Positions 1 to 64,000 of a stretch of 64,000 nt of DNA are shown here, piece after piece (positions within the stretch are counted from its first letter, which is position 1; each line of letters opens with the position of its first letter). The stretch is from contig JAPNXP010000009.1 of assembly GCA_028753945.1 (NCBI GenBank), forward strand, positions 6,510,001-6,574,000. Direction: 5' to 3'. The notes beneath the pieces are model-generated. The model did not search any database, was not told where the DNA came from, and worked only from the letters and a program-made list of their open reading frames with translations. This stretch comes from Hexactinellida sp. DTS-2022 (taxonomy: Eukaryota > Porifera > Hexactinellida). A program made the translations under genes and the position numbers.

Positions 1-2
1 CT

Positions 3-842
3 AAAATAGATTACAAACAAAAAGTTTATTCCGTCCTGAGAAGGAACAGTTCTGGACTAATGGAAGGGCAACTGACTGATCCGCGTGTGATTTGCATTGA
101 TCCTAAAACGGGCGATTTGTTCATTTCTGAGAAGGGAAACAACCGAGTCCAGCGGTTCGATAGAAACGGGAATTTCCTCTCTATAGTGGGGGAAGTGGGG
201 GGAGGTGCTAGTATGAGAACGCCAGATGGCATTGCTATCAATGAGGACAAAATGTACATTTCACAATATGGCGGTCATCATGTTCAGGTGTATTTGCTTT
301 CAACCGGAGAGTTCGTTGGAAATATTGGCAAGAAGGGATACGGACCAGGAGAGCTAGAAAAACCGACTGGACTTGCCATCAACAAGAGGAACAACGATCT
401 CTACGTGTGTGACAGGGGAAACTCAAGGATACAAATATTCAACCAAGAAACCGTATTTAAGTGTATGTTTGGAAGCGAGAACTTGGATCGGCCAATTGAC
501 ATTAAATTGACTGGATACGAAATTTTCGTGTTGGATGAGAGTAATCCTTGCATTCATGTGTTCAGTTACGAAAATCAATGCTTAAGGTCCCTCATTAGCA
601 ACGGAAATGGGAAGCAAACTGCAGACCCTTATTGCTTTTGTTTTGATTTCGATAGCAACATATATGTCACAGATTTTAAGAGAAATTGTGTTTCTATTTT
701 CAACCCAAGCGGAGATTTGCTCCACCAGATTGGCGATCAGTTCTCCGGCACCCTTTGTTCACCTACTGGAGTAGCAATCGATTTGCTAGGGAGGGTTGTT
801 GTTGTTGACAAGAGTTTACAGGGCTGCGTTAGATTCTTCTAA
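3..842 (+). CDS. NHL-repeat (TRIM-NHL/Brat-like) protein, C-terminal part
   Basis: The product is a beta-propeller of NHL repeats. Each repeat has the pattern P-x-G-[IVL]-A-[IV]-[DN] ... [LM]-[YF]-[VI]-[SC]-[DEQ] ... [NH]-x-[RV]-[IV]-Q-x-[FY]. Clear examples are DPRVICIDPKTGDLFIS, TPDGIAINEDKMYIS, KPTGLAINKRNNDLYVCD and SPTGVAIDLLGRVVVVD. The first ATG is at base 60, but the frame is open back to base 3 and the upstream codons look coding, so the 5' end (in TRIM-NHL proteins a RING/B-box part) lies outside the window. Family knowledge: NHL propellers bind RNA or proteins, for example in Brat, LIN-41 and TRIM2/3/71. Whether this one has ligase domains cannot be seen. It ends with the last propeller strand (VRFF) and converges with POLE, 120 bp away. 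Confidence 0.8.
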   Translation, partial: KIDYKQKVYSVLRRNSSGLMEGQLTDPRVICIDPKTGDLFISEKGNNRVQRFDRNGNFLSIVGEVGGGASMRTPDGIAINEDKMYISQYGGHHVQVYLLSTGEFVGNIGKKGYGPGELEKPTGLAINKRNNDLYVCDRGNSRIQIFNQETVFKCMFGSENLDRPIDIKLTGYEIFVLDESNPCIHVFSYENQCLRSLISNGNGKQTADPYCFCFDFDSNIYVTDFKRNCVSIFNPSGDLLHQIGDQFSGTLCSPTGVAIDLLGRVVVVDKSLQGCVRFF

Positions 843-919
843 TTAGCCCCAGCCCGACTAAACTCCCTCTAATATCTCTATTTAGTTTACTCAAAATCAT
901 ATAGACACATGGTATGTAT

Positions 920-925
920 TTTATT
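920..925 (-). terminator. Polyadenylation signal of POLE (AATAAA on minus strand)
   Basis: TTTATT on the plus strand gives AATAAA on the minus strand, about 38 bp past the POLE stop. This is the expected position for a short 3' UTR. Confidence 0.5.
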
Positions 926-951
926 ACTCAGCTAGGCATTGCATGGATCAA

Positions 952-957
952 AATAAA
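952..957 (+). terminator. Polyadenylation signal of the NHL gene
   Basis: AATAAA lies about 110 bp past the NHL stop and only 6 bp before the POLE stop codon. Cleavage 10-30 bp downstream would place the NHL 3' end inside the antisense of the POLE coding region, giving overlapping convergent 3' ends. Confidence 0.45.
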
Positions 958-962
958 TTTCA

Positions 963-3900
963 TTAGATTGATTTGCACGAGTTGTTGAGTGATACAGAGT
1001 TGATAGATTTGTTTTTAATCCAGGCTACAATTTCACTTAAATAGGTTAGTCCAGATGAAGTTGCTATGTTTTGGAAGACTTCAAAATGTACAGCGAGTTT
1101 GTAATTAGACAGAGTCCTCGAGTACTCACCCGCACAGGGACAAAATTGGGACATGTGGTCCGCCTTGACTTGATTGCATTTGAGACAGACTAGGTCTTGG
1201 AGTAGGTAAGTTCGTGAGAGATTCTGAACTATCTCTACCAGTTCTGACTCAATGAAGTCTCGATCGTAAGGCTGTCCACAAGTACACTTCCAAATAATCC
1301 AATCTCTTCTCTCTTCGTATTCGTTGTTGGCGTCTCTCACCACATCCAGGTCTCTCGCGTAGTCGCAGTAGTGACAGATTATCTGAGGCAGAACGTAGGA
1401 CCGACAGGGATTCTTGAATATGGCGCTTTGGGAGAACTCTCCTACATTCAGTAACTTCAAAAGGTCACGTTTTATCTTAGTTATCTGTGTTTCTAGGTTC
1501 GTGTCGAGGGAAACTATTTGACAAACAGTTTTGACGAAATTAAGGAGATCAGACTTTCCCAGAGATTCAGAGTAATTGGAGTTTTGCTTTACATCATAAA
1601 CAATTTTGTACATTTGCTGGCTTATGACCTCTTGAACTCTTTGAATTGTGAAATTCAACACACTCATTCCTATAGCTGACTGCTGCTGTGAAGAAGTTTT
1701 TCTAAGGATCGGTGTTTCTCCTTCCTTGGTTACATTGTACTCTTCATGCGCATGGGTGTAAATATCTGTGATGTGTTCTTCCAACAATCTGTTGAACATT
1801 AATTGGTAGTCAGGATCGCTGGCGAGGTGCTCCTGCACATTCCATCGCATGTCAAGTTTCCTCTCTTCGGAGATGACCTCAGTTGGAGTTGTCTCCACCA
1901 GAACTCCGCCGAAGTTCGCAGTGTCCATCCAGAGGAGATACTCCCAGCACTGGACCTGCTCCAGCCCCACGTAGTGGAACAGGTCTTTGTTATGGATGCT
2001 ACTGAGGATAAACTCGGAGTAGGATAGGGCGTCCTCGATTGTCTTTTTCCTTGTGCATATCACCAGTTTGTTAAAGGAGGCGTATACAATGTTGGCTCCC
2101 AGCCTCCTGAATTCTTCGATGAATTGTATAAATATCTTCTTCATCAGTTTGTGTATCATCCTACAGAGTCCGGGTTCGTAGAGCAGAGAGGAGGGGGACT
2201 TCAGCCATCGGTAGAAGTGCTGTTGTAATATATCTGCCATTTCGTTGCCTTGATGTATATCTTTAACCCATCCCCATACCATAGACCTCAGTATTTTGAA
2301 GGTTGGTGAGCAAAGTGCGGCCTCGTCAAAAGCCGAGAGGATGTTGGTTGAGCTGACTCCGCTCTCGAGCATCACTTCTAGGGAAGCTTGAGGGATAAAG
2401 TCGAAACTGATGGAGGAGACGGCCCCTCCCTCGTAGTCGTTTATGTGCGATGACTGAAGTATCGAGACTAGCGCGAGAGAGTGAACTGCGAACTCAATGC
2501 ATACTGTGGCGTAGGTGCCAGGGTTGTTTATTTCCACTTGAGACACTTCGTTAGGATTCGTAAGGAAGCGGAAATCGGTTTGTTGTTTCCCTCCCAAGTC
2601 TGGGTTAGGTGACCTAGATACCCAAAGTAGATGGTTGTGGCGCGTTAGATTCCGCGAGAAGTAGATATCTACCAAAAATCCGAGTACATCCTGAGAAATG
2701 TTTCCAACTGGAACTCCTCCATACCTCGAAAGCTGTTTTTGAAGTTCAAAGCTGTGCAAGGAAACTAGGAAAGAAGAAATCATTGATTTCGCCGCGGCTC
2801 TCTGCCAATCGAGGGCGGGGTAGCTATTATCACTATCGCTAAATGCGAGCTGAACTAGCGGAAACTCTCTCAGTGAAGGAACATATTTAGATAATTCGTT
2901 GCGTGATATGCTAGTCTGCAACAAAATTATGGTTGGTCCTCTCTTTTCCCGTTTGTATTCGGCTAGTAATTTGTCAATAAATCTGAATGTATGTTTGTAT
3001 TCTGTGTCAACTCTTGCCTCAAACGCATAATGTTGGTCTGGTAAGGGATGGACTTGGCCTGTCTCGTTGAAAGATTGCCATTCATTTCCGTAGAGATTGG
3101 TTAGATTCGAGAGTCTATTCTTCCGAATTGTATCTACAAGAAAAGTATGACATTTTTTAGTTTCGGTTATAAATAAACCGAAAATGCTTCTACTCTCCTT
3201 CCCACTCTGGTACACATAAATAACTCGCATTTCCGTACGTAAATAGTTGGATTCAGCCTCTTGCTTTGAGTTCAAATGATGCAGTTCGAACACATCGATA
3301 TCTCCCCTAGCCACACGTGCTGTGAACTCTTTATTGACAGAGCACACGCAACCAAACTCTTTTATAATTCTGAACAATAGCGGTACTTGAGTCTCGTATA
3401 TGCCTTCCACATTCGGTCCTGATAGCTGCATTGCCCAAGAGCTAATCTGGTCAATGAACTGTTCCTCTGGAATTCGAAACTCGTAGAGGTACTTTGCGGG
3501 ACAAGAGCGAGGTAGGTGCTTGTTCACCTTTCTACAGATACTGCCCTGCAGCTCAAAATCTTCTGGTGACTTGCAATTAATGTAGAATATTCTTGGGATT
3601 TGTAGCTTGATGCTGTGCAGATCTCTACCCAAGAGTACCCAAAGACTGAATCGTCCTGGAGTGAGACTGTCGCATAGTTCTATTATTTCCCAATTATCCT
3701 CTCCGAGAGAAGTTGCTTGCTTCCTCAGAAACCCGGCCAAATTTCCGTGATTCCTCTCACTTTCATTTCTTATAGACATACTGCTTACTTGACTCTCGAT
3801 GGGCTGAGTAGTGCTTTGACTTTTGGCTAACTTACGGTTTTTTCTCTGGATCAGCCATTTCTTTTTGTGGAAGCTAGCCCACTCTTCTATCTCTCCCCTG

Positions 3901-6900
3901 CTGGTCCCAATAGACGGCGGATTGCCCAATACTGTCCTCCAATTGACTTGAGTAGTTTGGTTACTGGCTATGTTCTTTATATATTTTCCCAACTTATTCT
4001 TTCTATTAACAATTCTATTATCAGTTTCAATCTCCGAAGCTTTCCTTTTTCGACTGGCAATCTCAATGTTTTGAGCCTCTTGCAGGGTTTCAAGATGTTG
4101 TCCTTTTGTTACATGGCTAAATATATCCGAGATTCGTTTCTGCTTGAAAATGTCGTTTTTCTCTAGCAGCCTTTTGTGTAGCCATTCAGGGTGGTGCACT
4201 CTGGGCACTGGATTGTTGATGCCTTGCAGTGTAGCTGGAATTGTAATTATTTTCTGGATTGTACTGCTTAACCTCTCGATGTAGTACTCCCAGTCCAGGA
4301 GTGAACGTATTTCGAAGTCAATTAGAGAGTTATCTTTCAGCCATTTCCTCAGGTAGTGCTTCTTCACACTGACCTCTGAGTGGAAAATGGCGAGCGGAAT
4401 AGCTCGCTCAGTTACCGGAGCCCCTTCTGGCTTTTTCGCTATAACAAACCTGCAGGCGAGGCCTTTATCTTTCACCATTTGGTCACCGAGGAATTCTGCA
4501 AGTCGCTTAGCAGTGCTGATGGACGTGGATTTCTGTGCTCCGTAATCTTCCAGCTTCCGAGACATACTCCTATTCTCTGATATTAATTCGAAGAGTTCCT
4601 CATCCCCCATATTTTCTGCCTTTTTATAAAGTATGTCCAACCAATAATCTGCAACTTTCGCAACTTCTGCAAAACACTCTTCCAAAGTGGTCCCTTTGAG
4701 GAACTTTTCGAATACCTCAGACTGAAATATTTTTATGACTTGTAGCTCTCCTCTTCTTTTCACTTCGAAACCTTTCAACTCTGCCAGGGATCCATCAAAA
4801 TTGAAAACAGCATACCTCTTTTTCAATTTCTTTCCTTCTTCTTTCGCAGCGGGAAGTACCATTGCTAGATAAGGACCATCAACTTCGAAGAATATTGAAT
4901 TTTCAATTCTGGTGTTATATACCAAGTTTTCTGGGTCTTCGAGAGTCTGGTATTGGTCGTTTGTGAAAAGCTTTTGTACCATGATATTCAACATGGAACC
5001 GGGATAGGAAATGTTCAATGTTGCTTTTTTCTTGTCATTTGTAAGGACCGTTACATTCTCTGGGAAACTTGAAGGTAAGATACACCAAATTCCATCAGTG
5101 TCCAACTCAAGTGGTCTCCCTATTTGTTCTACTATTTCTCTTGCTTTTGTAATTATCTTGGCACCTGTGTAACACACGATACCAGCCATTTCCATTGAGT
5201 ACCATCTTGCGCCCTTTCGCATTACATAGCCGTAAAATGAATTGAGGATGCACTTGTGCGCTAGTTGAAGAGAGTCATACAGAATAACCATTCCGTTGCA
5301 TTTCTTTTCTTCTGTTGGATCATCCGATTTCTTTGCTTCATCTAATTTCCTTTTCCACAATTTCAGAAGACCTTTTAACTCGTTTCGCCTATCTCTGAAT
5401 GCTCGCACAGTGTCAACGTAGAAAGAGTTTTCTCGCATGCATACAGTCGTAACTCTCTCTTCCTGCCTAGTAACCCGAACCTTTTTGTATGCCTTCCTAC
5501 AGTACTGTTGCAGTCGCTTCTTTTCACACTGTGCTTGTTCTTCTTTTGGGAGGTTATGGAAGGGACGCGGCTGTTCTCCTGGAACTACTGATATAAGCTC
5601 CGCCTCTAGTTGTTGTCTAATATTATGAATTTCACTCCTGGAGGCAGGCATGTAATCCCCTCTCCACATCCATTCCATGTCTCGCTGACATCTCGAAGAA
5701 GGCCGATTGAAGCTACAAGCCGCACAAGTTGCTTCGTCTACTATCGCTGAGGGCTGGAGTCGGTTGGTTAGAATAATGTTAGGATACATGGCTCCTACGT
5801 CGAGATGGTAGATGAGTGGGTTCTCGTATCGATTGGGGTTGTCTCTAAGGTCTACTAGCTTGCTACGGATCTGTCCACACACTTCATCAAAATTTATTAC
5901 TGTTTCCAGAGGTACGCCTTCTTCTTTCACAATTGCGTATTCAATTGCCTCCTCGATACCATCGATTAGCTTTTGACAAGCCGCGGGTACAACCTTGAAG
6001 CGCGAAGGGATGTCTGCTCTGAATACCCCAGACTCTATTGCCTCTACATGGCCACCCACGTAAGTCTCTGTGTCCAACATGTGTCCGTCATTCGTGAGTT
6101 TGTTCAACACGCTTTCTTGTTTATTGGGAAAGATAACATTAGCTTCAAAGGCCTTCACCATCAGTAGGGCCTCACAGAGTGTTCCCGATCCCTTGCGCAA
6201 TACCTCGTCAGGCTCCAGAGGTATTATGGTAGAGAGCGCGAATATGAACGGATGAACATACTTGAGATAGAGATAGTAGGTAGCTACTGCGTCAGAAACC
6301 GAATAGTTTGAAAGCCCCTGTGGGTCCTCACTTGCCATTCTACACATGTCTTCTGGGTCCACTTCCACTGGATTGTACCGCAGTTTAGCTCGCGTGGCAG
6401 CTTTCAGGTGCTGACTCCCGACAGGGAGATAGCTGTCCCGCTTGACCCATCGGTACGCGTCCATGTGGATCGCGTGACGTGACTTATACTCGTTCTGACT
6501 GTCTGGAGTAAAACCGATTTCTTCTGCAAGATTTAGACCGAAATGAGCCATTCTAGCATCAAGGAACGGCCAATCAAATGCATCTCCGTTATAAGTGACG
6601 ATAATGTTCGGTCTGACATCTTTGAAATGCTCAATGAACCGCTCGAGGAGGGACTGTTCGCCAGGCTCGTTGAAAACAATAAATGGCCCTGGGTACTCGG
6701 GTCTTGGGGTAAATTCGAAATCTTCAACGTCTTTGGAGATGATCTCTCTGTTAGTGATCAGGTAGCCTTGATTGTCAATCATGTAAGAAATCATCATGAT
6801 CGAGTCTGTCGCGGAGTCGGGGAATTTTAGAGGAAGCTTGGTTGTTTCAATGTCAAAAGCTAGTATAATCGGCTCCGGCCGAGTCGGATCATCTTTGAAC

Positions 6901-7601
6901 TTAATTTCAGGCGGGTCACTGCCATGGCCCCGTACGAAGTACCATAGGCCGCAGAATATTTGCAAGTCAATGCTTACTCTCACATGATAGGGAACATCGT
7001 ACTCGCGAATGTCAATGATGTTCTCTCTCTGATCTGTGACTCTATGCGCTCGAGTAACGTCTTCTGATACTGAGAGATTGTGGGAGAAGAGAGCTTCGTC
7101 ATAAGCTGGATTGGCAGACTTTTGATTCTTTCTCACTGCAGGCATAATATCTCGCTTTGCTTTTATTAGCTCTTCTACTGAGAAAAATCGCAATTTCAGA
7201 AATTTAGCCTTCAGACCAATCAAGTGATTTGAAAGGTCAAGATCTTCTTTCTCAATAATATCGATCGCTGCCAATCTTCCTGAGAATTTTCGAGAGAGAT
7301 ACGTACTCACGTCCTTTTCAGTACCTGTTTTGGTACCGATATAAAAGTAAGGTTGGTAAGGCATAGTGACTTTGAAACGCGCTCCGTCCTCCTGAATGAA
7401 GTAATAATCGACTGCACTCACGAGTCTCTGGTCTTCGTCCATTACGTCAGCTGGGTGCATGTTCATAAGGAATGCTAGTCTCTCAGTCTTCTCGCGGTAT
7501 CTGTCAAAACCAAATTTGGAGTCCATCTCGTCGTTTTGCAGAGCTCTCACATACCGATTTGATTGAGGTGCTTCCCCTATCTGAATTGCCATTCTTTTCA
7601 A
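963..7601 (-). CDS. POLE: DNA polymerase epsilon catalytic subunit
   Basis: This is the leading-strand replicative polymerase (family B), active in the nucleus. The 2,212-aa product is near the usual length (human about 2,286). The proofreading exonuclease looks intact: Exo I FDIET at residues 249-253, Exo II NGDAFDWPF near 338-346, Exo III YSVSDA near 433-438. Polymerase motifs are motif A DVGAMYPNIIL (601-611), NSFYGYVMRKGARWYSMEM (787-805) and the epsilon-type motif C ELDTDGIWC (832-840). A long C-terminal half (inactive polymerase fold) ends in two cysteine modules: CHYC...CTC (about 2076-2108) and CLKC...CPC (about 2139-2158), which in the family bind POLE2 and zinc or an Fe-S cluster. 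The N-terminus fits the family (FGFDRYREKTERLAFLMNMHP), which supports the start. There is no intron in 6.6 kb, which is notable because vertebrate POLE has about 49 exons. No frameshift or stop is seen, so this is probably the functional copy. Confidence 0.97.
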   Translation of the reverse strand: MKRMAIQIGEAPQSNRYVRALQNDEMDSKFGFDRYREKTERLAFLMNMHPADVMDEDQRLVSAVDYYFIQEDGARFKVTMPYQPYFYIGTKTGTEKDVSTYLSRKFSGRLAAIDIIEKEDLDLSNHLIGLKAKFLKLRFFSVEELIKAKRDIMPAVRKNQKSANPAYDEALFSHNLSVSEDVTRAHRVTDQRENIIDIREYDVPYHVRVSIDLQIFCGLWYFVRGHGSDPPEIKFKDDPTRPEPIILAFDIETTKLPLKFPDSATDSIMMISYMIDNQGYLITNREIISKDVEDFEFTPRPEYPGPFIVFNEPGEQSLLERFIEHFKDVRPNIIVTYNGDAFDWPFLDARMAHFGLNLAEEIGFTPDSQNEYKSRHAIHMDAYRWVKRDSYLPVGSQHLKAATRAKLRYNPVEVDPEDMCRMASEDPQGLSNYSVSDAVATYYLYLKYVHPFIFALSTIIPLEPDEVLRKGSGTLCEALLMVKAFEANVIFPNKQESVLNKLTNDGHMLDTETYVGGHVEAIESGVFRADIPSRFKVVPAACQKLIDGIEEAIEYAIVKEEGVPLETVINFDEVCGQIRSKLVDLRDNPNRYENPLIYHLDVGAMYPNIILTNRLQPSAIVDEATCAACSFNRPSSRCQRDMEWMWRGDYMPASRSEIHNIRQQLEAELISVVPGEQPRPFHNLPKEEQAQCEKKRLQQYCRKAYKKVRVTRQEERVTTVCMRENSFYVDTVRAFRDRRNELKGLLKLWKRKLDEAKKSDDPTEEKKCNGMVILYDSLQLAHKCILNSFYGYVMRKGARWYSMEMAGIVCYTGAKIITKAREIVEQIGRPLELDTDGIWCILPSSFPENVTVLTNDKKKATLNISYPGSMLNIMVQKLFTNDQYQTLEDPENLVYNTRIENSIFFEVDGPYLAMVLPAAKEEGKKLKKRYAVFNFDGSLAELKGFEVKRRGELQVIKIFQSEVFEKFLKGTTLEECFAEVAKVADYWLDILYKKAENMGDEELFELISENRSMSRKLEDYGAQKSTSISTAKRLAEFLGDQMVKDKGLACRFVIAKKPEGAPVTERAIPLAIFHSEVSVKKHYLRKWLKDNSLIDFEIRSLLDWEYYIERLSSTIQKIITIPATLQGINNPVPRVHHPEWLHKRLLEKNDIFKQKRISDIFSHVTKGQHLETLQEAQNIEIASRKRKASEIETDNRIVNRKNKLGKYIKNIASNQTTQVNWRTVLGNPPSIGTSRGEIEEWASFHKKKWLIQRKNRKLAKSQSTTQPIESQVSSMSIRNESERNHGNLAGFLRKQATSLGEDNWEIIELCDSLTPGRFSLWVLLGRDLHSIKLQIPRIFYINCKSPEDFELQGSICRKVNKHLPRSCPAKYLYEFRIPEEQFIDQISSWAMQLSGPNVEGIYETQVPLLFRIIKEFGCVCSVNKEFTARVARGDIDVFELHHLNSKQEAESNYLRTEMRVIYVYQSGKESRSIFGLFITETKKCHTFLVDTIRKNRLSNLTNLYGNEWQSFNETGQVHPLPDQHYAFEARVDTEYKHTFRFIDKLLAEYKREKRGPTIILLQTSISRNELSKYVPSLREFPLVQLAFSDSDNSYPALDWQRAAAKSMISSFLVSLHSFELQKQLSRYGGVPVGNISQDVLGFLVDIYFSRNLTRHNHLLWVSRSPNPDLGGKQQTDFRFLTNPNEVSQVEINNPGTYATVCIEFAVHSLALVSILQSSHINDYEGGAVSSISFDFIPQASLEVMLESGVSSTNILSAFDEAALCSPTFKILRSMVWGWVKDIHQGNEMADILQQHFYRWLKSPSSLLYEPGLCRMIHKLMKKIFIQFIEEFRRLGANIVYASFNKLVICTRKKTIEDALSYSEFILSSIHNKDLFHYVGLEQVQCWEYLLWMDTANFGGVLVETTPTEVISEERKLDMRWNVQEHLASDPDYQLMFNRLLEEHITDIYTHAHEEYNVTKEGETPILRKTSSQQQSAIGMSVLNFTIQRVQEVISQQMYKIVYDVKQNSNYSESLGKSDLLNFVKTVCQIVSLDTNLETQITKIKRDLLKLLNVGEFSQSAIFKNPCRSYVLPQIICHYCDYARDLDVVRDANNEYEERRDWIIWKCTCGQPYDRDFIESELVEIVQNLSRTYLLQDLVCLKCNQVKADHMSQFCPCAGEYSRTLSNYKLAVHFEVFQNIATSSGLTYLSEIVAWIKNKSINSVSLNNSCKSI

Positions 7602-8073
7602 AATCTTTTGTGATTTATTTGAATTGAATTACAATAGAATGGATAATTTATTAGTTTAGGTTTACTAACAATTATCAGTAGGACAAATATTTCAAAATAA
7701 TATCGTTAAAAATTTCAAATGTTGCATGTTGCAACATGAACGATTTCAATGGCCTTCTATTCAATGATATATTGTGTATTAATTTCGTCGTATATTACTT
7801 AAAATTAAATTCGGCAACATTTGATAATATAGAGATATAGAGAACAGACTGTACTAGTATTTACTTATATTAATTTCTGAAAACTTTACCTCTTTCGCAA
7901 TATTAATGTTGATGCCATTAGGTGATGTGAATTCCACAATTTTTTACAAATTTATTTGATTGTATATTTCCTTACTCTTAACAAAATAATTGGAATATAT
8001 ATAAGGATGCATCGCGAGCGTAATAATCAAAATAAATTTGTACAAACACACTTGCAAACACATAATTATACAT
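7602..8073. other. Divergent intergenic region between POLE and the small bZIP-like gene
   Basis: This is AT-rich DNA between two divergent genes. It presumably holds both promoters. Apart from the TATA box at 7996-8005 I see no gene, repeat or RNA signature. Confidence 0.5.
7996..8005 (+). promoter_or_regulatory. TATA box upstream of the first bZIP-like gene
   Basis: TATATATAAG is followed by a GC-richer stretch. Initiation about 30 bp downstream would fall near 8026-8034. That is almost on the ATG at 8038 and favours the in-frame ATG at 8074 as the start. A similar arrangement precedes the paralogous gene at 12049. Confidence 0.5.
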
Positions 8074-8388
8074 ATGGCTGCAAATGAGGATGAAATGCCA
8101 ACAAACTTAAATTCATTGTTTGCACCAATTTTAAAAGCTGAATTTACAAATACAATCTCTTTCGATAATTTATTTGAGAATATTGATGAGGACAAGATAG
8201 CTTGTCTGGAGTGGGTTAAGTTTAATAAAATTATTCAACGAGCTTATTTCTTCTCAGACTACTCTGAGACACACAAATCAAAGTTGGAATTATTGCGACA
8301 GACAATCAAAAACAGAAAATCTAGTCAGGTGTACTATGAGAAAAAGAAACAGAAGAGTGTAGTAAAGAGTGTTCTGCAAGACAAATAA
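8074..8388 (+). CDS. Small CNC/Maf-like bZIP candidate lacking a zipper
   Basis: The product is about 104 aa from ATG 8074 (context acatATGGCT), or 116 aa from ATG 8038. No family is certain. The middle (KIACLEWVKFNKIIQ) resembles the extended homology region before the basic domain of CNC/Maf factors, where an L-x-V/D-x-F-N-x-L-L core is typical. It is followed by a basic stretch, LRQTIKNRKSSQVYYEKKKQ, laid out like the bZIP N-R-x(2)-A-x(2)-[CY]-R signature but with the central alanines and the final arginine changed. It ends about 15 residues later, so no leucine zipper is encoded, and no downstream exon is evident. The same layout recurs in the gene at 12049 (shared DNL...I-D and F...I-I...LR...R-K positions). 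A DNA-binding role is inference; an unrelated small basic protein is possible. Confidence 0.45.
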   Translation: MAANEDEMPTNLNSLFAPILKAEFTNTISFDNLFENIDEDKIACLEWVKFNKIIQRAYFFSDYSETHKSKLELLRQTIKNRKSSQVYYEKKKQKSVVKSVLQDK

Positions 8389-8914
8389 TCAGCTCTTAAT
8401 AGTATTACGGCACCATCTTGTATACCAATCATAAATAGGATCATTTATAACCACCAAAGAGGAATTACTGAGTACATAGTTATTATGCTGATTATCTTTG
8501 CATTTGGATTTATACCTTATCCAAGTAACCTCAATGTGACTTTTAGCATTCATAATCCCCTAAATTGCTTTTAAACATTGCTAATAATTCTATCAACGTG
8601 TGCTTTAAATTATATTTGTTTATGTTAATTATCCTAACTACATTATATTAAGAAATGTTAATATACTTTTGCAACACGAGAATAATTTCTGTCAAAGGAT
8701 TATTCGAAAATCCATATACTTTATACTACCTTATGATAAGTAATAATCACACTCATGGCACAAAAATTTAATCATTCAAACTACAATATCAAAATAATTA
8801 TCACTTAACACATTAAGATGGGCGTATGTGATACAAGTATTGAGCTAAAGTTCCAAACTGTGGACTGACAAAAATACGGTTTAGTTTAAAAATAATTGAC
8901 ACAAGTTTATGAAA
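8389..8914. other. AT-rich intergenic region
   Basis: This is the 3' flank of both the small bZIP-like gene (plus strand) and the formin (minus strand). No open frame of note, repeat or structured element is seen. Confidence 0.4.
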
Positions 8915-8920
8915 TTTATT
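8915..8920 (-). terminator. Polyadenylation signal overlapping the formin stop codon
   Basis: On the minus strand the coding end reads AAG-AAA-TAA-ATT, so AATAAA overlaps the stop codon itself. If used, the 3' UTR would be only a few tens of bases. Other AT-rich signals downstream cannot be excluded. Confidence 0.3.
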
Positions 8921-11687
8921 TCTTGTTACGGAATTTTAGTATTTTCAAGCCACGAGATTCCTTAGTAGTTGCTTTCGCTTGTGATTTGTCTTTATTTTGG
9001 GAACTTTTAAATCCCCATTTCTTTTTCGGTATATTATGAACAGTAGTCGCTTCTGCTACTGGTTCAACTTCTAATTCGAAAATATTATCACAGGATTTAA
9101 CTTTTCTCTCATCCTGGTCATTTCTGGTTGTTTTCGAGTGCAAATCCAAATTAGATTCACTCAACCCATTTTCTATCTGAACCAGTTGATTATTGGTTTG
9201 TTTGGTAGCGCACTCATTTTCCGGGTCATGAGCAGGCGGTTCTTCTGATATCAGTTGTGACTTAGATTTGTCATTATATTCGGCTTCCACTGATACATTT
9301 TTATCACTTAAAATTTCTACGCTTATTTTGTCTACACTCTCGTCAGACAAAGCGGCGGTTCCTCCAGATTTTCTCTTTGACTCTTCATTAATAGTCGGCG
9401 ATGCAACGGAGCTTTCTTGAGAGCTCACTGACGTCTTCTTTGCGTCGCTGCGTTTTCGCTGTGACGCTCTTCTCCTCCTCTCGCTTGGTGCACTCAAAAT
9501 CGGATCTGCCTGGGCACTATTTTCGCGACATAAACTTACTGTCTTCAGCGACATGCCCCTCTTGATCTCTCCCATGAGTTTCTCAATGATGTCTCCTTCT
9601 TCCGTCTTGTTGCTACTCCCGAGCGCACGCAAATTCGGGTTTTTCACATTTTTCTTTTTTTCTTCGATTCTCTTCTTCCTTTCTTCAGCTTCTTTTCCTG
9701 AAATGTTATCTTTTAGCGCTTTGTCAAACTCTTTGCGGAATTGGTGCAGTGTTTTCATGAAATCTTCCAGTTTGAATGTTTTAGTTTCTTCAGCAAAAAA
9801 CTGACAGATTTGTGTGCTCATGTCGACCACACGGTTCGCCTGCCTTTCAAGCTCTTCTATTTGAGGAGTTACGATGTCGAGAAACTTGGTTACCTGTTCT
9901 TGCAGATCTTTAGCAAATTTTATTTTTTTCCTACAGGTTTTGTCCAATTTCGTTTTGAGACTATTTACGGAGTCCTTCAGCTGATCAATACTGAGTCTCA
10001 GAGCGCCTTCTAACGTAGGCATACTTTCACCAAATACACACAGTTTGGGATATTTTTCTATAACAATTTCTACTAATGAGTTCAGTAGTGTCATGCGAGG
10101 TTTATTCGCTCTTGTGTCGTTCAACTTGTTCAGCGAAGATATTTTGAACCCAGCGGCTGATCCTGCGTAACTGCCATGATTTAGAAAGTTTCCAAGCGAG
10201 AGAAGGATTCCCATTATTGTTTTGAGACAATCATTATCGATTATTTCTTTGCAACTTACTTCTAATTTGTCAAGGTTAGGTTTTATATCTTGGTATTCGC
10301 CGAAAAAGTCTAATTTGGTTGTTAATATTTGTACTCGCATTTCGTAACCGTCTAGTTTCAGAAATTCGTGGAAGAATACATCCGCGTCCGACAATTCTCT
10401 TAAATCTCCTCCGTAGTCTGTGATCTGCTTTACGACTGATAATTCTGGGAGAAGTTTTGAGAAAGCTTTCATTTGCTCAAGACTGATTCTGCATTCATTT
10501 CCTGATTTTATTATACTTGCGAGATTATCCTGCTTAAATTGTTTTAAGAAAATACTGACGTTCATGTTTGCACGCTGATCCAAAAAGGAAGTTTTCTCTT
10601 TTTTCCCTTTCGTCTTGTTCGCAGTCGTTGTTTGTGGTTCTTTTATAGAATAGTATTCCTCGACGATAGACATCGTTTTAACGTCTAAAGCAAATTGATC
10701 TAAATTGATTTGGTTCCAGAGAGTCCCTGTTTTCTTCTTGACGTCTTTCTCTGTGATTTTATCCCACTTTAGTGTTCGCATCTTACACGACGGCTTCTGA
10801 AGCATAGCAGGTGCTGTCTTTTTGTTCGGAGCCTCTCTTGTCTCTCCGCTCGTCTTCGCTCCTGGCATGTTTGGGGGCGGCCTCGGAATCCTCGGATCTC
10901 CAGATTCCTCTCCCGAAGTTACTCCGGGCATATTTGCCGGAGGTTGCGGTATGCGGTCATCTCCACTGGACGTGGCCTCAACTCCCGGCATATTCGGGGG
11001 TGGGTCTGGAATGTCGGTCGCATCCGTAGTTGTCTCGAGCTCTGGGAGGTTCGGGGGCGGATCCGGGTACTTGTAATCTTTTGGCGTCATCTCATTCTCT
11101 GATGCCTGTATAACATGTTTATCCTCAGGTTTTCGCGCAATATCTCCATGAGGTACTACTGCTATTTTGTCCCCTGTTACTTCAGTTTGAGTTTCTGTAT
11201 CTGTTTTTTTAATTTGTGTCGCCTCCCCTTGTGCTTCCCAATCTGCATCCGGGTGTTTTACACTAAGTCCAGTTAGAGAGTTCTTAAGCGCTCTTTTAAT
11301 TAAACTTTTTTCCTCAAATTCGGCCAAATCTTCTTTCTCGTTTAGATACGTAATAATTACAGAAGTCAGAGCGTTATCTAATTGTCTCCATTTGTCATCG
11401 CCCCCTGCGCTACTTGTCGACTGTTCGATTAGAAGAAGCGATTGCAGAATATGCGCTAAATGATTATGGCTCTGCGTCCCGATTAAATTCTTGCTTATCC
11501 GAGCAACTAGCTGGCTAGGAGATTCGATGTCCAGGTCGAGATCGCTTGCTTCCTGTTCTAACGCATCTAGGTCGTCGTTGTGTGTGTCCCTGAATGAGTC
11601 GAGTTGTGCTTGAAGCTCAGGGCTATTCGAGTGGCGTAACTTGTCAAGAATGTCGAGTATTCCCAGAGCGATGAACTCGTGTCGTAC
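8916..11687 (-). CDS. INF2: INF2-like formin, exon 2: end of DID, FH1, FH2, DAD-like motif, basic tail
   Basis: Formins nucleate and elongate actin filaments; INF2 types also sever them. Joined to exon 1 (12961-13641) this gives 1,150 aa. A methionine is not needed at the 5' end: the frame runs upstream to an acceptor (ctcctag/GTACGAC), immediately preceded by an in-frame stop. The first residues, VRHEFIALGILDILDKLR, continue the armadillo-type DID as in INF2 and Dia. Next come a degenerate FH1 (about residues 435-502) made of spaced PPPNLP/PPPNMPG modules, and FH2 (about 528-915) starting CKMRTLKWDKI and containing GNFLNHGSYAGSAAGFKI. A DAD/WH2-like motif, IIEKLMGEIKRGMSLKT, follows near 925-943, then a basic, serine-rich tail ending LKILKFRNKK. 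The DID and DAD imply autoinhibition. The choice of INF2 over Dia or FMNL rests mainly on exon 1 and is less sure than formin itself. Confidence 0.85.
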   Translation of the reverse strand, partial: VRHEFIALGILDILDKLRHSNSPELQAQLDSFRDTHNDDLDALEQEASDLDLDIESPSQLVARISKNLIGTQSHNHLAHILQSLLLIEQSTSSAGGDDKWRQLDNALTSVIITYLNEKEDLAEFEEKSLIKRALKNSLTGLSVKHPDADWEAQGEATQIKKTDTETQTEVTGDKIAVVPHGDIARKPEDKHVIQASENEMTPKDYKYPDPPPNLPELETTTDATDIPDPPPNMPGVEATSSGDDRIPQPPANMPGVTSGEESGDPRIPRPPPNMPGAKTSGETREAPNKKTAPAMLQKPSCKMRTLKWDKITEKDVKKKTGTLWNQINLDQFALDVKTMSIVEEYYSIKEPQTTTANKTKGKKEKTSFLDQRANMNVSIFLKQFKQDNLASIIKSGNECRISLEQMKAFSKLLPELSVVKQITDYGGDLRELSDADVFFHEFLKLDGYEMRVQILTTKLDFFGEYQDIKPNLDKLEVSCKEIIDNDCLKTIMGILLSLGNFLNHGSYAGSAAGFKISSLNKLNDTRANKPRMTLLNSLVEIVIEKYPKLCVFGESMPTLEGALRLSIDQLKDSVNSLKTKLDKTCRKKIKFAKDLQEQVTKFLDIVTPQIEELERQANRVVDMSTQICQFFAEETKTFKLEDFMKTLHQFRKEFDKALKDNISGKEAEERKKRIEEKKKNVKNPNLRALGSSNKTEEGDIIEKLMGEIKRGMSLKTVSLCRENSAQADPILSAPSERRRRASQRKRSDAKKTSVSSQESSVASPTINEESKRKSGGTAALSDESVDKISVEILSDKNVSVEAEYNDKSKSQLISEEPPAHDPENECATKQTNNQLVQIENGLSESNLDLHSKTTRNDQDERKVKSCDNIFELEVEPVAEATTVHNIPKKKWGFKSSQNKDKSQAKATTKESRGLKILKFRNKK

Positions 11688-12001
11688 CTAGGAGTATTAA
11701 TTGTAATAGTTAACCCTGTTCAAGTGATCGAATCAATTTGCTATCAAACCCCTTAGCTAACAACATTATTGAAAATATATATGTAGTTCTATTGTTTCAA
11801 ATAATTGCTTTGTGATAATGGCTTTCCGTTCAGTATTATTGGGCCTGTAAACTATCCTAATATGAATATGAAGTATTAATTATTTAGCAGTTGATAGTTT
11901 ATTTCATAACGTTACGTATTACATTAATAACGGTTGTACAGATAACTAATGGGTTTTGCTCAGCCTTTCAGAGGTTTAATAATACGAATCTTGGGTGGAA
12001 G

Positions 12002-12009
12002 TATAAATA
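12002..12009 (+). promoter_or_regulatory. TATA box of the intronic bZIP-like gene
   Basis: TATAAATA lies 47 bp before the ATG at 12049. Initiation about 30 bp downstream predicts a 5' UTR of about 15-20 nt. The layout parallels the TATA box at 7996-8005. Confidence 0.5.
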
Positions 12010-12048
12010 AACTCAATTATTTGTAAAATTGAAACATTTATTTGCTCA

Positions 12049-12549
12049 ATGGAAGAAAATTTCTCAATTAATATCGCATCCAAAGTTGAAATTATCACAA
12101 AAGCTCGGACTAAGCACGTAACGTTGGACAATTTAGAAGAATTCATTGATCCTAAAAAACTTTTGTCTATCAAAAATAGTGAGTTCGAGACTCTGATTGC
12201 AGAGGTAATTCGGGATTCTGGCAAGTCAGATTCAGAGGATTATTATTCTTCAAAATTCAAAGAGCTGAGAAGAAAATTCACAAGTCGTAAAGCTGGTCAT
12301 AAATGCCAAATGAAAAAGATTAATGAGAAAGAGGAGGAAAATGCAGACATCGCAATCTTGCAACAATTAAAACTCTTTCTGGCAGCGGAAAAGAAAAGAT
12401 TGAACAATCAAATATATTTTTATTCGAATGAAATTCGTGGAATAAGTGAGGCTTCTGAAGCTCAGAAAGATTGGGGTGGCCATAGCCAATTTGGTAATGC
12501 AATTTTGGGCGAGTATGGCAGGACCAGAGGATGCAGCGCATATGAATAA
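12049..12549 (+). CDS. CNC/Maf-like bZIP candidate nested in the formin intron
   Basis: This is a 166-aa protein. The segment LLSIKNSEFETLIAEV resembles the CNC extended homology region (a hydrophobic position, then D/E-F-N/E-x-L-L/I). It is followed by KELRRKFTSRKAGHKCQMKK, which matches the bZIP basic signature R-R-x(3)-N-R-x-A-A-x(2)-C-R-x-[RK]-[RK], with N to S, A to G and R to Q changes. After an acidic linker, leucines in ILQQLKLFLAAEKKRL fall at heptad spacing, giving a short zipper of about three heptads. The tail (SEAQKDWGGHSQFGN...) is not recognised. Family knowledge: CNC and Maf factors dimerise and bind antioxidant-response-like sites. Here DNA binding is inferred and the substitutions may change it. 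It is probably an ancient paralogue of the gene at 8074. TATA box and polyadenylation signal both lie inside the host intron. Confidence 0.55.
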   Translation: MEENFSINIASKVEIITKARTKHVTLDNLEEFIDPKKLLSIKNSEFETLIAEVIRDSGKSDSEDYYSSKFKELRRKFTSRKAGHKCQMKKINEKEEENADIAILQQLKLFLAAEKKRLNNQIYFYSNEIRGISEASEAQKDWGGHSQFGNAILGEYGRTRGCSAYE

Positions 12550-12721
12550 TGAATGAAACCTGCATTCATTTACACAATAGATTATGATACCATTCTTTTC
12601 ATTACTGGGAAAACAGTTGAGCTATAAAGTTGGAAATTACGGTACTTTCATTTAATGGAAGTATTCTCTCCATTTCTAGGTAAGCTGAAAATTCCAGACA
12701 TCTATTTATTTCTAACAAATT

Positions 12722-12727
12722 AATAAA
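12722..12727 (+). terminator. Polyadenylation signal of the intronic gene
   Basis: AATAAA lies about 170 bp after the stop at 12549 and still inside the formin intron, so the nested transcript can end before reaching antisense exon 1. Confidence 0.4.
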
Positions 12728-12960
12728 TTGTACAAATTTAAATGCTTTTGTATATTATGATTTCAAAGCACTCATTTGATGGTATGCTTTTATAGTTAAC
12801 GATTTATAGACATTAATTAATGAATCATTGTAAGTAGACTCCGCTTAATTAGTTTGCTTTGCTCCGCAGCTAGTTTGACCCAATTAAACGGAGAACCCAA
12901 TTAATAATTACCCGGTGGCTTTATTTATTAAGCGGAGGCTCCAATTTCGCAATGTCTAAC

Positions 12961-13641
12961 CTCGGTTCTCTCCTCCAATTCTTCTAAGCTGACGATGAGA
13001 CAGTTGATAAAGGTAATCAGCATTAGTTGATAATCATATTGTTCTGTATGTTTTAGTTCATTTATGACTGAACTAAACGTGTACGGCAGTCCTCTCAGCT
13101 TCTGCACTTGTTGTAGAGTCCTGATTGTAGTCTCGTATCCCTCGTACGAATAAATGCATAGTGCACTGAGTAGCTCCAGGATCTGGACCTTCAGTAGCAT
13201 GTTTTCCGTATCCAATGACTTGCTAATTTCCACTGCGAATGATTGTAGCGTTTGTTCTGAGTGTATTATGAACCGAAGACCGCTTCCACTGTTCATTATT
13301 GCTCTGATACATTGAATACACTCTAGTTGCTTCACTGCATCCATGAAAGACCCTAACCCCTTCTTGCTCAGCGCATCCAAGCTGTCGAATATAACCAACA
13401 ACCCACCGTGTTCCAGAAAGCCTTCTATCCATTCAGGCCGACATTTTAACAGTTTGGCTTTGAGTTTTCCGAACGAACCAAGGTGATGACGACAGAACTC
13501 TACCACCAGTTCTGGAGCTGCACTGTCCCAAAGGTGTTTGCTCTCAGGTTCGGTTTTAGTTTTCATAAAAAATCGAGTCTTCAAGCTTCCCCAGCCATCC
13601 GTTGTCTCCTCCGATTTTACTGAAGTGCTCGCAGCAGCCAT
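12961..13641 (-). CDS. INF2: INF2-like formin, exon 1: start and most of the DID (FH3)
   Basis: These are the N-terminal 227 residues. A short serine/threonine-rich start is followed by DGWGSLKTRF and DSAAPELVVEF, which correspond to the W-x-x-L-K and A-D-P-E-L positions of INF2. The armadillo repeats of the diaphanous inhibitory domain include WIEGFLEHGGLLVIFDSLDAL, CIRAIMNSGSGLRFII and LLKVQILELLSALCIYSYEG. The motif C-[VI]-R-A-[VI]-M-N-S is very characteristic of INF2/Dia DIDs. No clear Rho-binding N-terminal extension is present, which also fits INF2 better than Dia. The exon ends at the inferred donor GAG/GTTAGA. Confidence 0.85.
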
Positions 13642-14336
13642 TCTATATCTATTCTATATACAATCTGATATAATATTGCTAGATATAGTAATAAAGATAT
13701 TAGTCTATGTTTATATAGCGATGTAATCAAGCATAACATTCTACGAATCAAGTTACCGTACTTCCAGTTTTATACGGATGTGCGAGCTAGATTAGGACTT
13801 GGTTCGAGAACAAATCCTGTCGAGTACTCCGAAACAAAAAGTAGCTCGATATTATTATTATTATTAATTATTAATTCAATAGCTATTTTTGCCTATAGTT
13901 AAGTCATCTGAAACTTTAGAGAATAGCTTTAGGCCTAACTAACTCTTGAGATTATCTTGAGACTAGACCGTATTGCACTACGTATTTGCATAATTTCATA
14001 GGAGCTTATTCACGCACAACATTATCTTTTCTAAGAAAGCATATTTTGACTTGACTAAGAATTATAATTTTCCAGTGGTAATCAATTCAGACAGTCTTTT
14101 TACTTGGAAATTTCATAACACATGACACTTGTGTATCTGATAAGGAATTATATAATTATATCTTAGCCATAACTTTCTTATGATTTGTGCAAATAACAAA
14201 CTACAGTCTGACTCTAGAACTTCTAAATTAAATTTGTATTAACCGTGTTGGTATTAATGAAGTTCCAGTGAATTTGCTTTCCTTAAGCTAATTTGTACTA
14301 TTTTAGGTCAGTTTATTATATTCCGTGTTTGTTGTA
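13642..14336. other. Intergenic DNA upstream of the formin
   Basis: AT-rich, with a short ATT microsatellite near 13850-13866. No gene or RNA is seen. The formin promoter is presumably at its left end. Confidence 0.4.
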
Positions 14337-14672
14337 CACACTGTTCTCTCTAATAGTCCACCAGTGGGAAATTGGGCCAAAGTGGACTATTAGAGAATAT
14401 GGACTCTTACAAATATATAAATACAGACGAACCTCGTTAGTACGAACACGGTTATTACGAATTTCCGGATAAGACGAACAGATATTTACACAAAATCAGG
14501 TTCCCACAATGGTAATTCATTTGGTATTACTCCGGTTATTACGAACTTCAGAATAGACGAACAAATTTGTACCGTCCGTTGGTGTCCGTATTAACGAGGT
14601 TATACTGTAGCTTATTTGTGCAAGTAAATAAGTGGACTATTAGAGAAGTTGGCAATTAGTGAGAACAACTGT
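14337..14672. mobile_element. Pogo/Tigger-type MITE, outer copy
   Basis: The left terminus (CACACTGTTCTCTCTAATAG) and the reverse complement of the right terminus (CAGTTGTTCTCACTAATTG) are similar, and both ends are flanked by TA (14335-14336 and 14673-14674). GTGGACTATTAGAGAA occurs subterminally at both sides. There is no coding capacity. TA duplication and CAG...CTG-like ends fit pogo/Tigger derivatives. Confidence 0.6.
14424..14607. mobile_element. Pogo/Tigger-type MITE nested in the outer MITE
   Basis: This is a 184-bp element starting CAGACGAACCTCGTTAGTAC and ending, in reverse complement, CAGTATAACCTCGTTAATAC, with TA on both sides. It has internal copies of the GGTTATTACGAA sub-repeat. 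These termini are characteristic of pogo/Tigger elements. Confidence 0.75.
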
Positions 14673-14777
14673 ATATTGTTTAATGTTATAATAATTACAA
14701 TACAGAAAGTAATATTAATACAAATATAAGTTCGCTGGGGCCCGCAGGGTTACAGCTGGTCCTGTCCATTGAGCTGA

Positions 14778-14873
14778 GCTGTGACTGTGAGCGCACTTGG
14801 GACACACTTTCCACCCCAGCAGAGAAGTTTGTAGTTAGTAGTTGAGTTATAGGGGTGAGGAGTTGTAGGAGGT
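14778..14873 (+). pseudogene. 96-bp duplicate of the 3' end of the SLC22-like gene
   Basis: Essentially identical to 18381-18476, the last coding bases and 3' flank of the transporter. It includes the frame CDCERTWDTLSTPAEK and the same stop. Unlike the copy at 18.4 kb, it continues past AGGAGGT into TACTGTCCTCTTGAG, which shows what the sequence looks like without the GC-rich element inserted. Confidence 0.7.
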
Positions 14874-14931
14874 TACTGTCCTCTTGAGTGTATAGCAAAA
14901 CGGAGAGCGGCGGAGAGATAGAGAGAGACAT

Positions 14932-15165
14932 CAGTTGAAGATTAAAATAATTATTAAATCCGGCGTATATATACTAATCGTGTCTGTCACAGGTGTTTGG
15001 GTCTGTATCTGTAGACAAAGGTTGCAGGTTTTTAACTTGCAAGCTAATTAATTACTACACTCAATATCCGCTGTGTATGTTTTGTACTTTGCAGGTTTGA
15101 ACACCTGTGACATACTCGATTAGTATATATACGCCGGATTTAATAATAATTTTAATCTTCAATTG
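14932..15165. mobile_element. 234-bp inverted-repeat (MITE-like) element
   Basis: The arms 14932-14999 and 15094-15165 are inverted copies over about 65 bp (for example AAATCCGGCGTATATATACT and its complement) with about a 95-bp centre. It has no coding capacity and is nested inside the 1.76-kb element. Confidence 0.65.
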
Positions 15166-15200
15166 ATGCCTGATGTCTCGCTCTCACCTCGTTCCACGTT

Positions 15201-15603
15201 CCATTATCGCTCAGAGGGTACCAAATTGGGTACCCTCGTGTCCATTGCAATTTGCTAGTGCTGCGCCCCTTCTCTCAACTGATTGGGATCCATAAGGTGT
15301 AGGGAGCAACTTGCGGAGGTTGCGAACTACGCTTTATGGTGAAACTTCAGTTGGGGAAAGGGGCGTCCGACAGTACTGCGATTATAAATTTGGGAGAGTA
15401 TACCAACTTGGGTATATCTCACTATTCATTCCATTGGGCTGGTGTTGTCCCCTGCTTCTTGGCTGGCTTTTGAACCTCAATGAGTGGCAATCGGCTTGCG
15501 GAGGCCGAACGTTGCTTGTTGGGGGGAGATTCCAGTGATGAGTAGGGGGTCCGCCGGCACCGGCCCTTCGTTTGCATCTTGAACTCTGCGGTCTAGAAGT
15601 TCT
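15201..15603 (+). repeat. 400-bp direct repeat, copy 1, with four conserved hairpins
   Basis: The second copy lies 757 bp downstream. Hairpin X1 (15214-15237) is GAGGGTACC-loop AAATTG-GGTACCCTC. Hairpin Y1 (15306-15323) is GCAAC-TTGCGGAG-GTTGC, nested in a long stem (about 15257-15282 with 15347-15377). Hairpin X2 is at 15394-15420 (loop AACTTG). Hairpin Y2 (15491-15508) is TCGGC-TTGCGGAG-GCCGA. Y1 and Y2 share the 8-nt loop while three stem pairs differ in a compensatory way. The unit therefore looks like an old tandem duplication of a roughly 183-bp structured module. Its function is unknown; it could be a structured RNA or a foldback DNA. Confidence 0.6.
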
Positions 15604-15616
15604 CTCTCTCATTGCT

Positions 15617-15754
15617 GATCAGCTCAATTGGTATGCTAGCTTCCAATTTAATTCCCGTTGTATGTATTTTACGCTGCCTCTCTAGTTATCATGATCTCTC
15701 TCTCTCTCTCTCTCTCTCTCTCATGCTGACGTGATGGGTGCTCATTTAGAAGTT
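15617..15754 (+). repeat. Diverged ~135-bp direct repeat, copy 1
   Basis: Begins GATCAGCTCAATTGGTATGC and ends TGGTGCTCATTTAGAAGTTC-like. The second copy is at 15791-15923. The start resembles a tRNA D-arm/A-box (AGCTCAATTGGTA), hinting at a tRNA-related repeat, but no convincing B box at the right spacing is seen. Confidence 0.45.
15695..15722 (+). repeat. (TC)n microsatellite
   Basis: Fourteen uninterrupted TC units, absent from the paralogous position in the copy at 15791. Confidence 0.9.
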
Positions 15755-15790
15755 CCTTAGGAGTTCCTCACTCTAACTCATTAGCTCTCA

Positions 15791-15923
15791 GATCAGCTCA
15801 ATTGGTAAGCTAGCCGTAGTTAGCCGTTGTAATTCCCTTTGTATATATATTTACGCTGCCTTCTAGTTATCCCTCTCGCCTCTAACCGATGGACTGATGT
15901 GACTGGTGCTCATTTAGAAGTTC
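15791..15923 (+). repeat. Diverged ~135-bp direct repeat, copy 2
   Basis: Begins GATCAGCTCAATTGGTAAGC and ends with GGTGCTCATTTAGAAGTTC. It is homologous to 15617-15754 but lacks the TC expansion. Confidence 0.45.
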
Positions 15924-15957
15924 TTCACTCACAACTTAGAGATCTCTTTACCTCGTT

Positions 15958-16363
15958 CCATTATCGCTCAGAGGGTACCAAATTGGGTACCCTCATGTCC
16001 ATTGCAATTTGCTAGTGCTGCGCCCCTTTTCTCAACTGATTGGGATCCATAAGGTGTAGGGAGCAACTTGCGGAGGTTGCGAACTACGTTTTATGGTGAA
16101 ACTTCAGTTGAGAGAAGGGGCGTCCGACAGTACTGCGGTTATAAATTTGGGAGAATATACTAACTTGGGTATATCTCACTATTCATTCCATTGGGCTGGT
16201 GTTGTCCCCTGCTTCTTGGCTGGCTTTTGAACCTCGATGAGTGGCAATCGGCTTGCGGAGGCCGAGCGTTGCTTGTTGGGGGGAGATTCCAGTGATGAGT
16301 AGGGGGTCCGCCTGCACTGGCCCTTCGTTTGCATCTTTAACTCCTCTGCGGTCTAGAAGTTCT
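15958..16363 (+). repeat. 400-bp direct repeat, copy 2
   Basis: Same order of hairpins as copy 1: X1 at 15971-15994, Y1 at 16063-16080, X2 near 16151-16177, Y2 at 16248-16265. In the long stem, substitutions relative to copy 1 keep pairing (CGCCCCTTTTCTCAACTGA with TCAGTTGAGAGAAGGGGCG). It ends at GTCTAGAAGTTCT, just inside the right arm of the 1.76-kb element. Confidence 0.6.
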
Positions 16364-16438
16364 TAACTCAAGGCCCCACCGAACTTGTATTTATAATATT
16401 ATTACTTTCTGTATTGTAATTATTATATAATTAAACAT

Positions 16439-17113
16439 TACAAAGTCTCAATCACTATTATAGTACACGGGTTACAAACAGAAACTAAGAATAATATTAC
16501 TAAATTTTGACTAGCAAGAGTATTTCATATAATTTACGCAGTTATAACAAACTCATTACTAATCTAACGTGTTGTTGCAGTTTATGGAAAGTCCTGGTGT
16601 GCACACGGATACACCAGGCACGTCCATAAACTGTAACATCGTTTGTAAACTACTATTTACTATTATTAGAACACGGGGTAAAAATAAGAATTGTAGCTAA
16701 ATTGGCATCCAACAAGTATAAATTATTGCTCCTTATACGAAGTTCAATATAACCGGCATGTTCTTATAACCGACATAAATTATAGGGAATATGGCAACCG
16801 TTTTCCAAACATAGTGTGCTTATATCCGACATCTACTGTAGTACAATAGAACCTCATTAGTCGGACAAAGATCCGATTTAGCAGAGTTGTGTATAGTATT
16901 TCTTGTTATTTTTTGTTGTTTTTTCGAACACCCCTAACATTCTTTAAATGATAGCTAATAAAGAGGGTAAATAGAATACAAGCTAAGGAAGATAGTTAGG
17001 TTTTCAATTCCAGAAGGAACTTAGCCTTAAATGTTATTAATTAACTTCTGTATATAATAATATATTGCTGTATTAGGTAGGGTTACATATTCCCTTTAAA
17101 CACGGAGCATATA
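16439..17113. other. Upstream region of the SLC22-like gene with transposon debris
   Basis: AT-rich. Short stretches such as AGAACCTCATTAGTCGGAC near 16852 resemble pogo/Tigger termini, as do nearby 'ATAACCGGCAT/ATAACCGACAT' motifs, but no complete element can be delimited. It contains the hairpin at 16573-16638. The promoter of the transporter should lie here but is not identifiable. Confidence 0.4.
16573..16638 (+). other. 66-nt imperfect hairpin (pre-miRNA-sized)
   Basis: The lower stem TGTTGCAGTTTATGGA pairs with TCCATAAACTGTAACA with one mismatch. A small internal loop follows, then an upper stem CCTGGTGT/ACACCAGG and a loop of about 10 nt. Size and shape fit a microRNA precursor, but a fossil of a small inverted-repeat transposon is equally possible in this neighbourhood. 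Confidence 0.4.
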
Positions 17114-18448
17114 ATGAGTAAAAGAAAAGAAAACAGCTTGGACGAAGTTATCGAAGATTTGGGTCAATTCGGCACATATCAGTTCAAATTATTTTTAACC
17201 TTGCTACCATTCAACTTATGCAGCCCATTCTATGTAATTTTCGTTATGTTTCTGAGCAAGTCACCTGCATGGTACTGCAATGATGTGTTATTAAAGGTTT
17301 CTAAATGGAACGCAGTGTGTCAGGAGGAGTGGGCGATTAATCTGCTTCTGTCCATAGCTTTTGTCGGGGCTATGTTTGGCTCTTATTTTTTTGGATTCAT
17401 AGCAGACAAATACGGTAGAAAGCCGACTTATTTATTGGGAGTGCTCATTCTTGCCGTATTAAGCTTTTGCTTAGGCCTTTTTAATGGGAATTACTATTTG
17501 TTTGCTTTATACACATTATTTTGTGGATTTGCTATGCAGGGCACTTACCAAGTGGGGTATGTGTTACTCCTGGAGTTTGTTGGTCCGGATAAGAGAGCCC
17601 TAATCGCCACCCTAATTAGTTTGTGCGGAACTCTAGGCTACATGCTGACTCCTCTGGTTGCATTCCTTGTTCCTAACCATCGGGTCTTGTACTTGAGTCT
17701 GTCTGTCGTATTTATTGGGATTTTGCTTACTTATTCTTTCGTTCCTGAATCTCCACGTTGGTTACTTCTCACTCGTCAACATTCCAAGCTAAAGACGCTG
17801 CTCGATCAAATAGCAGAGGCAAACGGGACTCAGTACTCCCCTCCTACTCTCAGCGACCAGTTGTCACGAGACTCGACCCTTGATGGGTCCACAACCACTT
17901 GTACTAACTGCCTAGACATGTTCACTAAACCGGTGATTCGATCTCGCGTGTACATTTCCTCTCTCATTTGGTTCGTAGTCTGCAGTTCATACTATGGGCT
18001 CTCTTACAGCGCCAAGATGCTGGACGGAAGTATCTACCTTAACGTGTTTCTGGGCGGGGTTGTCGAGCTGCCTTCCATCCTGTTGGCATACCTGTTGCTC
18101 CGCTACAGGGGCAGGAGGAGCAGCCTCGGGATCATGACGCTTATTATTTCTCTCAGCACCTTGGGGTCCGTCCTGAGCTCTCTGTTCGGCCTCGAGCGAG
18201 TGCTCCTGTTGTTCACACTCTCCGCAAAATGCTCGGTCACAGGGACATTTCTCATTTTGTACATATTCACTCTAGAATTGCTCCCGACCTCAGTTCGGAC
18301 TATTGGGCTTGGCGTTTGTTCTGTTTTTGCCAGAATCGGCGGTATTACGGTTCCGATTGTGTTTGCGGCTCTCCCAGACCGCTGTGACTGTGAGCGCACT
18401 TGGGACACACTTTCCACCCCAGCAGAGAAGTTTGTAGTTAGTAGTTGA
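17114..18448 (+). CDS. SLC22-like organic-ion transporter (MFS), C-terminally truncated/chimeric
   Basis: A plasma-membrane MFS transporter of the SLC22 (organic cation/anion/carnitine) type; the substrate is unknown. The start MSKRKENSLDEVIEDLGQFGTYQ fits the family N-terminus. The MFS loop 2-3 motif GFIADKYGRK is at residues 94-103, the SLC22 signature PESPRWLLL at 211-219, and the second-half motif ELLPTSVRTIGLG at 388-400. The first extracellular loop (about 40 aa) is much shorter than the roughly 100 aa of OCTs/OATs. After TM11 (about 405-420) the family sequence stops: residues 423-444 (CDCERTWDTL...) come from the 96-bp segment also present at 14778-14873, so TM12 and the cytoplasmic tail are missing. 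The stop is only 28 bp from the GC-rich element. The gene may be damaged, or a downstream exon may lie beyond the array. Confidence 0.75.
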   Translation: MSKRKENSLDEVIEDLGQFGTYQFKLFLTLLPFNLCSPFYVIFVMFLSKSPAWYCNDVLLKVSKWNAVCQEEWAINLLLSIAFVGAMFGSYFFGFIADKYGRKPTYLLGVLILAVLSFCLGLFNGNYYLFALYTLFCGFAMQGTYQVGYVLLLEFVGPDKRALIATLISLCGTLGYMLTPLVAFLVPNHRVLYLSLSVVFIGILLTYSFVPESPRWLLLTRQHSKLKTLLDQIAEANGTQYSPPTLSDQLSRDSTLDGSTTTCTNCLDMFTKPVIRSRVYISSLIWFVVCSSYYGLSYSAKMLDGSIYLNVFLGGVVELPSILLAYLLLRYRGRRSSLGIMTLIISLSTLGSVLSSLFGLERVLLLFTLSAKCSVTGTFLILYIFTLELLPTSVRTIGLGVCSVFARIGGITVPIVFAALPDRCDCERTWDTLSTPAEKFVVSS

Positions 18449-18476
18449 GTTATAGGGGTGAGGAGTTGTAGGAGGT
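18381..18476 (+). repeat. 96-bp segment shared with the 1.76-kb TIR element
   Basis: Matches 14778-14873 at a constant offset of 3,603 bp. It supplies the last 22 codons of the transporter frame and stops exactly at the first base of the GC-rich element E1. Confidence 0.75.
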
Positions 18477-18631
18477 CATGGGCGGCGCGGCAGCACCCCG
18501 CACGGGTGATTCACCCGCGGGCCCCTCAACCGATTACAAAGGGGGCCCCTAGTTCAGGTCCCACGGGGCCCTGGACAAAGGGGACTAGTAGGTCGATCAC
18601 CCGGGGGCCCCCAAAAGCCGCGCCGCCTCTG
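18477..18631 (-). mobile_element. GC-rich hAT-like MITE 'E', copy E1, at the satellite/unique-DNA border
   Basis: 155 bp, in the opposite orientation to E2 and E3. Termini are CATGGGCGGCGCGG here and CAGAGGCGGCGCGG (reverse complement) at the other end, 12 of 14 identical. CAGAGGCGG-type ends and 8-bp duplications (seen at E2/E3) are hallmarks of the hAT superfamily. The 8-bp flanks do not match each other: TAGGAGGT on the unique side, GTTGAGAT (reverse complement of ATCTCAAC) on the satellite side. E1 is therefore a junction formed after insertion. No coding capacity. Confidence 0.75.
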
Positions 18632-19720
18632 GTTGAGATAATTAATTTTGAATCCCAAAGTCTATACATTGTACGCAAAATGCGTACAATGTTATACAGT
18701 GGATATATAAATAGCGAATACTGACGAGGTTCTCCATTGTAGAATGTAAGGGACATAGAAAGTATGAATGTTTCATTATGTTATTGGTTGATATAATAAA
18801 TTTTGAGTCCCAACGTCTATATATTGTACGCAAAATGCGTACAATATTATACAGTGGATATATAAATAGTGAATACTAACGAGTTTCTCCTTTGTAGAAT
18901 GTCCTACATATAGAAAGTATGAATGTTTCATTATGTTATTGGTTGATATAATAAATTTTGAGTCCCAACGTCTATATATTGTACGCAAAATGCGTACAAT
19001 ATTATACAGTGGATATATAAATAGTGAATACTAACGAGTTTCTCCTTTGTAGAATGTCCTACATATAGAAAGTATGAATGTTTCATTATGTTATTGGTTG
19101 ATATAATAAATTTTGAGTCCCAACGTCTATATATTGTACGCAAAATGCGTACAATATTATACAGTGGATATATAAATAGTGAATACTAACGAGTTTCTCC
19201 ATTGTAGAATGTCCTACATATAGAAAGTATGAATGTTTCATTATGTTATTGGTTGATATAATAAATTTTGAATCCCAACGTCTATATATTGTACGCAAAA
19301 TGCGTACAATGTTATAAAGTGGATATATAAATAGCGAATACTAACGAGGTTCTCCTTTGTAGAATGTCTAGATATAGAAAGTATGAATGTTTCATTATGT
19401 TATTGGTTGATAGAATAAATTTTGAGTCCCAACGTCTATATATTGTACGCAAAATGCGTACAATATTATACAGTGGATATATAAATAGTGAATACTAACG
19501 AGTTTCTCCATTGTAGAATGTCCTACACATAGAAAGTATGAATGTTTCATTATGTTATTGGTTGATATAATAAATTTTTAATCCCAACGTCTATATATTG
19601 TACGCAAAATGCGTACAATGTTATAAAGTGGATATATAAATAGCGAATACTAACGAGGTTCTCCTTTGTAGAATGTCTAGATATAGAAAGTATGAATGTT
19701 TCATTATGTTATTGGTTGAT

Positions 19721-21730
19721 ATAATTAATTTGGATCCCAAAGTCTATATATTGTACGCAAAATGCCTACAATATTATACAGTAGATATATAAATAGCGAA
19801 TACTAACGAGGTTCTCCATTGTAGAATGTCCTACATATAGAAAGTATGAATGTTTCATTATGTTATTGGTTGATATAATAAATTTTGAATCCCAACGTTT
19901 ATATATTGTACGCAAAATGTGTACAATGTTATACTGTGGATATATAAATAGCGAATAGTAACGAGGTTCTCCATTGTAGAATGTCAGGGATATAGAAAGT
20001 ATGAATGTTTCATTATGTTATTGGTTGATATAATTAATTTTGAATCCCAATGTCAATATATTGTACGCAAAATGCGTAGAATGTTATAAAGTAGATATAT
20101 AAATAGCGAATACTAACGAGGTTCTCCTTTGTAGAATGGCTAGATATAGAAATGATGAATGTTTCATTATGTTATTGGTTGATATAATGAATTTTGAATC
20201 CCAAAGTCTATATATTGTACGCAAAATGCGTACAAAGTTATAAAGTAGATATATAAATAGCGAATACTAACGAGGTTCTCCATTGTAGAATGTCCTACAT
20301 ATAGAAAGTATGAATGTTTCATTATGTTATTGCTTGATATAATTAATTTGGATCCCTACGTCTATATATTGTACGCAAAATGCGTACAATGTTATAAAGT
20401 AGATATATAAATAGCGAATACTAACGAGGTTCTCCTTTGTAGAATGGCTAGATATAGAAATGATGAATGTTTCATTATGTTATTGGTTGATATAATTAAT
20501 TTGAATCCCAACGTCCATATATTGTACGCAAAATGCGTACAATGTTATAAAGTGGATATATAAATAGCGAATACTAACGAGGTTCTCCTTTGTAGAATGT
20601 CAGGGATATAGAAAGTATGAATGTTTCATTATGTTATTGGTTGATATAATAAATTTTGAATCCCAACGTTTATATATTGTACGCAAAATGCGTACAATGT
20701 TATAAAGTGGATATATAAATAGCGAATACTAACGAGGTTCTCCTTTGTAGAATGTCTAGATATAAAAAGTATGAATGTTTCATTATGTTATTGGTTGATA
20801 TAATAAATTTTGAGTCCCAACGTCTATATATTGCACGCAAAATGCGTACAATATTATACAGTGGATATATAAATAGTGAATACTAACGAGGTTCTCTATT
20901 GTAGAATGTCCTACATATAGAAAGTATGAATGTTTCATTATGTTATTGGTTGATATAATTAATTTGGATCCCAAAGTCTATATATTGTACGCAAAATCCC
21001 TACAATATTATACAGTAGATATATAAATAGCGAATACTAACGAGGTTCTCCATTGTAGAATGTCCTACATATAGAAAGTATGAATGTTTCATTATGTTAT
21101 TGGTTGATACTGTATAATAAATTTTGAATCCCAACGTCTATATATTGTACGCAAAATGCGTACAATGTTATACTGTGGATATATAAATAGCGAATACTAA
21201 CGAGGTTCTCCTTTGTAGAATGTCAGGGATATAGAAAGTATGAATGTTTCATTATGTTATTGGTTGATATAATTAATTTTGAATCCCAATGTCAATATAT
21301 TGTACGCAAAATGCGTACAATGTTATAAAGTAGATATATAAATAGCGAATACTAACGAGGTTCTCCTTTGTAGAATGGCTAGATATAGAAATGATGAATG
21401 TTTCATTATGTTATTGGTTGATATAATGAATTTTGAATCCCAACGTCTATATATTGTTCGCAAAATGCGTACAAACTTATAAAGTAGATATATAAATAGC
21501 GAATACTAACGAGGTTCTCCATTGTAGAATGTCCTACATATAGAAAGTATGAATGTTTCATTATGTTATTGGTTGATATAATTAATTTGGATCCCTACGT
21601 CTATATATTGTACGCAAAATGCGTACAATGTTATAAAGTAGATATATAAATAGCGAATACTAACGAGGTTCTCCTTTGTAGAATGGCTAGATATAGAAAG
21701 TATGAATGTTTCATTATGTTATTGGTTGAT
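19721..21730 (+). repeat. 13-monomer higher-order repeat, copy A (2,010 bp)
   Basis: The next 2,010 bp repeat the same order of diagnostic variants (TGGATCCCAAAG, CCTACAATATT, GATGAATG, the ACTGT insertion) with very few differences, such as TAGAATG versus TACAATG near 20070/22080. Confidence 0.8.
20181..20188 (+). other. Intact (unoccupied) copy of the GATATAAT insertion site
   Basis: GGTT-GATATAAT-GAATTTTGAATCC is continuous here and at 22191-22198. In the third higher-order copy the same site is split: its left half ends at 25286 and its right half resumes at 63538. Bases 20181-20643 match 63538-64000. Confidence 0.85.
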
Positions 21731-23740
21731 ATAATTAATTTGGATCCCAAAGTCTATATATTGTACGCAAAATGCCTACAATATTATACAGTAGATATAT
21801 AAATAGCGAATACTAACGAGGTTCTCCATTGTAGAATGTCCTACATATAGAAAGTATGAATGTTTCATTATGTTATTGGTTGATATAATAAATTTTGAAT
21901 CCCAACGTTTATATATTGTACGCAAAATGTGTACAATGTTATACTGTGGATATATAAATAGCGAATAGTAACGAGGTTCTCCATTGTAGAATGTCAGGGA
22001 TATAGAAAGTATGAATGTTTCATTATGTTATTGGTTGATATAATTAATTTTGAATCCCAATGTCAATATATTGTACGCAAAATGCGTACAATGTTATAAA
22101 GTAGATATATAAATAGCGAATACTAACGAGGTTCTCCTTTGTAGAATGGCTAGATATAGAAATGATGAATGTTTCATTATGTTATTGGTTGATATAATGA
22201 ATTTTGAATCCCAAAGTCTATATATTGTACGCAAAATGCGTACAAAGTTATAAAGTAGATATATAAATAGCGAATACTAACGAGGTTCTCCATTGTAGAA
22301 TGTCCTACATATAGAAAGTATGAATGTTTCATTATGTTATTGCTTGATATAATTAATTTGGATCCCTACGTCTATATATTGTACGCAAAATGCGTACAAT
22401 GTTATAAAGTAGATATATAAATAGCGAATACTAACGAGGTTCTCCTTTGTAGAATGGCTAGATATAGAAATGATGAATGTTTCATTATGTTATTGGTTGA
22501 TATAATTAATTTGAATCCCAACGTCCATATATTGTACGCAAAATGCGTACAATGTTATAAAGTGGATATATAAATAGCGAATACTAACGAGGTTCTCCTT
22601 TGTAGAATGTCAGGGATATAGAAAGTATGAATGTTTCATTATGTTATTGGTTGATATAATAAATTTTGAATCCCAACGTTTATATATTGTACGCAAAATG
22701 CGTACAATGTTATAAAGTGGATATATAAATAGCGAATACTAACGAGGTTCTCCTTTGTAGAATGTCTAGATATAAAAAGTATGAATGTTTCATTATGTTA
22801 TTGGTTGATATAATAAATTTTGAGTCCCAACGTCTATATATTGCACGCAAAATGCGTACAATATTATACAGTGGATATATAAATAGTGAATACTAACGAG
22901 GTTCTCTATTGTAGAATGTCCTACATATAGAAAGTATGAATGTTTCATTATGTTATTGGTTGATATAATTAATTTGGATCCCAAAGTCTATATATTGTAC
23001 GCAAAATCCCTACAATATTATACAGTAGATATATAAATAGCGAATACTAACGAGGTTCTCCATTGTAGAATGTCCTACATATAGAAAGTATGAATGTTTC
23101 ATTATGTTATTGGTTGATACTGTATAATAAATTTTGAATCCCAACGTCTATATATTGTACGCAAAATGCGTACAATGTTATACTGTGGATATATAAATAG
23201 CGAATACTAACGAGGTTCTCCTTTGTAGAATGTCAGGGATATAGAAAGTATGAATGTTTCATTATGTTATTGGTTGATATAATTAATTTTGAATCCCAAT
23301 GTCAATATATTGTACGCAAAATGCGTACAATGTTATAAAGTAGATATATAAATAGCGAATACTAACGAGTTTCTCCTTTGTAGAATGGCTAGATATAGAA
23401 ATGATGAATGTTTCATTATGTTATTGGTTGATATAATGAATTTTGAATCCCAACGTCTATATATTGTTCGCAAAATGCGTACAAACTTATAAAGTAGATA
23501 TATAAATAGCGAATACTAACGAGGTTCTCCATTGTAGAATGTCCTACATATAGAAAGTATGAATGTTTCATTATGTTATTGGTTGATATAATTAATTTGG
23601 ATCCCTACGTCTATATATTGTACGCAAAATGCGTACAATGTTATAAAGTAGATATATAAATAGCGAATACTAACGAGGTTCTCCTTTGTAGAATGGCTAG
23701 ATATAGAAATGATGAATGTTTCATTATGTTATTGGTTGAT
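21731..23740 (+). repeat. 13-monomer higher-order repeat, copy B (2,010 bp)
   Basis: Second copy of 19721-21730. A partial third copy starts near 24819 (offset 5,098 from copy A), is broken at 25286 by E2, and continues in phase at 63538 after the 38-kb insertion. Confidence 0.8.
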
Positions 23741-25278
23741 ATAATTAATTTGAATCCCAACGTCCATATATTGTACGCAAAATGCGTACAATGTTATACA
23801 GTGGATATATAAATAGCGAATACTAACGAGGTTCTCCTTTGTAGAATGGCTAGATATAGAAATGATGAATGTTTCATTATGTTATTGGTTGATATAATAA
23901 ATTTTGAATCCCAACGTCTATATATTGTACGCAAAATGCGTACAATGTTATAAAGTGGATATATAAATAGCGAATACTAACGAGGTTCTCCTTTGTAGAA
24001 TGTCTAGATATAAAAAGTATGAATGTTTCATTATGTTATTGGTTGATATAATAAATTTTGAGTCCCAACGTCTATATATTGCACGCAAAATGCGTACAAT
24101 ATTATACAGTGGATATATACATAGTGAATACTAACGAGGTTCTCCATTGTAGAATGTCCTACATATAGAAAGTATGAATGTTTCATTATGTTATTGGTTG
24201 ATATAATTAATTTGGATCCCAAAGTCTATATATTGTACGCAAAATCCCTACAATATTATACAGTAGATATATAAATAGCGAATACTAACGAGGTTCTCCA
24301 TTGTAGAATGTCCTACATATAGAAAGTATGAATGTTTCATTATGTTATTGGTTGATATAATAAATTTTGAATCCCAACGTCTATATATTGTACGCAAAAT
24401 GCGTACAATGTTATACTGTGGATATATAAATAGCGAATACTAACGAGGTTCTCCTTTGTAGAATGGCTAGATATAGAAATGATGAATGTATCATTATGTT
24501 ATTGGTTGATATAATTAATTTTGAATCTCAAAGTCTATATATTGTACGCAAAATGCGTACAATGTTATAAAGTGGATATATAAATAGCGAATACTAACGA
24601 GGTTCTCCTTTGTAGAATGGCTAGATATGGAAAGTATGAATGTTTCATTATGTTATCGGTTAATATAATGAATTTTGAATCCCAACGTCTATATATTGTA
24701 CGCAAAATGCGTACAATGTTATAAAGTGGATATATAAATAGCGAATACTAACGAGGTTCTCCTTTGTAGAATGTCTAGATATAGAAAGTATGAATGTTTC
24801 ATTATGTTATTGGTTGATATAATTAATTTGGATCCCAAAGTCTATATATTGTACGCAAAATGCCTACAATATTATACAGTAGATATTTAAATAGCGAATA
24901 CTAACGAGGTTCTCCATTGTAGAATGTCCTACATATAGAAAGTATGAATGTTTCATTATGTTATTGGTTGATATAATAAATTTTGAATCCCAACGTTTAT
25001 ATATTGTACGCAAAATGTGTACAATGTTATACTGTGGATATATAAATAGCGAATAGTAACGAGGTTCTCCATTGTAGAATGTCAGGGATATAGAAAGTAT
25101 GAATGTTTCATTATGTTATTGGTTGATATAATTAATTTTGAATCCCAATGTCAATATATTGTACGCAAAATGCGTACAATGTTATAAAGTAGATATATAA
25201 ATAGCGAATACTAACGAGGTTCTCCTTTGTAGAATGGCTAGATATAGAAATGATGAATGTTTCATTATGTTATTGGTT

Positions 25279-25286
25279 GATATAAT
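25279..25286 (+). other. 8-bp target duplication GATATAAT, left outer flank of the E2-E3 package
   Basis: GATATAAT directly precedes E2. The same 8 bp follow E3 at 63538-63545. Confidence 0.85.
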
Positions 25287-25441
25287 CAGAGGCGGCGCGG
25301 CTTTTGGGGGCCCCCGGGTGATCGACCTACTAGTCCCCTTTGTCCAGGGCCCCGTGGGACCTGAACTAGGGGCCCCCTTTGTAATCGGTTGAGGGGCCCG
25401 CGGGTGAATCACCCGTGCGGGGTGCGGCCGCGCCGCCCATG
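25287..25441 (+). mobile_element. GC-rich hAT-like MITE 'E', copy E2, at the first strand switch of the satellite
   Basis: 155 bp, CAGAGGCGGCGCGG...CCGCGCCGCCCATG, about 70% GC within satellite of about 30% GC. Left 8-bp flank GATATAAT (plus array), right 8-bp flank ATCTCAAC (25442-25449, minus array). Nearly identical to E3; differences cluster near the right end (GTGCGGCCG versus GTGTGCCCG). Confidence 0.8.
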
Positions 25442-25545
25442 ATCTCAACCAATAACATAATGAAACAATCATACTTTCTATATGTAGGACATTCTACAAA
25501 GGAGAAACTCGTTAGTATTCGCTATTTATATATCCACTGTATAAC

Positions 25546-25568
25546 ATTGTACGCATTTTGCGTACAAT
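25546..25568. other. Representative 23-bp dyad of the satellite monomer
   Basis: Perfect 10-bp arms ATTGTACGCA and TGCGTACAAT around TTT. It is present in nearly every monomer of the family. Rare variants hit one arm (GGGATTTTGCG near 45150, GCGAAAAATAT near 27565). Confidence 0.9.
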
Positions 25569-28439
25569 ATATTGACATTGGGATTCAAAATTAATTATAT
25601 CAACCAATAACATAATGAAACATTCATACTTTCTATATCCCTGACATTCTACAATGGAGAACCTCGTTAGTATTCGCTATTTATATATCCACTGTATAAC
25701 ATTGTACGCATTTTGCGTACAATATATAGACTTTGGGATCCAAATTAATTATATCAACCAATAACATAATGAAACATTCATACTTTCTATATGTAGGACA
25801 TTCTACAATGGAGAACCTCGTTAGTATTCGCTATTTATATATCTACTTTATAACAATGTACGCATTTTGCGTACAATATATTGACGTTGGGATTCAAAAT
25901 TAATTATATCAACCAATAACATAATGAAACATTCATAATTTCTATATCTAGACATTCTACAAAGGAGAACCTCGTTAGTATTCGCTATTTATATATCCAC
26001 TTTATAACATTGTACTCATTTTGCGTACAGTATATAGACTTTGGGATCCAAATTATTTATATCAACCAATAACATAATGAAACATTCATACTTTCTATAT
26101 GTAGGACATTCTACAATGGAGAACCTCGTCAGTATTCGCTATTTATATATCCACTTTATAACATTGTACGCATTTTGCGTACAATATATAGACGTTGGGA
26201 TTCAAAATTCATTATATTAACCGATAACATAATGAAACATTCATACTTTTTATATCTAGACATTATACAAAGGAGAACCTCGTTAGTATTCGCTATTTTA
26301 TATATCCACTGTATAACATTGTACGCATTTTGCGTACAATATATGGACGTTGGGATTCAAATTAATTATATCAACCAATAACATAATGAAACATTCATAC
26401 TTTCTATATCTAGACATTCTACAATGGAGAACCTCGTTAGTATTCGCTATTTATATATCCACTGTATAACATTGTACGCATTTTGCGTACAATATATTGA
26501 CGTTGGCATTCAAAATTAATTATATCAACCAATAACATAATGAAACATTCATACTTTCTATATCCCTGACATTCTACAAAGGAGAACCTCGTTAGTATTC
26601 GCTATTTATATATCCACTTTATAACATTGTACGCATTTTGCGTACAATATATTGACATTGGGATTCAAAATTAATTATATCAACCAATAACATAATGAAA
26701 CATTCATACTTTCTATATGTAGGACATTCTACAATGGAGAAACTCGTTAGTATTCACTATATATATATCCACTGTATAATATTGAACGCATTTTGCGTAC
26801 AATATATAGACGTTGGGACTCAAAATTTATTATATCAACCAATAACATAATGAAACATTCATACTTTCTATATCCCTGACATTCTACAAAGGAGAACCTC
26901 GTTAGTATTCGCTATTTATATATCCACTTTATAACATTGTACGCATTTTGCGTACAATATATAGACGTTGGGATTCAAAATTCATTATATTAACCGATAA
27001 CATAATGAAACATTCATACTTTCTATATCTAGACATTCTACAATGGAGAATCTCGTTAGTATTCGCTATTTATATATCCACTTTATAACATTGTACGCAT
27101 TTTGCGTACAATATATAGACGTTGGGATTCAAATTAATTATATCAACCAATAACATAATGAAACATTCATCATTTCTATATCTAGCCATTCTACAAAGGA
27201 GAACCTCGTTAGTATTCGCTATTTATATATCTACTTTATAACAATGTACGCATTTTGCGTACAATATATAGACGTAGGGATCCAAATTAATTATATCAAG
27301 CAATAACATAATGAAACATTCATACTTTCTATATGTAGGACATTCTACAATGGAGAACCTCGTTACTATTCGCTATTTATATATCCACTGTATAACATTG
27401 TACGCATTTTGCGTACAATATATAGACTTTGGGATCCAAATTAATTATATCAACCAATAACATAATGAAACATTCATACTTTCAATATCTAGACATTCTA
27501 CAATGGAGAACCTCGTTAGTATTCGCTATGTATATATCCACTTTATAACATTGTACGCATTTTGCGAAAAATATATTGATGTTGGGATTCAAAATTCATT
27601 ATATTAACCGATAACATAATGAAACATTCATACTTTCTATATCTAGACATTCTACAATGGAGAACCTCGTTAGTATTCGCTATTTATATATCCACTTTAT
27701 AACATTGTACGCATTTTGCGTACAATATATAGACGTTGGATTCAAAATTTATTATATCAACCAATAACATAATGAAACATTCATACTTTCTATATCCCTG
27801 ACATTCTACAAAGGAGAACCTCGTTAGTATTCGCTATTTATATATCCACTGTATAACATTGTACGCATTTTGCGTACAATATATACACTTTGGGATCCAA
27901 ATTAATTATATCAACCAATAACATAATGAAACATTCATACTTTCTATATGTAGGACATTCTACAATGGAGAACCTCGTTAGTATTCGCTATTTATATATC
28001 TACTTTATAACAATGTACGCATTTTGCGTACAATATATTGACGTTGGGATTCAAAATTAATTATATCAACCAATAACATAATGAAACATTCATACTTTCT
28101 ATATCTAGCCATTCTACAAAGGAGAACCTCGTTAGTATTCGCTATTTATATATCTACTTTATAACATTGTACGCATTTTGCGTACAATATATTGACATTG
28201 GGATTCAAAATTAATTATATCAACCAATAACATAATGAAACATTCATACTTTCTATATCCCTGACATTCTACAATGGAGAACCTCGTTACTATTCGCTAT
28301 TAGTATATCCACAGTATAACATTGTACACATTTTGCGTACAATATATAAACGTTGGGATTCCAAATTTATTATATCAACCAATAACATAATGAAACATTC
28401 ATACTTTCTATATGTAGGACATTCTACAATGGAGAACCT

Positions 28440-30530
28440 CGTTAGTATTCGCTATTTATATATCTACTGTATAATATTGTAGGCATTTTGCGTACAATAT
28501 ATAGACTTTGGGATCCAAATTAATTATATCAACCAATAACATAATGAAACATTCATACTTTCTATATCTAGACATTCTACAAAGGAGAACCTCGTTAGTA
28601 TTCGCTATTTATATATCCACTTTATAACATTGTACGCATTTTGCGTACAATATATAGACGTTGGGACTCAAAATTTATTATATCAACCAATAACATAATG
28701 AAACATTCATACTTTCTATATCTAGACATTCTACAAAGGAGAAACTCGTTAGTATTCGCTATTTATATATCTACTGTATAACATTGTACGCATTTTGCGT
28801 ACAATATATAGACGTTGGGATTCAAAATTCATTATATTATCCGATAACATAATGAAACATTCATACTTTCAATATCTAGACATTCTACAATGGAGAACCT
28901 CGTTAGTATTCGCTATGTATATATCCACTTTATAACATTGTACGCATTTTGCGAAAAATATATAGATGTTGGGATTCAAAATTCATTATATTAACCGATA
29001 ACATAATGAAACATTCATACTTTCTATATCTAGACATTCTACAATGGAGAACCTCGTTAGTATTCGCTATTTATATATCCACTTTATAACATTGTACGCA
29101 TTTTGCGTACAATATATAGACGTTGGATTCAAAATTTATTATATCAACCAATAACATAATGAAACATTCATACTTTCTATATCCCTGACATTCTACAAAG
29201 GAGAACCTCGTTAGTATTCGCTATTTATATATCCACTTTATAACATTGTACGCATTTTGCGTACAATATATAGACGTTGGGATTCAAAATTCATTATATT
29301 AACCGATAACATAATGAAACATTCATACTTTCTATATCAAGACATTCTACAATGGAGAATCTCGTTAGTATTCGCTATTTATATATCCACTTTATAACAT
29401 TGTACGCATTTTGCGTACAATATATAGACGTTGGGATTCAAAATTTATTATATCAACTAATAACATAATGAAACATTCATACTTTCTATATGTAGGACAT
29501 TCTACAATGGAGAAACTCGTTAGTATTCACTATTTATATATCCACTGTATAATATTGTACGCATTTTGCGTACAATATATAGACGTTGGGACTCAAAATT
29601 TATTATATCAACCAATAACATAATGAAACATTCATACTTTCTATATCTAGACATTCTACAAAGGAGAACCTCGTTAGTATTCGCTATTTATATATCTACT
29701 TTATAACATTGTACGCATTTTGCGTACAATATATTGACATTGGGATTCAAAATTAATTATATCAACCAATAACATAATGAAACATTCATACTTTCTATAT
29801 CCCTGACATTCTACAATGGAGAACCTCGTTAGTATTCGCCATTTATATATCTACTTTATAACATTGTACGCATTTTGCGTACAATATATAGACGTTGGGA
29901 TTCAAAATTTATTATATCAACCAATAACATATTGAAACATTCATACTTTCTATATGTAGGACATTCTACAATGGAGAAACTCGTTAGTATTCACTATTTA
30001 TATATCCACTGTATAATATTGTACGCATTTTGCGTGCAATATATAGACGTTGGGACTCAAAATTTATTATATCAACCAATAACATAATGAAACATTCATA
30101 CTTTCTATATCTAGACATTCTACAAAGGAGAACCTCGTTAGTATTCGCTATTTATATATCCACTTTATAACATTGTACGCATTTTGCGTACAATATATAG
30201 ACGTTGGGATTCAAAATTTTTTATATCAACCAATAACATAATGAAACAATCATACTTTCTATATCTAGACATTCTACAAAGGAGAAACTCGTTAGTATTC
30301 ACTATTTATATATCCACTGTATAATATTGTACGCATTTTGCGTACAATATATAGACGTTGGGACTCAAAATTTATTCTATCAACCAATAACATAATGAAA
30401 CATTCATACTTTCTATGTCCCTTACATTCTACAATGGAGAACCTCGTCAGTATTCGCTATTTATATATCCACTGTATAACATTGTACGCATTTTGCGTAC
30501 AATGTATAGACTTTGGGATTCAAAAATAAT
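28440..30530 (-). repeat. Higher-order segment repeated 4,939 bp downstream (33380-35470)
   Basis: Diagnostic monomers recur in the same order at a constant offset of 4,939-4,940 bp (32 monomers), including the monomer with CTATGTCCCTTACATTC at 30415/35355. Limits are approximate. Confidence 0.6.
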
Positions 30531-33500
30531 TATCTCAACCAATAACATAATGAAACATTCATACTTTCTATATCTAGACATTCTACAATGGAGAACCTCG
30601 TTAGTATTCGCTATTTATATATCCACTGTATAACATTGTACGCATTTTGCGTACAATATATTGACGTTGGGATTCAAAATTAATTATATCAACCAATAAC
30701 ATAATGAAACATTCATACTTTCTATATCCCTGACATTCTACAAAGGAGAACCTCGTTAGTATTCGCTATTTATATATCCACTTTATAACATTGTACGCAT
30801 TTTGCGTACAATATATAGACATTGGGATTCAAAATTAATTATATCAACCAATAACATAATGAAACATTCATACTTTCTATATCCCTGACATTCTACAATG
30901 GAGAACCTCGTTAGTATTCGCTATTTATATATCCACTGTATAACATTGTACGCATTTTGCGTACAATATATAGACTTTGGGATCCAAATTAATTATATCA
31001 ACCAATAACATAATGAAACATTCATACTTTCTATATGTAGGACATTCTACAATGGAGAACCTCGTTAGTATTCGCTATTTATATATCTACTTTATAACAA
31101 TGTACGCATTTTGCGTACAATATATTGACGTTGGGATTCAAAATTAATTATATCAACCAATAACATAATGAAACATTCATAATTTCTATATCTAGCCATT
31201 CTACAAAGGAGAACCTCGTTAGTATTCGCTATTTATATATCTACTTTATAACATTGTACGCATTTTGCGTACAATATATTGACATTGGGATTCAAAATTA
31301 ATTATATCAACCAATTACATAATGAAACATTCATACTTTCTATATCCCTGACATTCTACAATGGAGAACCTCGTTACTATTCGCTATTTATATATCCACA
31401 GTATAACATTGTACACATTTTGCGTACAATATATAAACGTTGGGATTCCAAATTTATTATATCAACCAATAACATAATGAAACATTCATACTTTCTATAT
31501 GTAGGACATTCTACAATGGAGAACCTCGTTAGTATTCGCTATTTATATATCTACTGTATAATAGTGTAGGCATTTTGCGTACAATATATAGACTTTGGGA
31601 TCCAAATTAATTATATCAACCAATAACATAATGAAACATTCATACTTTCTATATCTAGACATTCTACAAAGGAGAACCTCGTTAGTATTCGCTATTTATA
31701 TATCCACTTTATAACATTGTACGCATTTTGCGTACAATATATAGACGTTGGGACTCAAAATTTATTATATCAACCAATAACATAATGAAACATTCATACT
31801 TTCTATGTGTAGGACATTCTACAATGTTGAAACTCGTTAGTATTCACTATTTATATATCCACTGTATAATATTGTACGCATTTTGCGTACAATATATAGA
31901 CGTTGGGACTCAAAATTTATTCTATCAACCAATAACATAATGAAACATTCATACTTTCTATATCTAGACATTCTACAAAGGAGAAACTCGTTAGTATTCG
32001 CTATTTATATATCTACTGTATAACATTGTACGCATTTTGCGTACAATATATAGACGTTGGGATTCAAAATTCATTATATTATCCGATAACATAATGAAAC
32101 ATTCATACTTTCAATATCTAGACATTCTACAATGGAGAACCTCGTTAGTATTCGCTATGTATATATCCACTTTATAACATTGTACGCATTTTGCGAAAAA
32201 TATATAGATGTTGGGATTCAAAATTCATTATATTTACCGATAACATAATGAAACATTCATACTTTCTATATCTAGACATTCTACAATGGAGAACCTCGTT
32301 AGTATTCGCTATTTATATATCCACTTTATAACATTGTACGCATTTTGCGTACAATATATAGACGTTGGATTCAAAATTTATTATATCAACCAATAACATA
32401 ATGAAACATTCATACTTTCTATATCCCTGACATTCTACAAAGGAGAACCTCGTTAGTATTCGCTATTTATATATCCACTTTATAACATTGTACGCATTTT
32501 GCGTACAATATATAGACGTTGGGATTCAAAATTCATTATATTAACCGATAACATAATGAAACATTCATACTTTCTATATCTAGACATTCTACAATGGAGA
32601 ATCTCGTTAGTATTCGCTATTTATATATCCACTTTATAACATTGTACGCATTTTGCGTACAATATATAGACGTTGGGATTCAAAATTTATTATATCAACC
32701 AATAACATAATGAAACATTCATACTTTCTATATGTAGGACATTCTACAATGGAGAAACTCGTTAGTATTCACTATTTATATATCCACTGTATAATATTGT
32801 ACGCATTTTGCGTACAATATATAGACGTTGGGACTCAAAATTTATTATATCAACCAATAACATAATGAAACATTCATACTTTCTATATCTAGACATTCTA
32901 CAAAGGAGAACCTCGTTAGTATTCGCTATTTATATATCCACTGTATAACATTGTACGCATTTTGCGTACAATATATTGACGTTGGGATTCAAAATTAATT
33001 ATATCAACCAATAACATAATGAAACATTCATACTTTCTATATCCCTGACATTCTACAAAGGAGAACCTCGTTAGTATTCGCTATTTATATATCCACTTTA
33101 TAACATTGTACGCATTTTGCGTACAATATATAGACATTGGGATTCAAAATTAATTATATCAACCAATAACATAATGAAACATTCATACTTTCTATATCCC
33201 TGACATTCTACAATGGAGAACCTCGTTAGTATTCGCTATTTATATATCCACTGTATAACATTGTACGCATTTTGCGTACAATATATAGACTTTGGGATCC
33301 AAATTAATTATATCAACCAATAACATAATGAAACATTCATACTTTCTATATGTAGGACATTCTACAATGGAGAACCTCGTTAGTATTCGCTATTTATATA
33401 TCTACTGTATAATATTGTAGGCATTTTGCGTACAATATATAGACTTTGGGATCCAAATTAATTATATCAACCAATAACATAATGAAACATTCATACTTTC

Positions 33501-35471
33501 TATATCTAGACATTCTACAAAGGAGAACCTCGTTAGTATTCGCTATTTATATATCCACTTTATAACATTGTACGCATTTTGCGTACAATATATAGACGTT
33601 GGGACTCAAAATTTATTATATCAACCAATAACATAATGAAACATTCATACTTTCTATGTGTAGGACATTCTACAATGTTGAAACTCGTTAGTATTCGCTA
33701 TTTATATATCTACTGTATAACATTGTACGCATTTTGCGTACAATATATAGACGTTGGGATTCAAAATTCATTATATTATCCGATAACATAATGAAACATT
33801 CATACTTTCAATATCTAGACATTCTACAATGGAGAACCTCGTTAGTATTCGCTATGTATATATCCACTTTATAACATTGTACGCATTTTGCGAAAAATAT
33901 ATAGATGTTGGGATTCAAAATTCATTATATTAACCGATAACATAATGAAACATTCATACTTTCTATATCTAGACATTCTACAATGGAGAACCTCGTTAGT
34001 ATTCGCTATTTATATATCCACTTTATAACATTGTACGCATTTTGCGTACAATATATAGACGTTGGATTCAAAATTTATTATATCAACCAGTAACATAATG
34101 AAACATTCATACTTTCTATATCCCTGACATTCTACAAAGGAGAACCTCGTTAGTATTCGCTATTTATATATCCACTTTATAACATTGTACGCATTTTGCG
34201 AACAATATATAGACGTTGGGATTCAAAATTCATTATATTAACCGATAACATAATGAAACATTCATACTTTCTTTATCTAGACATTCTACAATGGAGAATC
34301 TCGTTAGTATTCGCTATTTATATATCCACTTTATAACATTGTACGCATTTTGCGTACAATATATGGACGTTGGGATTCAAAATTTATTATATCAACCAAT
34401 AACATAATGAAACATTCATACTTTCTATATGTAGGACATTCTACAATGGAGAAACTCGTTAGTATTCACTATTTATATATCCACTGTATAATATTGTACG
34501 CATTTTGCGTACAATATATAGACGTTGGGACTCAAAATTTATTATATCAACCAATAACATAATGAAACATTCATACTTTCTATATCTAGACATTCTACAA
34601 AGGAGAACCTCGTTAGTATTCGCTATTTATATATCTACTTTATAACATTGTACGCATTTTGCGTACAATATATTGACATTGGGATTCAAAATTAATTATA
34701 TCAACCAATAACATAATGAAACATTCATACTTTCTATATCCCTGACATTCTACAATGGAGAACCTCGTTAGTATTCGCCATTTATATATCTACTTTATAA
34801 CATTGTACGCATTTTGCGTACAATATATAGACGTTGGGATTCAAAATTTATTATATCAACCAATAACATATTGAAACATTCATACTTTCTATATGTAGGA
34901 CATTCTACAATGGAGAAACTCGTTAGTATTCACTATTTATATATCCACTGTATAATATTGTACGCATTTTGCGTGCAATATATAGACGTTGGGACTCAAA
35001 ATTTATTATATCAACCAATAACATAATGAAACATTCATACTTTTTATATCTAGACATTCTACAAAGGAGAACCTCGTTAGTATTCGCTATTTATATATCC
35101 ACTTTATAACATTGTACGCATTTTGCGTACAATATATAGACGTTGGGATTCAAAATTTATTATATCAACCAATAACATAATGAAACATTCATACTTTCTA
35201 TATGTAGGACATTCTACAAAGGAGAAACTCGTTAGTATTCACTATTTATATATCCACTGTATAATATTGTACGCATTTTGCGTACAATATATTGACGTTG
35301 GGACTCAAAATTTATTATATCAACCAATAACATAATGAAACATTCATACTTTCTATGTCCCTTACATTCTACAATGGAGAACCTCGTCAGTATTCGCTAT
35401 TTATATATCCACTGTATAACATTGTACGCATTTTGCGTACAATGTATAGACTTTGGGATTCAAAATTAATT

Positions 35472-35479
35472 ATCTCAAC
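35472..35479 (-). other. Intact (unoccupied) copy of the ATCTCAAC insertion site
   Basis: ATTAATTATCTCAACCAATA is continuous here, joining the monomer type found left of E3 to the one (GAAACAATCATAC) found right of E2. The sequence after it matches 25442 onward (offset 10,030) and the sequence before it matches that up to 63382 (offset 27,903). Similar junctions occur at 41947 and 46112. Confidence 0.8.
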
Positions 35480-35609
35480 CAATAACATAATGAAACAATC
35501 ATACTTTCTATATGTAGGACATTCTACAAAGGAGAAACTCGTTAGTATTCGCTATTTATATATCCACTGTATAACATTGTACGCATTTTGCGTACAATAT
35601 ATTGACATT

Positions 35610-38600
35610 GGGATTCAAAATTAATTATATCAACCAATAACATAATGAAACATTCATACTTTCTATATCCCTGACATTCTACAATGGAGAACCTCGTTAG
35701 TATTCGCTATTTATATATCCACTGTATAACATTGTACGCATTTTGCGTACAATATATAGACTTTGGGATCCAAATTAATTATATCAACCAATATCATAAT
35801 GAAACATTCATACTTTCTATATGTAGGACATTCTACAATGGAGAACCTCGTTAGTATTCGCTATTTATATATCTACTTTATAACAATGTACGCATTTTGC
35901 GTACAATATATTGACGTTGGGATTCAAAATTAATTATATCAACCAATAACATAATGAAACATTCATAATTTCTATATCTAGACATTCTACAAAGGAGAAC
36001 CTCGTTAGTATTCGCTATTTATATATCCACTTTATAACATTGTACTCATTTTGCGTACAATATATAGACTTTGGGATCCAAATTAATTATATCAACCAAT
36101 AACATCATGAAACATTCATACTTTCTATATGTAGGACATTCTACAATGGAGAACCTCGTCAGTATTCGCTATTTATATATCCACTTTATAACATTGTACG
36201 CATTTTGCGTACAATATATAGACGTTGGGATTCAAAATTCATTATATTAACCGATAACATAATGAAACATTCATACTTTTTATATCTAGACATTATACAA
36301 AGGAGAACCTCGTTAGTATTCGCTATTTTATATATCCACTGTATAACATTGTACGCATTTTGCGTACAATATATGGACGTTGGGATTCAAATTAATTATA
36401 TCAACCAATAACATAATGAAACATTCATACTTTCTATATCTAGACATTCTACAATGGAGAACCTCGTTAGTATTCGCTATTTATATATCCACTGTATAAC
36501 ATTGTACGCATTTTGCGTACAATATATTGACGTTGGGATTCAAAATTAATTATATCAACCAATAACATAATGAAACATTCATACTTTCTATATCCCTGAC
36601 ATTCTACAAAGGAGAACCTCGTTAGTATTCGCTATTTATATATCCACTTTATAACATTGTACGCATTTTGCGTACAATATATAGACGTTGGGATTCAAAA
36701 TTTATTATATCAGCCAATAACATAATGAAACATTCATACTTTCTATATGTAGGACATTCTACAATGGAGAAACTCGTTAGTATTCACTATTTATATATCC
36801 ACTGTATAATATTGAACGCATTTTGCGTACAATATATAGACGTTGGGACTCAAAATTTATTATATCAACCAATAACATAATGAAACATTCATACTTTCTA
36901 TATCTAGACATTCTACAAAGGAGAACCTCGTTAGTATTCGCTATTTATATATCCACTTTATAACATTGTACGCATTTTGCGTACAATATATAGACTTTGG
37001 GATCCAAATTAATTATATCAACCAATAACATAATGAAACATTCATACTTTCTATATCCCTGACATTCTACAATGGAGAACCTCGTTAGTATTCACTATTT
37101 ATATATCCACTGTATAACATTGTACGCATTTTGCGTACAATATATAGACTTTGGGATCCAAATTAATTATATCAACCAATAACATAATGAAACATTCATA
37201 CTTTCTATATGTAGGACATTCTACAATGGAGAACCTCGTTAGTATTCGCTATTTATATATCCACTGTATAACATTGTACGCATTTTGCGTACAATATATA
37301 GACTTTGGGATCCAAATTAATTATATCAACCAATAACATAATGAAACATTCATACTTTCTATATGTAGGACATTCTACAATGGAGAACCTCGTTAGTATT
37401 CGCTATTTATATATCTACTTTATAACAATGTACGCATTTTGCGTACAATATATTGACGTTGGGATTCAAAATTAATTATATCAACCAATAACATAATGAA
37501 ACATTCATAATTTCTATATCTAGACATTCTACAAAGGAGAACCTCGTTAGTATTCGCTATTTATATATCCACTTTATAACATTGTACTCATTTTGCGTAC
37601 AATATATAGACTTTGGGATCCAAATTAATTATATCAACCAATAACATAATGAAACATTCATACTTTCTATATGTAGGACATTCTACAATGGAGAACCTCG
37701 TCAGTATTCGCTATTTATATATCCACTTTATAACATTGTACGCATTTTGCGTACAATATATAGACGTTGGGATTCAAAATTCATTATATTAACCGATAAC
37801 ATAATGAAACATTCATACTTTTTATATCTAGACATTATACAAAGGAGAACCTCGTTAGTATTCGCTATTTTATATATCCACTGTATAACATTGTACGCAT
37901 TTTGCGTACAATATATGGACGTTGGGATTCAAATTAATTATATCAACCAATAACATAATGAAACATTCATACTTTCTATATCTAGACATTCTACAATGGA
38001 GAACCTCGTTAGTATTCGCTATTTATATATCCACTGTATAACATTGTACGCATTTTGCGTACAATATATTGACGTTGGGATTCAAAATTAATTATATCAA
38101 CCAATAACATAATGAAACATTCATACTTTCTATATCCCTGACATTCTACAAAGGAGAACCTCGTTAGTATTCGCTATTTATATATCCACTTTATAACATT
38201 GTACGCATTTTGCGTACAATATATAGACGTTGGGATTCAAAATTTATTATATCAGCCAATAACATAATGAAACATTCATACTTTCTATATGTAGGACATT
38301 CTACAATGGAGAAACTCGTTAGTATTCACTATTTATATATCCACTGTATAATATTGAACGCATTTTGCGTACAATATATAGACGTTGGGACTCAAAATTT
38401 ATTATATCAACCAATAACATAATGAAACATTCATACTTTCTATATCTAGACATTCTACAAAGGAGAACCTCGTTAGTATTCGCTATTTATATATCCACTT
38501 TATAACATTGTACGCATTTTGCGTACAATATATAGACGTTGGGATTCAAAATTCATTATATTAACCGATAACATAATGAAACATTCATACTTTTTATATC

Positions 38601-38693
38601 TAGACATTATACAAAGGAGAACCTCGTTAGTATTCGCTATTTTATATATCCACTGTATAACATTGTACGCATTTTGCGTACAATATATGGACG
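35610..38693 (-). repeat. Two tandem copies of a 10-monomer higher-order repeat (1,542 bp each)
   Basis: Matches at a constant 1,542-bp offset (36205/37747, 36668/38210), including the rare CTATTTTATATATCC expansion. Limits approximate. Confidence 0.65.
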
Positions 38694-41600
38694 TTGGGAT
38701 TCAAATTAATTATATCAACCAATAACATAATGAAACATTCGTACTTTCTATATCTAGACATTCTACAATGGAGAACCTCGTTAGTATTCGCTATTTATAT
38801 TTCCACTGTATAACATTGTACGCATTTTGCGTACAATATATAGACTTTGAGATTCAAAATTAATTATCTCAACCGATAACATAATGAAACATTCATACTT
38901 TCTATGTCCCTGACATTCTCCAATGGAGAACCTCGTTAGTATTCGCTATTTATAAATCCACTTTCTAATATTGTGCGCATTTTGCGTACAATATATAGAC
39001 GTTGGGATTCAAAATTCATTATATTAACCGATAACATAATGAAACATTCATACTTTCCATATCTAGCCATTCTACAAAGGAGAACCTCGTTAGTATTCGC
39101 TATTTATATATCTACTTTATAACATTGTACGCATTTTGCGTACAATATATAGACGTTGGGATTCAAAATTCATTATATTAACCGATAACATAATGAAACA
39201 TTCATACTTTCCATATCTAGCCATTCTACAAAGGAGAACCTCGTTAGTATTCGCTATTTATATATCCACTTTATAACATTGTACGCATTTTGCGTACAAT
39301 ATATAGACTTTGGGATTCAAAATTAATTATATCAACCAATAACATAATGATACATTCATCATTTCTATATCTAGCCATTCTACAAAGGAGAACCTCGTTA
39401 GTATTCGCTATTTATATATCCACCTTATAACATTGTACGCATTTTGCGTACAATATATAGACTTTGGGATTCAAAATTAATTATATCAACCAATAACATA
39501 ATGATACATTCATGATTTCTATATCTAGCCATTCTACAAAGGAGAACCTCGTTAGTATTCGCTATTTATATATCCACTTTATAACATTGTACGCATTTTG
39601 CGTACAATATATAGACTTTGGGATTCAAAATTAATTATATCAACCAATAACATAATGATACATTCATCATTTCTATATCTAGCCATTCTACAAAGGAGAA
39701 CCTCGTTAGTATTCGCTATTTATATATCCACCTTATAATATTGTACGCATTTTGCGTACAATATATAGACGTTGGGATTCAAAATTTATTATATCAACCA
39801 ATAACATAATGAAACATTCATCATTTCTATATCTAGCCATTCTACAAAGGAGAACCTCGTTAGTATTCGCTATTTATATATCCACTTTATAACATTGTAC
39901 GCATTTTGCGTACAATATATAGACTTTGGGATTCAAAATTAATTATATCAACCAATAACATAATGATACATTCATCATTTCTATATCTAGCCATTCTACA
40001 AAGGAGAACCTCGTTAGTATTCGCTATTTATATATCTACTTTATAATATTGTACGCATTTTGCGTACAATATATAGACGTTGGGTTTCAAAATTTATTAT
40101 ATCAACCGATAACATAATGAAACATTCATACTTTCTATATCCCTGACATTCTACAATGGAGAATCTCGTTAGTATTCGCTATTTATATATCCACCTTATA
40201 ACATTGTACGCATTTTGCGTACAATATATAGACTTTGGGATTCAAAATTAATTATATCAACCAATAACATAATGATACATTCATCATTTCTATATCTAGC
40301 CATTCTACAAAGGAGAACCACGTTAGTATTCGCTATTTATATATCTACTTTATAACATTGTACGCATTTTGCGTACAATATATAGACGTTGGGATTCAAA
40401 ATTCATTATATTAACCGATAACATAATGAAACATTCATACTTTCTATATGTAGACATTCTACAAAGGAGAAACTCGTTAGTATTCGCTATTTATATCCAT
40501 TTTCTAATATTGTACGCATTTTGCGTACAATATATAGACTTTGGGTATCAAAATTAATTATATCAACCAATAAAATAATGAAACATTCATACTTTCTATA
40601 TGTAGGACATTCTACAAAGGAGAAACTCGTTAGTATTCGCTATTTATATATCCACTTTATAACATTGTACGCATTTTGCGTACAATATATAGACTTTGAG
40701 ATTCAAAATTTATTATATCAACCAATAACATAATGAAACATTCATACTTTCTATATCTAGACATTCTACAAAGGAGAACCTCGTTATTATTCGCTATTTA
40801 TATATCCACTTTGTAATATTGTACGCATTTTGCGTACAATGTATAGACTTTGGGATTCAAAATTAATTATCTCAACCAATAACATAATGAAACATTCTTA
40901 CTTTCTATATCTAGACATTCTACAAAGGAGAACCTCGTTATTATTCGCTATTTATATATCCACTTTGTAATATTGTACGCATTTTGCGTACAATGTATAG
41001 ACTTTGGGATTCAAAATTTATTATATCAACCAATAACATAATGAAACATTCATACTTTCTATATCTAGACATTCTACAAAGGAGAACCTCGTTATTATTC
41101 GCTATTTATAAATCCACTTTCTAATATTGTGCGCATTTTCGTACAATATATAGACTTTGGGATTCAAAATTAATTATCTCAACCAATAACATAATGAAAC
41201 ATTCATACTTTCTATATGTAGACATTCTACAAAGGAGAAACTCGTTAGTATTCGCTATTTATATCCATTTTCTAATATTGTACGCATTTTGCGTACAATA
41301 TATAGACTTTGGGTATCAAAATTAATTATATCAACCAATAAAATAATTAAACATTCATACTTTCTATATGTAGGACATTCTACAAAGGAGAAACTCGTTA
41401 GTATTCGCTATTTATATATCCACTTTATAACATTGTACGCATTTTGCGTACAATATATAGACTTTGAGATTCAAAATTTATTATATCAACCAATAACATA
41501 ATGAAACATTCATACTTTCTATATCTAGACATTCTACAAAGGAGAACCTCGTTAGTATTCGCTATTTATATATCCACTTTATAACATTGTACGCATTTTG

Positions 41601-44600
41601 CGTACAATATATAGACGTTGGGATTCAAAATTTATTATATCAACCAATAACATAATGAAACATTCATACTTTCTATATGTAGGACATTCTACAATGGAGA
41701 AACTCGTCAGTATTCACTATTTATTTATCCACTGTATAATATTGTACGCATTTTGCGTACAATATATAGACGTTGGGACTCAAAATTTATTATATCAACC
41801 AATAACATAATGAAACATTCATACTTTCTATGTCCCTTACATTCTACAATGGAGAACCTCGTCAGTATTCGCTATTTATATATCCACTGTATAACATTGT
41901 ACGCATTTTGCGTACAATGTATAGACTTTGGGATTCAAAATTAATTATCTCAACCAATAACATAATGAAACAATCATACTTTCTATATGTAGGACATTCT
42001 ACAAAGGAGAAACTCGTTAGTATTCGCTATTTATATATCCACTGTATAACATTGTACGCATTTTGCGTACAATATATTGACATTGGGATTCAAAATTAAT
42101 TATATCAACCAATAACATAATGAAACATTCATACTTTCTATATCCCTTACATTCTACAATGGAGAACCTCGTCAGTATTCGCTATTTATATATCCACTGT
42201 ATAACATTGTACGCATTTTGCGTACAATATATAGACTTTGGGATCCAAATTAATTATATCAACCAATAACATAATGAAACATTCATACTTTCTATATGTA
42301 GGATATTCTACAATGGAGAACCTCGTTAGTATTCACTATTTATATATCCACTTTATAATATTGTGCGCATTTTGCGTACAATATATAGACGTTGGGTTTC
42401 AAAATTTATTATATCAACCGATAACATAATGAAACATTCATCATTTCTATATCTAGCCATTCTACAAAGGAGAACCTCGTTAGTATTCGCTATTTATATA
42501 TCTACTTTATAACATTGTACGCATTTTGCGTACAATATATAGACGTTGGGATTCAAAATTCATTATATTAACCGATAACATAATGAAACATTCATACTTT
42601 CCATATCTAGCCATTCTACAAAGGAGAACCACGTTAGTATTCGCTATTTATATATCCACCTTATAACATTGTACGCATTTTGCGTACAATATATAGACTT
42701 TGGGATTCAAAATTAATTATATCAACCAATAACATAATGATACATTCATCATTTCTATATCTAGCCATTCTACAAAGGAGAACCTCGTTAGTATTCGCTA
42801 TTTATATATCTACTTTATAACATTGTACGCATTTTGCGTACAATATATAGACGTTGGGATTCAAAATTCATTATATTAACCGATAACATAATGAAACATT
42901 CATACTTTCCATATCTAGCCATTCTACAAAGGAGAACCTCGTTAGTATTCGCTATTTATATATCTACTTTATAACATTGTACGCATTTTGCGTACAATAT
43001 ATAGACGTTGGGATTCAAAATTCATTATATTAACCGATAACATAATGAAACATTCATACTTTCCATATCTAGCCATTCTACAAAGGAGAACCTCGTTAGT
43101 ATTCGCTATTTATATATCTACTTTATAACATTGTACGCATTTTGCGTACAATATATAGACGTTGGGATTCAAAATTCATTATATTAACCGATAACATAAT
43201 GAAACATTCATACTTTCCATATCTAGCCATTCTACAAAGGAGAACCTCGTTAGTATTCGCTATTTATATATCCACTTTATAACATTGTACGCATTTTGCG
43301 TACAATATATAGACTTTGGGATTCAAAATTAATTATATCAACCAATAACATAATGATACATTCATCATTTCTATATCTAGCCATTCTACAAAGGAGAACC
43401 TCGTTAGTATTCGCTATTTATATATCCACCTTATAACATTGTACGCATTTTGCGTACAATATATAGACTTTGGGATTCAAAATTAATTATATCAACCAAT
43501 AACATAATGATACATTCATGATTTCTATATCTAGCCATTCTACAAAGGAGAACCTCGTTAGTATTCGCTATTTATATATCCACTTTATAACATTGTACGC
43601 ATTTTGCGTACAATATATAGACTTTGGGATTCAAAATTAATTATATCAACCAATAACATAATGATACATTCATCATTTCTATATCTAGCCATTCTACAAA
43701 GGAGAACCTCGTTAGTATTCGCTATTTATATATCCACCTTATAATATTGTACGCATTTTGCGTACAATATATAGACGTTGGGATTCAAAATTTATTATAT
43801 CAACCAATAACATAATAAAACATTCATCATTTCTATATCTAGCCATTCTACAAAGGAGAACCTCGTTAGTATTCGCTATTTATATATCCACTTTATAACA
43901 TTGTACGCATTTTGCGTACAATATATAGACTTTGGGATTCAAAATTAATTATATCAACCAATAACATAATGATACATTCATCATTTCTATATCTAGCCAT
44001 TCTACAAAGGAGAACCTCGTTAGTATTCGCTATTTATATATCTACTTTATAATATTGTACGCATTTTGCGTACAATATATAGACGTTGGGTTTCAAAATT
44101 TATTATATCAACCGATAACATAATGAAACATTCATACTTTCTATATCCCTGACATTCTACAATGGAGAATCTCGTTAGTATTCGCTATTTATATATCCAC
44201 CTTATAACATTGTACGCATTTTGCGTACAATATATAGACTTTGGGATTCAAAATTAATTATATCAACCAATAACATAATGATACATTCATCATTTCTATA
44301 TCTAGCCATTCTACAAAGGAGAACCACGTTAGTATTCGCTATTTATATATCTACTTTATAACATTGTACGCATTTTGCGTACAATATATAGACGTTGGGA
44401 TTCAAAATTCATTATATTAACCGATAACATAATGAAACATTCATACTTTCCATATCTAGCCATTCTACAAAGGAGAACCTCGTTAGTATTCGCTATTTAT
44501 ATATCCACTTTATAACATTGTACGCATTTTGCGTACAATATATAGACTTTGGGATTCAAAATTAATTATATCAACCAATAACATAATGATACATTCATCA

Positions 44601-46249
44601 TTTCTATATCTTGCCATTCTACAAAGGAGAACCTCGTTAGTATTCGCTATTTAGATATCTACTTTATAACATTGTACGCATTTTGCGTACAATATATAGA
44701 CGTTGGGATTCAAAATTCATTATATTAACCGATAACATAATGAAATATTCATACTTTCCATATCTAGCCATTCTACAAAGGAGAACCTCGTTAGTATTCG
44801 CTATTTATATATCCACTTTATCACATTGTACGCATTTTGCGTACAATATATAGACTTTGGGATTCAAAATTAATTATATCAACCAATAACATAATGATAC
44901 ATTCATCATTTCTATATCTAGCCATTCTACAAAGGAGAACCTCGTTAGTATTCGCTATTTATATATCCACAGTATAACATTGTACGCATTTTGCGTACAA
45001 TATATAGACGTTGGGATTCAAAATTTATTATATCAACCAATAACATAATGAAACATTCATACTTTCTATATGTAGGACATTCTACAATGGAGAACCTCGT
45101 TAGTATTCGCTATTTATATATCTACTGTATAATATTGTAGGGATTTTGCGTACAATATATAGACTTTGGGATCCAAATTAATTATATCAACCAATAACAT
45201 AATGAAACATTCATACTTTCTATATGTAGGACATTCTACAATGGAGAACCTCGTTAGTATTCACTATTTATATATCCACTGTATAATATTGTACGCATTT
45301 TGCGTGCAATATATAGACGTTGGGACTCAAAATTTATTATATCAACCAATAACATAATGAAACATTCATACTTTTTATATCTAGACATTCTACAAAGGAG
45401 AACCTCGTTAGTATTCGCTATTTATATATCCACTTTATAACATTGTACGCATTTTGCGTACAATATATAGACGTTGGGATTCAAAATTTATTATATCAAC
45501 CAATAAAATAATTAAACATTCATACTTTCTATATGTAGGACATTCTACAAAGGAGAAACTCGTTAGTATTCGCTATTTATATATCCACTTTATAACATTG
45601 TACGCATTTTGCGTACAATATATAGACTTTGAGATTCAAAATTTATTATATCAACCAATAACATAATGAAACATTCATACTTTCTATATCTAGACATTCT
45701 ACAAAGGAGAACCTCGTTAGTATTCGCTATTTATATATCCACTTTATAACATTGTACGCATTTTGCGTACAATATATAGACGTTGGGATTCAAAATTTAT
45801 TATATCAACCAATAACATAATGAAACATTCATACTTTCTATATGTAGGACATTCTACAATGGAGAAACTCGTCAGTATTCACTATTTATATATCCACTGT
45901 ATAATATTGTACGCATTTTGCGTACAATATATAGACGTTGGGACTCAAAATTTATTATATCAACCAATAACATAATGAAACATTCATACTTTCTATGTCC
46001 CTTACATTCTACAATTGAGAACCTCGTCAGTATTCGCTATTTATATATCCACTGTATAACATTGTACGCATTTTGCGTACAATGTATAGACTTTGGGATT
46101 CAAAATTAATTATCTCAACCAATAACATAATGAAACAATCATACTTTCTATATGTAGGACATTCTACAAAGGAGAAACTCGTTAGTATTCGCTATTTATA
46201 TATCCACTGTATAACATTGTACGCATTTTGCGTACAATATATTGACATT

Positions 46250-49200
46250 GGGATTCAAAATTAATTATATCAACCAATAACATAATGAAACATTCATACT
46301 TTCTATATCCCTTACATTCTACAATGGAGAACCTCGTCAGTATTCGCTATTTATATATCCACTGTATAACATTGTACGCATTTTGCGTACAATATATAGA
46401 CTTTGGGATCCAAATTAATTATATCAACCAATAACATAATGAAACATTCATACTTTCTATATGTAGGATATTCTACAATGGAGAACCTCGTTAGTATTCA
46501 CTATTTATATATCCACTTTATAATATTGTGCGCATTTTGCGTACAATATATAGACGTTGGGTTTCAAAATTTATTATATCAACCGATAACATAATGAAAC
46601 ATTCATCATTTCTATATCTAGCCATTCTACAAAGGAGAACCTCGTTAGTATTCGCTATTTATATATCTACTTTATAACATTGTACGCATTTTGCGTACAA
46701 TATATAGACGTTGGGATTCAAAATTCATTATATTAACCGATAACATAATGAAACATTCATACTTTCCATATCTAGCCATTCTACAAAGGAGAACCACGTT
46801 AGTATTCGCTATTTATATATCCACCTTATAACATTGTACGCATTTTGCGTACAATATATAGACTTTGGGATTCAAAATTAATTATATCAACCAATAACAT
46901 AATGATACATTCATCATTTCTATATCTAGCCATTCTACAAAGGAGAACCTCGTTAGTATTCGCTATTTATATATCTACTTTATAATATTGTACGCATTTT
47001 GCGTACAATATATAGACGTTGGGTTTCAAAATTTATTATATCAACCGATAACATAATGAAACATTCATACTTTCTATATCCCTGACATTCTACAATGGAG
47101 AATCTCGTTAGTATTCGCTATTTATATATCCACCTTATAACATTGTACGCATTTTGCGTACAATATATAGACTTTGGGATTCAAAATTAATTATATCAAC
47201 CAATAACATAATGATACATTCATCATTTCTATATCTAGCCATTCTACAAAGGAGAACCACGTTAGTATTCGCTATTTATATATCTACTTTATAACATTGT
47301 ACGCATTTTGCGTACAATATATAGACGTTGGGATTCAAAATTCATTATATTAACCGATAACATAATGAAACATTCATACTTTCCATATCTAGCCATTCTA
47401 CAAAGGAGAACCTCGTTAGTATTCGCTATTTATATATCCACTTTATAACATTGTACGCATTTTGCGTACAATATATAGACTTTGGGATTCAAAATTAATT
47501 ATATCAACCAATAACATAATGATACATTCATCATTTCTATATCTTGCCATTCTACAAAGGAGAACCTCGTTAGTATTCGCTATTTAGATATCTACTTTAT
47601 AACATTGTACGCATTTTGCGTACAATATATAGACGTTGGGATTCAAAATTCATTATATTAACCGATAACATAATGAAATATTCATACTTTCCATATCTAG
47701 CCATTCTACAAAGGAGAACCTCGTTAGTATTCGCTATTTATATATCCACTTTATCACATTGTACGCATTTTGCGTACAATATATAGACTTTGGGATTCAA
47801 AATTAATTATATCAACCAATAACATAATGATACATTCATCATTTCTATATCTAGCCATTCTACAAAGGAGAACCTCGTTAGTATTCGCTATTTATATATC
47901 CACAGTATAACATTGTACGCATTTTGCGTACAATATATAGACGTTGGGATTCAAAATTTATTATATCAACCAATAACATAATGAAACATTCATACTTTCT
48001 ATATGTAGGACATTCTACAATGGAGAACCTCGTTAGTATTCGCTATTTATATATCTACTGTATAATATTGTAGGGATTTTGCGTACAATATATAGACTTT
48101 GGGATCCAAATTAATTATATCAACCAATAACATAATGAAACATTCATACTTTCTATATGTAGGACATTCTACAATGGAGAACCTCGTTAGTATTCACTAT
48201 TTATATATCCACTGTATAATATTGTACGCATTTTGCGTGCAATATATAGACGTTGGGACTCAAAATTTATTATATCAACCAATAACATAATGAAACATTC
48301 ATACTTTTTATATCTAGACATTCTACAAAGGAGAACCTCGTTAGTATTCGCTATTTATATATCCACTTTATAACATTGTACGCATTTTGCGTACAATATA
48401 TAGACGTTGGGATTCAAAATTTATTATATCAACCAATAACATAATGAAACATTCATCATTTCTATATCTAGCCATTCTACAAAGGAGAACCTCGTTAGTA
48501 TTCGCTATTTATATATCCACTTTATAACATTGTACGCATTTTGCGTACAATATATAGACTTTGGGATTCAAAATTAATTATATCAACCAATAACATAATG
48601 ATACATTCATCATTTCTATATCTTGCCATTCTACAAAGGAGAACCTCGTTAGTATTCGCTATTTATATATCCACTGTATAACATTGTACGCATTTTGCGT
48701 ACAATATATGGACGTTGGGATTCAAATTAATTATATCAACCAATAACATAATGAAACATTCATCATTTGTATATCTAGCCATTCTACAAAGGAGAACCTC
48801 GTTAGTATTCGCTATTTATATATCTACTTTATAACATTGTACGCATTTTGCGTACAATATATAGACGTTGGGATTCAAAATTCATTATATTAACCGATAA
48901 CATAATGAAACATTCATACTTTCCATATCTAGCCATTCTACAAAGGAGAACCTCGTTAGTATTCGCTATTTATATATCTACTTTATAACATTGTACGCAT
49001 TTTGCGTACAATATATAGACGTTGGGATTCAAAATTCATTATATTAACCGATAACATAATGAAACATTCATACTTTCCATATCTAGCCATTCTACAAAGG
49101 AGAACCTCGTTAGTATTCGCTATTTATATATCCACTTTATAACATTGTACGCATTTTGCGTACAATATATAGACTTTGGGATCCAAATTAATTATATCAA

Positions 49201-52103
49201 CCAATAACATAATGAAACATTCATACTTTCTATATCCCTTACATTCTACAATGGAGAACCTCGTCAGTATTCGCTATTTATATATCCACTGTATAACATT
49301 GTACGCATTTTGCGTACAATATATAGACTTTGGGATCCAAATTAATTATATCAACCAATAACATAATGAAACATTCATACTTTCTATATGTAGGATATTC
49401 TACAATGGAGAACCTCGTTAGTATTCACTATTTATATATCCACTTTATAATATTGTGCGCATTTTGCGTACAATATATAGACGTTGGGTTTCAAAATTTA
49501 TTATATCAACCGATAACATAATGAAACATTCATCATTTCTATATCTAGCCATTCTACAAAGGAGAACCTCGTTAGTATTCGCTATTTATATATCTACTTT
49601 ATAACATTGTACGCATTTTGCGTACAATATATAGACGTTGGGATTCAAAATTCATTATATTAACCGATAACATAATGAAACATTCATACTTTCCATATCT
49701 AGCCATTCTACAAAGGAGAACCACGTTAGTATTCGCTATTTATATATCCACCTTATAACATTGTACGCATTTTGCGTACAATATATAGACTTTGGGATTC
49801 AAAATTAATTATATCAACCAATAACATAATGATACATTCATCATTTCTATATCTAGCCATTCTGCAAAGGAGAACCTCGTTAGTATTCGCTATTTATATA
49901 TCTACTTTATAATATTGTACGCATTTTGCGTACAATATATAGACGTTGGGTTTCAAAATTTATTATATCAACCGATAACATAATGAAACATTCATACTTT
50001 CTATATCCCTGACATTCTACAATGGAGAATCTCGTTAGTATTCGCTATTTATATATCCACCTTATAACATTGTACGCATTTTGCGTACAATATATAGACT
50101 TTGGGATTCAAAATTAATTATATCAACCAATAACATAATGATACATTCATCATTTCTATATCTAGCCATTCTACAAAGGAGAACCACGTTAGTATTCGCT
50201 ATTTATATATCTACTTTATAACATTGTACGCATTTTGCGTACAATATATAGACGTTGGGATTCAAAATTCATTATATTAACCGATAACATAATGAAACAT
50301 TCATACTTTCCATATCTAGCCATTCTACAAAGGAGAACCTCGTTAGTATTCGCTATTTATATATCCACTTTATAACATTGTACGCATTTTGCGTACAATA
50401 TATAGACTTTGGGATTCAAAATTAATTATATCAACCAATAACATAATGATACATTCATCATTTCTATATCTTGCCATTCTACAAAGGAGAACCTCGTTAG
50501 TATTCGCTATTTAGATATCTACTTTATAACATTGTACGCATTTTGCGTACAATATATAGACGTTGGGATTCAAAATTCATTATATTAACCGATAACATAA
50601 TGAAATATTCATACTTTCCATATCTAGCCATTCTACAAAGGAGAACCTCGTTAGTATTCGCTATTTATATATCCACTTTATCACATTGTACGCATTTTGC
50701 GTACAATATATAGACTTTGGGATTCAAAATTAATTATATCAACCAATAACATAATGATACATTCATCATTTCTATATCTAGCCATTCTACAAAGGAGAAC
50801 CTCGTTAGTATTCGCTATTTATATATCCACAGTATAACATTGTACGCATTTTGCGTACAATATATAGACGTTGGGATTCAAAATTTATTATATCAACCAA
50901 TAACATAATGAAACATTCATACTTTCTATATGTAGGACATTCTACAATGGAGAACCTCGTTAGTATTCGCTATTTATATATCTACTGTATAATATTGTAG
51001 GGATTTTGCGTACAATATATAGACTTTGGGATCCAAATTAATTATATCAACCAATAACATAATGAAACATTCATACTTTCTATATGTAGGACATTCTACA
51101 ATGGAGAACCTCGTTAGTATTCACTATTTATATATCCACTGTATAATATTGTACGCATTTTGCGTGCAATATATAGACGTTGGGACTCAAAATTTATTAT
51201 ATCAACCAATAACATAATGAAACATTCATACTTTTTATATCTAGACATTCTACAAAGGAGAACCTCGTTAGTATTCGCTATTTATATATCCACTTTATAA
51301 CATTGTACGCATTTTGCGTACAATATATAGACGTTGGGATTCAAAATTTATTATATCAACCAATAACATAATGAAACATTCATCATTTCTATATCTAGCC
51401 ATTCTACAAAGGAGAACCTCGTTAGTATTCGCTATTTATATATCCACTTTATAACATTGTACGCATTTTGCGTACAATATATAGACTTTGGGATTCAAAA
51501 TTAATTATATCAACCAATAACATAATGATACATTCATCATTTCTATATCTTGCCATTCTACAAAGGAGAACCTCGTTAGTATTCGCTATTTATATATCCA
51601 CTGTATAACATTGTACGCATTTTGCGTACAATATATGGACGTTGGGATTCAAATTAATTATATCAACCAATAACATAATGAAACATTCATCATTTGTATA
51701 TCTAGCCATTCTACAAAGGAGAACCTCGTTAGTATTCGCTATTTATATATCTACTTTATAACATTGTACGCATTTTGCGTACAATATATAGACGTTGGGA
51801 TTCAAAATTCATTATATTAACCGATAACATAATGAAACATTCATACTTTCCATATCTAGCCATTCTACAAAGGAGAACCTCGTTAGTATTCGCTATTTAT
51901 ATATCTACTTTATAACATTGTACGCATTTTGCGTACAATATATAGACGTTGGGATTCAAAATTCATTATATTAACCGATAACATAATGAAACATTCATAC
52001 TTTCCATATCTAGCCATTCTACAAAGGAGAACCTCGTTAGTATTCGCTATTTATATATCCACTTTATAACATTGTACGCATTTTGCGTACAATATATAGA
52101 CTT
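46250..52103 (-). repeat. Two tandem copies of a 19-monomer higher-order repeat (2,927 bp each)
   Basis: Matches at a constant 2,927-bp offset from about 46262/49190 to 49175/52102, with diagnostic GTAGGATATTC, TAGGGATTTTGCG and TTTAGATATCTAC variants in the same order. Both ends of the homology are visible as sudden changes. Confidence 0.7.
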
Positions 52104-55100
52104 TGGGATTCAAAATTAATTATATCAACCAATAACATAATGATACATTCATCATTTCTATATCTAGCCATTCTACAAAGGAGAACCTCGTTAGTATTCG
52201 CTATTTATATATCTACTTTATAACATTGTACGCATTTTGCGTACAATATATAGACGTTGGGATTCAAAATTCATTATATTAACCGATAACATAATGAAAC
52301 ATTCATACTTTCCATATCTAGCCATTCTACAAAGGAGAACCTCGTTAGTATTCGCTATTTATATATCCACTTTATAACATTGTACGCATTTTGCGTACAA
52401 TATATAGACTTTGGGATTCAAAATTAATTATATCAACCAATAACATAATGATACATTCATCATTTCTATATCTAGCCATTCTACAAAGGAGAACCTCGTT
52501 AGTATTCGCTATTTATATATCCACAGTATAACATTGTACGCATTTTGCGTACAATATATAGACGTTGGGATTCAAAATTTATTATATCAACCAATAACAT
52601 AATGAAACATTCATACTTTCTATATGTAGGACATTCTACAATGGAGAACCTCGTTAGTATTCGCTATTTATATATCTACTGTATAATATTGTAGGGATTT
52701 TGCGTACAATATATAGACTTTGGGATCCAAATTAATTATATCAACCAATAACATAATGAAACATTCATACTTTCTATATGTAGAACATTCTACAATGGAG
52801 AACCTCGTTAGTATTCACTATTTATATATCCACTGTATAATATTGTACGCATTTTGCGTGCAATATATAGACGTTGGGACTCAAAATTTATTATATCAAC
52901 CAATAACATAATGAAACATTCATACTTTTTATATCTAGACATTCTACAAAGGAGAACCTCGTTAGTATTCGCTATTTATATATCCACTTTATAACATTGT
53001 ACGCATTTTGCGTACAATATATAGACGTTGGGATTCAAAATTTATTATATCAACCAATAACATAATGAAACATTCATCATTTCTATATCTAGCCATTCTA
53101 CAAAGGAGAACCTCGTTAGTATTCGCTATTTATATATCCACTGTATAACATTGTACGCATTTTGCGTACAATATATGGACGTTGGGATTCAAATTAATTA
53201 TATCAACCAATAACATAATGAAACATTCATCATTTCTATATCTAGCCATTCTACAAAGGAGAACCTCGTTAGTATTCGCTATTTATATATCTACTTTATA
53301 ACATTGTACGCATTTTGCGTACAATATATAGACGTAGGGATCCAAATTAATTATATCAACCAATAACATAATGAAACATTCATACTTTCTATATGTAGGA
53401 CATTCTACAATGGAGAACCTCGTTAGTATTCGCTATTTATATATCTACTTTATAAGTTTGTACGCATTTTGCGAACAATATATAGACGTTGGGATTCAAA
53501 ATTCATTATATCAACCAATAACATAATGAAACATTCATCATTTCTATATCTAGCCATTCTACAAAGGAGAACCTCGTTAGTATTCGCTATTTATATATCC
53601 ACTTTATAACATTGTACGCATTTTGCGTACAATATATAGACTTTGGGATTCAAAATTAATTATATCAACCAATAACATAATGATACATTCATCATTTCTA
53701 TATCTTGCCATTCTACAAAGGAGAACCTCGTTAGTATTCGCTATTTATATATCCACTGTATAACATTGTACGCATTTTGCGTACAATATATGGACGTTGG
53801 GATTCAAATTAATTATATCAACCAATAACATAATGAAACATTCATCATTTGTATATCTAGCCATTCTACAAAGGAGAACCTCGTTAGTATTCGCTATTTA
53901 TATATCTACTTTATAACATTGTACGCATTTTGCGTACAATATATAGACGTTGGGATTCAAAATTCATTATATTAACCGATAACATAATGAAACATTCATA
54001 CTTTCCATATCTAGCCATTCTACAAAGGAGAACCTCGTTAGTATTCGCTATTTATATATCTACTTTATAACATTGTACGCATTTTGCGTACAATATATAG
54101 ACGTTGGGATTCAAAATTCATTATATTAACCGATAACATAATGAAACATTCATACTTTCCATATCTAGCCATTCTACAAAGGAGAACCTCGTTAGTATTC
54201 GCTATTTATATATCCACTTTATAACATTGTACGCATTTTGCGTACAATATATAGACTTTGGGATTCAAAATTAATTATATCAACCAATAACATAATGATA
54301 CATTCATCATTTCTATATCTAGCCATTCTACAAAGGAGAACCTCGTTAGTATTCGCTATTTATATATCCACCTTATAATATTGTACGCATTTTGCGTACA
54401 ATATATAGACGTTGGGATTCAAAATTTATTATATCAACCAATAACATAATGAAACATTCATCATTTCTATATCTAGCCATTCTACAAAGGAGAACCTCGT
54501 TAGTATTCGCTATTTATATATCCACTTTATAACATTGTACGCATTTTGCGTACAATATATAGACTTTGGGATTCAAAATTAATTATATCAACCGATAACA
54601 TAATGAAACATTCATACTTTCCATATCTAGCCATTCTACAAAGGAGAACCTCGTTAGTATTCGCTATTTATATATCCACTTTATAACATTGTACGCATTT
54701 TGCGTACAATATATAGACTTTGGGATTCAAAATTAATTATATCAACCAATAACATAATGATACATTCATCATTTCTATATCTAGCCATTCTACAAAGGAG
54801 AACCTCGTTAGTATTCGCTATTTATATATCCACAGTATAACATTGTACGCATTTTGCGTACAATATATAGACGTTGGGATTCAAAATTTATTATATCAAC
54901 CAATAACATAATGAAACATTCATACTTTCTATATGTAGGACATTCTACAATGGAGAACCTCGTTAGTATTCGCTATTTATATATCTACTGTATAATATTG
55001 TAGGGATTTTGCGTACAATATATAGACTTTGGGATCCAAATTAATTATATCAACCAATAACATAATGAAACATTCATACTTTCTATATGTAGGACATTCT

Positions 55101-58100
55101 ACAATGGAGAACCTCGTTAGTATTCACTATTTATATATCCACTGTATAATATTGTACGCATTTTGCGTGCAATATATAGACGTTGGGACTCAAAATTTAT
55201 TATATCAACCAATAACATAATGAAACATTCATACTTTTTATATCTAGACATTCTACAAAGGAGAACCTCGTTAGTATTCGCTATTTATATATCCACTTTA
55301 TAACATTGTACGCATTTTGCGTACAATATATAGACGTTGGGATTCAAAATTTATTATATCAACCAATAACATAATGAAACATTCATCATTTCTATATCTA
55401 GCCATTCTACAAAGGAGAACCTCGTTAGTATTCGCTATTTATATATCCACTGTATAACATTGTACGCATTTTGCGTACAATATATGGACGTTGGGATTCA
55501 AATTAATTATATCAACCAATAACATAATGAAACATTCATCATTTCTATATCTAGCCATTCTACAAAGGAGAACCTCGTTAGTATTCGCTATTTATATATC
55601 TACTTTATAACATTGTACGCATTTTGCGTACAATATATAGACGTAGGGATCCAAATTAATTATATCAACCAATAACATAATGAAACATTCATACTTTCTA
55701 TATGTAGGACATTCTACAATGGAGAACCTCGTTAGTATTCGCTATTTATATATCTACTTTATAAGTTTGTACGCATTTTGCGAACAATATATAGACGTTG
55801 GGATTCAAAATTCATTATATCAACCAATAACATAATGAAACATTCATCATTTCTATATCTAGCCATTCTACAAAGGAGAACCTCGTTAGTATTCGCTATT
55901 TATATATCTACTTTATAACATTGTACGCATTTTGCGTACAATATATAGACGTTGGGATTCAAAATTTATTATATCAACCAATAACATAATGAAACATTCA
56001 TCATTTCTATATCTAGCCATTCTACAAAGGAGAACCTCGTTAGTATTCGCTATTTATATATCCACTTTATAACATTGTACGCATTTTGCGTACAATATAT
56101 AGACTTTGGGATTCAAAATTAATTATATCAACCAATAACATAATGATACATTCATCATTTCTATATCTTGCCATTCTACAAAGGAGAACCTCGTTAGTAT
56201 TCGCTATTTATATATCCACTGTATAACATTGTACGCATTTTGCGTACAATATATGGACGTTGGGATTCAAATTAATTATATCAACCAATAACATAATGAA
56301 ACATTCATCATTTGTATATCTAGCCATTCTACAAAGGAGAACCTCGTTAGTATTCGCTATTTATATATCTACTTTATAACATTGTACGCATTTTGCGTAC
56401 AATATATAGACGTTGGGATTCAAAATTCATTATATTAACCGATAACATAATGAAACATTCATACTTTCCATATCTAGCCATTCTACAAAGGAGAACCTCG
56501 TTAGTATTCGCTATTTATATATCTACTTTATAACATTGTACGCATTTTGCGTACAATATATAGACGTTGGGATTCAAAATTCATTATATTAACCGATAAC
56601 ATAATGAAACATTCATACTTTCCATATCTAGCCATTCTACAAAGGAGAACCTCGTTAGTATTCGCTATTTATATATCCACTTTATAACATTGTACGCATT
56701 TTGCGTACAATATATAGACTTTGGGATTCAAAATTAATTATATCAACCAATAACATAATGATACATTCATCATTTCTATATCTAGCCATTCTACAAAGGA
56801 GAACCTCGTTAGTATTCGCTATTTATATATCCACCTTATAATATTGTACGCATTTTGCGTACAATATATAGACGTTGGGATTCAAAATTTATTATATCAA
56901 CCAATAACATAATGAAACATTCATCATTTCTATATCTAGCCATTCTACAAAGGAGAACCTCGTTAGTATTCGCTATTTATATATCCACTTTATAACATTG
57001 TACGCATTTTGCGTACAATATATAGACTTTGGGATTCAAAATTAATTATATCAACCAATAACATAATGATACATTCATCATTTCTATATCTAGCCATTCT
57101 ACAAAGGAGAACCTCGTTAGTATTCGCTATTTATATATCTACTTTATAATATTGTACGCATTTTGCGTACAATATATAGACGTTGGGTTTCAAAATTTAT
57201 TATATCAACCGATAACATAATGAAACATTCATACTTTCTATATCCCTGACATTCTACAATGGAGAATCTCGTTAGTATTCGCTATTTATATATCCACCTT
57301 ATAACATTGTACGCATTTTGCGTACAATATATAGACTTTGGGATTCAAAATTAATTATATCAACCAATAACATAATGATACATTCATCATTTCTATATCT
57401 AGCCATTCTACAAAGGAGAACCTCGTTAGTATTCGCTATTTATATATCTACTTTATAACATTGTACGCATTTTGCGTACAATATATAGACGTTGGGATTC
57501 AAAATTCATTATATTAACCGATAACATAATGAAACATTCATACTTTCCATATCTAGCCATTCTACAAAGGAGAACCTCGTTAGTATTCGCTATTTATATA
57601 TCCACTTTATAACATTGTACGCATTTTGCGTACAATATATAGACTTTGGGATTCAAAATTAATTATATCAACCAATAACATAATGATACATTCATCATTT
57701 CTATATCTAGCCATTCTACAAAGGAGAACCTCGTTAGTATTCGCTATTTATATATCCACAGTATAACATTGTACGCATTTTGCGTACAATATATAGACGT
57801 TGGGATTCAAAATTTATTATATCAACCAATAACATAATGAAACATTCATACTTTCTATATGTAGGACATTCTACAATGGAGAACCTCGTTAGTATTCGCT
57901 ATTTATATATCTACTGTATAATATTGTAGGGATTTTGCGTACAATATATAGACTTTGGGATCCAAATTAATTATATCAACCAATAACATAATGAAACATT
58001 CATACTTTCTATATGTAGGACATTCTACAATGGAGAACCTCGTTAGTATTCGCTATTTATATATCCACTGTATAACATTGTACGCATTTTGCGTACAATA

Positions 58101-61100
58101 TATGGACGTTGGGATTCAAATTAATTATATCAACCAATAACATAATGAAACATTCATCATTTCTATATCTAGCCATTCTACAAAGGAGAACCTCGTTAGT
58201 ATTCGCTATTTATATATCTACTTTATAACATTGTACGCATTTTGCGTACAATATATAGACGTAGGGATCCAAATTAATTATATCAACCAATAACATAATG
58301 AAACATTCATACTTTCTATATGTAGGACATTCTACAATGGAGAACCTCGTTAGTATTCGCTATTTATATATCTACTTTATAACTTTGTACGCATTTTGCG
58401 TACAATATATAGACTTTGGGATTCAAAATTCATTATATCAACCAATAACATAATGAAACATTCATCATTTCTATATCTAGCCATTCTACAAAGGAGAACC
58501 TCGTTAGTATTCGCTATTTATATATCTACTTTATAACATTGTACGCATTTTGCGTACAATATATTGACATTGGGATTCAAAATTAATTATATCAACCAAT
58601 AACATAATGAAACATTCATACTTTCAATATCCCTGACATTCTACAATGGAGAACCTCGTTACTATTCGCTATTTATATATCCACAGTATAACATTGTACA
58701 CATTTTGCGTACAATATATAAACGTTTGGATTCAAAATTTATTATATCAACCAATAACATAATGAAACATTCATACTTTCTATATGTAGGACATTCTACA
58801 ATGGAGAACCTCGTTAGTATTCGCTATTTATATATCTACTGTATAATATTGTAGGCATTTTGCGTACAATATATAGACTTTGGGATCCAAATTAATTATA
58901 TCAACCAATAACATAATGAAACATTCATACTTTCTATATCTAGACATTCTACAAAGGAGAACCTCGTTAGTATTCGCTATTTATATATCCACTTTATAAC
59001 ATTGTACGCATTTTGCGTACAATATATAGACGTTGGGATTCAAAATTCATTATATTAACCGATAACATAATGAAACATTCATACTTTCCATATCTAGCCA
59101 TTCTACAAAGGAGAACCTCGTTAGTATTCGCTATTTATATATCCACTTTATAACATTGTACGCATTTTGCGTACAATATATAGACTTTGGGATTCAAAAT
59201 TAATTATATCAACCAATAACATAATGATACATTCATCATTTCTATATCTAGCCATTCTACAAAGGAGAACCTCGTTAGTATTCGCTATTTATATATCCAC
59301 AGTATAACATTGTACGCATTTTGCGTACAATATATAGACGTTGGGATTCAAAATTTATTATATCAACCAATAACATAATGAAACATTCATACTTTCTATA
59401 TGTAGGACATTCTACAATGGAGAACCTCGTTAGTATTCGCTATTTATATATCTACTGTATAATATTGTAGGGATTTTGCGTACAATATATAGACTTTGGG
59501 ATCCAAATTAATTATATCAACCAATAACATAATGAAACATTCATACTTTCTATATGTAGGACATTCTACAATGGAGAACCTCGTTAGTATTCACTATTTA
59601 TATATCCACTGTATAATATTGTACGCATTTTGCGTGCAATATATAGACGTTGGGACTCAAAATTTATTATATCAACCGATAACATAATGAAACATTCATA
59701 CTTTTTATATCTAGACATTCTACAAAGGAGAACCTCGTTAGTATTCGCTATTTATATATCCACTTTATAACATTGTACGCATTTTGCGTACAATATATAG
59801 ACGTTGGGATTCAAAATTTATTATATCAACCAATAACATAATGAAACATTCATACTTTCTATATCCCTGACATTCTACAAAGGAGAACCTCGTTAGTATT
59901 CGCTATTTATATATCCACAGTATAACATTGTACGCATTTTGCGTACAATATATAGACGTTGGGATTCAAAATTTATTATACAGTATCAACCAATAACATA
60001 ATGAAACATTCATACTTTCTATATGTAGGACATTCTACAATGGAGAACCTCGTTAGTATTCGCTATTATATATCTACTGTATAATATTGTAGGGATTTTG
60101 CGTACAATATATAGACTTTGGGATCCAAATTAATTATATCAACCAATAACATAATGAAACATTCATACTTTCTATATGTAGGACATTCTACAATAGAGAA
60201 CCTCGTTAGTATTCACTATTTATATATCCACTGTATAATATTGTACGCATTTTGCGTGCAATATATAGACGTTGGGACTCAAAATTTATTATATCAACCA
60301 ATAACATAATGAAACATTCATACTTTTTATATCTAGACATTCTACAAAGGAGAACCTCGTTAGTATTCGCTATTTATATATCCACTTTATAACATTGTAC
60401 GCATTTTGCGTACAATATATAGACGTTGGGATTCAAAATTTATTATATCAACCAATAACATAATGAAACATTCATACTTTCTATATCCCTGACATTCTAC
60501 AAAGGAGAACCTCGTTAGTATTCGCTATTTATATATCCACAGTATAACATTGTACACATTTTGCGTACAATATATAAACGTTGGGATTCAAAATTTATTA
60601 TATCAACCAATAACATAATGAAACATTCATACTTTCTATATGTAGGACATTCTACAATGGAGAACCTCGTTAGTATTCGCTATTTATATATCTACTGTAT
60701 AATATTGTAGGCATTTTGCGTACAATATATAGACTTTGGGATCCAAATTAATTATATCAACCAATAACATAATGAAACATTCATACTTTCTATATCTAGA
60801 CATTCTACAAAGGAGAACCTCGTTAGTATTCGCTATTTATATATCCACTTTATAACATTGTACGCATTTTGCGTACAATATATAGACGTTGGGATTCAAA
60901 ATTTATTATATCAACCAATAACATAATGAAACATTCATACTTTCTATGTGTAGGACATTCTACAATGGAGAAACTCGTTAGTATTCACTATTTATATATC
61001 CACTGTATAATATTGTACGCATTTTGCGTACAATATATAGACGTTGGGACTCAAAATTTATTCTATCAACCAATAACATAATGAAACATTCATACTTTCT

Positions 61101-63374
61101 ATATCTAGACATTCTACAAAGGAGAAACTCGTTAGTATTCGCTATTTATATATCTACTGTATAACATTGTACGCATTTTGCGTACAATATATAGACGTTG
61201 GGATTCAAAATTCATTATATTAACCGATAACATAATGAAACATTCATACTTTCAATATCTAGACATTCTACAATGGAGAACCTCGTTAGTATTCGCTATT
61301 TATATATCCACTTTATAACATTGTACGCATTTTGCGAAAAATATATAGACGTTGGGATTCAAAATTCATTATATTAACCGATAACATAATGAAACATTCA
61401 TACTTTCTATATCTAGACATTCTACAATGGAGAACCTCGTTAGTATTCGCTATTTATATATCCACTTTATAACATTGTACGCATTTTGCGTACAATATAT
61501 AGACGTTGGATTCAAAATTTATTATATCAACCAATAACATAATGAAACATTCATACTTTCTATATCCCTGACATTCTACAAAGGAGAACCTCGTCAGTAT
61601 TCGCTATTTATATATCCACTTTATAACATTGTACGCATTTTGCGTACAATATATAGACGTTGGGATTCAAAATTTATTATTTCAACCGATAACATAATGA
61701 AACATTCATACTTTCTATATCTAGACATTCTACAATGGAGAACCTCGTTAGTATTCGCTATTTATATATCCACTTTATAACATTGTACGCATTTTGCGTA
61801 CAATATATTGACGTTGGGATTCAAATTAATTATATCAACCAATAACATAATGAAACATTCATCATTTCTATATCTAGCCATTCTACAAAGGAGAACCTCG
61901 TTAGTATTCGCTATTTATATATCTACTTTATAACATTGTACGCATTTTGCGTACAATATATAGACGTAGGGATCCAAATTAATTATATCAAGCAATAACA
62001 TAATGAAACATTCATACTTTCTATATGTAGGACATTCTACAATGGAGAACCTCGTTAGTATTCGCTATTTATATATCTACTTTATAACTTTGTACGCATT
62101 TTGCGTACAATATATAGACTTTGGGATTCAAAATTCATTATATCAACCAATAACATAATGAAACATTCATCATTTCTATATCTAGCCATTCTACAAAGGA
62201 GAACCTCGTTAGTATTCGCTATTTATATATCTACTTTATAACATTGTACGCATTTTGCGTACAATATATTGACATTGGGATTCAAAATTAATTATATCAA
62301 CCAATAACATAATGAAACATTCATACTTTCTATATCTAGACATTCTACAAAGGAGAAACTCGTTAGTATTCGCTATTTATATATCTACTGTATAACATTG
62401 TACGCATTTTGCGTACAATATATAGACGTTGGGATTCAAAATTCATTATATTATCCGATAACATAATGAAACATTCATACTTTCAATATCTAGGCATTCT
62501 ACAAAGGAGAACCTCGTTAGTATTCGCTATTTATATATCCACTTTATAACATTGTACGCATTTTGCGTACAATATATAGACGTTGGGATTCAAAATTCAT
62601 TATATTAACCGATAACATAATGAAACATTCATACTTTCTATATCTAGACATTCTACAATGGAGAATCTCGTTAGTATTCGCTATTTATATATCCACTTTA
62701 TAACATTGTACGCATTTTGCGTACAATATATAGACGTTGGGATTCAAAATTTATTATATCAACCAATAACATAATGAAACATTCATACTTTCTATATGTA
62801 GGACATTCTACAATGGAGAAACTCGTTAGTATTCACTATTTATATATCCACTGTATAATATTGTACGCATTTTGCGTACAATATTTAGACGTTGGGACTC
62901 AAAATTTATTATATCAACCAATAACATAATGAAACATTCATACTTTCTATATCTAGACATTCTACAAAGGAGAACCTCGTTAGTATTCGCTATTTATATA
63001 TCCACTTTATAACATTGTACGCATTTTGCGTACAATATATAGACGTTGGGATTCAAAATTTATTATATCAACCAATAACATAATGAAACATTCATACTTT
63101 CTATATGTAGGACATTCTACAAAGGAGAAACTCGTTAGTATTCACTATTTATATATCCACTGTATAATATTGTACGCATTTTGCGTACAATATATAGACG
63201 TTGGGACTCAAAATTTATTATATCAACCAATAACATAATGAAACATTCATACTTTCTATGTCCCTTACATTCTACAATGGAGAACCTCGTCAGTATTCGC
63301 TATTTATATATCCACTGTATAACATTGTACGCATTTTGCGTGCAATGTGTAGACTTTGGGATTCAAAATTAATT

Positions 63375-63382
63375 ATCTCAAC
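63375..63382 (-). other. 8-bp inner flank ATCTCAAC left of E3
   Basis: Identical to the 8 bp right of E2 (25442-25449). Together they are the duplication expected from a single E insertion into the minus-type array at ATCTCAAC. Confidence 0.85.
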
Positions 63383-63537
63383 CAGAGGCGGCGCGGCTTT
63401 TGGGGGCCCCCGGGTGATCGACCTACTAGTCCCCTTTGTCCAGGGCCCCGTGGGACCTGAACTAGGGGCCCCCTTTGTAATCGGTTGAGGGGCCCGCGGG
63501 TGAATCACCCGTGCGGGGTGTGCCCGCGCCGCCCATG
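63383..63537 (+). mobile_element. GC-rich hAT-like MITE 'E', copy E3, at the second strand switch
   Basis: 155 bp, same orientation as E2 and 38,096 bp from it. Left flank ATCTCAAC (minus array), right flank GATATAAT (63538-63545, plus array). Same termini and almost the same sequence as E2. Confidence 0.8.
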
Positions 63538-64000
63538 GATATAATGAATTTTGAATCCCAAAGTCTATATATTGTACGCAAAATGCGTACAAAGTTATAA
63601 AGTAGATATATAAATAGCGAATACTAACGAGGTTCTCCATTGTAGAATGTCCTACATATAGAAAGTATGAATGTTTCATTATGTTATTGCTTGATATAAT
63701 TAATTTGGATCCCTACGTCTATATATTGTACGCAAAATGCGTACAATGTTATAAAGTAGATATATAAATAGCGAATACTATCGAGGTTCTCCTTTGTAGA
63801 ATGGCTAGATATAGAAATGATGAATGTTTCATTATGTTATTGGTTGATATAATTAATTTGAATCCCAACGTCCATATATTGTACGCAAAATGCGTACAAT
63901 GTTATAAAGTGGAAATATAAATAGCGAATACTAACGAGGTTCTCCTTTGTAGAATGTCAGGGATATAGAAAGTATGAATGTTTCATTATGTTATTGGTTG
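63538..64000 (+). repeat. Satellite array, plus-orientation block resumed (3 monomers to the window end)
   Basis: Matches 20181-20643 almost base for base. It therefore continues the 13-monomer higher-order repeat exactly where E2 interrupted it at 25286. The array runs out of the window. Confidence 0.9.

Follow-up and report, generated by a model that had tools for sequence, protein, structure and literature searches.

The window analysed here, the whole 64,000-nt stretch from position 6,510,001 to 6,574,000 of contig JAPNXP010000009.1 (C18) of a hexactinellid sponge, contains part of a satellite array interrupted by an inverted satellite array, and copies of a 155-bp element, E, lie at the array ends. 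The features are listed below in window coordinates, and in C18 coordinates where they lie past the window.

14778..15073, plus strand: empty-site paralogue of the outer target, with a single TAGGAGGT at about 14866-14873
18469..18476, plus strand: TAGGAGGT, left target duplication of the outer package
18477..18631, minus strand: E1, 155 bp, left end of the outer package
18632..25286, plus strand: left part of the outer array, ~154-bp monomers, with GTTGAGAT at its start
25279..25286, plus strand: GATATAAT, left target duplication of the nested package
25287..25441, plus strand: E2, 155 bp, one end of the nested package
25442..63382, minus strand: nested array of satellite (37,941 bp) in the opposite orientation to the outer one, with ATCTCAAC at both ends
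35472..35479, minus strand: E-free sibling, within the nested array, of the presumed original E insertion site
63383..63537, plus strand: E3, 155 bp, other end of the nested package, in the same orientation as E2
63538..63545, plus strand: GATATAAT, right target duplication of the nested package
63546..64000, plus strand: outer array resumes and continues to E4
C18:6598145 (88145 in window numbering), past the window: E4, right end of the outer package
C18:6598300-6598307, past the window: TAGGAGGT, right target duplication of the outer package

Comparison of the nested package with its surroundings confirmed, base for base, the arrangement given in the earlier note: the outer flanks of E2 and E3 are both GATATAAT, their inner flanks are both ATCTCAAC, and uninterrupted GATATAAT sites are present in the outer array at 20181 and 22191. 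When the outer array is rejoined across the nested package and one GATATAAT is removed, 1200 bp match uninterrupted copies without gaps, with identities of 99.58% and 99.50% to the outer-array junctions at 20181 and 22191 and 99.67% to C13; among random phase-matched joins in the outer array, 2/199 scored as high. The inner block had also been described as permuted around the contiguous site at 35472, and its end plus its start indeed match there ungapped, with 8 mismatches in 1200 bp (99.33%). As 4/200 random joins reach this score, phase closure alone would be expected by chance in ~2% of cases.

The entire 70-kb C18 array turned out to be an E-bounded package as well, larger than the block first noticed. 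Its terminal copies E1 and E4, missed in the earlier note, carry TAGGAGGT on the outside and GTTGAGAT (equal to ATCTCAAC) on the inside. In both C18 packages, two direct E copies (E1/E4 and E2/E3) bound the segment, and the outer 8-bp duplication agrees at 8/8 positions in each. Joining the sequence left of E1 to that right of E4 gives a single mismatch in 296 bp to the paralogue, junction included, and weaker homology extends beyond (92% over 1174 bp, ~96 bp of it left of the junction); a second, more distant contiguous copy of the outer target lies on C13 (82%). The TAGGAGGT target on C18 is located just past a transporter gene. The block between E2 and E3 had been regarded as inserted into another array. 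Its insertion into satellite holds, but the host is a package of the same type rather than a different, passive array, and the nested event is therefore the insertion of one package, inverted, into its own kind.

A third package was found on C13. Its array ends are the same as those of the C18 packages, but it is left with one E and has lost the right one. Its target, AAATAGTG, lies in a dispersed repeat, and relatives of the target can be aligned with the right flank only if gaps are placed close to the junction. The empty-site evidence is good for both C18 targets and weaker for C13, where it comes from diverged relatives of this repeat. Because the right E and the second duplication are lost on C13, two packages only display both ends.

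Analysis of the arrays showed that their ends are shared. On the right, the outer and C13 arrays agree at every position of the last 1,214 bp, where the nested array has 3 differences. On the left, the initial 320 bp vary among the three arrays only at 2 sites, both private to the nested one. The orientation of E relative to the array is identical in all three packages, and 5/6 package ends carry one E type, the sixth (C13 right) being the same array end without E. Away from the ends, monomer order is reshuffled and array length varies (22.7, 31.3 and 37.9 kb). The 13-monomer repeat previously reported holds only locally: runs at lag 13 are long towards the left of the outer array, but each array has its longest runs elsewhere, at lag 21 (outer), 19 (nested) and 16 (C13), and by mean distances the outer and nested arrays have no single strong period. 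In total, 31 exact monomer types are common to all three arrays and 54 occur in at least two, and in each array 41-75% of the monomers fall within runs shared with another array, when a run is taken as 6 or more monomers with no more than 1.5 differences per monomer (monomer-diagonal method). None of 25 distinct monomers sampled from an E-free array on C10 is shared with the packages. Nested monomers differ from their nearest relative by 0.71 positions within their own array vs 1.58 and 2.5 in the others, a distance to the other arrays 2-3.5 times that found among themselves. For outer and C13 monomers, the nearest relative is 0.58-1.3 differences away in another package vs 0.89 and 0.49 in the same array. 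The 31 types common to all arrays indicate an ancestral cargo of at least 31 distinct monomers (~4.8 kb), unless sequence was exchanged later.

C10 carries the ~154-bp satellite type too, starting at ~168.7 kb and reaching at least 262.7 kb; a sample taken at 258 kb was not satellite. The left edge of this array carries no E, C10 has no exact 15-base E end, and the monomers sampled there differ from those of the packages at ~5-7 positions; C10 therefore appears to be a relative rather than the direct source. Satellite monomers on C1 and C12 have ~21 extra bp, a satellite on C9 has a 177-bp period, and further stretches lie on C4 and C11. An exact scan for E-to-array junctions matched only known package ends (2 + 3 hits), and the junction scans returned every known array-E junction; these scans gave no donor site in which GTTGAGAT stands on both sides of E, and three of the near-matches (L041, L042 and L046) have no satellite motif inside.

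E itself is a 155-bp non-autonomous hAT-type MITE, with terminal inverted repeats (CAGAGGCGGCGCGGC vs CATGGGCGGCGCGGC) equal at 13/15 positions and a terminal motif that we take to be hAT-like. From 78 candidates, 40 copies were scored, and 35 lone copies were examined. A perfect 8-bp target duplication flanks 32/35 of these (24/25 plus 7/9 parsed copies, plus L108, whose flanks were read by eye), which indicates that the swapped outer and inner flanks are peculiar to the satellite-linked copies. All five satellite-linked copies carry A73, T81 and a 1-bp deletion (alignment columns), a combination found in 0/35 lone copies; one lone copy, L014, has two of the three marks. E2 and E3 differ at 2/155 positions (139 and 141), both changes being private to E3.

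On these sequence data, a composite (macro) hAT transposon with a satellite array as its cargo is very probably the best explanation. While the target duplications and empty sites can be read directly, the transposition itself is what we infer from them. According to this model, E would have inserted once into a satellite repeat and duplicated GTTGAGAT, as suggested by the identical inner flanks. The E-bearing stretch would then have been duplicated in tandem, by unequal exchange in the array or as a concatemer, to give E-array-E in direct orientation, a step supported by the in-phase closure of the inner block. A hAT transposase acting in trans could have treated the two outermost ends, 5′ from one E and 3′ from the other, as a pair and mobilised the complete E-array-E unit, so that macrotransposition would have taken place three times. 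The units would have landed at TAGGAGGT on C18, at AAATAGTG on C13, and, inverted, at GATATAAT within their own kind on C18; array lengths may have diverged before or after these events, and the right E on C13 would have been lost. In keeping with this model, hAT transposase domains are plentiful in the genome (150 scored matches from 638 candidates). A search for an autonomous partner with E's terminal repeats found none, nor was any hAT transposase domain linked to E's ends. The four longer elements with related ends that were inspected have perfect 8-bp duplications and no open frame above 86 codons.

The earlier note had left this model side by side with a second one, in which a circle of satellite DNA with a single E entered the chromosome through homologous crossover with a resident E. 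Three packages at unrelated targets favour composite transposition, and we regard the circle as improbable. Satellite circles are known in general (PMC2543021, in part), and such an integration yields exactly the flank arrangement observed, with an inner block that closes in phase (4/200 random joins being as good). It would, however, need three independent residents of the rare 155-bp type, in unique sequence on C18, in a repeat on C13 and inside the satellite, whereas none of the 35 lone copies has all three marks. Crossover with an ordinary resident E also predicts each mark in resident form in one E per pair, and compared with ordinary lone copies this was seen in 0/6 site-by-pair cases. 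An L014-like resident would weaken this test to 0/2, with one informative mark, and crossover with a resident that itself belonged to the rare type would go unnoticed. Overall, crossover with ordinary resident copies is disfavoured because 5/5 satellite-linked copies share marks that are absent as a set from the 35 lone ones. A misjoined or wrongly oriented satellite contig is less probable still. Satellites are hard to assemble, part of the C4 stretch beside satellite reads N, and the composite reading rests on one assembly; a misjoin would nevertheless account neither for two matching 8-bp duplications whose empty sites are attested nor for the same array ends on another chromosome. Least credible of all is that two independent E insertions bounded the block by chance or that it was inverted locally between E copies. 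E has many insertion places and its lone copies are common, but the identical 8-bp outer flanks, the identical inner flanks and the clean empty sites at both C18 levels speak against either event. Recombination between direct repeats deletes rather than inverts, and E2 and E3 are direct repeats. Both versions were rejected on the E1/E4 duplication around the whole array and its empty site.

A further alternative bears on cargo size and not on composite transposition: a small unit of E, a few monomers and E might have moved, and the arrays expanded in place later. The unequal array lengths, the reshuffled internal order and the nested array being closest to itself fit this view, but the 31 exact monomer types common to all arrays, the outer and C13 monomers being about as close between packages as within an array, and the extent of the shared runs argue against it. 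We consider later expansion rather unlikely.

Macrotransposition itself is already known from maize, where Ac/Ds macrotransposons have been described (Huang & Dooner 2008, Wang et al. 2022, as cited in PMC9910405, in part) and excision has been demonstrated for a 28-kb Ac macrotransposon, with a modified 8-bp footprint at the vacated site (PMC9910405, in part). As proposed here, the outer ends of paired hAT elements mobilise the DNA between them and generate 8-bp duplications, the cargo in maize being genic DNA at the p1/p2 locus with Ac/fAc termini (PMC9910405, in part). In contrast, the sponge packages have 155-bp MITE ends and satellite cargo of 23-38 kb at present length, and occur at three places, one of them self-nested; excision was shown in maize, whereas movement is read here from sequence alone. 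In Composite Insertions, which arise by reversed-ends transposition and re-replication, hAT termini also flank duplicated segments and copy number rises, with reversed ends and a break-repair junction (PMC4270019, in part). Here, the E copies are direct, and whole at both ends of the C18 packages, and no repair junction was noticed inside them. Helitrons are not known to make a target duplication, and a Helitron or Helentron carrier was rejected because of the 8-bp duplications and the two whole MITEs at the ends. Satellite-like repeats of Helitrons and Helentrons are, as proposed here, tandem repeats spread by a mobile element, but they form short arrays internal to one element (PMC7492417, PMC5139131, both in part), whereas here two complete MITEs bound a long array with 8-bp duplications. 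Bacterial composite transposons (IS-cargo-IS) similarly use two copies of a short element to move the DNA between them; the present case differs in being eukaryotic, with non-autonomous ends and satellite cargo. Literature searches found no macrotransposon with satellite cargo and self-nesting.

It has long been asked how satellite arrays come to be founded on new chromosomes, and the usual answers, circles and recombination, leave nothing diagnostic behind. The packages described here retain such scars intact: matching target duplications, an empty site and array ends shared at three places. It is evenly balanced in our view whether one MITE insertion and the unequal exchange of the array would suffice to build the composite, and a hAT transposase would then spread the satellite as a selfish mobile element, close to the 23-38 kb that it now measures, both onto new chromosomes and into copies of itself. 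As only a MITE in a satellite and unequal exchange are needed, the proposed route may be common, and it can be searched for in any long-read assembly as MITE-satellite-MITE packages with matching outer flanks. These packages suggest a simple route by which "static" satellite DNA could be mobilised.

The package described in the earlier note, a block of satellite in minus orientation held between two copies of E (a 155-bp hAT-type MITE) with matching flanks, was recovered exactly as claimed from reading the flanks and the array. Its two E copies, E2 and E3, point the same way and are identical except at 2 of 155 positions. The satellite, with a monomer of ∼154 bp, runs from position 18632 of the window onward, and a genome search for E located a further copy, E4, past the window end on the same contig (C18). 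Because the flanks of E1 and E4 match each other both outside and inside, the whole 70-kb array also has the E-array-E structure and is flanked by an 8-bp target duplication of its own; the E2-E3 block is a second package, inverted and nested inside the outer one. The orientation of E relative to its array is the same in both packages, and GTTGAGAT is the complement of ATCTCAAC. A third package, whose right E is absent, lies on contig C13.

Components of the three packages (window numbering unless a contig is named)
18477-18631, minus strand: E1, left border between ordinary DNA and satellite; TAGGAGGT outside, GTTGAGAT inside
25287-25441: E2, left end of the nested package; GATATAAT outside, ATCTCAAC inside
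Between E2 and E3, minus orientation: nested array, 37,941 bp, terminating in ATCTCAAC
63383-63537: E3, right end of the nested package; GATATAAT outside
C18:6598145-6598299, minus strand: E4; GTTGAGAT inside, TAGGAGGT outside
C13:82139: third package, AAATAGTG-E-GTTGAGAT-array of ∼22.7 kb, ending in ...GTTGAGA and followed by non-satellite DNA; right E absent

Two scans for exact array/E junction patterns returned 2 and 3 exact matches, all at known places, and the satellite motif was absent from the three inexact junction matches inspected. The private changes of E1 (18477-18631) and E3 (63383-63537) hit one 3-bp patch at E positions 139-141, adjoining the 3′ terminal repeat, which reads CGG, CTG or TGC depending on the copy.

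Empty sites were found for both packages on C18. When the outer flanks of the outer package are joined with a single TAGGAGGT, they match a paralogue at 14778-15073 over 296 bp that span the junction, with 1 mismatch; homology of lower identity extends beyond (92% over 1174 bp), only ∼96 bp of it lying left of the junction. A second, more distant copy, on C13 (82%), likewise runs unbroken through the junction. At the nested package, once the block is taken out, the rejoined outer array agrees with uninterrupted copies of the array at 4-6 mismatches per 1200 bp and no gap, a fit equalled by 2 of 199 random joins. The evidence for the C13 package is weaker. Its target is a dispersed repeat, of which four relatives, aligned from 47 matches (many spanning the left flank alone), run through the insertion point; aligning the right flank requires a gap of ∼13 bases close to the junction for three of them and several smaller gaps for the fourth. 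Since the second target duplication is gone, the right end shows loss and not a clean footprint, perhaps an excision with a small deletion. Here, at C13:104973, the satellite stops one base before GTTGAGAT and the flank resumes at about the insertion point.

The outer, nested and C13 arrays have common ends. The right-most 1,214 bp are identical between the outer and C13 arrays and carry 3 differences in the nested one, and in the first 320 bp at the left end the sole differences are two that the nested array alone carries. Beyond these 320 bp, the outer array has seven differences clustered within ∼100 bp, in what looks like conversion. The interiors are reshuffled and align in register mostly at ∼91-95%; blocks in which the outer array has an insertion fall below that range, and a few others rise above it. 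Closing the nested block on itself, end to start, gives a contiguous E-free repeat, as present at 35472, with 8 mismatches per 1200 bp (4 of 200 random joins were equally good), which we read as a probable single original insertion of E into one repeat, afterwards duplicated together with the intervening array.

Composite transposition, in which the outermost ends of two E copies move the whole unit, probably explains the packages, and needs one formation and three moves. That a satellite circle carrying one E instead crossed over with a resident E is improbable. A crossover with an ordinary resident would leave each differing site in the resident form in one of the flanking copies. E1-E5 (E5 being the satellite-linked copy on C13) all share three states, A73, T81 and a deletion at 89 (alignment columns), each of which occurs in 1 of 35 lone E copies and all three together in none; these figures come from the 40 scored, less divergent members of 78 candidates. 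Of 6 site-by-pair cases, 0 showed a resident state, so that the circle would require each of three places to have had a resident of this rare type, and none survives alone among the copies examined. One lone copy (L014) has two of the states, and with a resident of its kind the count would be 0 of 2.

How much satellite moved under composite transposition can be bounded from the monomers. The present arrays measure 31,254 bp (outer), 37,941 bp (nested) and 22,680 bp (C13), and among 585 full monomers there are 201 exact types, 31 of them common to the three arrays and 54 present in two or more. Monomers of the outer and C13 arrays have their closest counterpart in another package 0.58-1.3 differences away, about as near as in their own array (0.89 and 0.49). 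Those of the nested array lie farther from the other packages (1.58 and 2.5) than from one another (0.71). An E-free relative on contig C10 stands ∼5-7 differences from the packages (29 sampled monomers). The shared types and this closeness across packages indicate that the ancestor already comprised a mixed array, ∼4.8 kb or longer and more likely tens of kilobases. Exchange between packages after the moves could imitate part of the sharing, and some of the nested array may have grown in place; movement of the arrays at their full present length is a possibility rather than a finding.

Target duplications, empty sites, array ends in common and a single type of E copy are directly observed. 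A hAT transposase acting in trans would pair the outermost ends of a unit that may have arisen by unequal exchange or as a concatemer, and copies could be gained through movement during replication, a model proposed for maize Ac in the account of PMC9910405. Domains of hAT transposases are abundant in the genome, none of those found being tied to the ends of E, and elements with ends related to E showed perfect 8-bp duplications in 4 of 4 fetched.

Two other insertions lie in the outer array past the window. At ∼80.4 kb (window numbering), a MITE-like insertion of ∼256 bp with ends CATGGGCGCCGAAA... and ...TTTCGGCGCCTATG has CCAACATC on both sides; being a solitary insertion into this satellite whose flanks match in the ordinary way, it is a useful internal control. 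At ∼85.3 kb, a hAT-like element of ∼579 bp has CAGGGTTGGGTTCAAGTAC terminal repeats and GTTGATAG on each side, and its place within the monomer almost coincides with that of the E insertions. On contig C1 (9892286-9969647; L002, L003, L006 and L007), related satellite is broken by a stretch of ∼8 kb with little satellite, and both edges reappear ∼66 kb farther along, as though by duplication of a large unit. The host genome (112.4 Mb in 18 contigs; window at C18:6510001-6574000) contains animal-like genes for DNA polymerase epsilon, formin domains, a sugar/MFS transporter and an NHL protein. The catalytic subunit of DNA polymerase epsilon (963-7601) is a single unbroken frame of 2212 codons, i.e., apparently intronless.

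Our limited search of openly licensed papers turned up neither a satellite array transported between two MITEs nor a MITE-satellite-MITE package that had inserted into its own kind. Helentrons with satellites inside them are described in oyster (PMC7492417), and Composite Insertions (PMC4270019) are a related outcome. In maize it is established that paired hAT elements bring about macrotransposition, and a 28-kb example excised (PMC9910405). The process is thus already known, and within the limits of this search we judge satellite cargo carried between MITEs, with nesting into its own kind, to be a new form of it.
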